A DNA stretch of 64,000 nucleotides from assembly GCA_011109175.1 (NCBI GenBank), contig RDEW01000017.1:1-64000 (forward strand). Direction: 5' to 3'. Each line of letters starts with the position of its first letter. The first letter of the stretch is position 1. Positions 1-64,000 of the stretch are shown piece by piece. The notes beneath the pieces are model-generated. The model was not told the DNA's origin and made no database searches. It saw only the letters and a list, made by a program, of their open reading frames with translations. The position numbers were made by a program, and so were the translations under genes. Origin of the DNA: Dicyema japonicum (Eukaryota > Dicyemida > Rhombozoa > Dicyemidae).

Positions 1-95
1 CTTGGATGGCGTAGTTGATTGGAGGAACTAGGATAACCTAACTGTTTGACGTTTTTTTCTGTCTTTTTTATCGGTGATCCCGGAGTTCTAAATAA
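1..95 (+). mobile_element. 3' end of a jockey-type LINE (truncated by window edge)
   Basis: The segment ends in a short GC-rich block (cggtgatcccgg) followed by gttctaaataaag. The same tail, with the same upstream cctaactgt motif, is at 42150-42320, and a related one ends the jockey-type element at 20985. I read it as a LINE or LINE-mobilised 3' end. There is no coding sequence. Confidence 0.5.
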
Positions 96-700
96 AGAAA
101 TCTCAACACATGGATAGGGTAAGTGTAGCTCTTTTCTTTCAAATGCCACCACGTCATCGGCGAACCACGTGACATTATTCCAATCCCACGACATGCGTTG
201 GAAACTCGAATGCCTTTTTAGCGTCATTCGTAACGGAACTCCGTCTAGGATATCACTGACTACACTATGCTCCATGACACTGGAAATCTCTTACTTGTAG
301 CAACCAAAATCCGATTCCCCAGACTTTCTCCAACATTAGTCAACGCATATCTTCCACCTTTAATTTCTACTTTTCACGTGCTCTCAGATTCTTTCACCTC
401 ACTGAAGAATGTGCTTGTGACTTCAATACGAAGCATCCATTATGGTTTCTAATACAGTACCATGACAAGAATATCTATGGTCTCTGTATACTCAACGATC
501 AGGCTTTCCATACAAGAACACCAACTCGATGAAATGATAAACACTCATCTATTGACATCTCACTGTCATCTCCCATCCTAGCCTCTCTTATGAAACCAGG
601 AGTGACCATAACCGATATTTTGGAGGTCAAAACGAAATCACGGATGGGAAAACAGTGACCGACAATAATTAATTACAGCCTTGCAAACTATGGAGGATTC
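96..700. other. Unassigned sequence
   Basis: I see no conserved coding sequence, TIR or tRNA-like head. Short open frames exist but carry no recognisable motif. Confidence 0.4.
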
Positions 701-2090
701 AAGGAGTCGAAATGATGTTAGTCTTTTGCAGTTACACATCATCAGTTGAATGGTTTAACATGAGTGTCCTCAAGGCAAGGAAAGTATTTATCTCGATGGG
801 CCGACGTCTATACTCAAAAAGTACTCGGACAAAGTTTCTGATCAAAAAACGGAACTCCTTGAAAAAAATCCTCTCAAAAATGAAGACATCGTCGCAATAT
901 ATATGATCCACAATGAAGTAAACAGACAAATCAAATACATGAGCATAAAACAGGGCACGAAACTATCCCAAGATTTCTCCACAAACCCATCTATTAGAAA
1001 GGTATGGAAGACGATCAGATCCGTCAAAACCTCACTGTACAACATCTTGAAGAAATCCATGTGAACCCCAACACTCTGATTAACTATTATGCTTTAGTCT
1101 CCCACAAGGATTTTTCCAGAGATCACTGTGTTTACTTGAAGAGGACTAAACCAGAAACCTTTACAGACTGGATCGTATTCTCCGGAGCTGATGTCCATCG
1201 GAAAATATTTATGACGCGGAATTCCAAAGCCAGAGTCCTGGATTCCACATCCACTATAGAATTGAGGAACTTGGAGTCTCCAAATATCTGCCCTTCAACA
1301 TTGGTTCCGAGCAAACCACTCAAATTCCACACACTCGAGGCGTTGTAAGTGATCTGCAACAGTGGGAACTCGAGGACACGCTTTCTCTCAAATGGGATGC
1401 CTCAAGGATCCCAACTATCACCAACGCTGTTCAATTTGTATATACACGACATGCCATAACCCACGAACGAAAACTGTCTCCTCCTTTCATATGTGGACGA
1501 CATAGTCATTGCTGTAAGGGACAAGGGGGTACGAATTTGTCGCTCAAATGGTTCAGGGAATGTTCAATTCCTTAACCCAATGGTTGGAAGGACTGCGCCT
1601 GGGGGTGTAACCTACAGAATCATTTGTAACTCTTTACACCTTGCAGATATTATACAAGGAGGTATAAGATCACGAGCAACAACGTGGCAATCCCTTTAAG
1701 CCCACATCAACCATCATGTGAGTGACGTTTGACATGGACGTACATTAACAAAAACATGTTGAGAATCCGATGGACCCCATTCCGACGTCTCGGAAATTTG
1801 TACAACCCGCCTCACCTACACAAGTGAGCCGTGGTCAATAGCCATTTCCCACTCCTCTCTCCAGAAACTGTCCACAATCCAAAAAGCTGTCGAAAGAGTC
1901 ATTGGCCGCAACTTTAGGTACCCTACTCTGGGAGTACTTTTGATTAGACTACAACAGAAGATAGTGAAGAGATACTCTACCTAACATGTCCTTATATGAA
2001 ACCATGAACGAATACCTTAAAACCGCCCTAGATACAAGATAACCATGACCACCACTGCCTACTCGGCGTTCTGTTATGTTGGATTCAGAT
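700..2090 (+). pseudogene. Decayed jockey-type non-LTR retrotransposon (RT domain)
   Basis: The reverse-transcriptase core is visible but broken across frames. Around 1393-1450 a frame reads GMPQGSQLSPTLFNLYI, the RT motif that normally reads GVPQGS.LSP.LF. Around 1480-1515 it reads LLSYVDDIVIA, the catalytic YxDD box. The upstream open stretch 1004-1348 carries a linker block (TFTDWIVFSGADV) with a relative at 5960-6020. The 3' part to about 2090 contains many stops. The element is non-functional. Clade assignment (jockey/CR1-like) rests on similarity to the better copy at 19945-20985. Confidence 0.65.
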
Positions 2091-2239
2091 GTCTTTCTTA
2101 TTTGTTTAGAAATAGTTGGCTGAGAACGTTCAGTATAGAAGCAATATGTTTTTGTTTAAAACTTCTTTTAATTGAATAATTTGTTAAATTTAATATTATC
2201 TAATTTTAAATATTGTTTTAAAAATATAACATTTTGCTG

Positions 2240-2620
2240 TTACAGACTGTATGTCCATTCTGGAGACCCATCCATCATTCCAACAATTGAATATGCCTGT
2301 CCCACGTTGATATTATTTTCCCTTTGCAACCTACTCCAAAGTACATCTTGAGCCTGTTCTGCCGCTGTGAAGGCCGAGAGGTTGAAACGGGAAAAGTACA
2401 CGGTCCTACCCAATAATTTTTCGTTCGTTCCACTCGCCGTTGAAACGTCAGGTTCCCTTGTTCTTGCGATGCTGGGAATCTTGAGTCGTTAAGGGAATCG
2501 GATTTTTGCACAATCAAGAGATCGCGAGCACTGCTGGTTATTTGAGCGAATCTCGCTCGCCACCCTAAGAGGGAGTAGCCACGCAGTAAGCGCGGCACCA
2601 TTTGTTCACTTTTCCGTAAT
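2240..2620 (+). pseudogene. C-terminal fragment of a CR1-type LINE polyprotein
   Basis: Read on plus in shifting frames, this stretch aligns with the reverse complement of 42780-43200: both carry the block running from the cysteine/alanine-rich region through KxRRVERT to the terminal RGNxxSVMSAA-like end. Stops and indels are frequent. It is a dead 5'-truncated copy, followed directly by an RTE fragment. Confidence 0.55.
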
Positions 2621-2639
2621 AAATTATTGTATTTCAAAC

Positions 2640-2935
2640 AATCACTCCTCATCAACAATTCTGTCCAGCTAATGTTGCCATGGAGGAATACTTTCAAACC
2701 GAGGAGGTGAAGTTCCGAGGACGTCCGAGAGCATCACTGGCCACGACACTGAATGAAGACCTGAAGAGAATAGGATTATCTCTAACTACGGGAGATGACC
2801 TGGACCACTTGAGGGATTTGGCTCAGGATCGTGGAAAGTGGAGAAAATTAACTAAAAGATTAATGTTTGGTACTGCACTGGTTTTGTCATTTCCAATGGC
2901 AAGACGTTGTGCTTTATAATAATAATAATAATGTT
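2640..2935 (+). pseudogene. 5'-truncated RTE-type LINE, 3' end with (AAT)n tail
   Basis: The open frame 2680-2919 contains FRGRPRASLATTLNEDLKR and, further on, GDDLDHLRDLAQDRGKW. This matches the C-terminus of the near-complete RTE element at 48620-48780 (GFRGRPRVTLPTILNGDL...DDLDTLRELARSRGSW). It ends in a (taa)n microsatellite at 2918-2932, as expected for an RTE 3' end. Similar truncated copies lie at 6440-6706 and 59060-59265. Confidence 0.75.
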
Positions 2936-3051
2936 CTTCTCAAAATTCATTAACAAGTGGATTACATAATAATTAAAAAACAAAGAAAAAGTAACATATA
3001 TAAATATTAAAAATGATTCATTTTATTGGAGTAAAGGTTCATCATCTACCA

Positions 3052-5533
3052 CTAATAATATAAAACTACTTTTGGAGTAAGAGACGGTCTGATCCCCTCT
3101 TCCAATGCCTTTTCAAAGTGAGATCCCGTAATATATATGAGTTCCTTTCCATCTGGATCGTACATTATTATATCTTTAAGGGCCACCCTCACAGCCTTGT
3201 CCACCAAGGCCTGGAGATCGGCTCCCGTGAAGTTTTCCAACCTTCTGTCTTCACTCAGCACTTTAAAGTCAACGTCATCAGCCATCCTCGGTTCAGTCCC
3301 GTTCTAAATCTCACTGAGGATCCAAACTTTAGTGATCGCACACAGAATGGTGTGCCGGTCCTCTGTGGTGGGGATTCCAACAAAAATGGTGATGCCAATT
3401 CGGCCATGTCTTCTGATGGCAGGGTCCACCCTATCTAAGAGTTAAACTAATAAAAACCTGGCCTGTTGGTCGCGGCAAGGACGTAAACCTGGGACCTATC
3501 GTTTAGTCCATTAAGTTCTGTGAGCATTTGTGAAACAAATCTGCTCGAATGAGCTCCCTAAAATTGAAATAAGGTAAATCGTACATCCTCAACACCGTGC
3601 CTGGAAGGACAAATTCCGTCGATCTCGTCGAAGAATATAACTGAGGGAGCTCGACTTCTTGCCTCACAGAAGAGATCTCTTATGGCTCTCTCACTCTCTC
3701 CGACATACTACCGTGAATTATGTTATTTACCTTGTTTATAAGCTCGGGTCCAGAAACACCGAAAAAGTTGAGCCCAGCCTCGTTTGCAAGAGCCTACACG
3801 GTGAAACCAGAGGAAAACCTTAGCTAGCATCGTCTTTCCACATCCTGGCGGTCCCACCAGGAGAATTCCGTCTCCTCCACCTCCATAGGGCCCAATTCGA
3901 CTTTTATAACGTATTGGGGCCAAAAAGTTAAGTTTCAATTCCTCTTTTACGTGCTCCAGAGCTCCAACATCGCTCCACTTAACACGTGGAATTTCTCCAA
4001 AACGTTTCTTTTGAAGCGATGACTTTGTCTGACGCACACAATACTGCATTCAACACAAGGAAAAACCTCGAAATGTTCTGTTTTTAAAGGAATCGTTGAA
4101 TTCTCGACCTTTACTTCAGGATTTTCCAGCTTTTCAAGAACTAAACTTAGCAAAAAAACAACTTTTATGTAGCTGGACGTCCAGCTTGTCCGTATCAGCT
4201 CCCATGAGGGACAGATCCTCCCCAAAGTATTGTCTAAATAAAACAACTCCTTACAAGTCTTCCACGTGGTTACGGACCTCGTCGACGAAGACTTTTAGCT
4301 CTCCCCCAGTGTACCCGGGACACAGAGAGGACACATGACGAAGGTTAAGATCGTCGTCACAGAGCAGTTGGCTGCAGAATTTGAGGAGAAGCCTAGTTAT
4401 AATAAAACAGTGAGGACTTAAATCTCTCTTCCTCGGAGGGTATACCAAGCTGGTAACATGCCTGAAGGCGTCCGTGACCTCGCAAACTCTCATCGACGTC
4501 CTCCAGATTCTCGCATGTAGCTATTATGAGAACATTCGTGGTAGTATTGTGGAGGTCTACTGTGATCACAGAATATACCGTCAATGGTTTTTCTGAGCTG
4601 GTTGGTTAGGTTCAGACGGTGGAAGGGCTCCGAATGTTTCATAGGCATCCCAATTTGGTCAAATAGGATCACACAACCAGACTTCTGTCATTGATAATTC
4701 GAAAACGATAAAACCTTAATTTTATCGCGGAGATGACTTAATTTCTTATCTGCGTTGTTAGCCATCAGGTCAGAGGCCGTGTATTCATAGAGGGGGAGAC
4801 CCAAGTGCTGTGAAATTATTATTTAAACTTACCCCCGCTATGGAACGTGCCAGAAGGGTCTTTCCACACCCCCGGGACCATACAAGAGCATTCCCTTCCT
4901 TCCCTCTTTGTTTTGAAGAAATCGATAAAGAAAACAGCAAATTTTCTAGCATTAAAAACAGAATTTACGATGAGGACCGGACGAACCCCCACGATGTCTA
5001 AAATTGTAAATTTAACACAGAACCAGTCAACACGGACGACGGAACGGAATGATCTTCTTTAGAATTACCTTTTAATTCCTTCTTGGGTGATTCCTTTAAC
5101 TCAGAGACCTAAAAGTTATCATTTATTATTACTGAGTCCATCGTGAGATCAATGAACTCGCTGGGCTCTCCGTAGGATCTCTTAGTGTTTTGAGAGGAAG
5201 GAAGTTGTTTTTCCGTTTCGTGGAATTTCTTCCAGATTTCTTATACAATGATCTCATTTGGTCATTCGTATTGTTAGTAGAGCTGGGGACCTCTACAATA
5301 TCAGGGTCCCCAGTCAGATCAGCTGTTAGCGGCTCTTCAGTCGGGAGAGTTCGATACCATTCACTATAGAGTAAATATTTTGCGTTTACGCAATGTTGAC
5401 TGCTGCGTTTATCATTTCTTCTCTATTTTCGAGACCTTCGAACGTCTAGATATGACAACATGTGATTTACTTGCTTGATAAATTGTTTAAGGAGCATTTC
5501 CTGGGTTTTGATTTCGTAACTACGAATTTTCAT
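3052..5533 (-). CDS. NVL: NVL-like nuclear AAA ATPase (ribosome biogenesis), 18 exons
   Basis: NVL/Rix7 is a nucleolar two-domain AAA ATPase that remodels pre-60S particles. I rebuilt about 689 residues from ATG at 5533 to the stop at 3052, removing 17 introns of 21-30 nt, e.g. one splitting [12 protein letters not shown] from [18 protein letters not shown]. Human NVL is about 850 aa. D2 has an intact Walker A (GPPGCGKT), Walker B (FFDEID) and the NVL-specific NGT..ADV segment. D1 is divergent: its Walker A reads GCGKT, but Walker B is FDQIG and the sensor is IIATCENL instead of ATNRP. The N-terminal half keeps the SLYKK motif. Two one-base deletions relative to the family break the frame: in a G5 run inside the D1 Walker A (about 4872) and at an A5 run (about 5205). 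They may be consensus errors. No flanking gene suggests an operon. Confidence 0.88.
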
Positions 5534-6430
5534 CACTTCGCGATCTTTAACGCACAATATTTTTATTTATTTATTAATTTTTTTAAATATTTTGTTCGAT
5601 AAATTTAATTTTAATTAATAATATTTCACATATTTCACATGTATCGATTTTTTACTCTATAAAAAAATGATTAGATATAATCTAAAGATGGTAAAATAGT
5701 CAACAGAAGAGAACATCAGAAAATTACAAGAACTGATCAGAGAGATCGACAAGAACTTGAAGGCAGAAAATGCACATATGTGGGAGAGAATATCGAATAC
5801 TCTCTGCAGGAACCCCTCAATGCAAATGTCTGGAAGTGGATCAAGAACATAAAAAATTTCCCAGAGAGAAAAGGCCAAGTCTACATCAAACCCGACAGTC
5901 TGATAAATATTATATGTCTATCTCCAACAAGAAGTTTTGAAAAAAACCATGTATTCTATAAAATGATTGAACCGAAACGCTCCGATGACTGGATTCTCTT
6001 TACTAGCCAGGATATCCGCTGAGCCATATCCAAAGTCAACCACTCAAAAGTCAAAGGACCGGACAACATAACACAGTGATCGAGCTTTGGACTATTAGCC
6101 TATATCTTCAACCTATCTATCAACACGATTACAATCCCTGAAATATGGAAGAAGTCTCTAATCAAACCTATTTGAAAAACTAACCAATAAATTAACCATC
6201 TTTCTATCGCCCAATATCTATTCTGAGTCCGGTCTCACGATCCTTGAAAGTCTTGTTCTGGAAAACGTACAGGATTCAATCTCAATACATTCGACCCAGC
6301 ACGGATTCCGAGGTAACAGATCGACCACAACAACCCTCACACAATTCATTACGGAAGGATTTAACTCCCCCAAACCCCATCAAAGGACTGTACTTATATC
6401 CTTGGAAATCAGGTCTCTAACCCTGGAGAT
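5534..6430 (+). pseudogene. Decayed jockey-type LINE fragment
   Basis: The open stretch 5780-6022 ends in SDDWILFTSQDI, related to TDWIVFSGADV at 1170-1200. Just downstream, frames show EIWKKSLIKPI and a RT-like PxARIP..QI block with stops between. This is the linker and RT N-terminus of the same family as 700-2090. Nothing intact remains. Confidence 0.5.
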
Positions 6431-6439
6431 CACTGACGC

Positions 6440-6706
6440 CTGGTGGAAACTGTTTGTTTTACCACATCCTGCGTATGGATCTCGCTGCCCGAGAAAATGT
6501 GACGAAGGAGGATCACTTCATGTTCGAGGGAAAATTCTTCCGTGGCCGACCAAGGATAACACTCCATATCATATTGCACAAATATTTCCAAAAAGTTAGG
6601 AAATTTAAAAAAAAAACGGAAGACGATCTGGACGAGCTGAGATCGATCGCGTGTAACAGTAGAGGATGGGAGAGGCTAACTAATAACATTGTTTCTTGTG
6701 TTGCAC
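6440..6706 (+). pseudogene. 5'-truncated RTE-type LINE C-terminus
   Basis: The open frame from 6454 reads MFYHILRMDLAARENV, then FFRGRPRITLHIIL and EDDLDELRSIA. These correspond to GHILRLNAQVPANIA, FRGRPRVTLPTIL and DDLDTLRELA of the RTE copy at 45866-48846. It is a truncated retrotransposed copy with no RT domain. Confidence 0.75.
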
Positions 6707-7200
6707 AACCATTATGGCAAGGCTTTTTGTCCATTTCCACTCTTACATCCATGGATTTGGCGCGCGGTGGCAATTTACACGTGTGAATTTAGAATGAAAA
6801 AACTATCCATTCTTTAATGCAGTTGGGTATTTTCCAAAGTTTACACAAATTTTCTCTGAGATGTAATGGGAGCAAAGTGAAAGATATCCTGATAATTTAG
6901 TACTCCCTAACTAGCAGTCTTGTGAGACCAGTCGAGTCAAGGTCACTAATTTTGAAAACCGTTGAAATAAACGGGGTAACAATGCCTAAAGGATCAGTAA
7001 CTGTGAATGGAATCAAAATGGGATACTCTTATGACGAATCAGCAAAAGTAATATAATTTCTAGAAAATTTAGTTATTGGTTGTGGATGAGATATATACGA
7101 GATTTAGTGAGGTCTCAATATCCTGGAGTTAACAAATTAATTTAGTATTTGTTTGGGACTAACAGAGTTGTTTGAGGATATTTGCCTTAAATTTCTTAGT
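6707..7200. other. Unassigned sequence
   Basis: I see no recognisable gene, repeat head or TIR here. Confidence 0.4.
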
Positions 7201-7204
7201 TAGA

Positions 7205-7770
7205 ATAGTTTCATCATACAGATCCCCCAAATGCGGTAGTTGAAAAAGACTCAAGCTTGGACCACCGTTTTCGTTTACGCGAATAGCCCTTGAATTTTCT
7301 AGAACTGTAGGTAGGACAGCAACTGCTGAGATCGGAGATGCTATCGCGGAACAACTCGAAGACCCCGTAGAATGGCTCTTGACCGTTGGAATATACTATC
7401 TCTTGACAACTCGCTATTGTAACGGGATAAACTTTTTTTGGCTTTGTGGAGTAATATCTTACTCGTATAATCATTATCTTGTTCCCAGGGTCGTAGAGAG
7501 ACGGTGCATTCAAGACCACAGTCGTGAGAAACCCTCCAAGGAATGACTCAGTAAAGTGGGGGAAACCAATGATGCCTTTTGATATCGTCCAAACACTGGG
7601 CGCCTCGATGAGAACTTTTATTTCTTTCTCTTTGACCCAGTGATCCTGGGGGTAATAATATGGGAGCAACCCCCATGGATGTAGTGAAACAATATACAGA
7701 TCTAATTGGACGTAGTATGATTCCTCCTTGATATCGTCCAAACACTGGGCGCCTCTAGTCACTAACTAAG
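7205..7770. repeat. Composite SINE-like repeat block
   Basis: A 26-base string (gatatcgtccaaacactggg...) occurs at about 7578 and again at about 7728, giving a direct repeat of about 150-bp spacing. The stretch 7605-7665 (ttatttctttctctttgacc) is shared with the SINEs at 16668-16798 and 27480-27543. The long open frame over this block (7214-7762, minus) is therefore judged a repeat artefact rather than a gene. Confidence 0.55.
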
Positions 7771-7899
7771 GAATGGAGATTAATAACAGAGCAAAGGGCA
7801 AAGAACCCTTCAACCAAGTAGCCAGAGGGAAAAAAACCCACTGAGTTTTGTCATAACCAAAATACCAGGATACTAAGGAGTAATTTAAAAACAATATTC

Positions 7900-8225
7900 C
7901 AAAAGAAAAAAGCAAACTTCACAAAATAAACTAATTTTGAGTAGAATTTGACTTCTTCGACATCTTTGGAGCTCTAACCCCCGCTTGTAATCGGCCAGTA
8001 TCTCTGGTCGGATTGTCACAGTCAAAAATTATAAAGAGTATTACCCTGATGATTTTGTTCGATATTGAAAATATGTTTAAATTGGAATATTTTGTACTCT
8101 ATCCAAGACAAAAACCGAGGAATATTATAAATGTCTATTTTATTCATGAGTTCCCTGAATTCCTTCTGAGAAGACAAATAATCAGCATCCAGATTAGACT
8201 TGAAGCCCTCGAAAGAATCTCCCAT
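7900..8225 (-). CDS. Unrecognised small protein gene, two exons
   Basis: ATG at 8225 opens a clean 60-residue exon (starts MGDSFEGFKSNLDADY; rich in charged residues and aromatic F/Y/I, helix-like) to about 8046. A GT...AG gap of about 41 nt then leads to a second charged exon (ILADYKRGLELQRCRRSQ) before the frame ends near 7910. I do not recognise the family. There is no signal peptide or membrane span. It lies downstream of UBR7 on the same strand. Coding is inferred from open frames on either side of a plausible intron. Confidence 0.4.
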
Positions 8226-8434
8226 TAAATTCTACTCGTCAAAACGACCCAACAACCTTTACTATTATCAGAGCGCGATATTTTATTTTAAACATTTTTA
8301 TAAAAATAAAACTAATAAATAATTAAATTGAAAGTTATAAAATATTAAAGTTTCAACAAGAAACGTTAAGTTATTATTGAAAAGAATCTTTATTTTCCCG
8401 CTTTTTGATTATTTTAATTTCTACCCTGCTGCTT

Positions 8435-8600
8435 TTAGAATATGTCACGAAAATGTGGTTCCTGAAAATAAACTAAATATAGTCCTCCGTCGTCTAAGGG
8501 ACTTGAACAATTTGAGTACTCCAATTTAGAGAAGACAATTCCTACTTCCATAGAGCGCCAAGTAAGAAAGCCTCTGAGGTTCATACACACGTGGATATGA
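8435..8600 (-). CDS. Unrecognised short open frame downstream of UBR7
   Basis: An ATG-started frame (MNHGDHIHVCMNLRGF...) of roughly 55 residues begins about 100 nt after the UBR7 stop on the same strand. A potential 27-nt GT...AG intron lies inside it (gtaggaattg...ttggag). I recognise no domain. It could be a small gene, a UBR7 3' UTR shadow, or part of a larger unrecognised gene. Confidence 0.25.
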
Positions 8601-8700
8601 TCACCATGATTCATCCCTAATGGTATGACCAACACACATTATATAGAACACAAGAGAATATACAACAAACTAATTTAAATCAACCGTGGTCTCTTGGCCA

Positions 8701-9702
8701 TTAACTTTCAAAGAAGTCATTAACGTCATCATCAGTCACAACATCCCCACTCTCAGCAAAATCAGCTGCAAAAGAATCAAACTCCTCCATCAAATATTTT
8801 ATCCCCCCAGATAACGCGCGTTGCTGAGAGATGTCTAGATTCTCCATCCAGTGCTCTGAATTTGTTGAGTCAAAACTCAGCCCCTTCTTCTCATATTCAT
8901 CACAGTCCCCATCATCAACAAAAATAGGACTTTTTCATTTCTTAACATGTTTAGGCAGCTAGCACACTTGCACATAGCAGCCCTCCACTCTGCTGACAGT
9001 GCAATCGCTCCCTTTCCAGTGAAGATCTTTGATAAAGAAGGACATCCAATGTTTTTCTTGTAAGAATAGAAAAATGGATGTGCTTCTGCGCACAGATGAC
9101 AGACTAATTCTTGGCCATCCTCAAAATCCGAACCAGTCTCCTGCCAGATCAGGTGCTGCAAATTTGCGTAAGCTAATACCTGTGTATGGAACCAATCCTC
9201 GCAGATAATGCATTGTACCATAAGAGAGCTCTGGAAATGAAAATTTTCGCAAACCTCGTTGGCGTCGTAGATCGACTCACAAACGCAGTATTTCCCCTGA
9301 AAGTTGTGATTGTAGTCATTTCTTGTGTTTTCTGCATCTTTATTCTGTTATTGGTAAGGGATTTAGATACCGGCTCCAATTTGCATGGGTTTGTAGGGAA
9401 CTTCTTGTTTCCGCAGTCACAACGGAAGTTTCTCTTGGTGTAAAGTTCGATCAATTCATGGCCAGCGTGGCAGTGGTAGGAACAGGCAAGACATATCCCT
9501 GCAGGCTGGTCAGAAGTACAGTGAGGCAGGAATATATTGGCTGTCTGTTTACGTATGACTGAGATGGTAAGAATAAAATTACTTCACTGTACGAACATTT
9601 TGTATCGTCACATGCCCCCAAGAGAGCCCTGGCTGTGAGTTGATCCTGTCTCTCTCTTTTTATTACATCCTGAAGGCAGACCACATCATCATCATCGGAC
9701 AT
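8701..9702 (-). CDS. UBR7: UBR7-like protein (UBR box + PHD finger), five exons
   Basis: UBR7 is a nuclear protein combining a UBR-type zinc box (N-degron recognition) and a PHD finger that acts on histone H2B. Spliced length is about 301 aa (human about 425). ATG at 9702; introns of 24, 26, 24 and 24 nt. Visible in order: KCSYSE then RQPIYSCLT and AGICLACSYHCHAGHEL (UBR box); YTKRNFRCDCGNKKF, a near-exact family signature; GKYCVCESIYD...MVQCIICEDWFHTQ, the PHD; a C-terminal EWRAAMCKCASCL zinc pair; and an acidic tail ending DDDVNDFFES. Two one-base deletions interrupt the frame: after SCLT (about 9520) and at a T5 run after EKVLF (about 8935). Both flanks remain conserved, so sequencing error is as likely as decay. 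Confidence 0.9.
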
Positions 9703-9775
9703 TGGATACTTTAATTTAAACGAATTAAATTTTAAAATATAATTATCTAAAATTTAAATTATTAACTTGAAAGAA

Positions 9776-9945
9776 ACCAGGCCTCTCCGGAAGCTGCTCA
9801 AAAAACTAGGAATAATCAAATCTATTTTTGATGGCATTGCGACCCCTTTTCTAGCATTCAAATTATTCATTAAGCCATCTGTCAGCGATGCTTGTGCGTC
9901 ATGGGGAATCAATCTGTCCTGGACGAACAAAAAAAATCAGCCTTA
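9776..9945 (+). pseudogene. Jockey-type LINE fragment
   Basis: A frame reads LRKLLKKLGIIKSIFDG...FIKPSVSDACASWG, matching GLRKLNIIKPLLKS...LLKPTIEYACASWA of the copy at 19945-20985. It is a truncated remnant only. Confidence 0.6.
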
Positions 9946-10109
9946 ACCCTCGCAAATTGGCCATTTTTGGTTCTTTAGAATTTTAACCAATTTGAGAAAT
10001 GTTCAATTAGAAAAAAATAAAATCAATAATTTTTAAAAACAATGAACAAAAAATTGCCTCAAATGAATAAAAAAACGTATTTAAGTTTTATTAAAATAAA
10101 ATTTAATTT

Positions 10110-10200
10110 TTAACAGGTGGCTTCTCAAATTGATCTCTGTTGCAATCGTGAGAGGCAACGCAACGTCGATAATGTCGGCGGGGTTCACTTTGGATGGATG
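10110..10200 (+). pseudogene. CR1-type LINE C-terminal tail fragment
   Basis: The frame LISVAIVRGNATSIMSAGF matches the terminal tail seen at 26620-26690 (IGIAILRGNSFAIHAAGF) and 49900-49970. It is a 5'-truncated retrotransposon end. Confidence 0.6.
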
Positions 10201-10734
10201 GCTGTGTAAATTAATTATTCAATAAACTAAAATCATAAAAAATCCTAACTATTTTTCTTTGCTTCAATAATACTTGCTTTGTACTTTAGAATGTGATAAA
10301 TTTCATTGCTCAATCTCGACATTAGATAATAGTTTAACACAAGAGTAATGGTTGCATGTAATTGTGTTTTTAACTGATAAATACACACACACGTGTGGTG
10401 CACATCGTTGATTAAAATTTAACACTATTTGGAGAATTGAAGTTTTCAAATTTCTTCTATCTTGGGGATCTGGCCACGTGACTCATATCGTCAAATTAAT
10501 CTCCAAAATCACATTTTAATGATAATATAAAAAATCAAAATTTCGACCTCTTCTTTAAAGAACCCACGTGGTCGCTTGAATTAACCGGCGATGAATTTAC
10601 CTAGAACCAGATATTGGCATCTAAACAGAGACGACAAACAGCAACCTTGAATTTATTGGATGTGGTAGTACTCATCCTGATGAGATAAGGACATCATTGA
10701 TTAAAATATATTAAAATTATTCAAAAGACCAAGG
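10200..10734. other. Unassigned AT-rich sequence
   Basis: AT-rich with a short (ac)n run near 10385. No gene or repeat boundary recognised. Confidence 0.4.
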
Positions 10735-10935
10735 GTTACCAAACTAACAAACTCCTTGATCCTGACTTGTTCCAACGTTCCAGAACTTGTCTCCAGGTAA
10801 CGCCATTGTCCCGGGAAAGAATAGTGGATCCTCTTGATGTCGGCTAAGCATTGGGCGTCTCCTCAGTAAGGTGGATCCAATGACGCCATCGGAGGGAAGG
10901 AAAATAATTTTTGACCAATTAATCACATAGCACCA
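10735..10935 (-). repeat. SINE (S3 family), inverted relative to 16000-16170
   Basis: Blocks such as ccttccctccgatggcgtca (as reverse complement), ggatccaccttactgagga and the ccgggaaagaat block occur here in reverse orientation to 16005-16165. The S3 family core (tggcgtca...ggatccac...gagac) also occurs at 24260, 30170 and 52195. Confidence 0.6.
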
Positions 10936-11476
10936 CATGGCGCCATTGGTTGATCTGGTGGTAGAAAATCCAAAATCGACAAACGTGTATTTGAAAAAAG
11001 AAAGTAAGTTCTAAAGTCTGCATATCAGAGCCACGGTGAAATGTAGGTGTCGTTTGGGGTTGTTTTCTCTTTTCAGGATTGGATTTTGGTGAAGAAAATG
11101 AATATTAAAGGTTTTACAACTTCACTCTGTCTTTTCCATATTCCACATAACTTACTTGCCTTTTAGACGATCACCTCTTCTCTTGTACTTGTTTGCCCTT
11201 GATTACTTGTATACTTTGACTGATCTCTATGAGCCTCCGGTTTTAATAGTCATTTTTGTTAGCCACCTTTTTTGATAAATCACAAATTCAGGAAAAAACT
11301 TGCTTCTAAGAATGCAGCAATGGATCTTCCAGAAACAGTGCCGTCGCTTCAAAGTACCCTTTTTGCAGCACGTGTAGAAAGAATTGATTCTATGTTGATC
11401 ATTATGATTTATTTACTTTTTTCCTAACCTGGGGATTGACTGAGAACGATCATCTTCCAACTCATAAAAACAGATA
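10936..11476. other. Unassigned sequence
   Basis: No conserved frame, TIR or SINE head seen before the Tigger terminus at 11477. Confidence 0.4.
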
Positions 11477-12266
11477 CAGTCGACCTCGTTTTGGGGAAAC
11501 CCTAACTGCGGAGAAAGAAATTTTCTTTTATTAATTAACCCCCAAATGGGGAAAATTAGTAACGAAATATTAACATATTTGTTTAAAAGCTTGTTCAATC
11601 TTGTAAGTAACGCCACAATCCTTAATTTTTTAATTCGTTTCAGAAAATTAAATCAAAATAAAAAAAATTAGAATATGTAAGGAAATACAGTCAGATCTGT
11701 ATAAATATGTATTTATTTGTGAGAAATGTGGCATTTCTAAAGCAAATCCGACCGAAAAGAGAAGAAATCCATGTGAAGGCTGCTATAAGTCAAATTGGGC
11801 AAATGGCACCAATTAAATACGGAAGTTTATGGAGTTTTTCGTTTTCAGAGATTCAAAGGTTTTCCGTTCAATGAACCACATGAAAACTTATTGCTTGTAA
11901 AATTGATAATAGACATTCTAAAAATACTTTATTGTTGGTTCCACCAATTTAAAAACATCAAAATCTTCAAGACGAAACACGACCAGCTGATAAAAATCAA
12001 GGTTGCCAAGAGGACTGAGAATGATAAATCTAAAGACATTGGCATTAAATATGCTGCTTCATACAAAGTTTTGGTGACAAAAAGTATTTTTGAAAATTGT
12101 CTATCTGTTCTCCGTAGTAACGATGCGGTCTTATTTATTAACGAAGAAATGAGGGAGAGAGAGAAAAATAGCATTACTGATAGATAATGCAACTTAAGGA
12201 GACCCTCATTTTTGGAGAAAACCTCAAAATTGAAGAATTTTTACCTCATTTCGAGGTCGAACTGTT
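11477..12266 (+). mobile_element. Decayed pogo/Tigger DNA transposon
   Basis: The left end TA-cagtcgacctcg pairs with cgaggtcgaactg at the right end (TIRs, one-base difference). Between them a broken transposase shows KSKDIGIKYAASYKVLVTKS, IFENCLSVLR and FINEEMRERE, matching the Tigger DDE region also visible at 25010-25130. The middle and C-terminus are missing and frames shift. Dead element. Confidence 0.65.
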
Positions 12267-12605
12267 CAGGCCTTCTGGCTGAATGTTAAAATCTGACAGT
12301 CGTGGGTTCGAATCCGAAAAATTGAGTTTTCACGGAGGGTTAATTCTCGTCAAACAGATCCCACCCATGAGGCGACGAGTCCTTCAGCCAAGACACAATA
12401 GTTGAAAGGGCCAAATCCATTGGTGAAGATTATCCATTATAAAAACTCTTCCGTCAATGAAATGACGTACGCACAGTAGGAGGTGTAATGAAAATGGAAG
12501 AAAGTGACTTACTTCTCCACCTCTCTTCTAAAGCGGAAACCTGTAATGAAAGGTAAAGCGATTAATTATGATAACTGTTCTTTCTTAAATAAAGGAAAAA
12601 AATAT
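12267..12605 (+). repeat. tRNA-headed SINE (S2 family)
   Basis: The head contains ggccttctggctgaatgtta (A-box-like) and gtgggttcgaatcc (near-consensus B box) about 30 nt apart, as in a tRNA-derived pol III promoter. The body (gacgtacgcacagtagg..., cttctccacctctcttct) recurs at 25740-25860 and inverted at 27720-27810. It sits directly against the right TIR of the Tigger copy. Confidence 0.7.
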
Positions 12606-13183
12606 ACTTGCTTCAGAAAATTAACCGCTTCACCCCGTTTTACTAAAAAATATTAATTTTACTTTTCACAAAAACAGTAGAAAATGATTCGACTCAAACA
12701 ATATGACCACATGCGACACCATTCACGCTTCCATGATTGTGGTCACTTAGACAATAACTCTTGTAATTCCGGGGGTTAATAAATTAAATATTGTCTTATG
12801 GATAAATTTGCTAGTAAAATCTAAACGAGCTCCCATTTAAATTTATTGAACCAGAGAACTACCGTCACAACGAGAATAAAAAAATTAGATGATTCAGGCC
12901 TTCCTATGCTCGGACTAGAACGAAGTGCCGTCCAGGGGGAACTCCTCTGGATGGTCGTTGACTAATGACACTTTTTGAATATAACTAGGATTATATTCAA
13001 CTCACTGGAGCCAAAAGGGAAGAAGAGGAACAGAAGAAACAAAAATCTTCAATTCAAGTAGCCACATTAGATTCACCATACTAACGTTGTCGCCACGCGG
13101 CATATGGGGGATCTGCTTTCCATGGATTTAATTGCACGAGCCGAAGTATCTCAAAAAGTTTGAAAAAATATTTATTATCAAAA
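12606..13183. other. Unassigned sequence
   Basis: AT-rich. No recognised gene; weak similarity of 12820-12880 to 38575-38630 (aaatttattgaaccagaraa) suggests an old interspersed repeat. Confidence 0.4.
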
Positions 13184-13790
13184 TTAAAGCAAATTTCTAT
13201 CAATTTGGATAGATTTGTTCCAAACCCTGGCTATGATGGAGTAACTCCCACCTTCTTTTATAAAGGATGAATTAATGATAACCGCCCTTTTAACGGAAAG
13301 GACATCATCCTTCTCATTAGTAACGAGATCAATAACGGCCGGTCGTTTAACCTTGAATATTATAATTATGAAATACAGTCGTTGACTTTTTTGCCGGTAA
13401 TTCACCGTTCAAAAGTACAGACCCCGTGGCGAACTTCTCAAAAAAGACACTGAGTCGTTAAGAAATCATACTCTCTTTTGATTTTAAACAAATGTGAGGA
13501 GACCACGTCGAGTCTGTTCGATTTAGAGAAAATTTCAATTCTCTTTGATCGACCGATTGGGAAGTGATGACTATACTGAATGTCGAACTCGTCACATAGG
13601 TCATCCTTGTCATCGTGAAAGTCATCCTAATAATTATTAAACTCGTACACATAAGTTTCTAGTAATTCCTTATATTGCCACCAAATGTATAAAGGCTGTG
13701 TGTGGAATTCTCTCTTGAATAGGACGGATGTGGTTTTGCAGGGAAATTCGAAACAGTGCGTGCATCCAACGAGAAGCCATCACTGCTTAA
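13184..13790 (-). CDS. Unrecognised multi-exon protein gene
   Basis: Several open segments join across short GT...AG gaps (24 nt at about 13629-13652; 25 nt at about 13352-13376) to give one continuous product. It contains GCTHCFEFPC, then FHTQPLYIWWQYKELLETY, DEFDIQYSHHFPIG, RLDVVSSHLFKIKREYD, FATGSVLLNGELPAKK, RPAVIDLVTNEKDD and a C-terminal EGGSYSIIARVWNKS, stop at 13184. A one-base excess in a T6 run (about 13453) must be removed to join the middle. The composition is clearly protein-like. The CxxC..C start hints at a metal site. The 5' end is not defined. I do not recognise the family. Confidence 0.5.
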
Positions 13791-13904
13791 ATATAATAAA
13801 ATATTTATTAATTTGGATTTACTGAAAAAAACATTTAAAAATTAATAGATTAAGATTAGACAGTAAAAATTACGCCAAAAACCGCTCATCTATGTATACA
13901 TCAC

Positions 13905-14125
13905 TTCGATGGCGAAGAATATCTTGGGAGACGACTATGTTACTGAAGTCAATGTAGTCTCACTTGGAACGAAAAATGGAAAAATTACCTTTGTGAACAT
14001 CTATGTGTCTTCGCCTGGTTCTTTCCATAAGCAATACGCTATACCCAATTTATCCACTTTGGTTTCCTTGAACGACGTGATCATGGATGGGGATATCAAC
14101 GCCAAATTACGTTCCTAGCTTGGCA
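13905..14125 (+). pseudogene. LINE endonuclease-domain fragment
   Basis: The frame reads VNVVSLGTKNGKITFVNIYV...VIMDGDINAKL, which resembles the APE-type endonuclease block (NVY.P...GGDFNA) of non-LTR elements. No upstream or downstream continuation. Confidence 0.55.
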
Positions 14126-14520
14126 GAACTACAAGTAAGACAAGAATAAAAACTCGATCGTGCATCCTGCACGAATGAATTAGTTATTTAGTTAGTTAAG
14201 TAAACCCGGCCTCACTAACATGTAAGAGACCAGCCGCTATTAAATTGGACGCGACGAATACGAGTCGCTCCCAAAGTGAAGTTTTTTTCTGAAATGTGAT
14301 GTTTTCAATTCCTTTAATTCGCAATAATTTAATTCAAAATAGACATCTCTTCTTTTAAAGTTTATATTTATATATTTAAAATAAAAAAAAAGTTTAATTT
14401 TTTAAAGTAAAATTCAATACAGAAGACTTCCAGCAAAAGAGGATTTTCATGAGACTTTCCATTTTTAGTAAGTTTCCGTGGTGTTCTGTAAGGTATTCCA
14501 TGATTGGGGGACGCTTATTG
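14126..14520. other. Unassigned AT-rich sequence
   Basis: Poly(A/T)-rich at 14360-14410. Nothing recognised. Confidence 0.4.
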
Positions 14521-14524
14521 TTTT

Positions 14525-14865
14525 CTTTAGTAACGGCGTGGGTGTATAAGAAGTGTAACATGTGCTAGGAAGAGGCCTGAAGGTCGCTAGTTCGAATTCC
14601 AATACTCTAAATTTCGGTTGAAGCTTCCACGCATCTCTATGCTTTGGCTTGACGAGTGACGCTGTCATCAGTGAACATCCCACTGCGAAACCGGATCGTC
14701 ATATAGCACATACACCCAACAAAAAACAAGAAGTAAAGAATATTCCTTGGTTCTTCCTATCGTCGATTAGTTATGATAACTGTTTTTTGCTTAAAATAAA
14801 ATGTGTGTTCTGCCTGAGGGGAGCGATAGCTATTAGCTCCTCGGAAAGTGCATTTAAAAGAGAGG
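14525..14865 (+). repeat. tRNA-headed SINE (S1 family)
   Basis: B-box-like gctagttcgaattcc at about 14587, then agtgacgctgtcatcagtga and gattagttatgataactgtt, ending in the tgtgttctgcctga block. The same order occurs in the cleanly bounded copy at 31502-31815, and inverted at 28420-28620 and 29310-29550. Confidence 0.7.
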
Positions 14866-15999
14866 AAGCAAACCAACAACGAAACAGATATTTTCATGAC
14901 TAAGAAACGAGTAATTTTTTAAATAATTCAAAGACGGAAGTATCAAGATAAAATTGAGAGGATAAATGATCTAAGAAATCATTAAAAACCCAATGACTTC
15001 GGTTCCTAAACCATTGAAATTTGTGAGTCAATATTTGGCAGAAATTGAAAATTTTGATAATTCTTTGTGATTCTTCTGCTTTTAAGGCAATTCTGTGAGA
15101 AGTCCATAAGTGAATTAATTTCTATCATTGCAATGCTAATGAAGAAAATAAATCCAGAGTTTTACTATTTTTCTGGCACATGAATAGTATAACATCTTGA
15201 AGGCATGAATACGTAAAACATATTTGTTATTCAGTGACTAAAAATGGATGACCCACACTGGATGTGAGTTGGTCTTATTATTATCCAATTAAACAACTTT
15301 TTGATGATATTGGGCCTTTTTACAATCTCACAATGCTGAGACCGAACTTTGTGATATAAAAATCGCATAGATTTCTGACATTGAATGGATTACTTCATAT
15401 ATTGATGAAAACAACTATAAAAGGATATTTTTTGGAAGAATGGCTATATTACCTTTTCAAAAAAGGAATAGAAAACGGCATACGAATCTTACTCGATATT
15501 TACTTGAAATTTAATGTTTTTCTTCCTTCATCGAGGCTCTGTGTTAAATACAATCTTGTCATGGAGTTAAGAGATGTTTTGAGTCGTTGATGATATGTTT
15601 TATGATCAGCAATTTTAGAAAATTCAAATGGCTTTCTTTTTAAGCTCTGCACGATCTTGGAATTGCATATTCAGGAACCAATAACGAACAAGTTATCTCC
15701 ATTTGACTAAAGCACTTACGACTGAACCATTAACCCATCGGTTTCATTTATAATTAACATATTTAGCTCATCGTGTACGCATGTTATTCTATTGGTTTGG
15801 TATTCTATTTTTTGTTATTGATTTAATAGCTCTAACCGATTTTAACGAACAAGGACGTATTAAATGTCTTATTACCTCCAGTTGTTCGAAATCATTGATT
15901 CAGAATGGTTCATCTGTCTTGGATATGTTTTACAGAGGTTATTAATATTCTTATATTAGAAAATAAACTTTCATTTTCTAGTTGGTAAAAAAATTTATT

Positions 16000-16170
16000 T
16001 TCCTTCCCTCCGATGGCGTCATTGGATCCACCTTACTGAGGAGACCGAATGCTTGTCGGCATCAAAGGGATCCGACTATTCTTCCCCCGGGGGACAATTT
16101 CGTTACCTGATGATAAGTTCTGGAACGCTGGAACTAGTCAGGATCAAGAAGTTAGTTAGTTTGGTATATC
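16000..16170 (+). repeat. SINE (S3 family) inside the PSMD2 remnant
   Basis: Reads ccttccctccgatggcgtca, ggatccaccttactgaggag and gggatccgactattcttccc. It is the inverted counterpart of 10735-10935. Confidence 0.6.
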
Positions 16171-16667
16171 GTTGATACTTCCCGAGAAAAAAAGGATCTA
16201 GGTAAATGATAATCTACAAAAATTGTTCTTATAATTGATTAAATTTTTATTATGGATTATATCTTTAAAGTGTTGTCATGATGTACACATTTAAATGATG
16301 ATGAATTGATGACTCGGTGCTTGATCTCTTTAAAGGTATGATTTTAGATGAGATTAGGCGAAAGTGAAGAAAAACGGGCTGCTCCTTTAGCATTATCTCT
16401 TCTTTACATTTCTAATCCTAATGTTGTAATTGTTGAAACTTTGGCCAAATATTCTCATGATGTTTATCAGGATGTCATTTCTTCTACTTTGGGAATTGTT
16501 AGTGCAGGTTAAAATTATCAATAATAAGAGCAACTAACAATGCCCAGCTGAGTTCTTATTTAGAAATCTAGCTTTACATATTGTTTCTACAAAAAATAAC
16601 AACTATCGGTATACTGTAAGCTTGGCCTAGAGTTTGTTTTATATGGATAAAGGAACCCTCATCATTA

Positions 16668-16798
16668 TTATTATTATTGCCCCCAGGATCACTGGGTCAA
16701 AGAGAAAGAAATAAAAGTTCTCATCTAACTAAGTGATCCCAGACCGACAAAGGTGAGGACGAGTCCGGCGGGGTCGAGAATCCTGAACAGCTCTTCTC
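16668..16798 (-). repeat. SINE insertion with 14-bp target-site duplication
   Basis: The string ggaaccctcatcat occurs at 16653-16666 and again at 16800-16813, flanking an insert that starts with (att)n and contains ggatcactgggtcaaagaga. In reverse orientation the insert ends in an (aat)n tail, so it is a minus-strand SINE. The same insert is present, opposite in orientation, in the second PSMD2 copy at 27430-27543, so it predates the duplication. Confidence 0.7.
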
Positions 16799-17559
16799 AG
16801 GAACCCTCATCATACACAATTCATATCCGGAAAGTTATGCAAAAGAAAGCTGCCATAGTATCTACTCTCATTAGCATTCTTGATTCGAATGAGGTTTTGA
16901 CTTTATTAAGATTTTTAATTATTTTAGATATTTTGGGAGTTAATCTCACATCACTTCTATTGATTGTCCTCACGAAATCTTCCGTATGTTGTTACATACA
17001 ACGAGAACTTAGTACAAATAAATGTGATGGTCAAAGCGGGCCAGGTTATATTTTGTATATATTCTAGGCAGTCGATCTTGCTGGGCAGATGGGAAATCAA
17101 TCTCATAATACACCTGTGATTCTTTCGCATGGAGAACACTAATGGATATATTTTTTAAAATTTATATCTTTAAGGAATTGTTGTTCTGAAACGAAATCCG
17201 AATTATGTTAAAGTCAATTTTTCTCATTTTAGAATATTTGTTTGTTCAAAAGACAAATTCGTCATTTATTTTGTTTCTAATTTTTATGCTTTTATGAGTT
17301 AATGGTACAAATATCATTTTATGCAATTATATTGCAAGGTATCTTGAAGACACTCTTTTTTACAAAATTTAGAACCTCAAAAATGATGGGCAAAGTGGAG
17401 AGACGATTGTCCGATTCTGTTAGATAGGATCGTAAATCCGCGTGGTGACCACAACGGAGGCGCGTCAAGTGAACAAGAATCATTTAGAATTTTTGAAATT
17501 TCTGATTTGCAACTCATTCGCAAAAAAATGTGGCCTTATTAGATATTAAAGAACATTCA

Positions 17560-18049
17560 GAAAACCACCTAGAATTTGATTTTTCGAAACGTACCTTTAG
17601 ACTCTAATACTTCCATCCATTCAACTAACTTCTCTTCAAGCTTTGATCTGCTGGCACGAAATAGCATTATTTTCTTCTTTATAATTAACAATTTTAGTTT
17701 TTTTCATTAAAAGTAACCCGACTATAGCGTTCAGAGGAATTGGAAAAAATGTGTTTATTAATTTTTATTTTTTTCCAATTCGTATAAAAATTATATTAAA
17801 ATTAGCCAATTAAAAAAAGAATAGATTTTCTTAGTTAATTTTTTCAAAATGTAACTTATTTTCGAAGGTCGAATGAAGTAGAATTACGCAGAAAAATGTT
17901 CATTTTTGTCTCCCGAGCAAATGAAAGTTCGATCGGCCCAGAAGTTATCTTCCCAATCGATTACCTGTGAAAGCACAAAAGTAGGTGCTTCCAGGCAGTG
18001 GTGGGTACATTGGAAGACCACAGACTTAAGATAGCGTCGTGTGGTTCAC
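17560..18049 (-). pseudogene. Unrecognised gene fragment convergent to PSMD2
   Basis: On minus, frames in both arms read PxTAWKHLLLC, VIDWEDNFWADR and, further on, KLEE(K)LVEWMEVLESK. The one-codon difference (K present here, absent at 26870) preserves frame, which argues that this was coding when duplicated. I do not recognise the protein. In arm 2 the segment begins MPPKLSEPHDAILSLW (26231), so arm 2 may keep the true start. Confidence 0.45.
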
Positions 18050-18369
18050 CTGTTGTAGTGGCGTTCAGTATTTACTGGACACAGAAATGTTCCATTCGAT
18101 GTTCCCTCAATGCCGGTTACTTCGATGAGGTGGCTTTGTAATATCATGGAAATACATTTTGATTCCCTTAGTTTCACAATGACTCCTGTAACCATATGTT
18201 TTGGAGTGATAAGTTTGACTTATCATTCCGGACACAAAGATGAACCCGGGATCTCATGCTATACGACAATAATTAAAAAAAAGTAAATATTAATAATTTA
18301 ATGAGATACGACTTAATGAATCTTCGCCCTCGTTTAAATTTAAAAAGATTCCACTACTCCAGCAATTGC

Positions 18370-19139
18370 ACAAACTGCCATTATATATTTGTTATTTAAA
18401 TTTATATATTTTATGTACTTTTTTATGACTAATGATAGTTGTTGAAGTATATATTTTCTTTTTGCAGTGAATAAAGCTGTTGACTTTAATTTGAGAATTA
18501 TCTTGTACCAAATTCACAGTCGAATTCTAAATCATGATTAATTTAAAATAACCATTTCTGGTAAAACTTGTTCTATTATCTGTTTTCAATAATTGTATTT
18601 TCATATCACTTATAGTTACGTTACCATATGGAGGGAAATTCAGAACACTTTTTCTGTATTTATAATAACTGTTATTTGTGAATTTCTTTAGTAACTCAAC
18701 AACTCCATCAGAATCTAAATTAATAAACCATTTTTTACATTTATGCTTGTATGCAATAATTCCAAAGGAACAAATAATAAACTAGCTATAATATAATAAA
18801 ATATTAATTTTATGCAATTTTCGCCCATGAAAACATAAAAAATAAACCAATTTTGCATCATTTAAATTTTCATGTAAAATCTTTTTTTAATATAGTGTGA
18901 TTACAGTATTATTAAAATTGTACAAAAATCAATTTTCCTTTAAATAATACTGTAACTCGGGCATCCTCTCTAACAACCCACATTGGTACTCCACCATCCA
19001 ACATTAATAAAGTTATAATTTTACTGATTATTGATAAAGATACATGAAAATACTGGTCGCGTGAATATTTTGTCACAATTAGTGTTATCGGAGGTTTTGT
19101 TTCCAAAAGTCTCTTAGACACACGAAATGGACACCGCAT
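18370..19139 (-). CDS. Possible unrecognised multi-exon gene
   Basis: ATG at 19139 opens a 75-residue frame (MRCPFRVSKRLLETKPPITL...LDGGVPMWVVREDARVTVLF). Downstream on the same strand, a frame across a 24-nt GT...AG gap (about 18716-18739) reads SFGIIAYKHKYSDGVVELLK and FPPYGNVTISDMKIQLLK, then NSTVNLVQDNSQIKV. The composition looks coding, but I could not phase all joints and recognise no family. Confidence 0.35.
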
Positions 19140-19504
19140 TACAATATCTCAAACTTCGTTCTTTGTCACATTGTAGTACAGCTTTTTCAAAATGCTAAAA
19201 AGTCTGTTCCTGACCATGTGGGATTTGTTGTGTTCAGACTAAAAACTTAAAAATTGAATATATTCAGTAGTTAATCGTTTTAGCTCTAGTTCGTCGTTTG
19301 CAAATTCGTAATTTATAATTTTTTCCTACAAATGAGCAATTATAAATATACGTAGATATATGGCACATTGTTTTCAAACGTAAAACTACTGGCAAGCCTT
19401 TTATAACGCCTCTTATCGGATATTGCCAGATCTGAAGGGATTAATTATTTTCAAATCGTGAAAAAACAATCGAAAAACAAAAACCATCAGTGTTAATAAA
19501 AGCG
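19140..19504. other. Unassigned AT-rich sequence
   Basis: Nothing recognised. Confidence 0.4.
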
Positions 19505-19790
19505 TGCTTTATATTATTTTGTATTTTATTAACCCCGGATACACCGAGAAGTAAGTTAAAGTAAACAACTAATTAAGTGTATCCAATTTCCACTTGTACA
19601 GAAACAGAGTCCATCCGGAATCAACATAAAAGGTACATGCAGTTGTGGAAACCTTTCCACTGGAGTGGAGGAGAGCAAATGATCTTTTTTGCTAAATAAT
19701 AATAAATTTAAATTAATTATTATTAAGAAACAATGATTAGTACGACCCGGTTTGGGCAGACCCCAGGGGTGGTCCATCCTTGGTTTTTTG
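19505..19790 (-). repeat. SINE (S3-related, gtatccggggttaataaa tail)
   Basis: In reverse it contains the ccactccagtggaaaggttt block, cacaactgcatgta, gattccggatggactctgtt, and the end ggtgtatccggggttaataa. The same order occurs at 30230-30390 and 57090-57260 on plus. Confidence 0.7.
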
Positions 19791-19944
19791 GAACACCCCC
19801 GCTTTTAAGGCAGTTTTTGAAAACAGTCAATTTTCATTATATTATTTATTTTTGATGACTTCGGTTTGGGGCACATATTTAATTAATTTAATTACAAAAT
19901 TTTAATTTATTTATTAATTATTAAATAGTAATCATTTCACGTAT

Positions 19945-20985
19945 TACTCACGAAGAAGGTTTTTGACACCACCATTCAGTCGGATTTGAAAAGATGGATA
20001 GCCAATTTTCTCTCCGGAAGAAGAGGACGTGTCTGTATAGGCCACGCAAGATCGAGGTCCCGTCTCCTACCAAATGGCGTCCCTCAAGGATCGCCCCTCT
20101 CTCCGGCATTATTCAACTTGTTCCTCAACGATTTACCCTGCCCTGGAGGACCAGATTCAATGCTTCTCACTTATGCTGACGACCTAATCATCGCTAGCAG
20201 GAACAAATACGTGGGTACAGCAAAATCAGAGCTTCAGTCACATATTGACGACCTGGGAGCCTGGTTGAAGTTGAATCGTCTCTCCGTATCCAGGGACAAA
20301 TCAACATATACAATCTTCACCACGGACAGAAAAGAAAAACATACACTGACTTGAACATTTTTGGAGACTCCTTACCACTACAGATTCGTCCAACTATCCT
20401 GGGAGTGACATTTGACCCTTTGATGTCATTTTCTCAACATGTGAAGAACGTTATGACAAAGGGTCTCAGGAAACTTAATATTATCAAACCGCTCTTGAAG
20501 TCCAAACCTTCACAGGAATGCGCCCTCGTCGTGTTCAATCAACTCCTAAAACCGACGATTGAGTACGCCTGTGCCTCATGGGCCTATGGAGCTTCGATAT
20601 CAAATTCACTCAAGATCAATACCCTAATTGGAAAACTAGCACGTCAAACAAATCTACCCCCCGATCTTTTCCCTCCAATGCTTGACCACGCCGCAATCAA
20701 AAATAATGGCTCCGGCTTCATCTGTCTGTGTGGCCAAGAAACAAGTCGTTTCTTCCATTCAAGGCTGAAGGCTTCAAATACACGAAATTTGGGGAAAAAC
20801 CCCACTCCTCTTCAAACCCTAATGAAAGATGATCGTCGTTTATTCAGGAAAGCCGTGGGTACTCTGGAGGAACACAGGAAAAACCTCTCGATCCTGTTGA
20901 GGCGTACCGGGATCACTTAATTAGTTGGATTACTCCTTCTTTCTTGGTGTTCCCTTTTCGGGGTTATTAAATAAATAATAATAAT
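19945..20985 (+). mobile_element. 5'-truncated jockey/CR1-type LINE (RT domain to 3' end)
   Basis: Starts mid-RT (FDTTIQSDLKRWIANFLSGR). It contains NGVPQGSPLSPALFNLFLND and the catalytic box LLTYADDLIIA, then the thumb and C-terminal domain (PTIEYACASWAYG), ending RRTGIT stop at 20920. The frame shifts once by -1 at about 20350 (HTLT to NIFGDSLPL). Otherwise about 310 codons are open, so this is a young copy. The 3' UTR ends ttcggggttattaaata plus (aat)n. Confidence 0.8.
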
Positions 20986-21931
20986 AAATAACTTCCCTTC
21001 TGATCACAATTTTTTTGGTGGATAGCCAATTTTAATAAAAAATTTCCGTTTTTTATCGAAGAAATAAAAAGATCAACGTCTTTAAAATATCCTCTAATTT
21101 TTAGTAAATATATTTATGTGAATTGAATAATTATAATTTCATAAAAATTAGCTGATTTTTGAAAATAATGACCGACATGAAATCAATTTTTAGTGTATCA
21201 AAATATGTTGTACAGCTTGGAAGCTAAAATAAAAAATATTCCTCAGTGGGATCTCACGTGTCTGACCAAAGTGACAAGTTGGGGTAATAATTTACTTATT
21301 TTTTAAACGAAAAATCTTTTGTGTGGGGCATGACGTTGGATCGACTCCTTTCTATTTCACATATTGTATTTCAGCTCATTATGATCGCCCAATTGTAGCT
21401 TGTCGATTGAAAAAAATTGAAGAAATTTCAGCTTCACCCTAATCTCCTTCAAATCTCTTAAGGAGATGGGACAGTTGGTTAAAAAACATTAACAAATAGG
21501 AAACATGATTGTAGGACGACTCGGAGACTCTCATAAACAACAATAGTTACACTGATCTTGGAGTGCTTACTGTCTCTTGGCAACTAGAACATTAATTATA
21601 AATGTCTGATTTTGTTTTCGAATAAATTCAATGTATTTGAGTTACTTTATATATTTATTATAAAAACAAAAATTAAAAATTAAATTTAGAATGCCTAACT
21701 GCGGTGCATTCACTCTCTGTACTACAGGAAAAATTTCCTCAAATAATCAGCAAATCCAATCTATTAAAAGATCTTGTCATTCGGTTTAAACATCACTTGC
21801 TGTCACTCTACCCAACTAACAAATAAGGTGCAAAGTAACTGTCCCTTATTTGGTTGTCATGAACTGACAACTTCACCCTTGTAATTCGACTAAATCATGT
21901 TTGAGATAAACTTTTTTGAATAAAGTAAGAT
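20986..21931. other. Unassigned AT-rich sequence
   Basis: No gene recognised; it lies downstream of WDR60 on minus. Confidence 0.4.
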
Positions 21932-24119
21932 TTAAAACAATAAATTATTCTGTAATCTTTCAAGAATCATTTGCTGATCATAATTCTTTACAAATTTACT
22001 CAATTCTCTGGAAAACTTGAAAATCTTAATCTTTCCATCCTCAAAAGTAATTGACTGTTAAATAAATCACGGAATTACCAAAGCAAAGCCAAACTTCGCT
22101 GTGCTGAGTGCTTCGTCGTTGTGATTGACTGAGGCGTCCAGAATCCTTCATAAATTAATAAACATACTTTTTTGAGCCAATTTTTTCATGCAAAACAGGC
22201 CACTACAGAATCGAGCAAATTGAAAAAATAAATTTCAGAATCCTCGCACAGACAGAAAAACATGAGAGGGCATGATTGAATCCATTTCAGTAATATTGGC
22301 CGGGACTTCAAACAACTAATCACACAACAAGGCTGAATATGGTTTATTCTATACAAGAAAATATCCCCCATCACAGATCCCACCTAAATATGACCCTCGT
22401 GTTATACAAGAAAGTAATTGGCGAGTATTTTTGAAAATTCCAAACAAACTGACTTTGTAGGGACTTGGTTCTGGACTTTTGTAACGTTCAAAAATTGACT
22501 TTCTTCGATTTTGCAAGCGAATTGGTCCAATCTATTTTAAATTGGTAAAAATTGTATTTAGTAAAAAATAAACTTACATTTGTGCCTAAATAATAATTAT
22601 TATAATTTTCATGGTGGCAAGCCATACAGAATAAAATATATTTTCTTCAAGTGACACTGAGAATGCCAAGAGCATCCTTAATTTGGATCCTGGAAAGTTT
22701 GACATTGATTCTTCGTTTGATTTATAAATGGACTAGAATAAATAACATACACGTGCCCAAATGTTGAGTTTGGAATATTTCTCAATCGATATAATCTGAT
22801 AATCAAATTCCATTTCGTTGGTTAGGGGAACACACTTAACTTGTACTACCGGAGAAGAATGCCGTTCACTTCATAGCAGGTGTTATAACAGGGAGATATG
22901 TTTTTGATATAAATTGAGTTAATTTGCAGTTGAGACCACGTGGGAGTGCATTTCAGATCCCAAACAATTATCGAACCGTCAATCTATAGTAACGAACTGA
23001 GACTACACTTCCAGCGTAGACTTCATTTGTAGAATTCAGCACTGTTGTGAGACTGACGACTTCTGTCTCACAATTTAAAATTCTAATTTAAATTGTAAAA
23101 TACTTTTGTGGGGTTTCCGGGTCTTTGATATTCCACAAGCAAATATAATTAGGGTTGTGAACGGTAAATAATACGTTTGGGTCAAAATTCGAAAACTGCA
23201 CAAGAGAACAGCTTCTGTCTAATTTTAATTCGAATTTATACTTTTTAATTGAGGTGGGGTATTAATATTATACGATTCTTCAAAATATTTCAATTTACAG
23301 GTACTTCCAACAAAATGCCTCTTTTCTTCGTTGAGAATCGAAATTATCATCTTTCCGGCCTTTTCGGCAAAAAGTCTGAGCTTATCGTCATTTTCCCGCA
23401 TTTTGTGTTTTTTGCTATTTTATGTAATTCAAGGACATACAACAGTCGCTTGTGTTCAGAAATATGCTTGGATGTTGAGTCCACGTGTCTTCTTTATTTA
23501 TAGGTTGTGTTTGAGTCTCAGTTTCCACTGAATCTTCATTACTTTGTGATCCGACCTATTTTTAATTAATTATAAATTATTTATTATTTATAATTATTTA
23601 ATTTACATTATTTTTGTTGGCGAATCTATTCATGAATAAATCATAGACTTCTAATGGCGGGCGATTTATCATCTCAAATGGAAGAGAGTATTCAAATTTT
23701 ATTATATTTTTTAAATCATTAAACTTTTTCATTTGCTTTGAAATCTATTTTTGTTTATATAGAGAATTTACCGATTTATTAATATTCAAATTAAAATTAA
23801 TAATCTTATAGTTTTCTTCAAATTCACTTTTAGTAATGTTGAGACTTGATTTTTGAACTTCTTCATCTTCCTCCTGAAAATCACTTTCAAATAAATTAGA
23901 GGTTACCTGGAAGTCACTTTCATACTCATTATCCGATATTGTATTTTCTTTTTCGATTAATTGTGTCACTTTGTGTGTTATTTCCTTTGGAATCGGTATT
24001 TCTAAATAAAATTAAAATAAGTTACTTTTGTTTTTATTTAATAAAGTCGATTTTTTATTCATTAATATTTGTGATTTTTTGGTAACTGGGCTTCTACTTT
24101 TATTTGTTTTCTTTTCCAT
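21932..24119 (-). CDS. DYNC2I1: WDR60/DYNC2I1, dynein-2 intermediate chain (ciliary IFT)
   Basis: This intermediate chain of cytoplasmic dynein-2 drives retrograde intraflagellar transport. ATG at 24119, stop at 21932, an estimated 570-600 aa (human about 1,066; the N-terminus is shorter). Diagnostic: YESDFQEEDEEV acidic patch, then FEYSLPFEMINRPPLEVYD, ETQTQPINKEDTWTQHPS (the light-chain-binding region), LFAEKAGKMIISIL, and WD-repeat pieces ICLWNIKDPETPQK, IDGSIIVWDLK, KYSKLNIW, EIYFFNLLDS and FEDGKIKIFKF. At least a dozen introns; most are 21-27 nt, with larger ones of about 33, 35 and 50 nt. One joint (22733-22756) needs either an 18-nt GT-AG or a 24-nt GC-AG intron, and one near 22190 is unresolved. 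It lies between the two arms of the PSMD2 inverted duplication. Confidence 0.88.
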
Positions 24120-24214
24120 ACAAAATCTCACAAATATTGCTAGTAGTAACTTAATTCAAATTTATTATTTAATAATTTAAAATATATAAATTATATTAAA
24201 AATACATAAAATTG

Positions 24215-24425
24215 ATTTCTGGGTTCGACCCCCGGCGGCCTATGCTAGTTGGGTTTTATCGTCCGTTTATCAATTATTCCATTAACGTGACGTCATGTTA
24301 TCCACCTTTCTAAGGAGACATTCAGTGTAAGATGCATCAAAAAGGAACCCTCTTCTATGAATCATTCTTTGGTTTATCTGTGATTTGGATTTGTCTTTGC
24401 GTTTGCCCAGTAGACACTGGATGCA
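24215..24425 (+). repeat. tRNA-headed SINE (S3 family, most complete head)
   Basis: The head has a B box gggttcgacccccgg at 24228. The body has acgtgacgtcatgttatcca, aaggagacattcagtg and aaaaaggaaccctcttctat, the S3 core. The left half of the tRNA-like region is degraded. Confidence 0.6.
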
Positions 24426-24682
24426 CTTAAATATATGTCAGCTCATTTCTCAGAAAGACAAACAACTCAGTCTAATTTAATCAAGACAACTCATTCTACT
24501 GATATAATTAGTCAAATCTAACTTAATCACTGATAGAATCAGTCAAACATGTCAAGTCATTACAAGTGAATAATATTAATAATTGAACACGCCAATCTGT
24601 AATGGACAATCTGTAATTTTATATTTTATTATGCAAGCCACAGCCATTATTACACCAATTACACAAACGGTTGTTATATATA

Positions 24683-25620
24683 CAGTGCGACCCCGAATTG
24701 GGTAAATCCAAGTAGCGGGGAAACCCTCTTTTTGGAGAAAACTTTGCTTTTAGAGAAATATTTTCGCCATCCCTATAAAATACGATGACTTTTTAAGAAA
24801 TAAACCCCTACTGGGGAAAAATTTTATATTATCACAAACGATTCATTAATACATTTCTATAATAATTTGAAATTTATTTAACCTGGTAAGTTAGCAAGCA
24901 AATCATTGAAAGTCGATGATACTTCTTTTGTGTTGCAGCTACACAGGAGAAAAATATAAACCGCTTATAATTGGGCGTGCGAAGTCACCAAGAGTATTAA
25001 GAGGCTTTGAATCTGAAAGAATCGGCATTGAATATTATGCTTCATGGTAAGCCTGGATGACGAAATATTTTTGAAAATTGGTAATCTCGATTTAACGAGG
25101 AAATGAGGGAGAAAAGGAGAAAAATAGCATTATTAATTGACAATGCAACTTGTCATGCTGTTTCTGCCCAATATTCAAACGTCGAAGTAATATTTTTTTT
25201 CCAAAAAAAACAACTTTTTTAATTCAGCAATGTGATCAAGGAATAATACAGGCATTTAGAATCATTTCAATAATTGGATGATGAAAACGATTATCCATGA
25301 TAAAAATCCCGTAGCTCAAATAGAATGCAATAAAGGGAATCACAATTTTGGATGCTATTTCATGTTCGAAATTGGCATGGGGCAAGATTAAAGAGACTTC
25401 AATGAAACATTGCTTTGAAAAGGCTTTGGAATATGACTGTCGGGAAAAAGAGGACATCGGAGAAAATCTGATTGATTCGGATATTGTGGAAAATGCAATT
25501 TTTGAGAGCTTCTGGGATCATAGTAGTGATGAAGAAGACTGCAGCGAACAACTTCTGGAACATTTGGATGATCAACAAGTTATAAATTCTAATTATGAAT
25601 ATTTAAATAAAAATTAAAGG
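24683..25620 (+). mobile_element. Decayed pogo/Tigger transposon
   Basis: Left end TA-cagtgcgaccccgaattg matches the TIR at 11477. The C-terminal half of the DDE transposase is partly readable: RKIALLIDNATCHA (second Asp), NVEVIFFPKKTTFLIQQCDQ (the PPNTT..QPCDQG block) and a clean 90-codon C-terminus 25348-25617 (ILDAISCSKLAWGKIKETSM...). N-terminal HTH and right TIR not seen. Inactive. Confidence 0.7.
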
Positions 25621-25679
25621 TAATTTTAAATTTAATAAACTTATTAATTTTTATTTAATTTTAACTAATAATATTGTCT

Positions 25680-25975
25680 CATTATAACATTCTCCTTGAC
25701 CAAATCCTCTGATGGAGATTGCATTATGAAAACTATTCCGCTAATGAATGAAGTGATGTCCGCGACGGTAGGACGAGGGACAAAAATGAAAGAGGGCGGA
25801 CCTACTTCCCCACTTCTCTTCAGAATCGGAAGCCTGTAATGAAGTATTTAAAGATGGATTTGGTCGGCACAAGCAGATGTTATCCTTTTGGTTCCTTCCT
25901 TGGATTAGTTAGTTATGACTGTTTGTGCTGGGCTTACAATGGTAAGTCTGGGGTTAATAATAATAATAGCAACGT
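25680..25975 (+). repeat. SINE (S2 family), 5'-truncated
   Basis: Shares the cttctcttcagaatcggaag block, the ggtaggacgagggacaaaaa block and the terminal gttagttatgactgtt with 12470-12600. Confidence 0.6.
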
Positions 25976-26526
25976 GCACAAGGGAAGAACTCGGGTAAAA
26001 GAAGAGGTCGCTGCTAGAATGCATCGGGATCACGTGATAATTAGTTTGGTTTTACGGTGATTTGAGTTGAGATGCCATATGGGCAGAGGGTTCAATTGGA
26101 CAAGGCGCTCTCAGAGTTGTTTCAGCAACCAGAATCAAATTTTCTTAAGGAGGCTGGAAAACAGGTAGGAGAGGAAGGTTATTGATTATCAAATATTAAC
26201 TTTTTATTGTTTTAAAATATTTTAAAGAAATGCCTCCGAAGCTTAGTGAACCACACGACGCTATCTTAAGTCTGTGGTCTTCCAATGTACCCAGCACTGC
26301 CTGGAAGCACCTACTTTTGTGCCTTCACAGGTAATCGATTGGGAAGATAACTTCTGGGCCGATCGACTTTCCTTTGCCCGGGAGACAAAAATGAACATAT
26401 TTTTCGAAATTCTACTTCACTCGATCTCGCAAATAGGCCACATTTTGAAAAATTTACTTACAAAAGTCTATTCTCTTTTAATTGGCCAATTTTTAATATA
26501 ATTTGTATTCGATTTTTTAAACAAAA

Positions 26527-26694
26527 TCGGGAGCCGTTGGTCCAATGACGGCTGAGTTCTTGCGAGAACTCGGAGGATTGCTTGCCAGAAAGAAAAGGGA
26601 TCAACGAGAAGGGTTATGGCTAAGACAAAAGATTGGAATAGCCATACTCCGAGGGAACTCGTTCGCAATCCACGCAGCAGGCTTCCTCAACTGA
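26527..26694 (+). pseudogene. CR1-type LINE tail inserted in arm 2
   Basis: A continuous 55-codon frame reads GAVGPMTAEFLRELGGLLAR...GLWLRQKIGIAILRGNSF...AAGFLN stop. This is the family's C-terminus, and a relative lies at 60385-60492. It is absent from arm 1, so it inserted after the duplication. Confidence 0.75.
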
Positions 26695-26984
26695 CATTTG
26701 TTCAATTGTTAAAAAAATTTATTTTATAAAAAAAAAATTTTTTATACGATTTAGAAAAAAAATAAAAATTAATAAACACATTCTTTCCAATTAAATGAAA
26801 AAACTCAAATTGTTAATTATAAAGAAGATAATGATGTTATTTCGTGCCAGCAGTTAAAAGCTTGAAGAGTTGGTTGAATGGATGGAGGTATTAGAGTCTA
26901 AAGGTACTTTCGAAAAATCAATTTCTATGTGGTTTTAATGACGAAGTGTCTTTTGAACAAACAAATAGTCAAAAAATGAGAGGA

Positions 26985-27430
26985 ATTAACTTTAACATAA
27001 TTTGGATTTCGTTTCAGAATAACAATTCCTTAAAGGTATGGATATAAAAAAATATATCCATTAGTGGCCAATTCAGTTTGTTTCTCCATGTGAAAGAATC
27101 ACAGGTGTATTATGAGATTGATTTCCCATCTGCCCAGCAAGATCGACTGCCTAGAATATATACAAAATATAACCTGGCCCGCTCTGGACATCACATTTAT
27201 TTGTACTAAGTTCTTGTTGTATGTAACAACAATACGGGAAGATTTCGTGGAGACAATCAATAGAAGTGATGTGAGATTAACTCACAAAATAGCTAAAATA
27301 ATTAAAATCTTAATAAGTCAAAACCTCATTCGAATCAAGAAAGCTAATGAGAGTGGATACTATGGCAGCTTTCTTTTGCATAACTTTCCGGATATGAATT
27401 GTGTATGATGAGGGTTCTTGAGATGAGCTG
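26985..27430 (-). pseudogene. PSMD2: PSMD2/RPN1 3' end, second inverted copy
   Basis: On minus: NENLVQIN-like block, then across a 23-nt intron AVDLAGQMGNQSHNTPVIL, SHGETN, ELATNGYIFLYPYL and GIVILKRNPNYVKVN. It retains a segment (ELATNGYIF) lost from the plus-strand copy but carries its own frameshift and stop. Both copies are disrupted, so a functional PSMD2 must be elsewhere in the genome. Confidence 0.75.
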
Positions 27431-27714
27431 TTCAGGATTCTCGACCCCGCGGACTCGCCCTCTCCATTTTCGGTCTGGGATCACTTAGTTAGATGAGAAC
27501 TTTTATTTCTTTCTCTTTGACCCAGTGATCCTGGGGGTAATAATGATAATTCTAAATTTAACTCAATATTACTGAATGATGGTTTATTTTACTTCGAGTA
27601 CCATGAGTTGTCACATAACTTCGAGTTGTAGTTGTCTTTAATTTTGTATTCAAATGGGGTGTCGTTTTGAATGGAGATTTATTTCAAAAATCACATCCGA
27701 GATCTAAATGTCGG

Positions 27715-27830
27715 TTATTATAAGTTACTTCCGCTTCAAAAAAGAGGTGAATTAAGTCCGCCCTCTTCTATTTTCATCTCACTCCCTACCGTCGCGGATA
27801 TCACTTGATAATTAGGGGGAAGAGTTTTCA
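27715..27830 (-). repeat. SINE (S2 family) fragment
   Basis: Reverse complement of the gacggtaggga...gggcggacttaattcacctc block seen at 25760-25815 on plus. Confidence 0.55.
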
Positions 27831-28419
27831 AAATTGAAATCTTCACCAGTGAATTTGGTCGGGGAGAAGGTATGAAATCCCTTACAACTACTGTGTCGCT
27901 CCAAAAGTACTCATCCTTGACTGATGGTTCTGCTTGACGAGAATACCTTTGCAGAAAAGTCCATCTTTCATATTCGAACACACGATGGTCAGTTCCTATA
28001 TCATCAGAAGTTCAGCCAATAAGGTCAGCAGCCCTCATTGAGTATGAAAGATCAATCACAATACACTATTAAGATAATATTAAGAACATTCTAGAAGTAA
28101 CACCTGTTCATCTTCAAAGTAGACATTCCTCCAATTAGGTTATTATACACTTCTCCAATTTAGATGCAGATATTGTATTTTGTGATTCAATGTTTTTTTT
28201 ATTTCAAAGTTTCCCGATGTCCTTTAGGTTCATTAAGAAGTGAGACAAAAAATATACTGTGGTAAGATGAAAAAATTGAGAAATAATCCATATCCTACCA
28301 GACTGCGTCAATAACTCAACCTTCACGTCGATTAACCACTTGATAACCGGTCGTATATTAAAGTGAATTTTACTTTCTAGTCAATCACTTCAGAAATTAA
28401 GTCACTTTCATTCAAAATT
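27831..28419. other. Unassigned sequence
   Basis: No recognised element. Ends against an S1 SINE. Confidence 0.35.
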
Positions 28420-28620
28420 TGAAGTTCCGACCTTTCCAGCCCTTCTGTCTGGACTCTGTTTCTGTGGAAGTGAAACTGGATACACTTGAAAAACATCGAG
28501 AGATTCTCTTTTTTGCTTGCTTATGAGTCATTGAGACAATCAGGTTCTGCAATGATGAATCATTGATGACGGCGTCACTCATCAATCCAGAGGTACGACT
28601 CAATCGATGAATCTTCTCTA
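28420..28620 (-). repeat. SINE (S1 family) fragment
   Basis: In reverse: ttgatgagtgacgccgtcat, then cagaacctgattgtct, matching 31610-31660. Confidence 0.6.
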
Positions 28621-29309
28621 CACAGAGTCATCAAACATTCATGAGGTCAGACAAAAAATATATTTTTACTGTAAAACCCCTTGAACTCACTTAATTGTTA
28701 TAAAATAAAATCCCTAAGAAATTAAGTGACTGCGATGAACTATTCCTAAAAATAAATGATGTTATCACGGACAACGTCAGAGTTTCTCATCCTCTTTTTT
28801 AAATCTTCCCTGTGGAAATTATCACCCCTGTCAATAATTTATAGCCCCCACATTTATTATTATTTAACATTTGAAGACGTGGTAAAACCAAACTAATTAT
28901 CACAAAATCCGATAAGTTCCATAAATGACCTCATCTTGGTCCAGTGTTTTTCCACCGTGCCCGTGCTTGATCGTACGAGGCGGCTGACTAAATTTACGGG
29001 ACCACAATACCCCATTCTGGAGTCTAGTTTCATAGGGCCTCTTGAGGCGTTGGTCCGGTACTGTGTTTCCCGCAAATCCAACACTCCGTCAGTTCGAAGA
29101 TCTCTTTTGCATTTCCTAGATCTTCCTCATATTTGTCCAAGATATGGATTGTACTAAAAAGTTGTTAATGTGACCCTGGGATACAAAAAATCGTGTGATG
29201 GAGGAATATCTCATGTAACAATGAAGATTATTCAGAAGTCCAGAACAGTTCTACCCTCGGTATTAAATGAAGAATTAGAAGGCGTCGGCAGATAACAAAA
29301 AATAATAAC

Positions 29310-29550
29310 AGTCTTTTCACGAGAGCCATGATACTTGTAGCTCACATAGACAGGACACGTACTTCATTAAAGCATAGAAGAGAAGAGAGGGAATGCTCTT
29401 CACCTCTTTTTTCTTTTTGTTGCAGGTGAGTCCTTTATAGACGAGCCGGTTGCGCAGTGAAATATTTACTGATGACGGCATCACTCGTCAATCCAAAACA
29501 TTGTAAATGCGTGCCACCTCTATTATTAGCTAGATGCGTCCAGGTGGTCA
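29310..29550 (-). repeat. SINE (S1 family)
   Basis: In reverse it runs from gatgacggcatc-type core through the cacctgcaacaaaaagaaaa stretch to tgtcctgtctatgtgagcta and atggctctcgtgaaaag, the S1 3' end (compare 31760-31805). Confidence 0.7.
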
Positions 29551-30099
29551 GGGGATTTCGATTCTTGTTTTACGTTTTTCAAGTTCCGTTAAAGGACGAT
29601 TGACAAATTTATCATAGACCTTAACGGAAACGGTCTTTTTGACTAACATACTTGGCGAAAAAACAAAGAAATTATTAGTTATAAAATTTCATAAGTTTTT
29701 TTTTTCTTTTTGGTTGAGGTGGTGACGTGCCTTTCTTGCACAAGATGTCTTCTTTATGCATTCAATCTTCTCTGTTCATTGGATCATTTCTTTAGTAGGT
29801 TTGCTGACAGTCACTATGAATGTTGCAGATCTTGTCCAAATTCGTTGCAGAAAGGTTAGATCCCCAGACATTACATGCGTATCCTATTCGATGAACTGTT
29901 TGTATGTGACATCCAGTCTACTCATCCTTTTTGTCTCTTAGGTTTTCCAGGAAGTTGATAGATGGAAATGGGAAAAATAATTTAATAAAGTAGAATTTTT
30001 CAAAATTTAATAAAAGAATTAAAACACTTAATTATTATTTAAAATAATTATTTAAGTGATCTCGAAGGCCTCAATAATAGCCGCATGGTGCCATGTGGT
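29551..30099. other. Unassigned sequence
   Basis: A T-rich run at 29698. An ATG-started hydrophobic frame at 29756-29941 has no recognisable motif; not called as a gene. Confidence 0.35.
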
Positions 30100-30395
30100 A
30101 CTTCGTGGCTAATTGATTGAAGTCATTGTTTTGTTCGTCTGTTCCTCCCTCTTCTTATTAGAGTGGCGTCATGTGATCCACTTGTCTAGGTGGCGCCCAT
30201 TGCCAGTCCGGCACGAAAAAGGATCATTTGCTCTTCCCCACTCCACTGGAGGGGTTTCCACAACTGCAAGTATGGACGTCATTTACCCTTTATTTTAATT
30301 CCGGATGGACTTTTTCTGTAGAAGTGGAAACTGGATACACTTAATTAGTTGTTTACTTTAACTTTTTCTAAGTGTATCCGGGGTTAATAAATTAA
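30100..30395 (+). repeat. SINE (S3 family) with LINE-like tail
   Basis: Contains ggcgtcatgtgatccacttg, the ccactccactggaggggttt block, gaagtggaaactggatacac and the end gtgtatccggggttaataaa. Close relative of 57060-57260. Confidence 0.7.
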
Positions 30396-31138
30396 AATAA
30401 TAACAAAATCCAGTTTAAATTTTTAAAAGTTTATGTACTTTCTGTCCTGAATGTTGTGATGGCCAACCTGGTGACCTTAATGAGTTCACATCTATGTGGG
30501 CACATGGCATGTGATAATCTAGCATGGAGGATACAATTAATAAGTATATGGAAAGAGAATCCCGTAAAGAAGATATCCGTACACATGGAAACCTTCTCTG
30601 TTTTTATGCGATAACTTTGAAGGCCAGAAGACCAAAGAGCTGGTGATTAACTCCCAAATAGATATATTCCATGATGTTATTTAAATTATCATCAATTATA
30701 CTCCCAATTGGAAAACTTGTCGTTGTGATGGTGTATTTTGTTTCTTTGTTTACAATTTGTTTTTTCCTCTTAAAGAGAACATGTCCGTCAGGTGACGTCC
30801 GGACAATGTAAGAACTTGTTTTTACAAGGGTTAATTGATTATATGGAAGTGTTCGATCTTATATGGGACAATCAATTGGAAGCGAGGAGTGAGCATTGAT
30901 GACCCAACAAAGAACATGAGAACCCTCTGTTTGCAATGTGGATTGACGTAAAAAAATTTTCTGTGAACCTCAATCTCGTGTGTACTGGGTTGTTCCTATT
31001 TCCCAATCTGATTAAAACTGCATTTACTTTAACTTATAATTTATGAATATTTACTAAGAAGAAATATACGATGTTGAAATTTTTATCTTTTTGTATAACT
31101 CTAAGAAACATTGAAAAAAGGTGCTAGTAACCGAACTA
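30396..31138. other. Unassigned sequence
   Basis: No recognised gene or repeat up to the Tc1 terminus at 31139. Confidence 0.4.
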
Positions 31139-33177
31139 CAGTAGGGCAAATAAGTCATGGCACATCTAGCATTTTTTTTAATTTGACATATTTTATAATG
31201 ATTTCGATTTAGTTTATCACACTACTCAATGAAATCCTGCATTCTTTTTAACAAATTTTGTATTAATTATATTTACGAATTTCAAATAAATATGAAAATG
31301 CACTATAAATGAAAAATGTCACTTTGATGTGTCAAAAAGTGATGGTACTGTACAAGAAATAAGGATTTTTTAGACAATAAGATATGAAGGATTATCTTTT
31401 GATAGCTTGTTTTTTTCTCTGAAATGATTGATTAACAGATCTGATTAATATAATTATACTTTCATTTTTTTGCCCGTTATTAAAATTATCATGTATGTGA
31501 GGCTTAGTGGTTAGGTGTCGGGCTTAAGTGGCTTAGGCTACGGGTTCGAATCTCGCTGCTGTTCACCTGGTGGAAGGTTCCACGTATCTACGATGCAGAA
31601 AGGGTTTGAAAAGTGACGCCGTCATCAGTGAATACTCACTGCGGAACTGGATTGTCTAGAAAGGACACTCACACAAGAAAAAGAAAAAAAGAAGTGAAGA
31701 TCATTCCTTGCTTCTACGATTAGTTAAAATTAACTGTTCTTTACTTAAATAAAGTGTGTGTCCTGCCTATGTGGAGCTATAAATACTATGGCTCTCGTGA
31801 AAAGGCTTCATTATTATGTATGTAAGGAAAGAGCATTCTTTGGATCTAAAACAACGAGTTGTAACGACCCACCAAAGAGGTATAAGTCATAGAGAGATTT
31901 CTAAATTATTGACAAAAAGTACTGTTCGGAATATTATCACCCTATGGAAACAACACGGAACTGTTGTTAATCGACCAAGATCAGGTGCTCCTAGGAAAAA
32001 ATCTCAACATTCTAGCTCATTAATGAAAGGAATAGTTTTACAAAACCAAGAATTACTCAAAAATAATTGACTGTTGATTTGATTATTACAGGAACATTAG
32101 TGTCCCCTCGTACAATTACTTCCACACTACGTAGTGAAGATATCAATAAACGAAGGCCCCGTCGTGTTCTGTTAGTAAAGAAAATACAGAAAATACACTA
32201 AATAAAGAAAATGAATTCATGAACAATATTTTATGGTTAGACGAATCAAAAATACATCTTTTCCGTCTGAACTACACGTCATCAATTTGGCGTAAATCCA
32301 ATCAGGCGTATAACGTATAACCAACAATGCACATACTTACCATAAAGCACGGGGGAGGTGGTATCATGCTGTGGGGCTGTTTTTCATCTACAAGAGTCGG
32401 TGAATTATTTTTTTTATTTTTTTTAAACCAATATCAATTTATTGAAGAATAAAACCAAATAGTTAAAGGCTACTGGCTGCTCTCAGGATTGAGAGCGCAT
32501 TTCCCCTTACGATCTGTAAGGAGATGCGCTCAATGAGCCAGCCCTTCTCTCTGACATCCCTCTTGAATTATTTTCAATATGGAATAATGAATTCGCTCAA
32601 CTATTGCGAAATCTTAGAAAAATATCTGTTACCTTCGGCCACTAAATTAAATTTGACACAACACTGGATACTCTAGCATGACAACGATCCAAACACAGGT
32701 GAATGGTTAGAACGAATCGAAATAAATGTTTTGGAATGGCAAGTCAATTGCGAGACATCATTCCAATCGTACATTTATGGAAAATTTTAAAAATCAAAGT
32801 TGGTTTAAGGAAACCAAAAATATTCACGAATTGAAAACAATTTGCTATGAAGAATGGGAAAATATTACCCCATTTGAATGGCAGAAGCTTATTTGCCTTA
32901 CAAAAAAGATTGGAAGCAGTGCTACTAGCAAAGGGGAGTTCAACTAAATATTAATTGGATTTCGTGCATGACTTTTTTCCTTCAATAAAATTGACTTATA
33001 AAAATAAATCGCTAATTATTGCCCTATAAATAACTCGATTTAACATTGTTTTTAAACAATTAATATAAAAATCCTATATTTATATTTTTTAAACTACAGT
33101 ATTTAATAATATTTTCGAGGAGAATTATTAAATCTAGTCAAAATTTGCAAGGGTGCCATGACTTTTTTGCCCCACTG
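31139..33177 (+). mobile_element. Tc1/mariner transposon with TIRs and TA duplication, decayed
   Basis: The ends are 25-bp inverted repeats (cagtagggcaaataagtcat... at 31139 and its complement ending at 33177) with two mismatches, flanked by TA on both sides. The transposase begins at 31816 with a paired-type HTH (SLDLKQRVVTTHQRGISHRE, PRSGAPRKKS). Further on in shifted frames are RPRRVLL, LWLDESKIHLF (first Asp), [16 protein letters not shown]-like (second Asp) and IIPIVHLWKILK. At least four frame breaks and an insertion of about 180 bp (32400-32585) make it inactive. An S1 SINE lies between the left TIR and the ORF. Confidence 0.88.
31502..31815 (+). repeat. Full tRNA-headed SINE (S1) with 11-bp TSD, inserted at the Tc1 start codon
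   Basis: Flanking copies of atgtatgtrag at 31491-31501 and 31816-31826 bound the element. The head has cttagtggttaggtgtcggg (A-box region) and acgggttcgaatctc (B box) in tRNA spacing. The tail is attatt. The 3' TSD copy supplies the ATG of the Tc1 transposase frame, so the insertion hit exactly there. Confidence 0.85.
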
Positions 33178-33844
33178 TAATTAGGTGATCTTTGTCTCCT
33201 TATCACCCTTGCTATTATCGTCCTGTGCTCATCGAGGGACCTCAGCGTCTCCATGATAGGCAAAAAAGTCGCGAAGGGTGATGTCTAGACCACTTTGACA
33301 ATCCCCAGAAACAATAATTCTGAGGTGTTCATGAAAAATCCAGAAATTCCTTTCCAAACATCACGTCCATCCATATTCGCAGATTTGGGAACCCCTCCAA
33401 TGGAGTAAGAAAAAATATGTCCGGCATCTCCTGTGATAGGTGGATCGCATGATGTCTCTTAGTATTCAAAGAAGGCACAGAGCGATTGAAAATCCTTAGG
33501 CCTAGTATGAGAGATCGGTGCGGAAATCTAACCTACACCTAATAACAACGTGACGACACCACTAACTACTCTGCTAACCTTAAATTTTGAGCTGAAACTT
33601 CGATCATCCTGATACTGTGCTAAAGAAGTACAACCAGATAGATACATTAAAAGTATGAAATCCGAAATTTTGAAAATAATTATGCTGACTTACCAGAGGG
33701 ATTGATGCAGTGTAGATTCCCAGTGCCATCGGACCCCATTGCAAGGCGCCGACGTGAAAAAAGAAGAAAAAGAATGCCGATTCTAAGATAAACTTATATG
33801 ATGATTAACTCAGAATTCAAAGATAAACCACAGAAGGAAACTAG
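33178..33844. other. Unassigned sequence
   Basis: No conserved frame or repeat boundary recognised. Confidence 0.4.
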
Positions 33845-33915
33845 AAATGGACACCGGGATCACTTAAAATAACTCTTACCCTATTTTCGTAGTTCTCGGG
33901 ATAAATAAATTAAAA
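33845..33915 (+). repeat. LINE 3'-end remnant
   Basis: caccgggatcacttaa followed by tctcgggataaataaatta. It is the same arrangement as the end of the jockey-type element at 20905-20985. Confidence 0.5.
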
Positions 33916-34595
33916 TGCCTTGTTTATATGGTGTGCCCTTAATCTGTCCTCATCAAAGAATATAAGAACCCATTTTTGAAAATGGTTGTCCAAGTGGACC
34001 AAGCTCAATCGGTTATGAAAAACACTCAGATTGAGTTCCTCCTTAGACAAGGAGGATCCACTTTCGGGAGGCGATGGAATTGCTTGCGGACCACTCTATA
34101 AGAGTCTGGAGATTATTGGGAGCTGAGATGATTTAATTGGCTTTGACTCCTTCTTTGTAAAGTCGTGAATTAAATTCTAACCAAAGCTTCGCTAACAAGT
34201 CAAGTCACTCCCAGATATTATTCACTTTCACGTGGAGTCCTGATGGTCAAACGCAAACAAAGAGATCTCGTACTTCTCTTCCTCCCAAAAATGGATAACA
34301 CCAAAACATCTGCGGGGGAATCCCACTTTGATGATGCTTAAACACAATGATTTTAAAATGTAGATCTCAAAAGTCTACATCCAGTATTTTGTTGTTCCTA
34401 CGGGGGCGTATGGCTCGGATAAACATAATGATTATTTTAGCGTTTATAGGCTGTGTAAGGTGGTGACCCCCGAGAACTCACAGTGTCGTATGTTGTCTAA
34501 TGTCCAAATGAAAGTTATAATGGTCTTATAAGTATCGACACTTAATGGCTCGTATTTACTGTCTCAACTCTTATGATGGTCTACTAAACTGAACT
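33916..34595. other. Unassigned sequence
   Basis: Nothing recognised. Confidence 0.4.
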
Positions 34596-34599
34596 CACG

Positions 34600-34960
34600 T
34601 TGCTTGTAAGTGGATGAACAATCTTACAGTTTGTGATTCATCATAATACAATCGGTCATTGCCAGTCGAATTTTTCTCCCCCTTTCTTCGTTCCTTATTT
34701 TCTTTCGGTCTATTAGAGTACGTCATAAGAACCATCTGTTTCGATGTCACCCAGTGATAAAATGAGAAAGGATCAGTTACTCTCCTCCAGTCCATTGGAG
34801 GGTTCCCACACTCCAAGGACTGGATCTGTTCTTCCGTTTTGTTGTTTCTGGTTTACTTGATGCAATATTGGGACTTCTGCGGCCATGGGAACACGATAGA
34901 TTTGATTAGTTGTTTACCCCAATTTCCCTGACACTATCCACTGTTCGTTTGTTGCTTCCT
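34600..34960 (+). repeat. Diverged SINE (S3-like)
   Basis: Contains gaaaggatcagttactctcc, cagtccattggagggttccc and gattagttgtttacccc in S3 order, with heavy divergence. The minus-strand open frame here is a by-product. Confidence 0.45.
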
Positions 34961-35069
34961 GGTGACTAGTTCTGTCCTTGACCTCATCATTCCGTAGAAT
35001 ATTCTCTTGATCACTGTGCTTAGATGAAAGCTTCACTGAAACGCTTCAAAACAATGGGGTTAGTTAGTT

Positions 35070-35290
35070 TGTTTTATAAACATTAGAGATACCGAAAAAC
35101 CTCTCAAAACTATTGAAGATCGACAAGCATCATATCCTAGGAACGTTGTACGACCAGCATATCGAGTCATGCATTTCTTACGCATGTGGCTTTTAGGGTC
35201 CATTGATCTCCGGGTTAAATGCGAGAAGATCGCAGCAATCTAGAAAAAGGCTAGTAGAGTGCTGAATCAATGGATTACTAAAGAGAAATA
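35070..35290 (+). pseudogene. Jockey-type LINE thumb fragment
   Basis: A frame reads QHIESCISYACGF then GPLISGLNARR and RKRL, corresponding to LLKPTIEYACASWAYG...NSLK at 20540-20640. Confidence 0.5.
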
Positions 35291-35815
35291 GTTTTTACCA
35301 GCTCCTTTGAAAACTTTAACTTTTCTTGCAGAGTGGTGAAACACAAGTGACGTGGAACAGATTTGGATATAAAAATTTCATTGGGGTCCCAGCTAAAATT
35401 AGATTTATTCCTACCACTTGTCATATATCTTTCGGCATCTGTGACGAATAGGACGAACTTTGCACGTTCAATTGAAAATTTCTTTATTATTTCATCAACT
35501 TCAACACAAATTGTTGAAGTAGTAGGCGGATAATATAGATTGGTACACGATACTAAATGAAGATTTTTGGAGTGGAGATTTTCCCAATCAGAGTAATTAA
35601 AAAGCGAGTTGCGTTGACTTGAGCTTCATCGCAAACCAGAAAAACATATTCCCCACTATTGAATAACTTAAAAAAACAACAGTAAATGAGTCTGAATATT
35701 TTTTCTTTACATTTTGATATTTGTTTTATATTTGACCTACATGTAGATTCGGATGGCAGATGATACGTTTCATCTTCAAAAAGGCGTATGAGAGAATGCC
35801 GACACCTAACCACTA
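35280..35815 (-). pseudogene. hAT-type transposase remnant
   Basis: On minus: YHLPSESTCRSNI, then YVFLVCDEAQVNATRFLITL and VTDAERYM, matching the hAT order LPS.ST.R, the DE.T....V....G strand (first catalytic Asp) and LLTD.A.YM (second Asp). Frames shift between blocks. No TIR located. Its 5' end runs into a tRNA-like SINE head at 35785-35830. Confidence 0.5.
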
Positions 35816-35832
35816 TGCCACCCGGCTAACTA
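35785..35832 (-). repeat. tRNA-like SINE head fragment
   Basis: In reverse reads gttagccgggtggcatagtg then gttaggtgtcggcattctc. This is a tRNA 5'-half-like A-box region as in the S1 head. There is no B box or 3' half, so it is not a tRNA gene. Confidence 0.55.
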
Positions 35833-37420
35833 CCAGGTTATTGGTAAATTTTATAATAGGTTCGAATTGTAAACGATTATGGATGTAATCCTTCACTAAA
35901 TTTAAAAAAATTAGAATTTCCATATGGGAGGTAGTAACCATCTCTGAATTGTTGGCTAACAATATGGTAATGTAAAGGATGAAGACGGAATCACTAAAAA
36001 ATACACATGTCCAGGCTGAAAAAATGTTTATTAAATTTTAAATTGAATAAAAATTTTAATATTTTAGAATTTGATTATTTTTAAATATTAAGACAGAAGT
36101 GGAAGTTTTAGATGAAAAGATCTAAAAAACCTTATCATTGTAAATGATTCTCTTTTTCAGTCTAAGTGGTCACATGACGTCATGGCAAGGATTGCTGAGA
36201 AAAAAGATCTTGAAGATTATAATTTAGTTGAATATTCATTTATTTTTAGTTTCAGTTCAAAAATTTTAAAAACCACAACGAATCATTAGAAGAAAGCTAT
36301 TTTTTAAATTCAAATATTTTGGCGGGAAATATCAAAACTTTGAATCGACGTGTGTTAAAAGAACTGATAACAGGAATATACAATTAAAAAAAAATTAAAT
36401 GTCTATTCTCAGGAATTTTTTATGCTATTAACAGGAGACGTCTAACTGGGATTAAGATAAGTTACTTCACTTCACAAGGAGATTTGCTTTCGCAAGAAAA
36501 TTTTATATCGTAAAAATTAAATATTAACTCAGGTTGTCTGTTAAAAATTATCTTAATTGTCTGTGAGGTTTTGGTGATATTCAGTTAATTAAATGACTTT
36601 AAAAATCCTTCAGTTCTGAGTTCTTTGTACAACTAATACATTGAACCAATTGGTTTTAACTGGAAATTTCAGGATAACTTTCAGCTCCTCAGCAAATAAT
36701 ATTTGGAGAAATTCTCATCTTTAAGTAATTCGTAATATGTGTTTTCCTTACAGACATTGCTTATATTTTTATAAAATGGATAAGTCATAGTTAATTTCGA
36801 AGAAGCTAACTAGCAATCTGATTTCCCTTATTGCAAACGCCCTATGACAGCGTATGGGGAAATATCAATAATCATTAGCGTTTATCACGCGTTTGTGGAT
36901 CACTAGTTTTATAAGTTCTAGAGACCCCAGAAGACAACTAGTGTGTTTCTACCGTGAAATAATCTTCCTTCTTGTCGGCGTGTCCACTCTGCTACAAAGT
37001 GTTGAAATCACGTGGTTGTCAATGATGGTAATACAGTGAAGCATGCATTATTAGAAACATATAAGGTTATATTTTCACATGTGCAACACCAAACGATTCT
37101 GTCTATTAGCTTCTTCTACATTTCTTAATGATATGGATTTTCCTCGATGAACTAGAATACTTAGTGTAACTGATGCTTGTTTACTTTTCTAAGATCATAT
37201 CGGATGTCTACTAAAAGAAATCTCATCAATTTTGTTCATATAATTGCTGTATGTCAGGAGTATCCAAAATTTTTGATCCGTCGCCTTTCAAAAATTTTGA
37301 GCAAAATTAAAAAAATGTTAGAATTTTGAGATCACATAAATCTTTGACCTTTACGTTATTTCTTTTCAACATTATTTCATATTATTTTTTATTAAGAATA
37401 AATATAATAAAGGTCACTGA
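35833..37420. other. Unassigned AT-rich sequence
   Basis: No recognised gene or element ends. Confidence 0.4.
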
Positions 37421-37429
37421 CCGTGTCAA

Positions 37430-37560
37430 ACAGAATCGGATTGTTCATTGCGATATGAAAAATGATAGAAGAAAAATGTTCTGGCTAATTGACCGTATTC
37501 TCTTGCAAATCGTCAGGAGAAATGCGTTCTCGATTATGAGAGCAGCCAGTAATTGCTAAC
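37430..37560 (+). pseudogene. CR1-type LINE tail
   Basis: The frame ending LIDRILLQIVRRNAFSIMRAA matches the family tail WLRQRIGIAVVRGNAYSVM at 49890-49960. Confidence 0.6.
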
Positions 37561-37779
37561 TATTAATTTTTGTCTTTAATTGGCTTAATAAATTAAAAAA
37601 AGATTAAAAAGGTCAAGTACTGCAAGTAACGTTTATTTTAAAGGGTTTTCCTATCACTAACGACACTTCGTCAATCACTAACGACAATAGTCAATCAATA
37701 ACGCCAGAAAATTAATTTTTACAACAATATTAGTTAAACACAAAAAATATTCATTGATCGATAATTTCACTATTAACTG

Positions 37780-38040
37780 CTCTTCTTTCATCTTCTGAAG
37801 TATCCTTCACTGTTTTCAGGGGTTATCAATTCGAAAGAGATGTCTTAGCTGTAAATCATCAATAGCAGCCTCTCTCTTAACAGAATTCTGCCATTTTGAG
37901 AACAAATTCTAAAGTGGATTAAGGAATGGTGAGTATGGAGGAAGATATAGGTTCTGGTTACTTAACCAATTTGCTTATTCAGTGACTCTTAGATAATGTC
38001 ATAAATCCCCTTGGTTAAAGCAACCGTTACTTTGAATAGC
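37780..38040 (-). pseudogene. IS630/Tc1-like DDE transposase fragment
   Basis: On minus: NLYLPPYSPFLNPL, stop, then NLFSKWQNSVKREAA. This is the LPPYSP.LNPIE..FSKWK block around the third catalytic acidic residue of IS630-like transposases. The catalytic Glu is replaced by a stop. Upstream is degraded. Confidence 0.65.
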
Positions 38041-39149
38041 TTGGAGCTACAGGTACTCCTATCAAAGTAAGTAAATCTCTAAGGTTATTGGGCGCTTCAA
38101 AGGTTATTATGAAGAATATTATTTGTTTGATTTGAATGACAAGGAACCATAACGGCTCAACACTCAAGTCTGACAAAGAGGAACACGGCGTAATTATAAT
38201 CCAATTTTCCAGGATCTATCAATACATTCCCCCAAGATTTCCTTACTAGCGACCTAATCTTACTAAGCTAACAATCAAAGACTTAATTTTAAAAGCTAAA
38301 AAAGAGCTGATTGTATAATTTTGAGTTGTTTGTCGACTGGAACCTTATGGATTTAACCCAAGTTCATTCATTTCCATCGACTTGACTGTTGATTAGTTAA
38401 GAGATGTTTTAGTATCTACTAAGAGTCGGTTTGTGTCTCGGCAATCTCAAGTCCATAAACCTTGCCTTTAACTCAGAAACCGAAAAAAGTTATGCCAAGG
38501 GTGCCGTTCTTGCTGTTGTTTTACTTAGCTTAACATCCGTCTAATTAACAGATAAATTACTATTCTAATTTTAAATTTAAATTTATTGAACCAGAAAACA
38601 CCGTCATAGCTAAAATTAAAAAATTCAGGTAATCAATATTTTCTAATTTTCTCGTGATGAAAAACGAGTTTACTTAATCGCTTTAACTTTTAGATAGGTT
38701 TAATCACTGTTTATGTTTCTATTTTATCCAGCAACAAATTAGTAATTTATTTTAAAAAGACACTGTCATTCGGATATGGAGTAGGTAATGTATCCCTTAC
38801 TTAAGCCTTAGGCGGACTTCATACTTTATTTTAAGAATTTATGTGTTGGATGAATTTATGGACGGATTAGGGTTAAGGCGAATTCTAGAATGGGTTAGGG
38901 TCAATTTATGGAATGGGTTAAGGTCAGGGTACCGCATCTGACATATAGCAGGAGCTAGCTGGTTGCTAGTGAAGTGAACAGGAGAATTTTTGGGGACAGA
39001 CGCTGGGTCTGTTTGAGGTCAACTCAGACTCGAGGTCAACAGGCATGATAGTGGCTGTTCCTAGAGACCATGTCGTACAACACTGAATTAATCCTTTTTA
39101 TCAAATGATGTCTGTTATAAACAAATTAAGAAGTGCTCGTAAAAACCCC
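38041..39149. other. Unassigned sequence
   Basis: Includes three imperfect gggttaggg-like motifs at 38868-38930. No gene recognised. Confidence 0.4.
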
Positions 39150-40260
39150 CACCTTATAAGTTTTGACCTAAAAAATTGACTTTAAGAATTCAAAATTTTG
39201 ACCTTTTTTGACTTTATGATAATTTTATCTACAAAAAAATTTTTATTAATATAAAAAAACAAATCAATTTTTTATTAAAATACAGAATAATGTAATTCAA
39301 AACGTTTTCTGGTTTAAAATTTCGGTCTTTAGATAGTAAAAAACTTCTCTCAGCAAATAGTGATGTGGAAGGACACTTTTCCAGATAGTTGTATACATAT
39401 GGAGAAATATGTTGTTTTTCCACTTTTGTGATAGAAAACAATTGATTGACAAATAATCTTGATTCCAATACTTCCTGATTCCACATAAATCGTCCCCAAA
39501 ATGCAATTTCTGGATGTGTTTAACAGCGTATTCGCAATCTATAGCAAAATCCCTTAGAACATTGTCAATTATCTGACGGATAATCGAAGAGTTAGTGGCA
39601 AAGGACAATGACGACAAGAAAATATTTTCTTGGGATTAGAAATTCTTCCAATAAGTGTATTGACATATTTCTGTCCCGAATATCAGTTTCGTCAATCAAA
39701 ACAAAATTTTTCAGATCTATAATAAATGAAAATAAAACCTGTTCAACTTTTGCATGGGAATTTCGGATTCGACAAAAAGCCTTAGTGACTTTATCGACCC
39801 ATGTGTCGGACGAGAAAATCAATGGGTTTATAGTATTGACACCTGTAAAATAGTAATAAAAATAATAAACCTGCTAATTTTATATGCTTCTTAGACGATC
39901 GATGTGATTCAATAAAAAATTGATTGCTTGAACACAGCCTCACAGTGAATAATGACAATTGATCCCACGATAGTATTTTATTTAAAAATTCAAAAAAAAT
40001 TAAAATATAAGAAATAAAAATCAATAAAAATTTTGACTTTATTGATCTAAAAAATTAAATTTTTTTGATTGGATTAAAACTACATAACTTGATTTTTATA
40101 ATATTTTTGATTAAAAACTACATTTTTATAAGTTTTAAACAATTTTAAAGAACATACCAATTTTCGACTTTATCGACAAAAATCGCTCTTGTTTTTTGTC
40201 TTTAACTGTGGTCTTTGGAAATAAATTTCAATCTACAAAAATCGCCCTACTCATAGCACA
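39150..40260 (-). mobile_element. Decayed hAT-type transposon
   Basis: On minus, the C-terminal block reads YLEKCPSTSLFAERSFLLSK then NFKPENVLNYIILYFN, the hAT dimerisation motif (P.TS..ERxFS...RN.L.PENV). Upstream frames (SDTWVDKVTKAFCRIRNSHA...) fit the preceding helical region. Both ends (gactttatcgacaaaaatcg at 40172; ataagttttgacctaaaaaa at 39156) recur together, inverted, in the short 44375-44575 element. Confidence 0.6.
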
Positions 40261-40586
40261 CAATAAATGGACAAAGCGATTGAAGCATCGGATAAAAGTT
40301 TCATAGTTCGACTATCAACAGCTAGCAGCGAAAGAACTCACAACGATAATCTATACAAGACCATATGATTTTATAGTAAAACGCTCAAGATTGAGAGATT
40401 CCATCCTATGATTTGTATGTAATTCGCTCAATCAACCATGCCTCCTCTTGACAGTCCCTTTTTTTGCAATCAAAGATCCGATAGCAGAAGGTTAGCGATT
40501 TGTGACTTAATATATATAATTCAATGGTTACAATAATGGTTTACAAGTATTATAAATTGAAGAGAAATTTAATTAGTAAAATAGTC

Positions 40587-42039
<1,453 letters not shown>

Positions 42040-42149
42040 CCCACAACAATTTATTTTTTTAATTTAATTTATAACAAAATTTACTAATATAATTTATTTA
42101 TTATCAAATTATTTTGAAAAAATCAGCTCGTTACATAGAAGACTATACG

Positions 42150-42325
42150 CCATTTATGGCATCTAATGGACCCTCTCTCGACAACCCACGGCTCTTTCGC
42201 ACGCTTGTGGGACAATGGGAGACCACAGACGTTGGATCGCTCGTTGGGAACTGGGATTACCTAACTGTCTGATGTTTTCTGTCTTTCTTTTTCTGTGATC
42301 ACGGGGTTCTAAATAAATAACCCAC
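42150..42325 (+). repeat. LINE/SINE 3' end
   Basis: Ends gtgatcacggggttctaaat; preceded by gggattacctaactgtctga. Same tail as 1-95. Confidence 0.5.
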
Positions 42326-42740
42326 GAAAGAATGGATGTCGATACCTTTGATTTTCAAGAAAACCCACAATTAAACTAAAAAATTGAACTGGTGCATATG
42401 GTTTAGCTAATTACACACAATATTTTCATTTCCCCTGGCAATTTGCAAAAAAATGCGCTCAATGAGCCTCAGCCCGATTATTCGACAAAATATTATTTCT
42501 GCAGCGGGATAATATTGAGATTCAAACTTATTCAGTCAACGAAAAATTTGTTACAAACTCCTATTTAACTCGAACCTATTTATTAATGTTTTTAATTCAT
42601 ATTTTATCTCCCACACTAAAATTATACTTATTATTATGAACATTCATTTTCCTGTTCATAGCTTTGCAATAACTCGAATCTTCTTCAGTCTGTTTGATTT
42701 CGAAGTTGAATTTTGTCGCATTCGGTAAAAATTGTCTGAT

Positions 42741-43021
42741 TTGGAATTATATAAAGAAATTAAATAAATTTAAAGAAAAGAGAGTTGATGGTCATATAGC
42801 GGCTGCCCTGACTGCGTGGCTATTCCCTCTCAGATTCGCTCGAATAGCCAGCAGCGCTCACGAGGGTCTCCTTTTCGTGNCTTGGAATTATATAAAAGAA
42901 ATTAAATAAATGTAAAGAAAAGAGAGTTGATGGTCATATAGCGGCTGCCCTGACTGCGTGGCTATTCCCTCTCAGATTCGCTCGAATAGCCAGCAGCGCT
43001 CACGAGGGTCTCCTTTTCGTG
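42741..43021. repeat. Duplicated contig end around single N at 42880
   Basis: 42741-42879 (139 bp) is repeated almost exactly at 42882-43021. The first copy stops at the N. Likely an unmerged assembly overlap. Confidence 0.85.
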
Positions 43022-44260
43022 TAGAGATCCGATTCCCTAGACGACTCAAGAATTCCAGCGTCGCAGGCGCAAGGGAACCAGACGTCTCAACGACGAGTAG
43101 GACAAACAAAAAATCTTTGGGTAGGACGCTTACTTTTCCCGCTTCAACTTCTTGGCCTTCTCAGCGGCAGAACAGGCTCTAGAGGCACTCTGGAGTAGGT
43201 TGCAAGAGGAAAATGTGTCGGTGCAGGTGACGTCCCAGACAAGAGGTATACTGGCTTTAAAAAGGGAAAGATTGTCATCCCATCTGTCATTTCCCGTCCC
43301 ACCTGCAAAGACGATGGTTCGAGCATAGAGGGGTGTCCGGCGGCGTCCAAAGCTCTCTTAACGACTTCATTCAAGGCCATGTGTCTGGGAATTCTTCATG
43401 CCTCTTCCTGCCGGAGAGAGGGTGTAAGCCAAAACAGTTGATCTGGTCTCCGATCTGGTCTCCGCATCGGCACGGATTTGGAACTCAGACTTTTAATCCC
43501 AGTCGTAATGAGATCCCAATACGGACGCATTCATCATCCAGGAAGGTATCCAAAACTCTATTGGGAACGGCGATGAGTCAGACACCGTTCTCGGAAGACG
43601 CCCTCAACAACAAACAGGCATGTTGGCTAGATGACACTAGCAAATCTTTGAAAGAATTCCAGCAAATAGCATCGCCCAGGTTCCGCTGAAAGAACGAGGA
43701 AGGCAGGGAAAGCTGATAAGCACGGCTCCATGCCTCACGAGCATGGCCGACGTCTTTGTCAATAGAGAATTCAAGGAGGGAGTGTATAATCCTCCTGACA
43801 AAAGTGTTGGCCATCATCGACGATAGATATGCAGATAGTCCGGAGAGGATCTTCGGTCGTTTTGGAATAGACCTTCGTAGCGACAGGTCGTACGGCCTTG
43901 GGAATCCTCACAGAAATAGTCCGTGAAGAATATAATTCAGATATGAGGCGTAGGAACGTTTCAGGGTCCATGTTTGATGGGTAATTAACAGGAGAGTTAA
44001 CATTAGCGTGGGCACGGGGAACCTCCCTGCATAGGGCGAGGCTTGACTGGGAGTGCCATATTCCAAGCACGCTCGCTGCGGCTTTGGATATCTTGATACA
44101 CCCGAAGTGGAAGAAATCTTCACAAGCAGAGCAGGAGATCCCACACTTCCGAGTTCTGACAAGCCGACAGGACGAACACATCTCAGTTGACTGGGCAGGT
44201 ACTTTTTCCTCGAAGTGGAACATTTTTTTCAGTTGCTTTTCTCACAACAGACATAATCAC
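42780..44260 (-). pseudogene. CR1-type LINE remnant with N-terminal PHD-like zinc finger
   Basis: On minus from about 44220: MFHFEEKVPAQSTEMCSSCR...CGISCSACEDFFHFGCIKIS, a PHD-like C4HC pattern. Then comes HAREAWSRAYQLSLPS and, after a frame change, IGISLRLGLKV, CRCGDQ, MALNEVVKRALDAAGHPSML (frame 43380-43144) and the RG...ISTRKGDPRERCWLFERI-like tail near 42960. The RT core that should lie between is missing. The fragment order is that of the family's N- and C-termini. Confidence 0.65.
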
Positions 44261-44374
44261 AACAAACACGTAATTTTTTAAATCTAAATATAGTTTTTAA
44301 ATCGAACACCGTCAATTTTCAATAGATTCTGGAGGCGGACAATTGATAGAATCCTTAATTTTCCCAGGAATCAC

Positions 44375-44575
44375 ACTCATCACTAGGGCGATTTTTGTCA
44401 ATAAAGTCAAAAATTCATATGTTCTTAAAAATTGTTTAAAACTTATTTTTTTAAAAAAAAGTAGTTTTTAATCAAAAATATTGTATAAATCAAAAGTGAT
44501 AAAGTAAAAAAATCAAAATTTTGTGTAATGTTAAAAAAGTCGAAATTTAATTTTTTAGGTCAATCTTATAAACCA
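44375..44575 (+). repeat. Short hAT-derived element, inverted to 39150-40260
   Basis: It contains both ends of the 39150-40260 element in reverse (gcgatttttgtcaataaagt; attttttaggtcaatcttat) with the interior deleted, as in a MITE. Confidence 0.6.
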
Positions 44576-44639
44576 CTTTATTTAACCAACAATAAAAAAA
44601 TAATATTTAATAACCAACATCCTTCTCGCCTGCCTGTTC

Positions 44640-45069
44640 GCCAACCTCCTCAGGAAGGTTCAATTCTGGTTGCTGAAACAACTCCGAGAGCGCCTTGTCC
44701 AATTGAACCCTCTGCACAGATGGCATCTACGGGCTCTGCCTCGTATACTCCAGTGTCAGGCTCTCTAGGGTCCGCTTTAATACAGTGGACTGTAGATAGG
44801 CCTGGAGCTTCCTATCTACCCCCAACTGCTTCGGATAACCATTGTGGTACTTTGTTGTAATTCCTTTCCACGTCATTACTATTGGAATAACGAGGACCTT
44901 GCAACCAAGCATCTGCCCCATCTTGGTGCAAGCAAGTCATACTTCTTTTTTTTCTCAAACCTCCATAATTTGCAAACGGTCTTGAGATGTAATGCCAACC
45001 TCCATGATAAGGACTCGGCCAGACTCCTTATCCTGTACCATAATGTCCGGTTTATTATGCTTGACTAGC
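44640..45069 (-). pseudogene. R2/NeSL-like LINE restriction-like endonuclease fragment
   Basis: On minus: KPDIMVQDKESGRVLIMEVG then QDRLQIMEV, followed after a frame break by KKYDLLAPRWG and IPIVMTWKGITTKYH. The PD...(D/E)xx(K)-like order with K..KY is that of the RLE domain at the C-terminus of R2-type elements. Frameshifted; no RT attached. Confidence 0.55.
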
Positions 45070-45154
45070 ACCGAGGTACGGATAACACTGTCTACCTAAT
45101 TTGGACCTACAATTTTCTGGTGTGGCGAATACCATACTTATTGCATAATAGAAA

Positions 45155-45720
45155 ATGAGGACTACTTACTACCTCGTTGTGCCTCCACAAATAGTCGTGG
45201 CAGAGCATGGATCCGCATCGAGTGGCTTTATAAGAATCAGCCGTTTACGAAGCCATCACGCACAGCCTTATACACTAGGAATCCCAAGAGTTTGTTCGCT
45301 CCGCTACCTGGGTGTAACAGTTGATCATGAAGGCTCTTTTCTGGAGGACGTCAAGCTGAGAGGAAAAGCGCTGCTGGCGATCCTCTGAACACGTAAGCTG
45401 GGCGTCAGTACGGAGACCTTCCTCTTCATTTTAATGAGAATAATTCTACCCAAGTTATTATATGGATGTAAGGCGTGGTACCTATCCACGAAAAGGGAAA
45501 AGCTACTATCGTTTTTTGAGAAGTCTAGAAGATCAGCCATAAAGTTAGCCTTGGGCAGAAGACTACAAGACGTCCTGAGCATCAGGGAGGACGGGATTCT
45601 TGCCCCAGTGAAACAGATAGTGGAAAACAGGATTCGCAGATTCCGCGAAAGAACGCATAGAAATTAAGGAGATGAGGGACGTTAGAAGTGTTCAGGCTGT
45701 AAAGGCTGACTAATTAAAAC
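45155..45720 (+). pseudogene. Non-LTR retrotransposon C-terminal fragment
   Basis: A frame reads LRYLGVTVDHEGSFLEDVKL, stop, then ILPKLLYGCKAWYLSTKREK and FFEKSRRSAIKLALGR. This is the RT thumb region (YLG..., LLYG.E.W). It directly abuts the Tigger left TIR. Confidence 0.6.
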
Positions 45721-45865
45721 CCTATAGCTAACTCCTAATCTATTTATTTACAGTAAAGTCTCTCTAATCCGCCAGATTTTTTAATGAATCCGAATCCGCC
45801 ATGTCTCTTAATTTTAAATAATTTTTTAAATAATTTAATAGGTAAATAATTTACTTATTAACACT

Positions 45866-48846
45866 GTCTTCTTCGTATTGCTTACCAGTTTCTCCCCTCA
45901 CTCTTGGATCCCTCAACTGCCGAGGCCTCAATCAGTGCTACAAGAAACAACAATTGGCGCGTGATCTGAGTAAATACAACATCTCTGTATGTTGTTTGCA
46001 AGAGACGAAAATAACCGAACAAACTGCAGAACTGTTTCAGAATTTTTACCTTTTGACCCTCACACCAGACTGCAGGCACTATGGGCTCGGATTTGCTGTT
46101 CATCGCACTTGTTTCACTGTGTCTCAAGAGTATGGGCAGTATCTGACCGTGTCGCGGTGTTACAAATCAAATGCGGAAACAAACTCAACTCAGTGATCTC
46201 CATCATAAATGTATATGCCCCAACCGGAGCACGTGTATCAACGAATATCGAAGAAACTGGATACGTTTTACTCTACTCTCACAGTGTGTACAACTCACTC
46301 TCATCCTCTTACTTTCTTTTTATCGCCGGGGACTGGAACGCCAGGGCCGGAAAAGCAAGACCTGGTGAAACGTGTATTGGATCCCACGGTAGAAACCGCC
46401 GTAACATCCCCGGAGAGGCATTAATACAATTTTGCACGGCATTCAACCTACTCATATGCAACACTTGTTTCAAGCACCCGGCAAGACACAGGACCACGTG
46501 GGTTGGTACCAGAAAAGGCAAATCTGGAAACACAGTCAATATATACAATCAGATCGACTATATTATCTGCAAGCAACATCAGAAGGCCCTCCTACAGGAC
46601 TCGAGATCTTACGGTGGACTTGAAACAAGTAGCGATCATAAACTTGTGGTCGCCCGGCTAGTACTTAAAAGAATCCATGGAATACACGGGAAACACAAAG
46701 GCCTTACCTCAGTACGTTTCGACACTGAGAGGTTACGCTACGAAGAATCCACCAAATGTCGTTATAGTGCAGTTCTGAGAGATAGCATCAACAGTATTAA
46801 CCAAAATCAGCCGACAAACAGCTTATGGGATGAAATAGTGGTTGCTATCCAAAACACAGCCTTTAGTGTGCTTGGTCACATCACCAAATCTCGTCACAAA
46901 CAATGTAATCCGGATATCGGACAACTCTCTGTAACACAGAAAGAGCTCAGACTCCGGATGGAAAACACAAACGCTCCGGAAGATATCAAAGTACTGCGCA
47001 CCCAGAGAGGGAGAGTCTTAACGAAGATCAAACAAATACAAAGATTCCTTGCCAAAAATGAAGCTGAGGAGAAAATCTCAGACATATTAAAGTACAAGAA
47101 CGGACCAAGAATGTTCAAAGCAATCCGGCTTCTTAGCAGAGAAAACTGTCCAATTTCGTTAACTGTCCATGACAACCTTGGTCACGACGTTATCGGGACC
47201 ATTAACAAAGCAAACGTTCTGGCATCCCATTTTGACCTTATGTTCAACAAACAGGACGCGGCTGACCAAGCAATGAAATCTCGGAAGTCTTACAAGTACA
47301 CTCTAACTAGCCCTATTACCATATCCGAAACTCAACAAGCTATTAAAAAATTAAATACCGGAAGATCTGCCGGACCAGACTTCATTACTGCAGAACTTTT
47401 ACAATACGGCCCGGAGGAGCTAATTGAAATGATTACTAACATTTTCAACCGGTCTCTCGAGGGTGCAGATGAACTGGAACTGGGAAAAGGGTGGCTAATT
47501 CCACTACAAAAACCGGGAAAAAGTAAAGGCCCCCCTCACAACTTCAGACCTATTATACTCCTAACCTCCATACGAAAAACATTATCCCTCATTGCTTTAA
47601 ACCGAATAAAGGAGAGGGTGAACATATTTCTTTCGGACGGCCAAAGTGGATTCCGGACGGGCAGGTCCACGGCTGACGTGGTATGGGGGCACAGGTGGTA
47701 TTGTGCCCTGTGCCAAAAATACAAAAAATCTATTGAGATACTTGGTATCGACATGTCCCGTGCGTTCGACTCGGTGGACCGTGGAAAACTTATGGAAGTG
47801 TTGGAGAGTTTTCTACTGCCTGACGATGTCAAAATAATACACTTACTCATGCGGAACACTCAACTTGCCGTCAAAATTGGTGACTCTACCTCTAACTTTT
47901 TTTCGACCTCACGTGGAGTTCCACAGGGGGACTCACTATCCCCGGTCCTCTTTATTGTCTACCTTGAGGCCGCACTAAGAGAGTTCAGACCCCTGGTTGG
48001 CAACAATTATAACGAGATAATCTACGCGGACGACCTGGACTTTGTTTCTGAGGATATTCAAGTACTTCAACACATGCTTAACGTTCTTCCACACGTATTC
48101 TCGAAATGGTTCTTAACCGTTAACACCGATAAAACAGAGTTCACAACACTTACACGCAATGATCGAAGATCGGACGAGTCTTGGAGAAAGCAAAAGAAGG
48201 TGGGTTCGCTTCTCGGGGACTCAGAAGATGTTTCTCGGAGGAAAATCCTCGCAATGTGTGCACTAAAGAAAGTATCGAATATGTGGGGTCATAAGAAGAG
48301 GATGGGATTAAACACCAAACTCAGAATATATAAGGCTTTTGTCATCCCCGTCCTGACCTACAATTCAGGCACTTGGGGAATCTCTAAACAAGAGATGGAC
48401 CGTCTTGACGCTTTCCACAGGACACAATTGAAATCAGTAATCAAGATCAAGTGGCCTAAGAAGATCTCAAACAATGACCTCTACTCGAAGTGCAAATCTG
48501 GTATACTATCCGAGGAGATCTTCAGATCAAGATGGAGTCTCTTTGGACATATCTTACGTCTAAATGCTCAAGTACCCGCGAATATCGCCATGGAAAACTA
48601 CCTAATGCATACGGGAGCCGGTTTCCGTGGAAGACCAAGAGTCACACTCCCAACTATTTTGAATGGAGACCTATCGGCTGTGGGACTGAAGCTCACTTCC
48701 GCAGACGACCTAGATACCTTAAGGGAACTGGCACGAAGTAGAGGGTCCTGGAAAAGGCTGATAGAGAGGATGGCTAGAAATACGGCACAAGGGAGGCTTG
48801 ATTAATTTTATGACTTCTCGGGAGTGCTTTAAATAATAAATAATAA
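45866..48846 (+). mobile_element. Near-complete RTE-type LINE with 11-bp TSD
   Basis: ttattaacact at 45855-45865 and 48847-48857 bounds a 2,981-bp insert. One polyprotein: APE endonuclease (GSLNCRGLNQC, ETKI, AGDWNARAGK, SSDHKLVVARLV), then RT (GFRTGRSTADVVWG, LGIDMSRAFDSVD, GVPQGDSLSPVLF, catalytic YADD at about 48029), then the RTE C-terminus (GHILRLNAQVPANIA, GFRGRPRVTLPTIL, DDLDTLRELARSRGSW). The 938-codon frame 45989-48805 is uninterrupted. The first about 80 codons of the endonuclease lie in another frame, joined by a -1 shift near 46120. No separate ORF1. The 3' end is (aataat)n-like. Very young, possibly active if the shift is an error. Confidence 0.9.
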
Positions 48847-49689
48847 TTATTAACACTTTGTCATTGTTTTTTGTTGTTTTCATGAACGTAACTACACGAT
48901 TAAAAAACAAACAAAAAATTGCCATTTTAGTAAAAAAAGGGATAAAATATGTCGAATCACTTACGATCTGACATTTCTCGCAAAGAATATTTAAAGTTTA
49001 GTGAAATCGATTATGATACGATTTCTCGGGTTAATTCAATGGATCTTAATGGAGCCATTTTGAACCATGAAATTATTACTGAGAAAGCCAAAACATTTGC
49101 ATCGAAACGAGGGATTTCAAAGGAAGCAAGGGATGGCTTGTTAAATTTAAAAAGAGGAATGGTTTGAAGTTACGAAATATGCATGGAGAATCTGCAACTT
49201 TAAATTTTGTCCCTAATGTGGTATCAGATTTATTGAATTAATCAAAAATAAAATCAATCTCTACGGAGCTCAAAATGTTTATAATGCCGACGAAACTGGT
49301 TTATTTTACAAAATGATGCCGTCCAAAAGTGTTTGTAAAAACCTTAAATCAGGTTATAAAATATTAAAGACAGAGTTCCAGTCATGTTATGTACAAATGT
49401 GGACGGTACAGATAAACGAACACCCTTACTAATTGGGATGTTTAAAAATCCTAGATGTTTCAAAAATTTTGATATTAAAAATATGTCACATATTCTAATT
49501 CAAAAAGCATGGATGGATAGCCGAATTTTTAATCAATTTTTTTTGAAATGGGAAGTAGAATTTGATTTGAATGATTCGGAGAAAGTAGAACAAGAAATTG
49601 ATGGTGAAGAACCCCTTGAAGAAAGTCAGAAAGGTGTAACTATTAGCGAGGCTTTTTTAGCCTTAAATAAATTAAAAGAATTCTATTTC

Positions 49690-49980
49690 AGCTCGGCGCA
49701 GTCTGCTGGATCGGCAGCCGATCTGGCCGAGAAAATCAAGATTGAAAAATATGGCGAAATTGGAGACCGCTACCGTTTTGTACCGGTAGCAATCGAGACG
49801 TCTGGTGCAGCTGTAAGTATTACAGCCTCTTTCCTAAAGGAAATCGGGGGAAAATTGGCCCACCGCAAGAAAGACGTGCGGGAAGCGTCTGGCTGAGGCA
49901 AAGAATTGGTATCGCAGTTGTTCGCGGAAACGCTTACTCCGTGATGTCAGCAGCCGCTCTCCCCCATAGTTAATAAATAA
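49690..49980 (+). pseudogene. CR1-type LINE tail fused in frame to Tigger transposase
   Basis: The reading frame passes from Tigger-like AFLALNKLKEFYFSS straight into IEKYGEIGDRYRFVPVAIE, TSGAAV and, after a -1 shift, WLRQRIGIAVVRGNAYSVMS. The latter is the CR1-family C-terminus. It ends tagttaataaataat. Confidence 0.75.
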
Positions 49981-50226
49981 TATTTTATTGTTAAAAAAAA
50001 TTCTATAATCAAAAAAATTCTTTAATGTCGAAAATCTTGAGTCTGTTGAAATGCTTGGATCTTCAATCATCCGAACTCTAAAAAGAAACAAATCAAAACT
50101 TACTGATTTTTTGCTTATAAATAATTTTTTATTTACATTATTAATGAATGAAAAAATCAATAAGTCTCTCAAATCCGCCAGATTTTGCCGATCTCCGAAA
50201 TTGGCGGATTCGAGAGACTTTCTGTA

Positions 50227-51151
50227 CATTTTTCATCGAAAAAATTTAGAGGGACAAGAAAAACGAAGAATTACCCTGGAAAATTTTCTCAAATCAGGCG
50301 AAAAAATATACAGTAACGAATACCGAAAGAGAAATGATCACAATTCTAGATGATGAAGATAAAGAAATTACACTATGCATGTAAGGCGGGTCAAACAGTT
50401 ATGATAATTCTAATTTTTTTTGGTTTATGTTTTTTGAAAAAATTGATTCAAACATACCGCTGCATATATCTATTTTCAGCAAACTGGCCGAATACTAAGC
50501 TTCCTATGAGCAAAATACTACATGGAAAATTAATTTGAAAGGAAAGGCAGTTAGCACGGAAGTATGTTCTATTTTAATGCTTCTTCACGGATTCAAGCCA
50601 ATTGCTCATGAGAATGGCGATTCAGACCCTCTGCATAAGCCAGATATTAAATTAAAAAATTTAAAATAACATTTTTTAATTTAATAGCTAAAAATAGTTT
50701 GGCCAACAATTTTCGTGAATTTTTAAATAAAATGAAAATACGCTAATTTAATCAATGATTTTGATTGGATGTTGGTTTGCAGGAAATCACGATCTTCAAA
50801 ATAATATGAAAAAAATTAATTTCAACTATTTATTAAAGAGATAAATGAAAAACTTAAGAAATGTAATTTTTATTAACAATTAATAATATTTTAAAACCTC
50901 GCAACTCTGGCGTCTCGCTTCTCTGGAATGTGATATTTTTAGTCAAATATACCGATTTTTTTCAAATCCATTGGATGTCTGGTCATAATTAATCCTGCAA
51001 AAAATGGTTTAATCACAAGAACAATTTAATATAATTGTATTTTTTCTGCAGCTATTAAAGTATGCCTTCGAGCAGAATCCCTTGAAAAAGATAAGTCTTC
51101 TTCATAATCATATTATAATCGAATTAGACTATATCGTCCTCGAAAACTAGC
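50227..51151. other. Unassigned AT-rich sequence
   Basis: Short open frames only; no recognised product. Confidence 0.4.
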
Positions 51152-51583
51152 AATGGGGCAAGTCTCCAAATGCGCTGTTTACACTTTCTGGAAAGCGATA
51201 CACCAACAGTCCGACCTCTTTTTGGCACAGACTCCTGGTCTGAGACATCCTCACTTTTTGAGGCACTGACAGCTTTCATTAATTAAAATCGGAATCGTTT
51301 CAAAACGCAGCGAGAACTACTTTTGTTCTTGGATGCTATCGACGTAGGGATTGATGAGGGTTGTATAAGAACAATTGGATAGTNAATGGGGCAAGTCTCC
51401 AAATGCGCTGTTTACACTTTCTGGAAAGCGACTCCTGGCCTGAGACATCCTTACTTTTTGAGGCACTGACAGTTTTCATTAATTAAAATCGGAATCGTTC
51501 CAAAACGCAGCGAGAACTACCTTTGTTCTTGGATGCTATCGACGTAGGGATTGATGAGGGTTGTATAAGAACAATTGGATAGT
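51152..51583. repeat. Duplicated contig end around single N at 51384
   Basis: 51152-51383 is repeated at 51385-51583, the second copy lacking about 33 bp. Noncoding. Confidence 0.85.
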
Positions 51584-51733
51584 TATACTCCGCATGAATA
51601 GATAATTCACTTTTTAGCGAAAAAGGTTATTAAACGGAGGAGACATATAATGTCTCACATTAGTTGACCCTGTCACACCTAACTCATTACTCAGTTTCTT
51701 GGTTTTTGGCTTTAATTTGTATTCAGTTTTTGT

Positions 51734-51880
51734 CAGTCTGATAAATCGTCACTTACAAAGTACAACTAAATTTTTTAAAATTATTTCTCAATTAATAATA
51801 TTTGAAAATTCCAATGGTTTTTTTTAATATTCTTAATATTTTTTAATTCATTCTGTGAACAGTGACGATTTATCAGACTG
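51734..51880. mobile_element. 147-bp MITE with 19-bp TIRs
   Basis: cagtctgataaatcgtcac (51734-51752) is mirrored by gtgacgatttatcagactg (51862-51880). The interior is AT-rich and noncoding. A second copy missing most of the left TIR follows at 51915-52048, so the pair is a 168-bp tandem array. Confidence 0.8.
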
Positions 51881-52169
51881 TGACAGTTTATGCTCGACTT
51901 TAATAAATTCTCTTCGTCACTTACAAAGTACAACTAAATTTTTTAAAATTATTTCTCAATTAATAATATTTGAAAATTCCAATGGTTTTTTTTAATATTC
52001 TTAATATTTTTTAATTCATTTTGTGAACAGTGACGATTTATCAGACTGTGTCAGTTTATGCTCGACTTTAATATATTCTCTATTTGTTCCCCAGACCGGT
52101 GTTGTACTGCATAAGGTTATTTGACCTGTAATTTACAGAAAGCTGATTATAAACCATGTGGCTACTTGA

Positions 52170-52335
52170 TTGAAGATTTCCCTTCCTCCCCTCTGGTGAC
52201 GTCTTTGGATCCTCCTTATTCATGAGATGCCCAATTCTCGGCCAGCATTCAAAAGGATCCAACTATTCATTCCACTGTGAGACAATCTCTCTCCCTGGCA
52301 ACGAGTTCTGAAATCAACCACAGCTTCACACACAA
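52170..52335 (+). repeat. SINE (S3 family) fragment
   Basis: cccttcctcccctctggtga, ggatcctccttattcatgag and aaaaggatccaactattcat in S3 order (compare 16010-16110). Confidence 0.6.
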
Positions 52336-52583
52336 TGTCCTCTGGATCATCCAGTTTATAGTAAATTTATTGTTGTTGTGTCAATAGAACACGGTGATTG
52401 CTAGCAGTCGATCGTGTCTATAATGAAAAACATCGAGAAAAATTGAGTATAACTTAATAACGTGAACTCTATGGCTTGGATCTGCTGCCCGGGTGGCTGT
52501 CCCTATGGCCCCCTCTAAGCACGCCCCTGCATCGGATGCACTAATGCCTGGATTGCAATCCCGTCTAGGAAAATTGGGGGAAC

Positions 52584-52775
52584 TTAGATGGTTTTTTTAG
52601 GAAAGCGTCGAAAGTCCAGAGTTTTCCTCGGAGGTAAATGTTTAATGGTTCTCTTTGGAGGAACATTAGGTTCCCTACGTGCGTTACCATACTTACAGAA
52701 TCGGTGAACCACATCAGGCACGCTCGAACCGAATAATGAAATGAGCAGAATTATGAAATAATCCAAATTAACCAT
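52584..52775 (-). CDS. Small signal-peptide protein, next to the sushi receptor
   Basis: ATG at 52775 opens a hydrophobic leader (MVNLDYFIILLISLFGSSVP) typical of a signal peptide. The frame is then either unspliced (to 52584) or spliced through a 22-nt gtaagt...gtag intron to another frame. A near-identical copy lies at about 52998 on the other side of the N at 52843 (MVNLNYF...), carrying a one-base insertion. In that copy the start codon lies 15 nt after the sushi gene stop. Function unknown; secreted or membrane by inference. Confidence 0.5.
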   Translation of the reverse strand: MVNLDYFIILLISLFGSSVPDVVHRFCKYGNARREPNVPPKRTIKHLPPRKTLDFRRFPKKTI

Positions 52776-53064
52776 TAAAAACCAAGCGTTAACTAAATTT
52801 ATTTTTAATTTGTTGGAAAATGACTGGAATGTCGGAAAGCAANTTTCCTCGGAGGTAAATGTTTAATGGTTGTCTTCGGAGGAACATTAGGTACCCTCCG
52901 GGCGTTACCATACTTACAGAATTGGTGAACCACATCACGGCACGCTCGAACCGAATAATGAAATGAGCAGAATTATGAAATAATTTAAATTAACCATTAA
53001 AAACCAAGCGTTAACTAAATTTATTTTTAATTTGTTGGAAAATGACTGGAATGTCAGAAAGCAA
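52623..53064. repeat. Duplicated contig end around single N at 52843
   Basis: 52623-52842 and 52844-53064 are about 220-bp near-identical direct copies abutting the N. Confidence 0.85.
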
Positions 53065-54616
53065 CAAAACAAGCAGGAATATTGCCATCAAAAGCAAAAA
53101 AATCATTCCAATTTTATTTGACTGTTTCGCTTCGACAGTTTTATTTTCAGATTTTACGACTTCTAAGCTACAAACTCGAAAACTTTTGCACGTGAGAGGA
53201 CTCCCAGTCCACTCTTCAGCTGCCGTACACCATCGTGTACCACTACCTGAAACCCTTTTATAACCCCGTTCGCAGATTGATATTATGACATCGCTGAGTT
53301 TGTTCCCAGTCATGTTCAAGATAATTGTTGAGTTTGTCGAGAGAGGCTCGGGACATTTAATTTCTACGAATCGGGAAAATGACTACTTTTACAATAAAGA
53401 GGACTTCCATTCCACTTCAAATTAAGACCGCAAGTAATTTTGTAGTCTCCCTTCACAAACTTGTAGCCACTCTTACACATAAAGTGAATGTCCGATTGGT
53501 AGAAATAATAACTTCCAATTTGAATGGAATTATTCCCTTTGTGAGGTCTATTACACTTTGTTCCTTTAATAATGATGCAACGCCCAGTACTTTTACAGAC
53601 TGGTTCTGTTCCCGACCAAGTAAGGTCCCTCTGACATACTCTGACAAGATTTCCCCCCACGTGAATATTTCCGGGGAGACATTTGTACTCATATCTACTA
53701 TGTTTTCTCATTTTTAAGTAAACGTTGGAGATGAAAGGTAGAGGATCACATTTCTTCTCTATTTGAAAAACCAGGCCGTACTCTTGCATATTAGCTGTCT
53801 TCCAGCCCACCACCCCAAAGTACTGCATTGGTGGATGTAATCCCCTGATTTCCTCACGTATCCACCTTTACAAGAAAACGTAACTGTGTCGAATGCATAA
53901 TATGTCGATTTTGTGTTGTGAGTGTTAATGCTATTATGGGCGTCCGGGGGATCGCAAGTCCGTCCTAACAATTAATCACTCGTTACTTACTTCGACAACT
54001 GGGGTCTTCCCCAACCCACGTACCGTTAAATTCACATGTTTTTGCTGTCCCTTCCAAATCGGAGTAGTATCCCTCCTTACAAATATAATATGCTCTTGAT
54101 TTGAAATTTGTACCCTCAAACTTAACATACGTATTATCAATCAGTGGGGGACCTCCACATTGTATCCCTATGGTCACTGTATTTTTAACTTTTGCATTGA
54201 TATAACTCGTTTGACCACGTTTTATCAGATGTACATTGTCTAACAAGCGACCCCACTCCATATTCAAAACCTTTGTTGCACTGCTGAAGAACCACTCCTC
54301 CGAAGTAGTAGTTGGTCAGCACACGAATGTAACCATTAATCGGTTCACTGGGAGGACCACAGTGAACTCCTAAAATTCTCAAGTGAACTCTACTTTTGCA
54401 CTTTGGAGGCTTTCCTGACCACGTGTTATTTTGAAGACATTCTATCAGCAATTCGGTAAGATATTCCTTAATTTCATATCCTTTTTTGCATCGATACAAA
54501 ATAAAATCTTTGTAGTTGAAAGATTCTCCAAGACGAGTGCAGTTGTTGCATATTCCTGGATCTCCGCAATTTGATCGAATTCTTATTGTTAAAATGATTA
54601 ACAGCAAAATTTCCAT
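53011..54616 (-). CDS. Seven-sushi (CCP) single-pass membrane protein, eight exons
   Basis: ATG 54616, stop 53011, about 479 aa after removing seven introns of 21-27 nt. The leader MEILLLIILTIRIRS is a signal peptide. Seven sushi/CCP modules follow, each opening with a CxxP-like start (CGDPG, CGPPSEP, CGGPPL, CDPPDA, CDPLPF, CNRPHKG, CPEPLS) and closing W.G..P.CK. Then comes a spacer, a transmembrane helix (IGMIFLLLMAIFLLVLLL) and a short basic tail. Every intron falls in phase 1 directly after the closing CK, so each module is one symmetric exon. Sushi modules bind proteins at the cell surface (complement-regulator, selectin and adhesion families). For a parasite, host contact or self-recognition is plausible but unproven. 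No orthologue recognised. Confidence 0.9.
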
Positions 54617-54913
54617 ATTCTCCCGCTTTAATATTATTTGAAATACCCCCGAGAAATATTTTATTATTATATTTTTTAATTTATTAAAATTATTTTATAG
54701 AAGATACAGTTTTTAAAATAACTTTCTGTATTGTACTTTTGAAGTCTTAATACCCCATAGTTTAGAAATTAATCAGACAATAAAGATGTAACAGGAACGA
54801 AGCACAGAGTTAATAGTGTCGGCAATACTATAATTTCTAAGTGGCCAGGGTGTTATTAACAGCTAATATCGAATTAGCCTGTATATCTTTTAGAAATCGA
54901 TCTTTCGCCTAAA

Positions 54914-55179
54914 TTAATTAATGTTTCGACTCAATTTTGGGTTATTATCAGTCAAGTTAATTTTGAGTTCCTTTAATTTTGGGAAGGAAGGGACTGAACA
55001 AGGTACTTTGTGGATCCGATGCTTTTCCCTTTGTTCAAAATTTATGGTTTCTAAGTCCGTCACCTCGTCCATGCTTATGAGAATAAGGATGACAAGGGAA
55101 GCTAAGTGCAATTTCTTGTAATAGAGTTACTTTGACTCTCCAACCTATCAACCGCTTGGCTAAAATTTTGGATCTCCAT
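54914..55179 (-). CDS. Small protein with hydrophobic segment, at least two exons
   Basis: Exon 1 (ATG at 55179, MEIQNFSQAVDRLE) joins through a 22-nt intron (gtcaaag...acaag) to LHLASLVILILISMDEVTDL, then an acidic/basic segment and PSFPKLKELKINLTDNN. The duplicated copy beyond the N at 55414 encodes MEIPNFIQAVDWLE and keeps the same GT...AG positions despite substitutions, which supports a real exon. The 3' end may splice again (22 nt near 54930). Family not recognised; it is the third membrane- or secretion-like gene in this cluster. Confidence 0.45.
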
Positions 55180-55719
55180 AAATACAATTTGTTTGCACAA
55201 GTATATAGACGACATCAATTTAAGGTTTCAAATAAAAAAATAAAAAATTCTAATTTAGCCAATTGAGGCTTTGATGACTAGAGATTGTTTTTGGAACATT
55301 CCAAAGTTATTTTCCATAGGCTATCTAGTGAGATCTTGAATTGATTGCTAAGAGTTAAATTTGGAGGATCCTTTGAAAAAAGCTTATAATTTCGGGCGAC
55401 CTCAGAACCTAGTNTTTCTTGCAATAGAGGTATTTTGACTCTCCAACCAATCAACCGCTTGGATAAAATTTGGGATCTCCATAAATACAATTTGTTTGCA
55501 CAAGTAGATAGACGACATCAATTTAAGGTTTCAAATAAAAAAATAAAAAATTCTAATTTAGCAAATTGAGGCTTTGATGACTAGAGACTGTCTCTGGAAC
55601 ATTCCAAAGTTATTTTCCAATAGGCTGTCTAGTGAGATCTTGAATCGACTGCTAAGAGTTAAATTTGGAGGATCCTTTGAAAAAAGCTTAAAATATCGGG
55701 CTACCTCAGAACCTCGTAG
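55112..55719. repeat. Duplicated contig end around single N at 55414
   Basis: About 302-bp copies, 55112-55413 and 55415-55719, several percent divergent. Confidence 0.85.
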
Positions 55720-55887
55720 AAACTGATGGCTTAAAAATGGTTTGTTGTGTAAAACGTGTGATGTATTGGCATTAATTGTGATGCGTTACTAAAATAGAGA
55801 TTTCCACATTTGGAATAAAAATTCCAAATGTGGATATTTTTACGGACTGTGACCATTTATAAGCAATAATATATAGTTATCGACAAA

Positions 55888-56642
55888 ATGGGACGAAATT
55901 GGCTTGATACCATCACTTTCTTCATAAATTTCACATTCAACCTAGTAAGTGACCCACCTTACTGTTAGTGTGTTTTCTTCCTGCTGTTGATGCTACAATA
56001 CGCGTTCTACAGTGATTATACTAATTTGCTGAAAAATATACTGACTATGCAAGAATGTATATTCTCCTTTTCTTTACTGAACTGTGCTACTCTGCTTACC
56101 ATAATTCTGGCCATTTTTTCTGCCAGACTGTCCTATACTGGGGGAAAGGGAAAAAAGACTAAAATACTGGTAATCCGATTTTATATTCTAGTTTGTCATA
56201 CTCACTATTATAGCAGTGGGAGTACTGCTCATTCCATTTTGCTTCCAAAAATTGACTGCGAAGCAATACAGCATCAGGACTGAGAAGCTTTTCAGGAAGT
56301 ACTTCACCCAATATCGCCAGTATAACTCCAGCGTGGATTACCTTCAGAATAAAGTTTGAATTTAACACATCATTCCAGTTTAAATGCTGTGGCGTCGAAA
56401 AATCATCAGAGTTTTCAATATTGACAATTCCCATCACGTGTTGCAGTAAAATGCCTTGCACTCCCTACAATGCTTATCACCGTGGCTGCCTTTCTACATT
56501 CATCAACGTCTACGTCTTCAAGACAAAATTAGTGAATATCATCTCCCTTGGTATGGCCTCCTGGAATGTATATTGTAATAATCATTAATAGATAATCATT
56601 TCACTCATGACCTGCTTCTATAAGGGGAATGAGGAATATTGA
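55888..56642 (+). CDS. Tetraspanin, five exons
   Basis: ATG 55888, stop 56640-56642, 219 aa after removing introns of 24, 22, 25 and 24 nt. The predicted order is TM1 (FFINFTFNLVCVFFLLLML), a small loop, TM2 (LLNCATLLTIILAIFSARL), a basic inner loop (GGKGKKTKI), TM3 (FVILTIIAVGVLLIPFCF), a large extracellular loop with the diagnostic FKCCGVE, then PITCCSKMPC and RGCLSTF (CCG + CC + GC pattern), and TM4 (LVNIISLGMASWNIIISLM). Tetraspanins organise membrane microdomains with adhesion receptors. Which subfamily is unclear. The last exon is inside the duplicated block left of the N at 56852, so its copy may be allelic. The frame is clean. Confidence 0.93.
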
Positions 56643-57122
56643 TTTTGTTGTAGCTCAAATAATTCTAATTATTTAATTATTAATTAATTTTAAAATTTCC
56701 TTAAATGTAATTTTATTTTATCTGACAATTTTTCTAACGTTTCTTCCTATCGTTTTCTTTAAATGGGTGGCTTTATGTCCCCATGGAAACAAGATATGGA
56801 ATGAAAATTATCATTTCCTCTCCCCCACTCCACTGGAGGGGTTTCCACAACNCATTAATAGATAATCATTTCACTCATGACCTGCTTCTATAAAGGGAAT
56901 GAGGAATATTGATTTTGTTGTAGCTTAAATAATTCTAATTATTTAATTATTAATTAATTTTAAAATTTCCTTAAATGTAATTTTCTTTTATCTGACAATT
57001 TATTTAACGTTTCTTCCTATCGTTTTCTTTAAATGGGTGGCTTTATGTCCCCATGGAAACAAGATGTGGAATGAAAATTATCATTTCCTCTCCCCCACTC
57101 CACTGGAGGGGTTTCCACAACT
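56583..57122. repeat. Duplicated contig end around single N at 56852
   Basis: 56583-56851 and 56853-57122 are near-identical direct copies (about 269 bp) touching the N. Confidence 0.85.
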
Positions 57123-57262
57123 GCATGTAATGGACGTCTTTTACCCTTTATCCTGATTCCGGATTGACTTTGTTTCTGTAGAAGTGGAAACTGGATGCAC
57201 TTAATTAGTTGTTTACTTTAACTTCTTTCTCGGTGTATCCGGGGGTTAATAAATTAATTTAA
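56750..57262 (+). repeat. SINE (S3 family) with LINE-like tail, interrupted by the artefactual duplication
   Basis: ccccactccactggaggggt, the gaagtggaaactggatgcac block, and the end ggtgtatccgggggttaata. Closest to 30230-30395. Confidence 0.7.
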
Positions 57263-57539
57263 TTAAGTGAGTTGAAGCGGTAGACCAGAAGCTCCCCCAA
57301 GAGTAAAAAATTTTTTGAAATATGGCAGTTTAAATCAGCGCTTCCAGATTCGTTTTGAGTTCTACCCCTTAAAAACCAACCTCGCACCCCCGATTTTAAA
57401 TCTAACAAAATTGTAATTTTATTCAAAAAAATAATTAGGTTCCTTGACACTTTTCTTGCCTTTTAGTTAAAATTAATCCTTCGAAACGTGGTTTTTTGTT
57501 TGCTAGTGCAATTCTGAGATCGTTTTCAGGGTTGCGAAC

Positions 57540-58940
57540 CGCACCAAAAAACCTCCAAAGAATTTGAATCGTACAACATTTTCAGTAATGCTTGCATTTC
57601 AATCAAATTGTCTTTATTCTCATCTTTTCTATTTTGAAAGCAAATGAGTTAGCAAACCAGATATCAGAATCTTTAATATTTCCAATTGAAAAATATCCAT
57701 CAAATGAAAGTTTTAAGCCTTCAAGATGATTGTTGATTTCTGTTTTCATAATTTTATCAAAAGTCGAGTTGGGTTCAATAGCGATTTCATGCAGTGTTGG
57801 AAAATTGGCAAAATTATTTTCTTGAATACGTCGAGTCCATAACGATAGTTTATTCTAGAAGGCACGTAGATTGTCAGAAGCATTAGTAACGTTCATCCTT
57901 TTTCCTTGAATTGAAAGCCTCAACTGGTTAAGACGATCGAAAATGTCAGCCGAATATGCCACAAAAATCACAAAATTTGTTGATTTGAAACAATCAAGTA
58001 GTTCAGAGTTTTTTCAAAAAAAATTGTTCGATTTCTGAGAATAAAAATTCTTGTCAAAACACGACCTTTTGACAGCCATCAAATTTCTTGACTGCAATTA
58101 TCAACATCGGTAGATTCATCCAACTGGATTGAAACCTTGATTCAAGGATTTTTTATGTCTGAAACAACTTGTTTAAGAATATCATCACTGATACAATTAA
58201 TTAGACCACGGATACAGGAATCTGCTGCAGTTTTCGAGAGGCGTCTGGACCCAGAACTGTTTTCACCATTTCCAATGCACACGGCTTAATAAGAGTCTCT
58301 GCAATAGTATGTGGCTTCTTTGATTTCGCAACTTCATATGCTAGTTTGAATGACTCCAAAGTAACGGTTTGTCAATGCAGGTAAATCCAAGCTTCGGAAG
58401 CGTTCCTTGGATATCGTGACTTTTTAGTCTTCAAACCTTCAAGATCATTTCTTGAACGTTTTGCCCTCCTACCCCGTGATAGATTTAAAATGTCCTTCAG
58501 CTTTGATGGTTTCAAATTTGACTTAAAAAATTGCATCACAAAACATGCACTGGTAACTATCGACTACAACAAAAATTATTTTATTTGGGAATTTAAAAAA
58601 AAATTATTTAAAAAACCATTAAAGTAAAATATTATTTTTATCAAAATAATCAGTTTATAATAAAGTCCTGTCTCGTCCAGGTTGTAAATTTCGCCTTCTT
58701 TATAATGTTTGGAAATTTTTTGAAATTCATCTCAAACCCTTCTAGGTCTGGTTGTTTGTCAGTTATCATTTCCTCATTCGAAAACCATATCTTTTTTTAA
58801 TCTTGTAAGAAATCCTTTAGAATTCTTGAAATCACTAATTGATAACTTTTCAGCAATATCATGTTCTTTATTTGATATTAGTTCCTCATTCAAAAACCAC
58901 CTGACATAAACAAATTAAAAATACCCTTATATTTCATCAA
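57540..58940 (-). pseudogene. ZBED5/FAM200-like hAT transposase remnant
   Basis: On minus, in shifting frames: a BED-finger-flank block (FFKSNLKPSKLKDIL), then KPHTIAETLIKPCALEMVK, ASRKLQQIPVS, QLDESTDVDNCSQ (catalytic region), WLSKGRVLTRIF, FVAYSADIFDRLNQLRLSIQ, FPTLHEIAIEPNSTFDKI and HLEGLKLSFDGYFSI. This is the ZBED5/SCAND3-type hAT order, start to near end. Numerous frameshifts and stops; no TIR found. Confidence 0.75.
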
Positions 58941-59059
58941 ATCAAACCATTCCACAAGCTTAGTATCAGGTTCAGGAAATTTTGACAATCTGCATGTCTT
59001 TGTTGAAAGAATATAATTTTTAGATGTTTTTAATATGAACTCTCGGGAATTAAAAATTT

Positions 59060-59265
59060 TATTACCGGTTTTTATTGAAATTCAGTCCTTAATGGTGACC
59101 TGAGATCAGTAACCAGACTACTAAAGGACGGTGAAGACCTTAGTAGTCTGCGGCACTTGGCATCGGACAGGAGGGGATGGGAAAGGCTAATTAAGAGGAT
59201 TGTTCAGACGCGGCACGAATAGAATTATAGTTTATATTATTCTATGTAGTTGCTTATAATAATAA
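59060..59265 (+). pseudogene. 5'-truncated RTE-type LINE, ends at assembly gap
   Basis: LLKDGEDLSSLRHLASDRRG then WERLIKRIV, matching the RTE C-terminus at 48690-48770. The tail (ataataa) runs into 17 Ns (59266-59282). Confidence 0.75.
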
Positions 59266-59282
59266 NNNNNNNNNNNNNNNNN

Positions 59283-59440
59283 TTGTGAGGATGATTCCAA
59301 AATCTGGGAAGCCAAAGAGAGATCCGGCAAGATACAGACCAATTAGCTTAAAATGTTCTTTCACGAAAGTGATTGAACGTATCATTTTCAAAAGGCTAAG
59401 CAGACATATAGGCTATTTTCGTTTTAATTAAGACGCTGAC
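59283..59440 (+). pseudogene. Jockey-type LINE RT fragment
   Basis: VRMIPKSGKPKRDPARYRPI and SLKCSFTKVIERIIFKRL form the RT block just before the catalytic domain (PKP.K....YRPISL.....K..E.I...RL). Truncated by the gap on the left. Confidence 0.65.
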
Positions 59441-59444
59441 AGTG

Positions 59445-59945
59445 CTATCAGCAATAGGCAGTTACTCGTCGGAGTGTTTAAATATATCGGCAGACACCTT
59501 TTTTTGTCATCAGGGATCAAACTCCACGGATCCACACCCTGAATTTTTTGAAGCTGATCCCTGAATATCGAAGTTGTTTCCTCCGTCGTGCATACTCCCC
59601 GTCTGGTTTATTCAATATAATCTGTTCTGCTCCCGACTTTGGACACATTGTTTTCTGATAGCATTTCCAAAAAGAGGGATTCAATTTTAGCAGCCTCAGC
59701 CTTCCCTATACGGTCAGTTTCCTCCTTCCATATACTGCTGATTGCATCAATCATCATCCTGATTCTGCCATATATGAAATCCCCGTCTATTTTGTCGACA
59801 CAACGCCTTAGCTTTGCCCTTAGGCGATTCCTATCACGAATAAGCCTTATAATAATCGACGAAACAAAGTAATGATTATTCTTCGAGAAAACCCTCCGTG
59901 TATATAAATTAAGATATGACTGCCTCAGTCGTCTTCTTACTAATT
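59445..59945 (-). pseudogene. Jockey-type LINE endonuclease-RT linker fragment
   Basis: On minus: NNHYFVSSIIIRLIRDRNRL, RAKLRRCVDKIDGDFIYGRI and then WKEETDRIGKAEAAKIESLF. This charged helical linker normally lies between EN and RT. Continues brokenly to about 59450. Confidence 0.5.
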
Positions 59946-60200
59946 AATTAATACCGTAATATCCCATTCGGGAAGGTTATAGTGCAAGGCCCTATATGGG
60001 TTGTACGGATCTGAAAACAGTGCCATTTGGGAAGTTTGGCTAAACGGTACATCTGCTAAACAATAACACAGATGTCCAAAGGTGAGCTCAGGCGGAACAA
60101 AAATCTGCCATGGCGCGAAAGGGTAAGAGGAATTAATAAACGCAATCCAAAACATCGGAGAAATTTCATCAGATGTGTGCAATAACTTGTATAGCCACAT
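59943..60200 (-). CDS. Unrecognised single-exon open frame
   Basis: ATG at 60200, 86 residues, aromatic- and proline-rich (MWLYKLLHTSDEISPMFWIA...PYNPYRALHYNLPEWDI). There is no domain I recognise, no signal peptide, and no obvious repeat origin. It sits between LINE fragments, so it may be part of an element. Confidence 0.3.
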
Positions 60201-60369
60201 GCAAAGCTAATTAGTTAAAGCATTGACTAATAAAGAATTTTAATTTACAGTTGTTTTTTTTCAATTAATTATAAAATTGGTTTTTTTAATTTGACCTCTG
60301 ACAAAGTTATTAAACATTTTGACAAAGTTATTATGTAATTTGACGAATTATTAAAAATTTATGGCTGAG

Positions 60370-60495
60370 ACAAAAAAGGGACAGAAAGAAAAGGGATCAA
60401 CGATAAGGGTTATGGCTGAGACAAAAGATTGGAATGGCCATACACCGAGAGAACTCGTTCGCAATCCACGCAGCCGGTTTCCTCAACTGACATTT
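60370..60495 (+). pseudogene. CR1-type LINE tail
   Basis: KKRDQR, stop, GLWLRQKIGMAIHRENSF...AAGFLN stop. Relative of 26620-26694 with one internal stop. Confidence 0.65.
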
Positions 60496-60672
60496 GTTTC
60501 TTTGTTAAAAAATCCTATTTTTGAATAAAAAATTTAAAATTTTGACAAAATTATTAAATTTTATGACAAAATTATTAAATAAATAAAAAAACCATGTAAA
60601 TTATAATAAATAAATTTATATTTTTTATTATAAATATTAAATAAATTGTAACTATAGCATTATATTTATAAA

Positions 60673-63600
60673 ATGAAAAAAAGATATGATTTTGAGACGA
60701 AGCAAGACAGAAATGCTAAACCCGCCAATATTCCAAAAAAGGGGGGATATCGAAAAACAGAATCTTATAAATTAGAGCCAAATTTGAAGTTTCCGAAAAT
60801 ATTGCCCTTTGTAAGCTTCTCAGTAATGTCTGAAAACAAGAAATTGCTGGAAAATGCAATGTTGCCTTAAAACTAACATTAGACTCCACGACTACCACGC
60901 AAGTATAAAGAAAACCAAAAGGGAGTACGAACTAAAGTCACAAAATGAGAAGGAAATCCCCGAATGGCCGGCGGAAGTAAATAATTCCTTAATTTTAGAT
61001 GATGAGCAAGAAACGGGAATCTGAGGCATCCAAATATCAAATAAATTTATAGTTGAATTATTCTCGACTGAGAAAACACTTTGAGTGCTCCCCCATATGT
61101 GCATTGGACGAGGAGACGAAAAAAAGAATCAAAGGTTTGTTGCCGGAAAACCTACAAAATCAAAGTTATCTGATAATTCACGAAAATTCGCTTTTCCACG
61201 AAGTCGACGTTGATTACGTCAACAGTCTGCGGAAATTTATCGGTCTCTGATTTTTCCTAATCGCAGTCAAAACGTCTTTAAAGTCAGAACATGTCGTCGA
61301 GTCTCAAACAAGCATTTTCAGAGAATTCGACGGAACCAATGAGTGGAATGAATCCTTCAAAGAGTCCCTTCGAAAAATCGAGAAGAACCTATTTGTCTTC
61401 CACCCAATCTTGATCAGCATCTCTAACCTTTACCACAGCACACTGAAGACTACAACATTATTAGAAAACGACCTTCTAACGTTATTTCCCGCTTTATTTT
61501 GCCAGGACTGACAAGCCATATGAGTACGACCTGTTCCGGAAAACCGTGGACTTTTCTTGCGACAAACGTTGCACGAACATAATGCAGACTTGGTTCACTC
61601 AACTGATCAGACTGGTCACCGTAGACTACGCCGACCTGATGAAGAAGGTTAAGAATCAAAAGAAGATTTACAACTGCATGAACTCACTGATATCCATCCA
61701 GGTTGTTACCCCCTTTAATTTTAGATTCGAGATCTTTTGACTCGGTCTCTGGACTGGTGGGTCGACTGCCTTATTGAAAATTCAGTTTTCCCCTTGTTTA
61801 GGATGCAGCTGGTGTTCGATGACAATTTCATGCAGTCATACCCGTCTTTCAAAAATTTTGAGAAAGTCCTCTTCTATCCTATCAAAAAGGTCTCACTCCC
61901 CCTAATCAACAGATCTCCTCGTGTCTCCAGACAGTTCCAACGATACACTCGTGGATCAAAAACGATGAGATTTACCTGAACACTGCAGTTTAGGCTTGAA
62001 CATCAAATTTTAGGTGGACGAAAAATATTATAAACTAATTCAGGATAGAATTGATGCTTTCGCCACCTACCAGTACAGCCAGGTCATGCAGTTCATCGAA
62101 TATTACGGTTTCTTTTTGGATGCATTTTCAGAGGTCAACTACGGAAACATTGCGGATGGAAATAAGATCAAGGAGATATCAGAATATTTGAAGCAAGATC
62201 ACGTGTTCGATGATTACTGTCAAGTATTCTTTGTTTCTCAAAAAGCATATCAACAAATTCAGGGACATAGCAAAGGAAATAATGAGTTTGCCAAGATATG
62301 AGTACATCCGATGTCTCTGCATCGACTGTGAAGAACTAAAAATTAGTTTGGCGGAGGAAGGACATCGTTTATCCTCCATTTTACGCCAAGATATGAGTAC
62401 ATCCGATGTCTCTGCATCGACTGTGAAGAACTAAAAATTAGTTTGGCGGAGGAAGGACATCGTTTATCCTCCATTTTACTTGAGAAAGTCGCCGAGGACA
62501 ACCGAACCGAAAATAATCTGTAATTGCTAAATCCAATGCTTAGGATATGCGATGAGTTTGTAGAAATTTATAACAAAGCTACAAAAACTCCGGAAAACAC
62601 CGAGGAACTCATAGAACTCACAAATTACATACAAACAGCAAGGACAGTAGGGATGGTCGACCTCAACAAAAGACTGGAGGTTCTAATCGACAACCTCACC
62701 TTTTAGGAATCCAAAGAAAGACTAAGTTGGCTCATTGACTACCACTTGTTTTCTAAGGAGGACATTGAGCTCAACAACAAGACATTTTCGTGGTTTCAGT
62801 GCATCAACCAAATCTTCGATGATAATGAGAAGGTTGTGAATTCGGTGACTTTCAGCTCATTGAAAGTTCCTACATCAATCGCCATGAAATTCTGGTTGAA
62901 CAAAAGGAAAAGACTCTGCTACGTCTACATCAACTTAAGCAGCACGTTAGCGAGTTTGCAGACTTTGGAGAACTTTCGATGCTCCCCCAATACGTCCAGG
63001 ATATCAGACAGACCGTCTCCAGACTGAATGAGGAAGTAAAAATGATTGAGTGGATAAATAAGGTGAGTAATCCGTCCACATTGCGATTTAGGAGGAGACT
63101 TTGTTGAAGCTCCAAGTAACGGAATATGAGGAGGCGAATGAAATATCCTCTTCCATAGAAATATACCAGAGACTATTTACAATTGTCATGAAGTGGCAGA
63201 GAGCGGAGAAAAAGTAAATTTAGGGTTTTACGAAAGATGGATGGACGGATACTTGCAGGAGCTAAGTTCAGAGGTGGTCGAGGCTGAATCGGACGACTAC
63301 AAGAGAGAAATATACAAAATAAACAAAGTTCTTGAATTTTTTGAATCCTAGGTCTTTCTAGCCAACGCTAGGAAAAGGGTAAACGAATTGGGGGAAATTG
63401 TGAGGGAAAATAAAAGAAAACGATCTTCGATGATTTCCCAAGATGAAAGTGAGATGACCGCTGAGGAAATCGAAAAGTTATATGAAGTCCCTTCGATCGA
63501 TGAAATAAAGTCGCCGGCTGCTAAGGTCTGCGAGACAATTCAGAAAGACATTGATGACTTTAAGGTACATTTTTTGTTTGGACGCAAGGAAAATATTCCA

Positions 63601-64000
63601 ATTATTGCGACAATCTGTAATCCGGGAATAAGGCTGAGACACTGGCAACAAATGTCAGAGATTGCGGGCTTGGACCTTACGCCTGACTCTGGGACAACTC
63701 TGAGAAAAACACTCAAGCTGAACTTAACTCCCTACATGGAGGAATTTGAGGGGATCAGTGCCGCTGCTTCAAAGGTAGTTTTATGCGGAAGACTAAATTA
63801 AGGAGTACTCGTTAGAAAAAGCTCTCCAAAAAATGAAAGATGAGTGGGAAGATATCTCTCTTCCTCTGCTCAAATACAGGGATACGAATATAAATATTTT
63901 GTCTTCAATTGACGACATTCAAACTCTTTTGGACGACCAGTTGGTCAAAATTCAAACTATGAGAGGCTCACCTTTTATAAAGCCTTTGGAAGTTGAGGCA
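60673..64000 (+). CDS. DNAH7: Axonemal inner-arm dynein heavy chain (DNAH7/3/12-type), 5' part; runs off right edge
   Basis: Axonemal dynein heavy chains drive ciliary bending. ATG at 60673. About 930 residues of the N-terminal stem are encoded here; the motor is beyond the window. Anchors include [20 protein letters not shown] (N-terminus), [25 protein letters not shown] joined to [60 protein letters not shown] joined to [11 protein letters not shown], and [10 protein letters not shown] at the edge. These match the DNAH7 group linker region. Eighteen introns are inferred, 22-29 nt: seventeen GT-AG and one GC-AG (61026-61052). An exact 95-bp tandem duplication (62290-62384 and 62385-62479) breaks the frame; removing one copy restores it. 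Orthology within DNAH3/7/12 is not settled. Confidence 0.92.
62290..62479 (+). repeat. Exact 95-bp tandem duplication inside the dynein exon
   Basis: gccaagatatgagtacatcc... starts at 62290 and again at 62385 with no differences over 95 bp. 95 is not a multiple of three. Only one copy is needed to join GHRLSSIL to LEKVAEDN. Confidence 0.95.

What the first reader, a model, noticed from the sequence alone, without database searches (positions are those of the whole stretch)
3052..64000. Almost every host gene is cut by 21-30-nt spliceosomal introns
Seen directly: conserved protein blocks in NVL (17 introns), KATNA1 (5), UBR7 (4), the sushi receptor (7), tetraspanin (4), dynein (18) and WDR60 (about 12) rejoin in frame only if GT...AG pieces of mostly 21-30 nt are removed. 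Examples are 63565-63588 (24 nt), 63775-63802 (28 nt) and 40786-40806 (21 nt). Known: introns of about this size are described for dicyemid mesozoans. Inference: this is a dicyemid genome, and branch point, polypyrimidine tract and 3' site must be compressed into about 20 nt.
Basis: partly seen in the sequence, partly recalled or inferred. Interest (0 to 1): 0.85.

Follow-up and report, generated by a model that had tools for sequence, protein, structure and literature searches.

The report
Miniature introns in a dicyemid genome
Nearly every ordinary gene in this stretch of what is very probably a dicyemid (a tiny parasitic animal) is interrupted by introns only about 24 letters long, as already described for dicyemids; new here is a faint but well-supported branch site about 16 letters from the intron's start, far closer than human spliceosomes are reported to tolerate.

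Summary
A gene finder given only GT...AG, with no length or motif preference, still finds a sharp 22-26 nt intron peak on 264 kb of this contig (186 of 374 predicted introns at 21-28 nt, against 30-65 with five mock dinucleotide pairs). KATNA1, NVL, WDR60, a UBR-box protein, a sushi protein, a tetraspanin and a dynein heavy chain are recognised once the pieces are removed. The three quoted introns were predicted at exactly the stated bases. Such introns are already in print for dicyemids (PMC2222250, PMC6543705, PMC6736024). The taxon is strongly indicated, not proven: the 18S search did not complete.

What I add is a branch site. A 2008 survey of 41 Dicyema introns reported no branch-point signature (PMC2483917). 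In 321 predicted introns A is enriched 7-8 nt from the end (9 in longer ones), with T two bases before it only for A at -7 to -9; mock introns lack this peak and other contigs repeat it. Longer introns share the extra bases between both spacers. U2 and the U1 5' end are canonical, yet 5'SS to branch is 15-18 nt, against about 50 in human extracts (PMC6692369).

The parts
3007..5533 (-). NVL gene model, 20 exons, 17 introns of 20-30 nt (5446-5470, 5364-5389, 5109-5132, 4998-5023, 4808-4832, 4685-4714, 4557-4578, 4393-4417, 4234-4254, 4141-4162, 4044-4066, 3794-3818, 3708-3730, 3558-3584, 3435-3457, 3304-3327, 3046-3069) plus two doubtful ones (5229-5290, 62 nt; 4946-4982, 37 nt); the last exon is uncertain
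   Evidence: PDB NVL 9bji and 2x8a
8701..9964 (-).
   Evidence: zf-UBR E=4.6e-10
22846..24119 (-). WDR60 (dynein-2 intermediate chain) partial gene model; introns 24002-24025, 23874-23906, 23745-23771, 23556-23606, 23415-23436, 23219-23241, 23083-23103, 22984-23006
   Evidence: PDB 6rlb_C WD repeat-containing protein 60 E=1.8e-20
40587..42039 (-). KATNA1 gene, 6 exons
41709..41731 (-). KATNA1 intron 1, 23 nt
41503..41525 (-). KATNA1 intron 2, 23 nt
41214..41237 (-). KATNA1 intron 3, 24 nt
40934..40957 (-). KATNA1 intron 4, 24 nt
40786..40806 (-).
53011..54616 (-). Sushi-repeat protein; introns 54370-54393, 54168-54189, 53965-53990, 53759-53781, 53364-53386, 53220-53246, 53163-53183; all seven in phase 1, the first five spaced by 59-61 residues or twice that (one sushi module)
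   Evidence: PF00084, 6 stretches
56047..56642 (+). Tetraspanin, partial low-score model; introns 56170-56191, 56354-56378, 56568-56591 (coordinates worked out by hand from the exon lengths)
   Evidence: PF00335 E=4.5e-10
61097..64000 (+). Dynein heavy chain (model runs on to 64845); introns 61135-61165, 61243-61266, 61481-61505, 61702-61724, 61890-61912, 61988-62013, 62108-62131, 62224-62245, 62397-62428, 62520-62543, 62680-62706, 62833-62855, 63063-63091, 63214-63236, 63328-63351, and the two below
   Evidence: DHC_N2 430 bits
63565..63588 (+).
63775..63802 (+).

Best explanation
These are genuine U2-type GT-AG spliceosomal introns of a dicyemid-like animal, shrunk to near a physical minimum of about 24 nt. 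Shown by sequence statistics: a donor with almost no signal beyond AG|GT(A/T), and an A-centred branch site (T-N-A) at about intron nucleotide 15-18, 7-9 nt from the intron's end. When an intron is longer by a base, the extra base is shared between the two spacers. Inferred: the branch A is recognised by SF1 and then U2 (canonical GUAGUA). Donor choice relies mainly on GT and on the 5'SS-branch-AG spacing, a two-spacer ruler, and not on U1 complementarity. The 3' site is an AG a short step beyond the branch, where U2AF cannot bind a normal polypyrimidine tract.
For: Length peak and splice-site composition emerge from a model given only GT and AG. In the semi-flat model (positions -12 to -4 unscored by position) 321 introns of 21-28 nt show A at -8 in 45% and at -7 in 44%, against 22-29% at -9 to -12. 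T two bases before A is enriched when A is at -7 (59% v 36%, p=7e-5), -8 (56% v 34%, p=1e-4) and -9 (54% v 37%, p=0.008), out of 12 positions tested (-10: p=0.05; the other 8 p>=0.28). Mean pairing to U2 is above shuffles for A at -7 (z 4.3; the next highest of 11 positions is 2.3, at -12). Four mock dinucleotide sets show no comparable A peak (highest 36%, GA-TG at -7); 72 introns from other contigs repeat it, 39% and 49% at -8 and -7. Branch position slides with length: slope 0.235, 0 of 5000 permutations reach it; the mean branch is intron nt 14.7 to 17.6 as length goes from 21 to 26, while the distance to the end goes from 7.3 to 9.4 (383 introns). U2 carries GTAGTA in all 10 loci read of 25 matches; the U1 5' end reads ACTTACCTG in 5 of 6 loci read of 11 matches and ACTTACTTG in 1. 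SF1 keeps its helix-hairpin and KH domains, U2AF2 its RRM1, RRM2 and UHM; their own genes have 9 of 9 and 6 of 8 predicted introns of 21-25 nt. RED, a human factor for short 5'SS-branch distances, has one exon match (E=3.6e-16).
Against: No RNA evidence was available here. 63 of 321 introns have no T-N-A with A at -6 to -11. Y after A, part of the usual yUnAy, is not enriched for A at -7 (p=0.72) and only slightly at -8 (p=0.025). Intron-wide counts were weak: YTNAY in 59 of 186 against a shuffled mean of 45 (sd 5.5), YTRAY 27 against 20 (sd 4.4), though NTNAY 101 against 74 (sd 6.1). U2 pairing at -8 is not above shuffles (z 0.9). In 15 introns of 27 nt the spacer trend does not hold (branch 8.8 nt from the end). 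In the replicate, T two before A is significant at -7 and -6 but not at -8. Length and donor settings of the semi-flat model came from a run that did score -8 to -4; the fully flat run shows the same peak, 43% and 42%. All U1 matches are under Rfam's cut-off. The N-terminal part of U2AF2 was not recognised in my model. SAP30BP (PF07818) gave no match, which the tool calls uninformative.
Confidence: 0.86

Rival explanations
1. The introns are real but have no branch-site signal, as stated in 2008 for Dicyema, Paramecium and the B. natans nucleomorph; the A peak is a by-product of gene prediction or of AT-rich composition.
For: Published claim, on 41 Dicyema introns (PMC2483917). Information per position is tiny (0.08-0.10 bit at -8 and -7).
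Against: Positions -12 to -4 were not scored by position; mock introns lack the peak; T two before A is confined to A at -7 to -9 in the main set; the peak moves with intron length; n is 321 against 41.
Confidence: 0.1
2. The pieces are not introns but DNA-level insertions, pseudogene damage or assembly errors.
For: Pieces this short would be below the reported minimum for human splicing (about 50 nt 5'SS-branch; PMC6692369).
Against: Specific to GT-AG against mock pairs; consistent donor, acceptor and branch structure; phase-1 introns spaced by one sushi module; KATNA1 rejoins without a gap at any of four introns; introns of this size, from cDNA and genomic clones, are published for Dicyema (PMC2222250).
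Confidence: 0.02
3. The genome is not a dicyemid but another short-intron lineage (orthonectid, ciliate, nucleomorph).
For: 18S could not be searched; no named dicyemid sequence was compared.
Against: Orthonectid introns have a median of 57 nt (PMC6543705). The rows bearing a species name among the 120 listed of 7962 KATNA1 matches are animals (many rows bear none), and sushi and tetraspanin genes point the same way. Size and window GC match the published Dicyema genome.
Confidence: 0.04

Closest known systems
Dicyemid miniature introns (D. acuticephalum, D. japonicum, Dicyema sp.; PMC2222250, PMC6543705, PMC6736024; Ogino 2010 known only through PMC6543705)
   Same: Introns of mean 26.2 nt (16 introns) or median 27 nt, about 5-6 per gene; weak donors (PMC2483917)
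   Different: Here the main class has its mode at 24 nt and mean 24.0 nt (321 introns of 21-28 nt), and a positional branch-site signal is seen where a 2008 survey of 41 Dicyema introns saw none (PMC2483917)
Tiny introns of Paramecium, Blepharisma and the B. natans nucleomorph
   Same: 15-35 nt introns (PMC2222250, PMC2483917 and PMC9942806 passages); weak sequence signals in Paramecium and the nucleomorph
   Different: Those are protists; here an animal with U1, U2, SF1 and U2AF2 matches
Human short introns dependent on SPF45/RBM17 or on Smu1-RED (PMC8363638, PMC6692369)
   Same: Truncated pyrimidine tract or short 5'SS-branch distance challenges the standard spliceosome
   Different: The shortest human intron named in the passages is 43 nt, and 5'SS-branch is about 50 nt or more; here 15-18 nt

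Membership tests
U2-type spliceosomal introns | GT...AG boundaries required for rejoining | tested here: met
   GT-AG 186 of 374 introns at 21-28 nt, against 30-65 for five mock pairs
U2-type spliceosomal introns | Branch A in a yUnAy-like context | tested here: met
   A at -7 to -9 with T two before; Y after is weak; signal is statistical, no lariats
U2-type spliceosomal introns | U1, U2 and U6 snRNAs in the genome | tested here: met
   U2 22 of 25 matches over cut-off; U6 9 of 10 over cut-off; U1 11 matches, E down to 1.3e-15 but all under Rfam's cut-off, with canonical 5' end in 5 of 6 read
U2-type spliceosomal introns | Removed from mRNA | not testable with these tools
   no RNA-seq or cDNA on hand
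U2-type spliceosomal introns | Polypyrimidine tract between branch and AG (common, not universal) | tested here: not met
   about 4-6 nt remain between the branch A and AG; T 42-53% at -4 to -6. Truncated tracts occur in human short introns (PMC8363638), so I do not take this as a bar to membership
Dicyemid miniature introns | Main class at 20-30 nt, several per gene | tested here: met
   331 of 376 introns in 37 genes
Dicyemid miniature introns | Organism is a dicyemid (18S or COI) | not tested
   RF01960 search did not complete; COI not searched
Paramecium-type introns under translational control | Depletion of lengths divisible by three (recalled from the literature) | tested here: inconclusive
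   no depletion: 104 of 321 are 3n, 74 of them with an in-frame stop if kept, but the predicted set is biased by frame

The most novel reading that the evidence does not exclude
Dicyemid splicing uses a two-spacer ruler. A nearly sequence-free donor, a branch A about 16 nt away and an AG about 8 nt beyond are chosen by geometry, on an otherwise recognisable animal spliceosome (U1, U2, SF1 and U2AF2 kept). That would need early complexes in which U1 or U6 and U2 cannot be occupied together as in the human B complex, and U2AF-independent or SPF45-like recognition of the 3' end.
Probability: 0.4. Interest if true: 0.75.

Novelty: already known. Interest (0 to 1): 0.52.

Why it matters
In human extract, splicing was abolished with 46 nt between 5' splice site and branch, and structures suggest a minimum near 52 nt (PMC6692369 passages). 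An animal spliceosome that keeps a canonical U2 branch-pairing site, U1 5' end, SF1 and U2AF2 and works at about 16 nt would show that this limit is not set by those parts, and would help to find which parts do set it. The branch-site and spacer statistics give definite predictions for lariat sequencing, and speak against a published statement that such introns carry no branch signature.

Tried and rejected
Raw GT..AG spacing spectra over the whole window show no obvious peak (by eye): the signal appears only in coding context. Intron-wide YTNAY counts were a weak test and were replaced by position-resolved tests. Length divisible by three: no depletion. U12-type miniature introns: a genome-wide pattern gave 12 matches against 13 for the backwards control, and the held sequence gave one poor candidate, at window position 37948 on the minus strand; dropped. 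SAP30BP: no match, uninformative. Taxon by primers: passages of three dicyemid papers gave no primer letters. The first U2 alignment took the wrong stretch and was redone. SPF45, U2AF1, Smu1 and COI were not searched.

Is a dicyemid branch-site signal in print? One search (21 papers, 20 listed), search 38 (0 papers) and one search (125 papers holding three of the four terms, 10 listed, one of them naming dicyemids) led only to PMC2483917, which denies one. I read passages of four of the listed dicyemid papers, no whole text; Ogino 2010 was not read.
Full report
WHAT IS THERE. The window is the first 64 kb of a 1,212,849-base contig of a 64.67 Mb, 191-contig assembly. No annotation was at hand, so I wrote a spliced-gene Viterbi model (codon usage, ATG, stop, introns of free length) and trained it on the window and the next 200 kb of the contig. 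Starting from a length prior that was flat over 20-44 nt, it settled on introns of 22-26 nt. Counts agree for NVL (17 of 20-30 nt), KATNA1 (5) and the sushi gene (7; 6 in a second run), nearly for dynein (17 in the window against 18), and less well for the UBR-box gene (7 in all, 5 of them 20-30 nt, against 4), the tetraspanin (3 against 4) and WDR60 (8 in a partial model against about 12).

IS IT CHANCE? With all motif and length preference removed, so that an intron is any GT...AG of 12-70 nt, the length peak still appears: 186 of 374 introns are 21-28 nt. Five mock pairs give 40 of 345, 65 of 386, 55 of 366, 30 of 257 and 55 of 385, without such a peak, and reversed DNA gives 2 of 10. The proteins that result are sensible: KATNA1 aligns to the human structure over 304 residues with a single 2-residue gap that is not at an intron, the second AAA domain of NVL aligns to solved NVL, and Pfam or PDB recognise the UBR box, sushi, dynein, tetraspanin and WDR60. 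In the sushi gene all seven introns are in phase 1, and the first five are spaced by 59-61 residues or twice that, the length of a sushi module, which fits old, shrunken introns. Of 37 genes scoring over 25 in the 264 kb, 34 have an intron of 20-30 nt; one of the three exceptions is a LINE-like frame in the window.

HOW THE SIGNALS ARE LAID OUT. To study the branch region with little circularity I used a model that does not score positions -12 to -4 by position: 376 introns in 37 genes, 331 of 20-30 nt, 321 of 21-28 nt, mean 24.0 nt. Donor information beyond GT is 0.49 bit at the last exon base, 0.15 at +3 and 0.06 or less at +4 to +6; G at +5 is only 21% in the flat set. The acceptor has almost no G at -3 (2%). 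Position -8 is A in 45% and -7 in 44%, against 22-29% at -9 to -12; the flat set shows 43% and 42%. A T two bases before the A, as in yUnAy, is enriched for A at -7, -8 and -9 and at no other of 12 positions (p=0.05 at -10). In 72 distinct introns from 29 loci on other contigs, with the model trained on this contig, A is 39% and 49% at -8 and -7, and T two before A is significant at -7 (p=0.018) and -6 (p=0.01), not at -8. Four mock dinucleotide sets show no comparable peak; the highest value is 36%, at -7 for GA-TG. Against the reading: Y after A is not enriched at -7, U2 pairing exceeds shuffles clearly only at -7, and the first intron-wide motif count was weak.

A TWO-SPACER RULER. The branch position depends on length: T-N-A peaks at -7 in 21-22 nt introns, at -8 in 23-25 nt introns and at -9 in 26 nt introns. 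The slope is 0.235, and none of 5000 permutations reaches it. A model in which the branch moves by a quarter to a half of each added base beats anchoring to the 3' end by 17-22 log units and anchoring to the 5' end by 22-27 (383 introns; 13 and 21 in the 311 of the main set alone). As means, the branch A is intron nucleotide 14.7, 15.3, 15.8, 16.3, 16.7 and 17.6 for lengths 21 to 26; the 15 introns of 27 nt fall off this line (19.2). Both spacers thus look constrained. T-N-A in excess of background sums to 0.43-0.72 per intron by length, a figure that leans high because negative values were set to zero; 63 of 321 have none at -6 to -11.

MACHINERY. U2 has the canonical GUAGUA in all 10 loci read (of 25 matches), and U1 the canonical 5' end in 5 of 6 loci read (of 11 matches), with one base different in the sixth; the U1 bodies score under Rfam's cut-off. 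U6 and the U12 of the minor spliceosome have matches. SF1 keeps its helix-hairpin and KH domains, and U2AF2 its RRM1, RRM2 and UHM; the N-terminal part of U2AF2 was not recognised in my model, and the whole-family search reached no single match over its cut-off, as expected exon by exon. Their own genes have 9 and 8 predicted introns, 15 of 17 of them 21-25 nt. RED has one exon match. SAP30BP gave no match, an answer that the tool calls uninformative. So the change seems to lie in the introns and in the geometry that the spliceosome accepts, not in loss of these parts; that step is inference.

LITERATURE. Seen as passages only: PMC2222250 (16 introns, 26.2 +/- 1.9 nt, cDNA and genomic clones), PMC6543705 (median 27 nt, about two thirds under 30; orthonectid median 57), PMC6736024 (D. 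japonicum, 67.5 Mb, GC 36.7%, 6.2 introns per gene, mean 38.2 bp), PMC2483917 (weakest known 5' score, 0.5 bit, and no signature of branch points, from 41 D. acuticephalum introns), PMC8363638 (SPF45 replaces U2AF on truncated tracts; U2AF65 recognises 8-9 nt), PMC6692369 (46 nt 5'SS-branch abolished splicing; minimum estimated at 52 nt), PMC9942806 (Blepharisma, 15-16 bp introns). Ogino 2010 was seen only as a citation. The size class is therefore already known. The weak donor agrees with the 2008 survey; the branch-site signal does not.

TAXON. Intron size, genome size, the window GC (36.7%; the 264 kb as a whole has 38.3%), gaps written as N and the animal genes all point to a dicyemid and fit D. 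japonicum, though the contig number differs. The 18S search did not complete, so this stays an inference.

Noticed in passing
G000:C68:163471-163599 (locus L044), minus strand: A convincing U12 snRNA (85 bits) sits on the same contig, so the minor spliceosome may be retained. A genome-wide U12-intron pattern showed no excess over its backwards control (12 v 13), so what U12 splices here is open.
   Followed up: partly
window 45989-48805, plus strand: Open 938-aa frame without predicted introns, LINE-like by eye, among intron-rich host genes.
   Followed up: no
window about 62370-62560, plus strand: The dynein model repeats [16 protein letters not shown] around a predicted 32-nt intron: a local tandem duplication or a wrong model.
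   Followed up: no
loci L045-L050 and five further matches: U1 genes score under Rfam's cut-off (45.7-69.0 bits against 69.5) although the 5' end is canonical in 5 of 6 read; the body of U1 seems fast evolving.
   Followed up: no
window 53011-54616, minus strand: Sushi gene introns are all phase 1, the first five spaced by one or two modules: the symmetrical pattern of exon shuffling (general pattern recalled), kept despite extreme shrinkage.
   Followed up: partly
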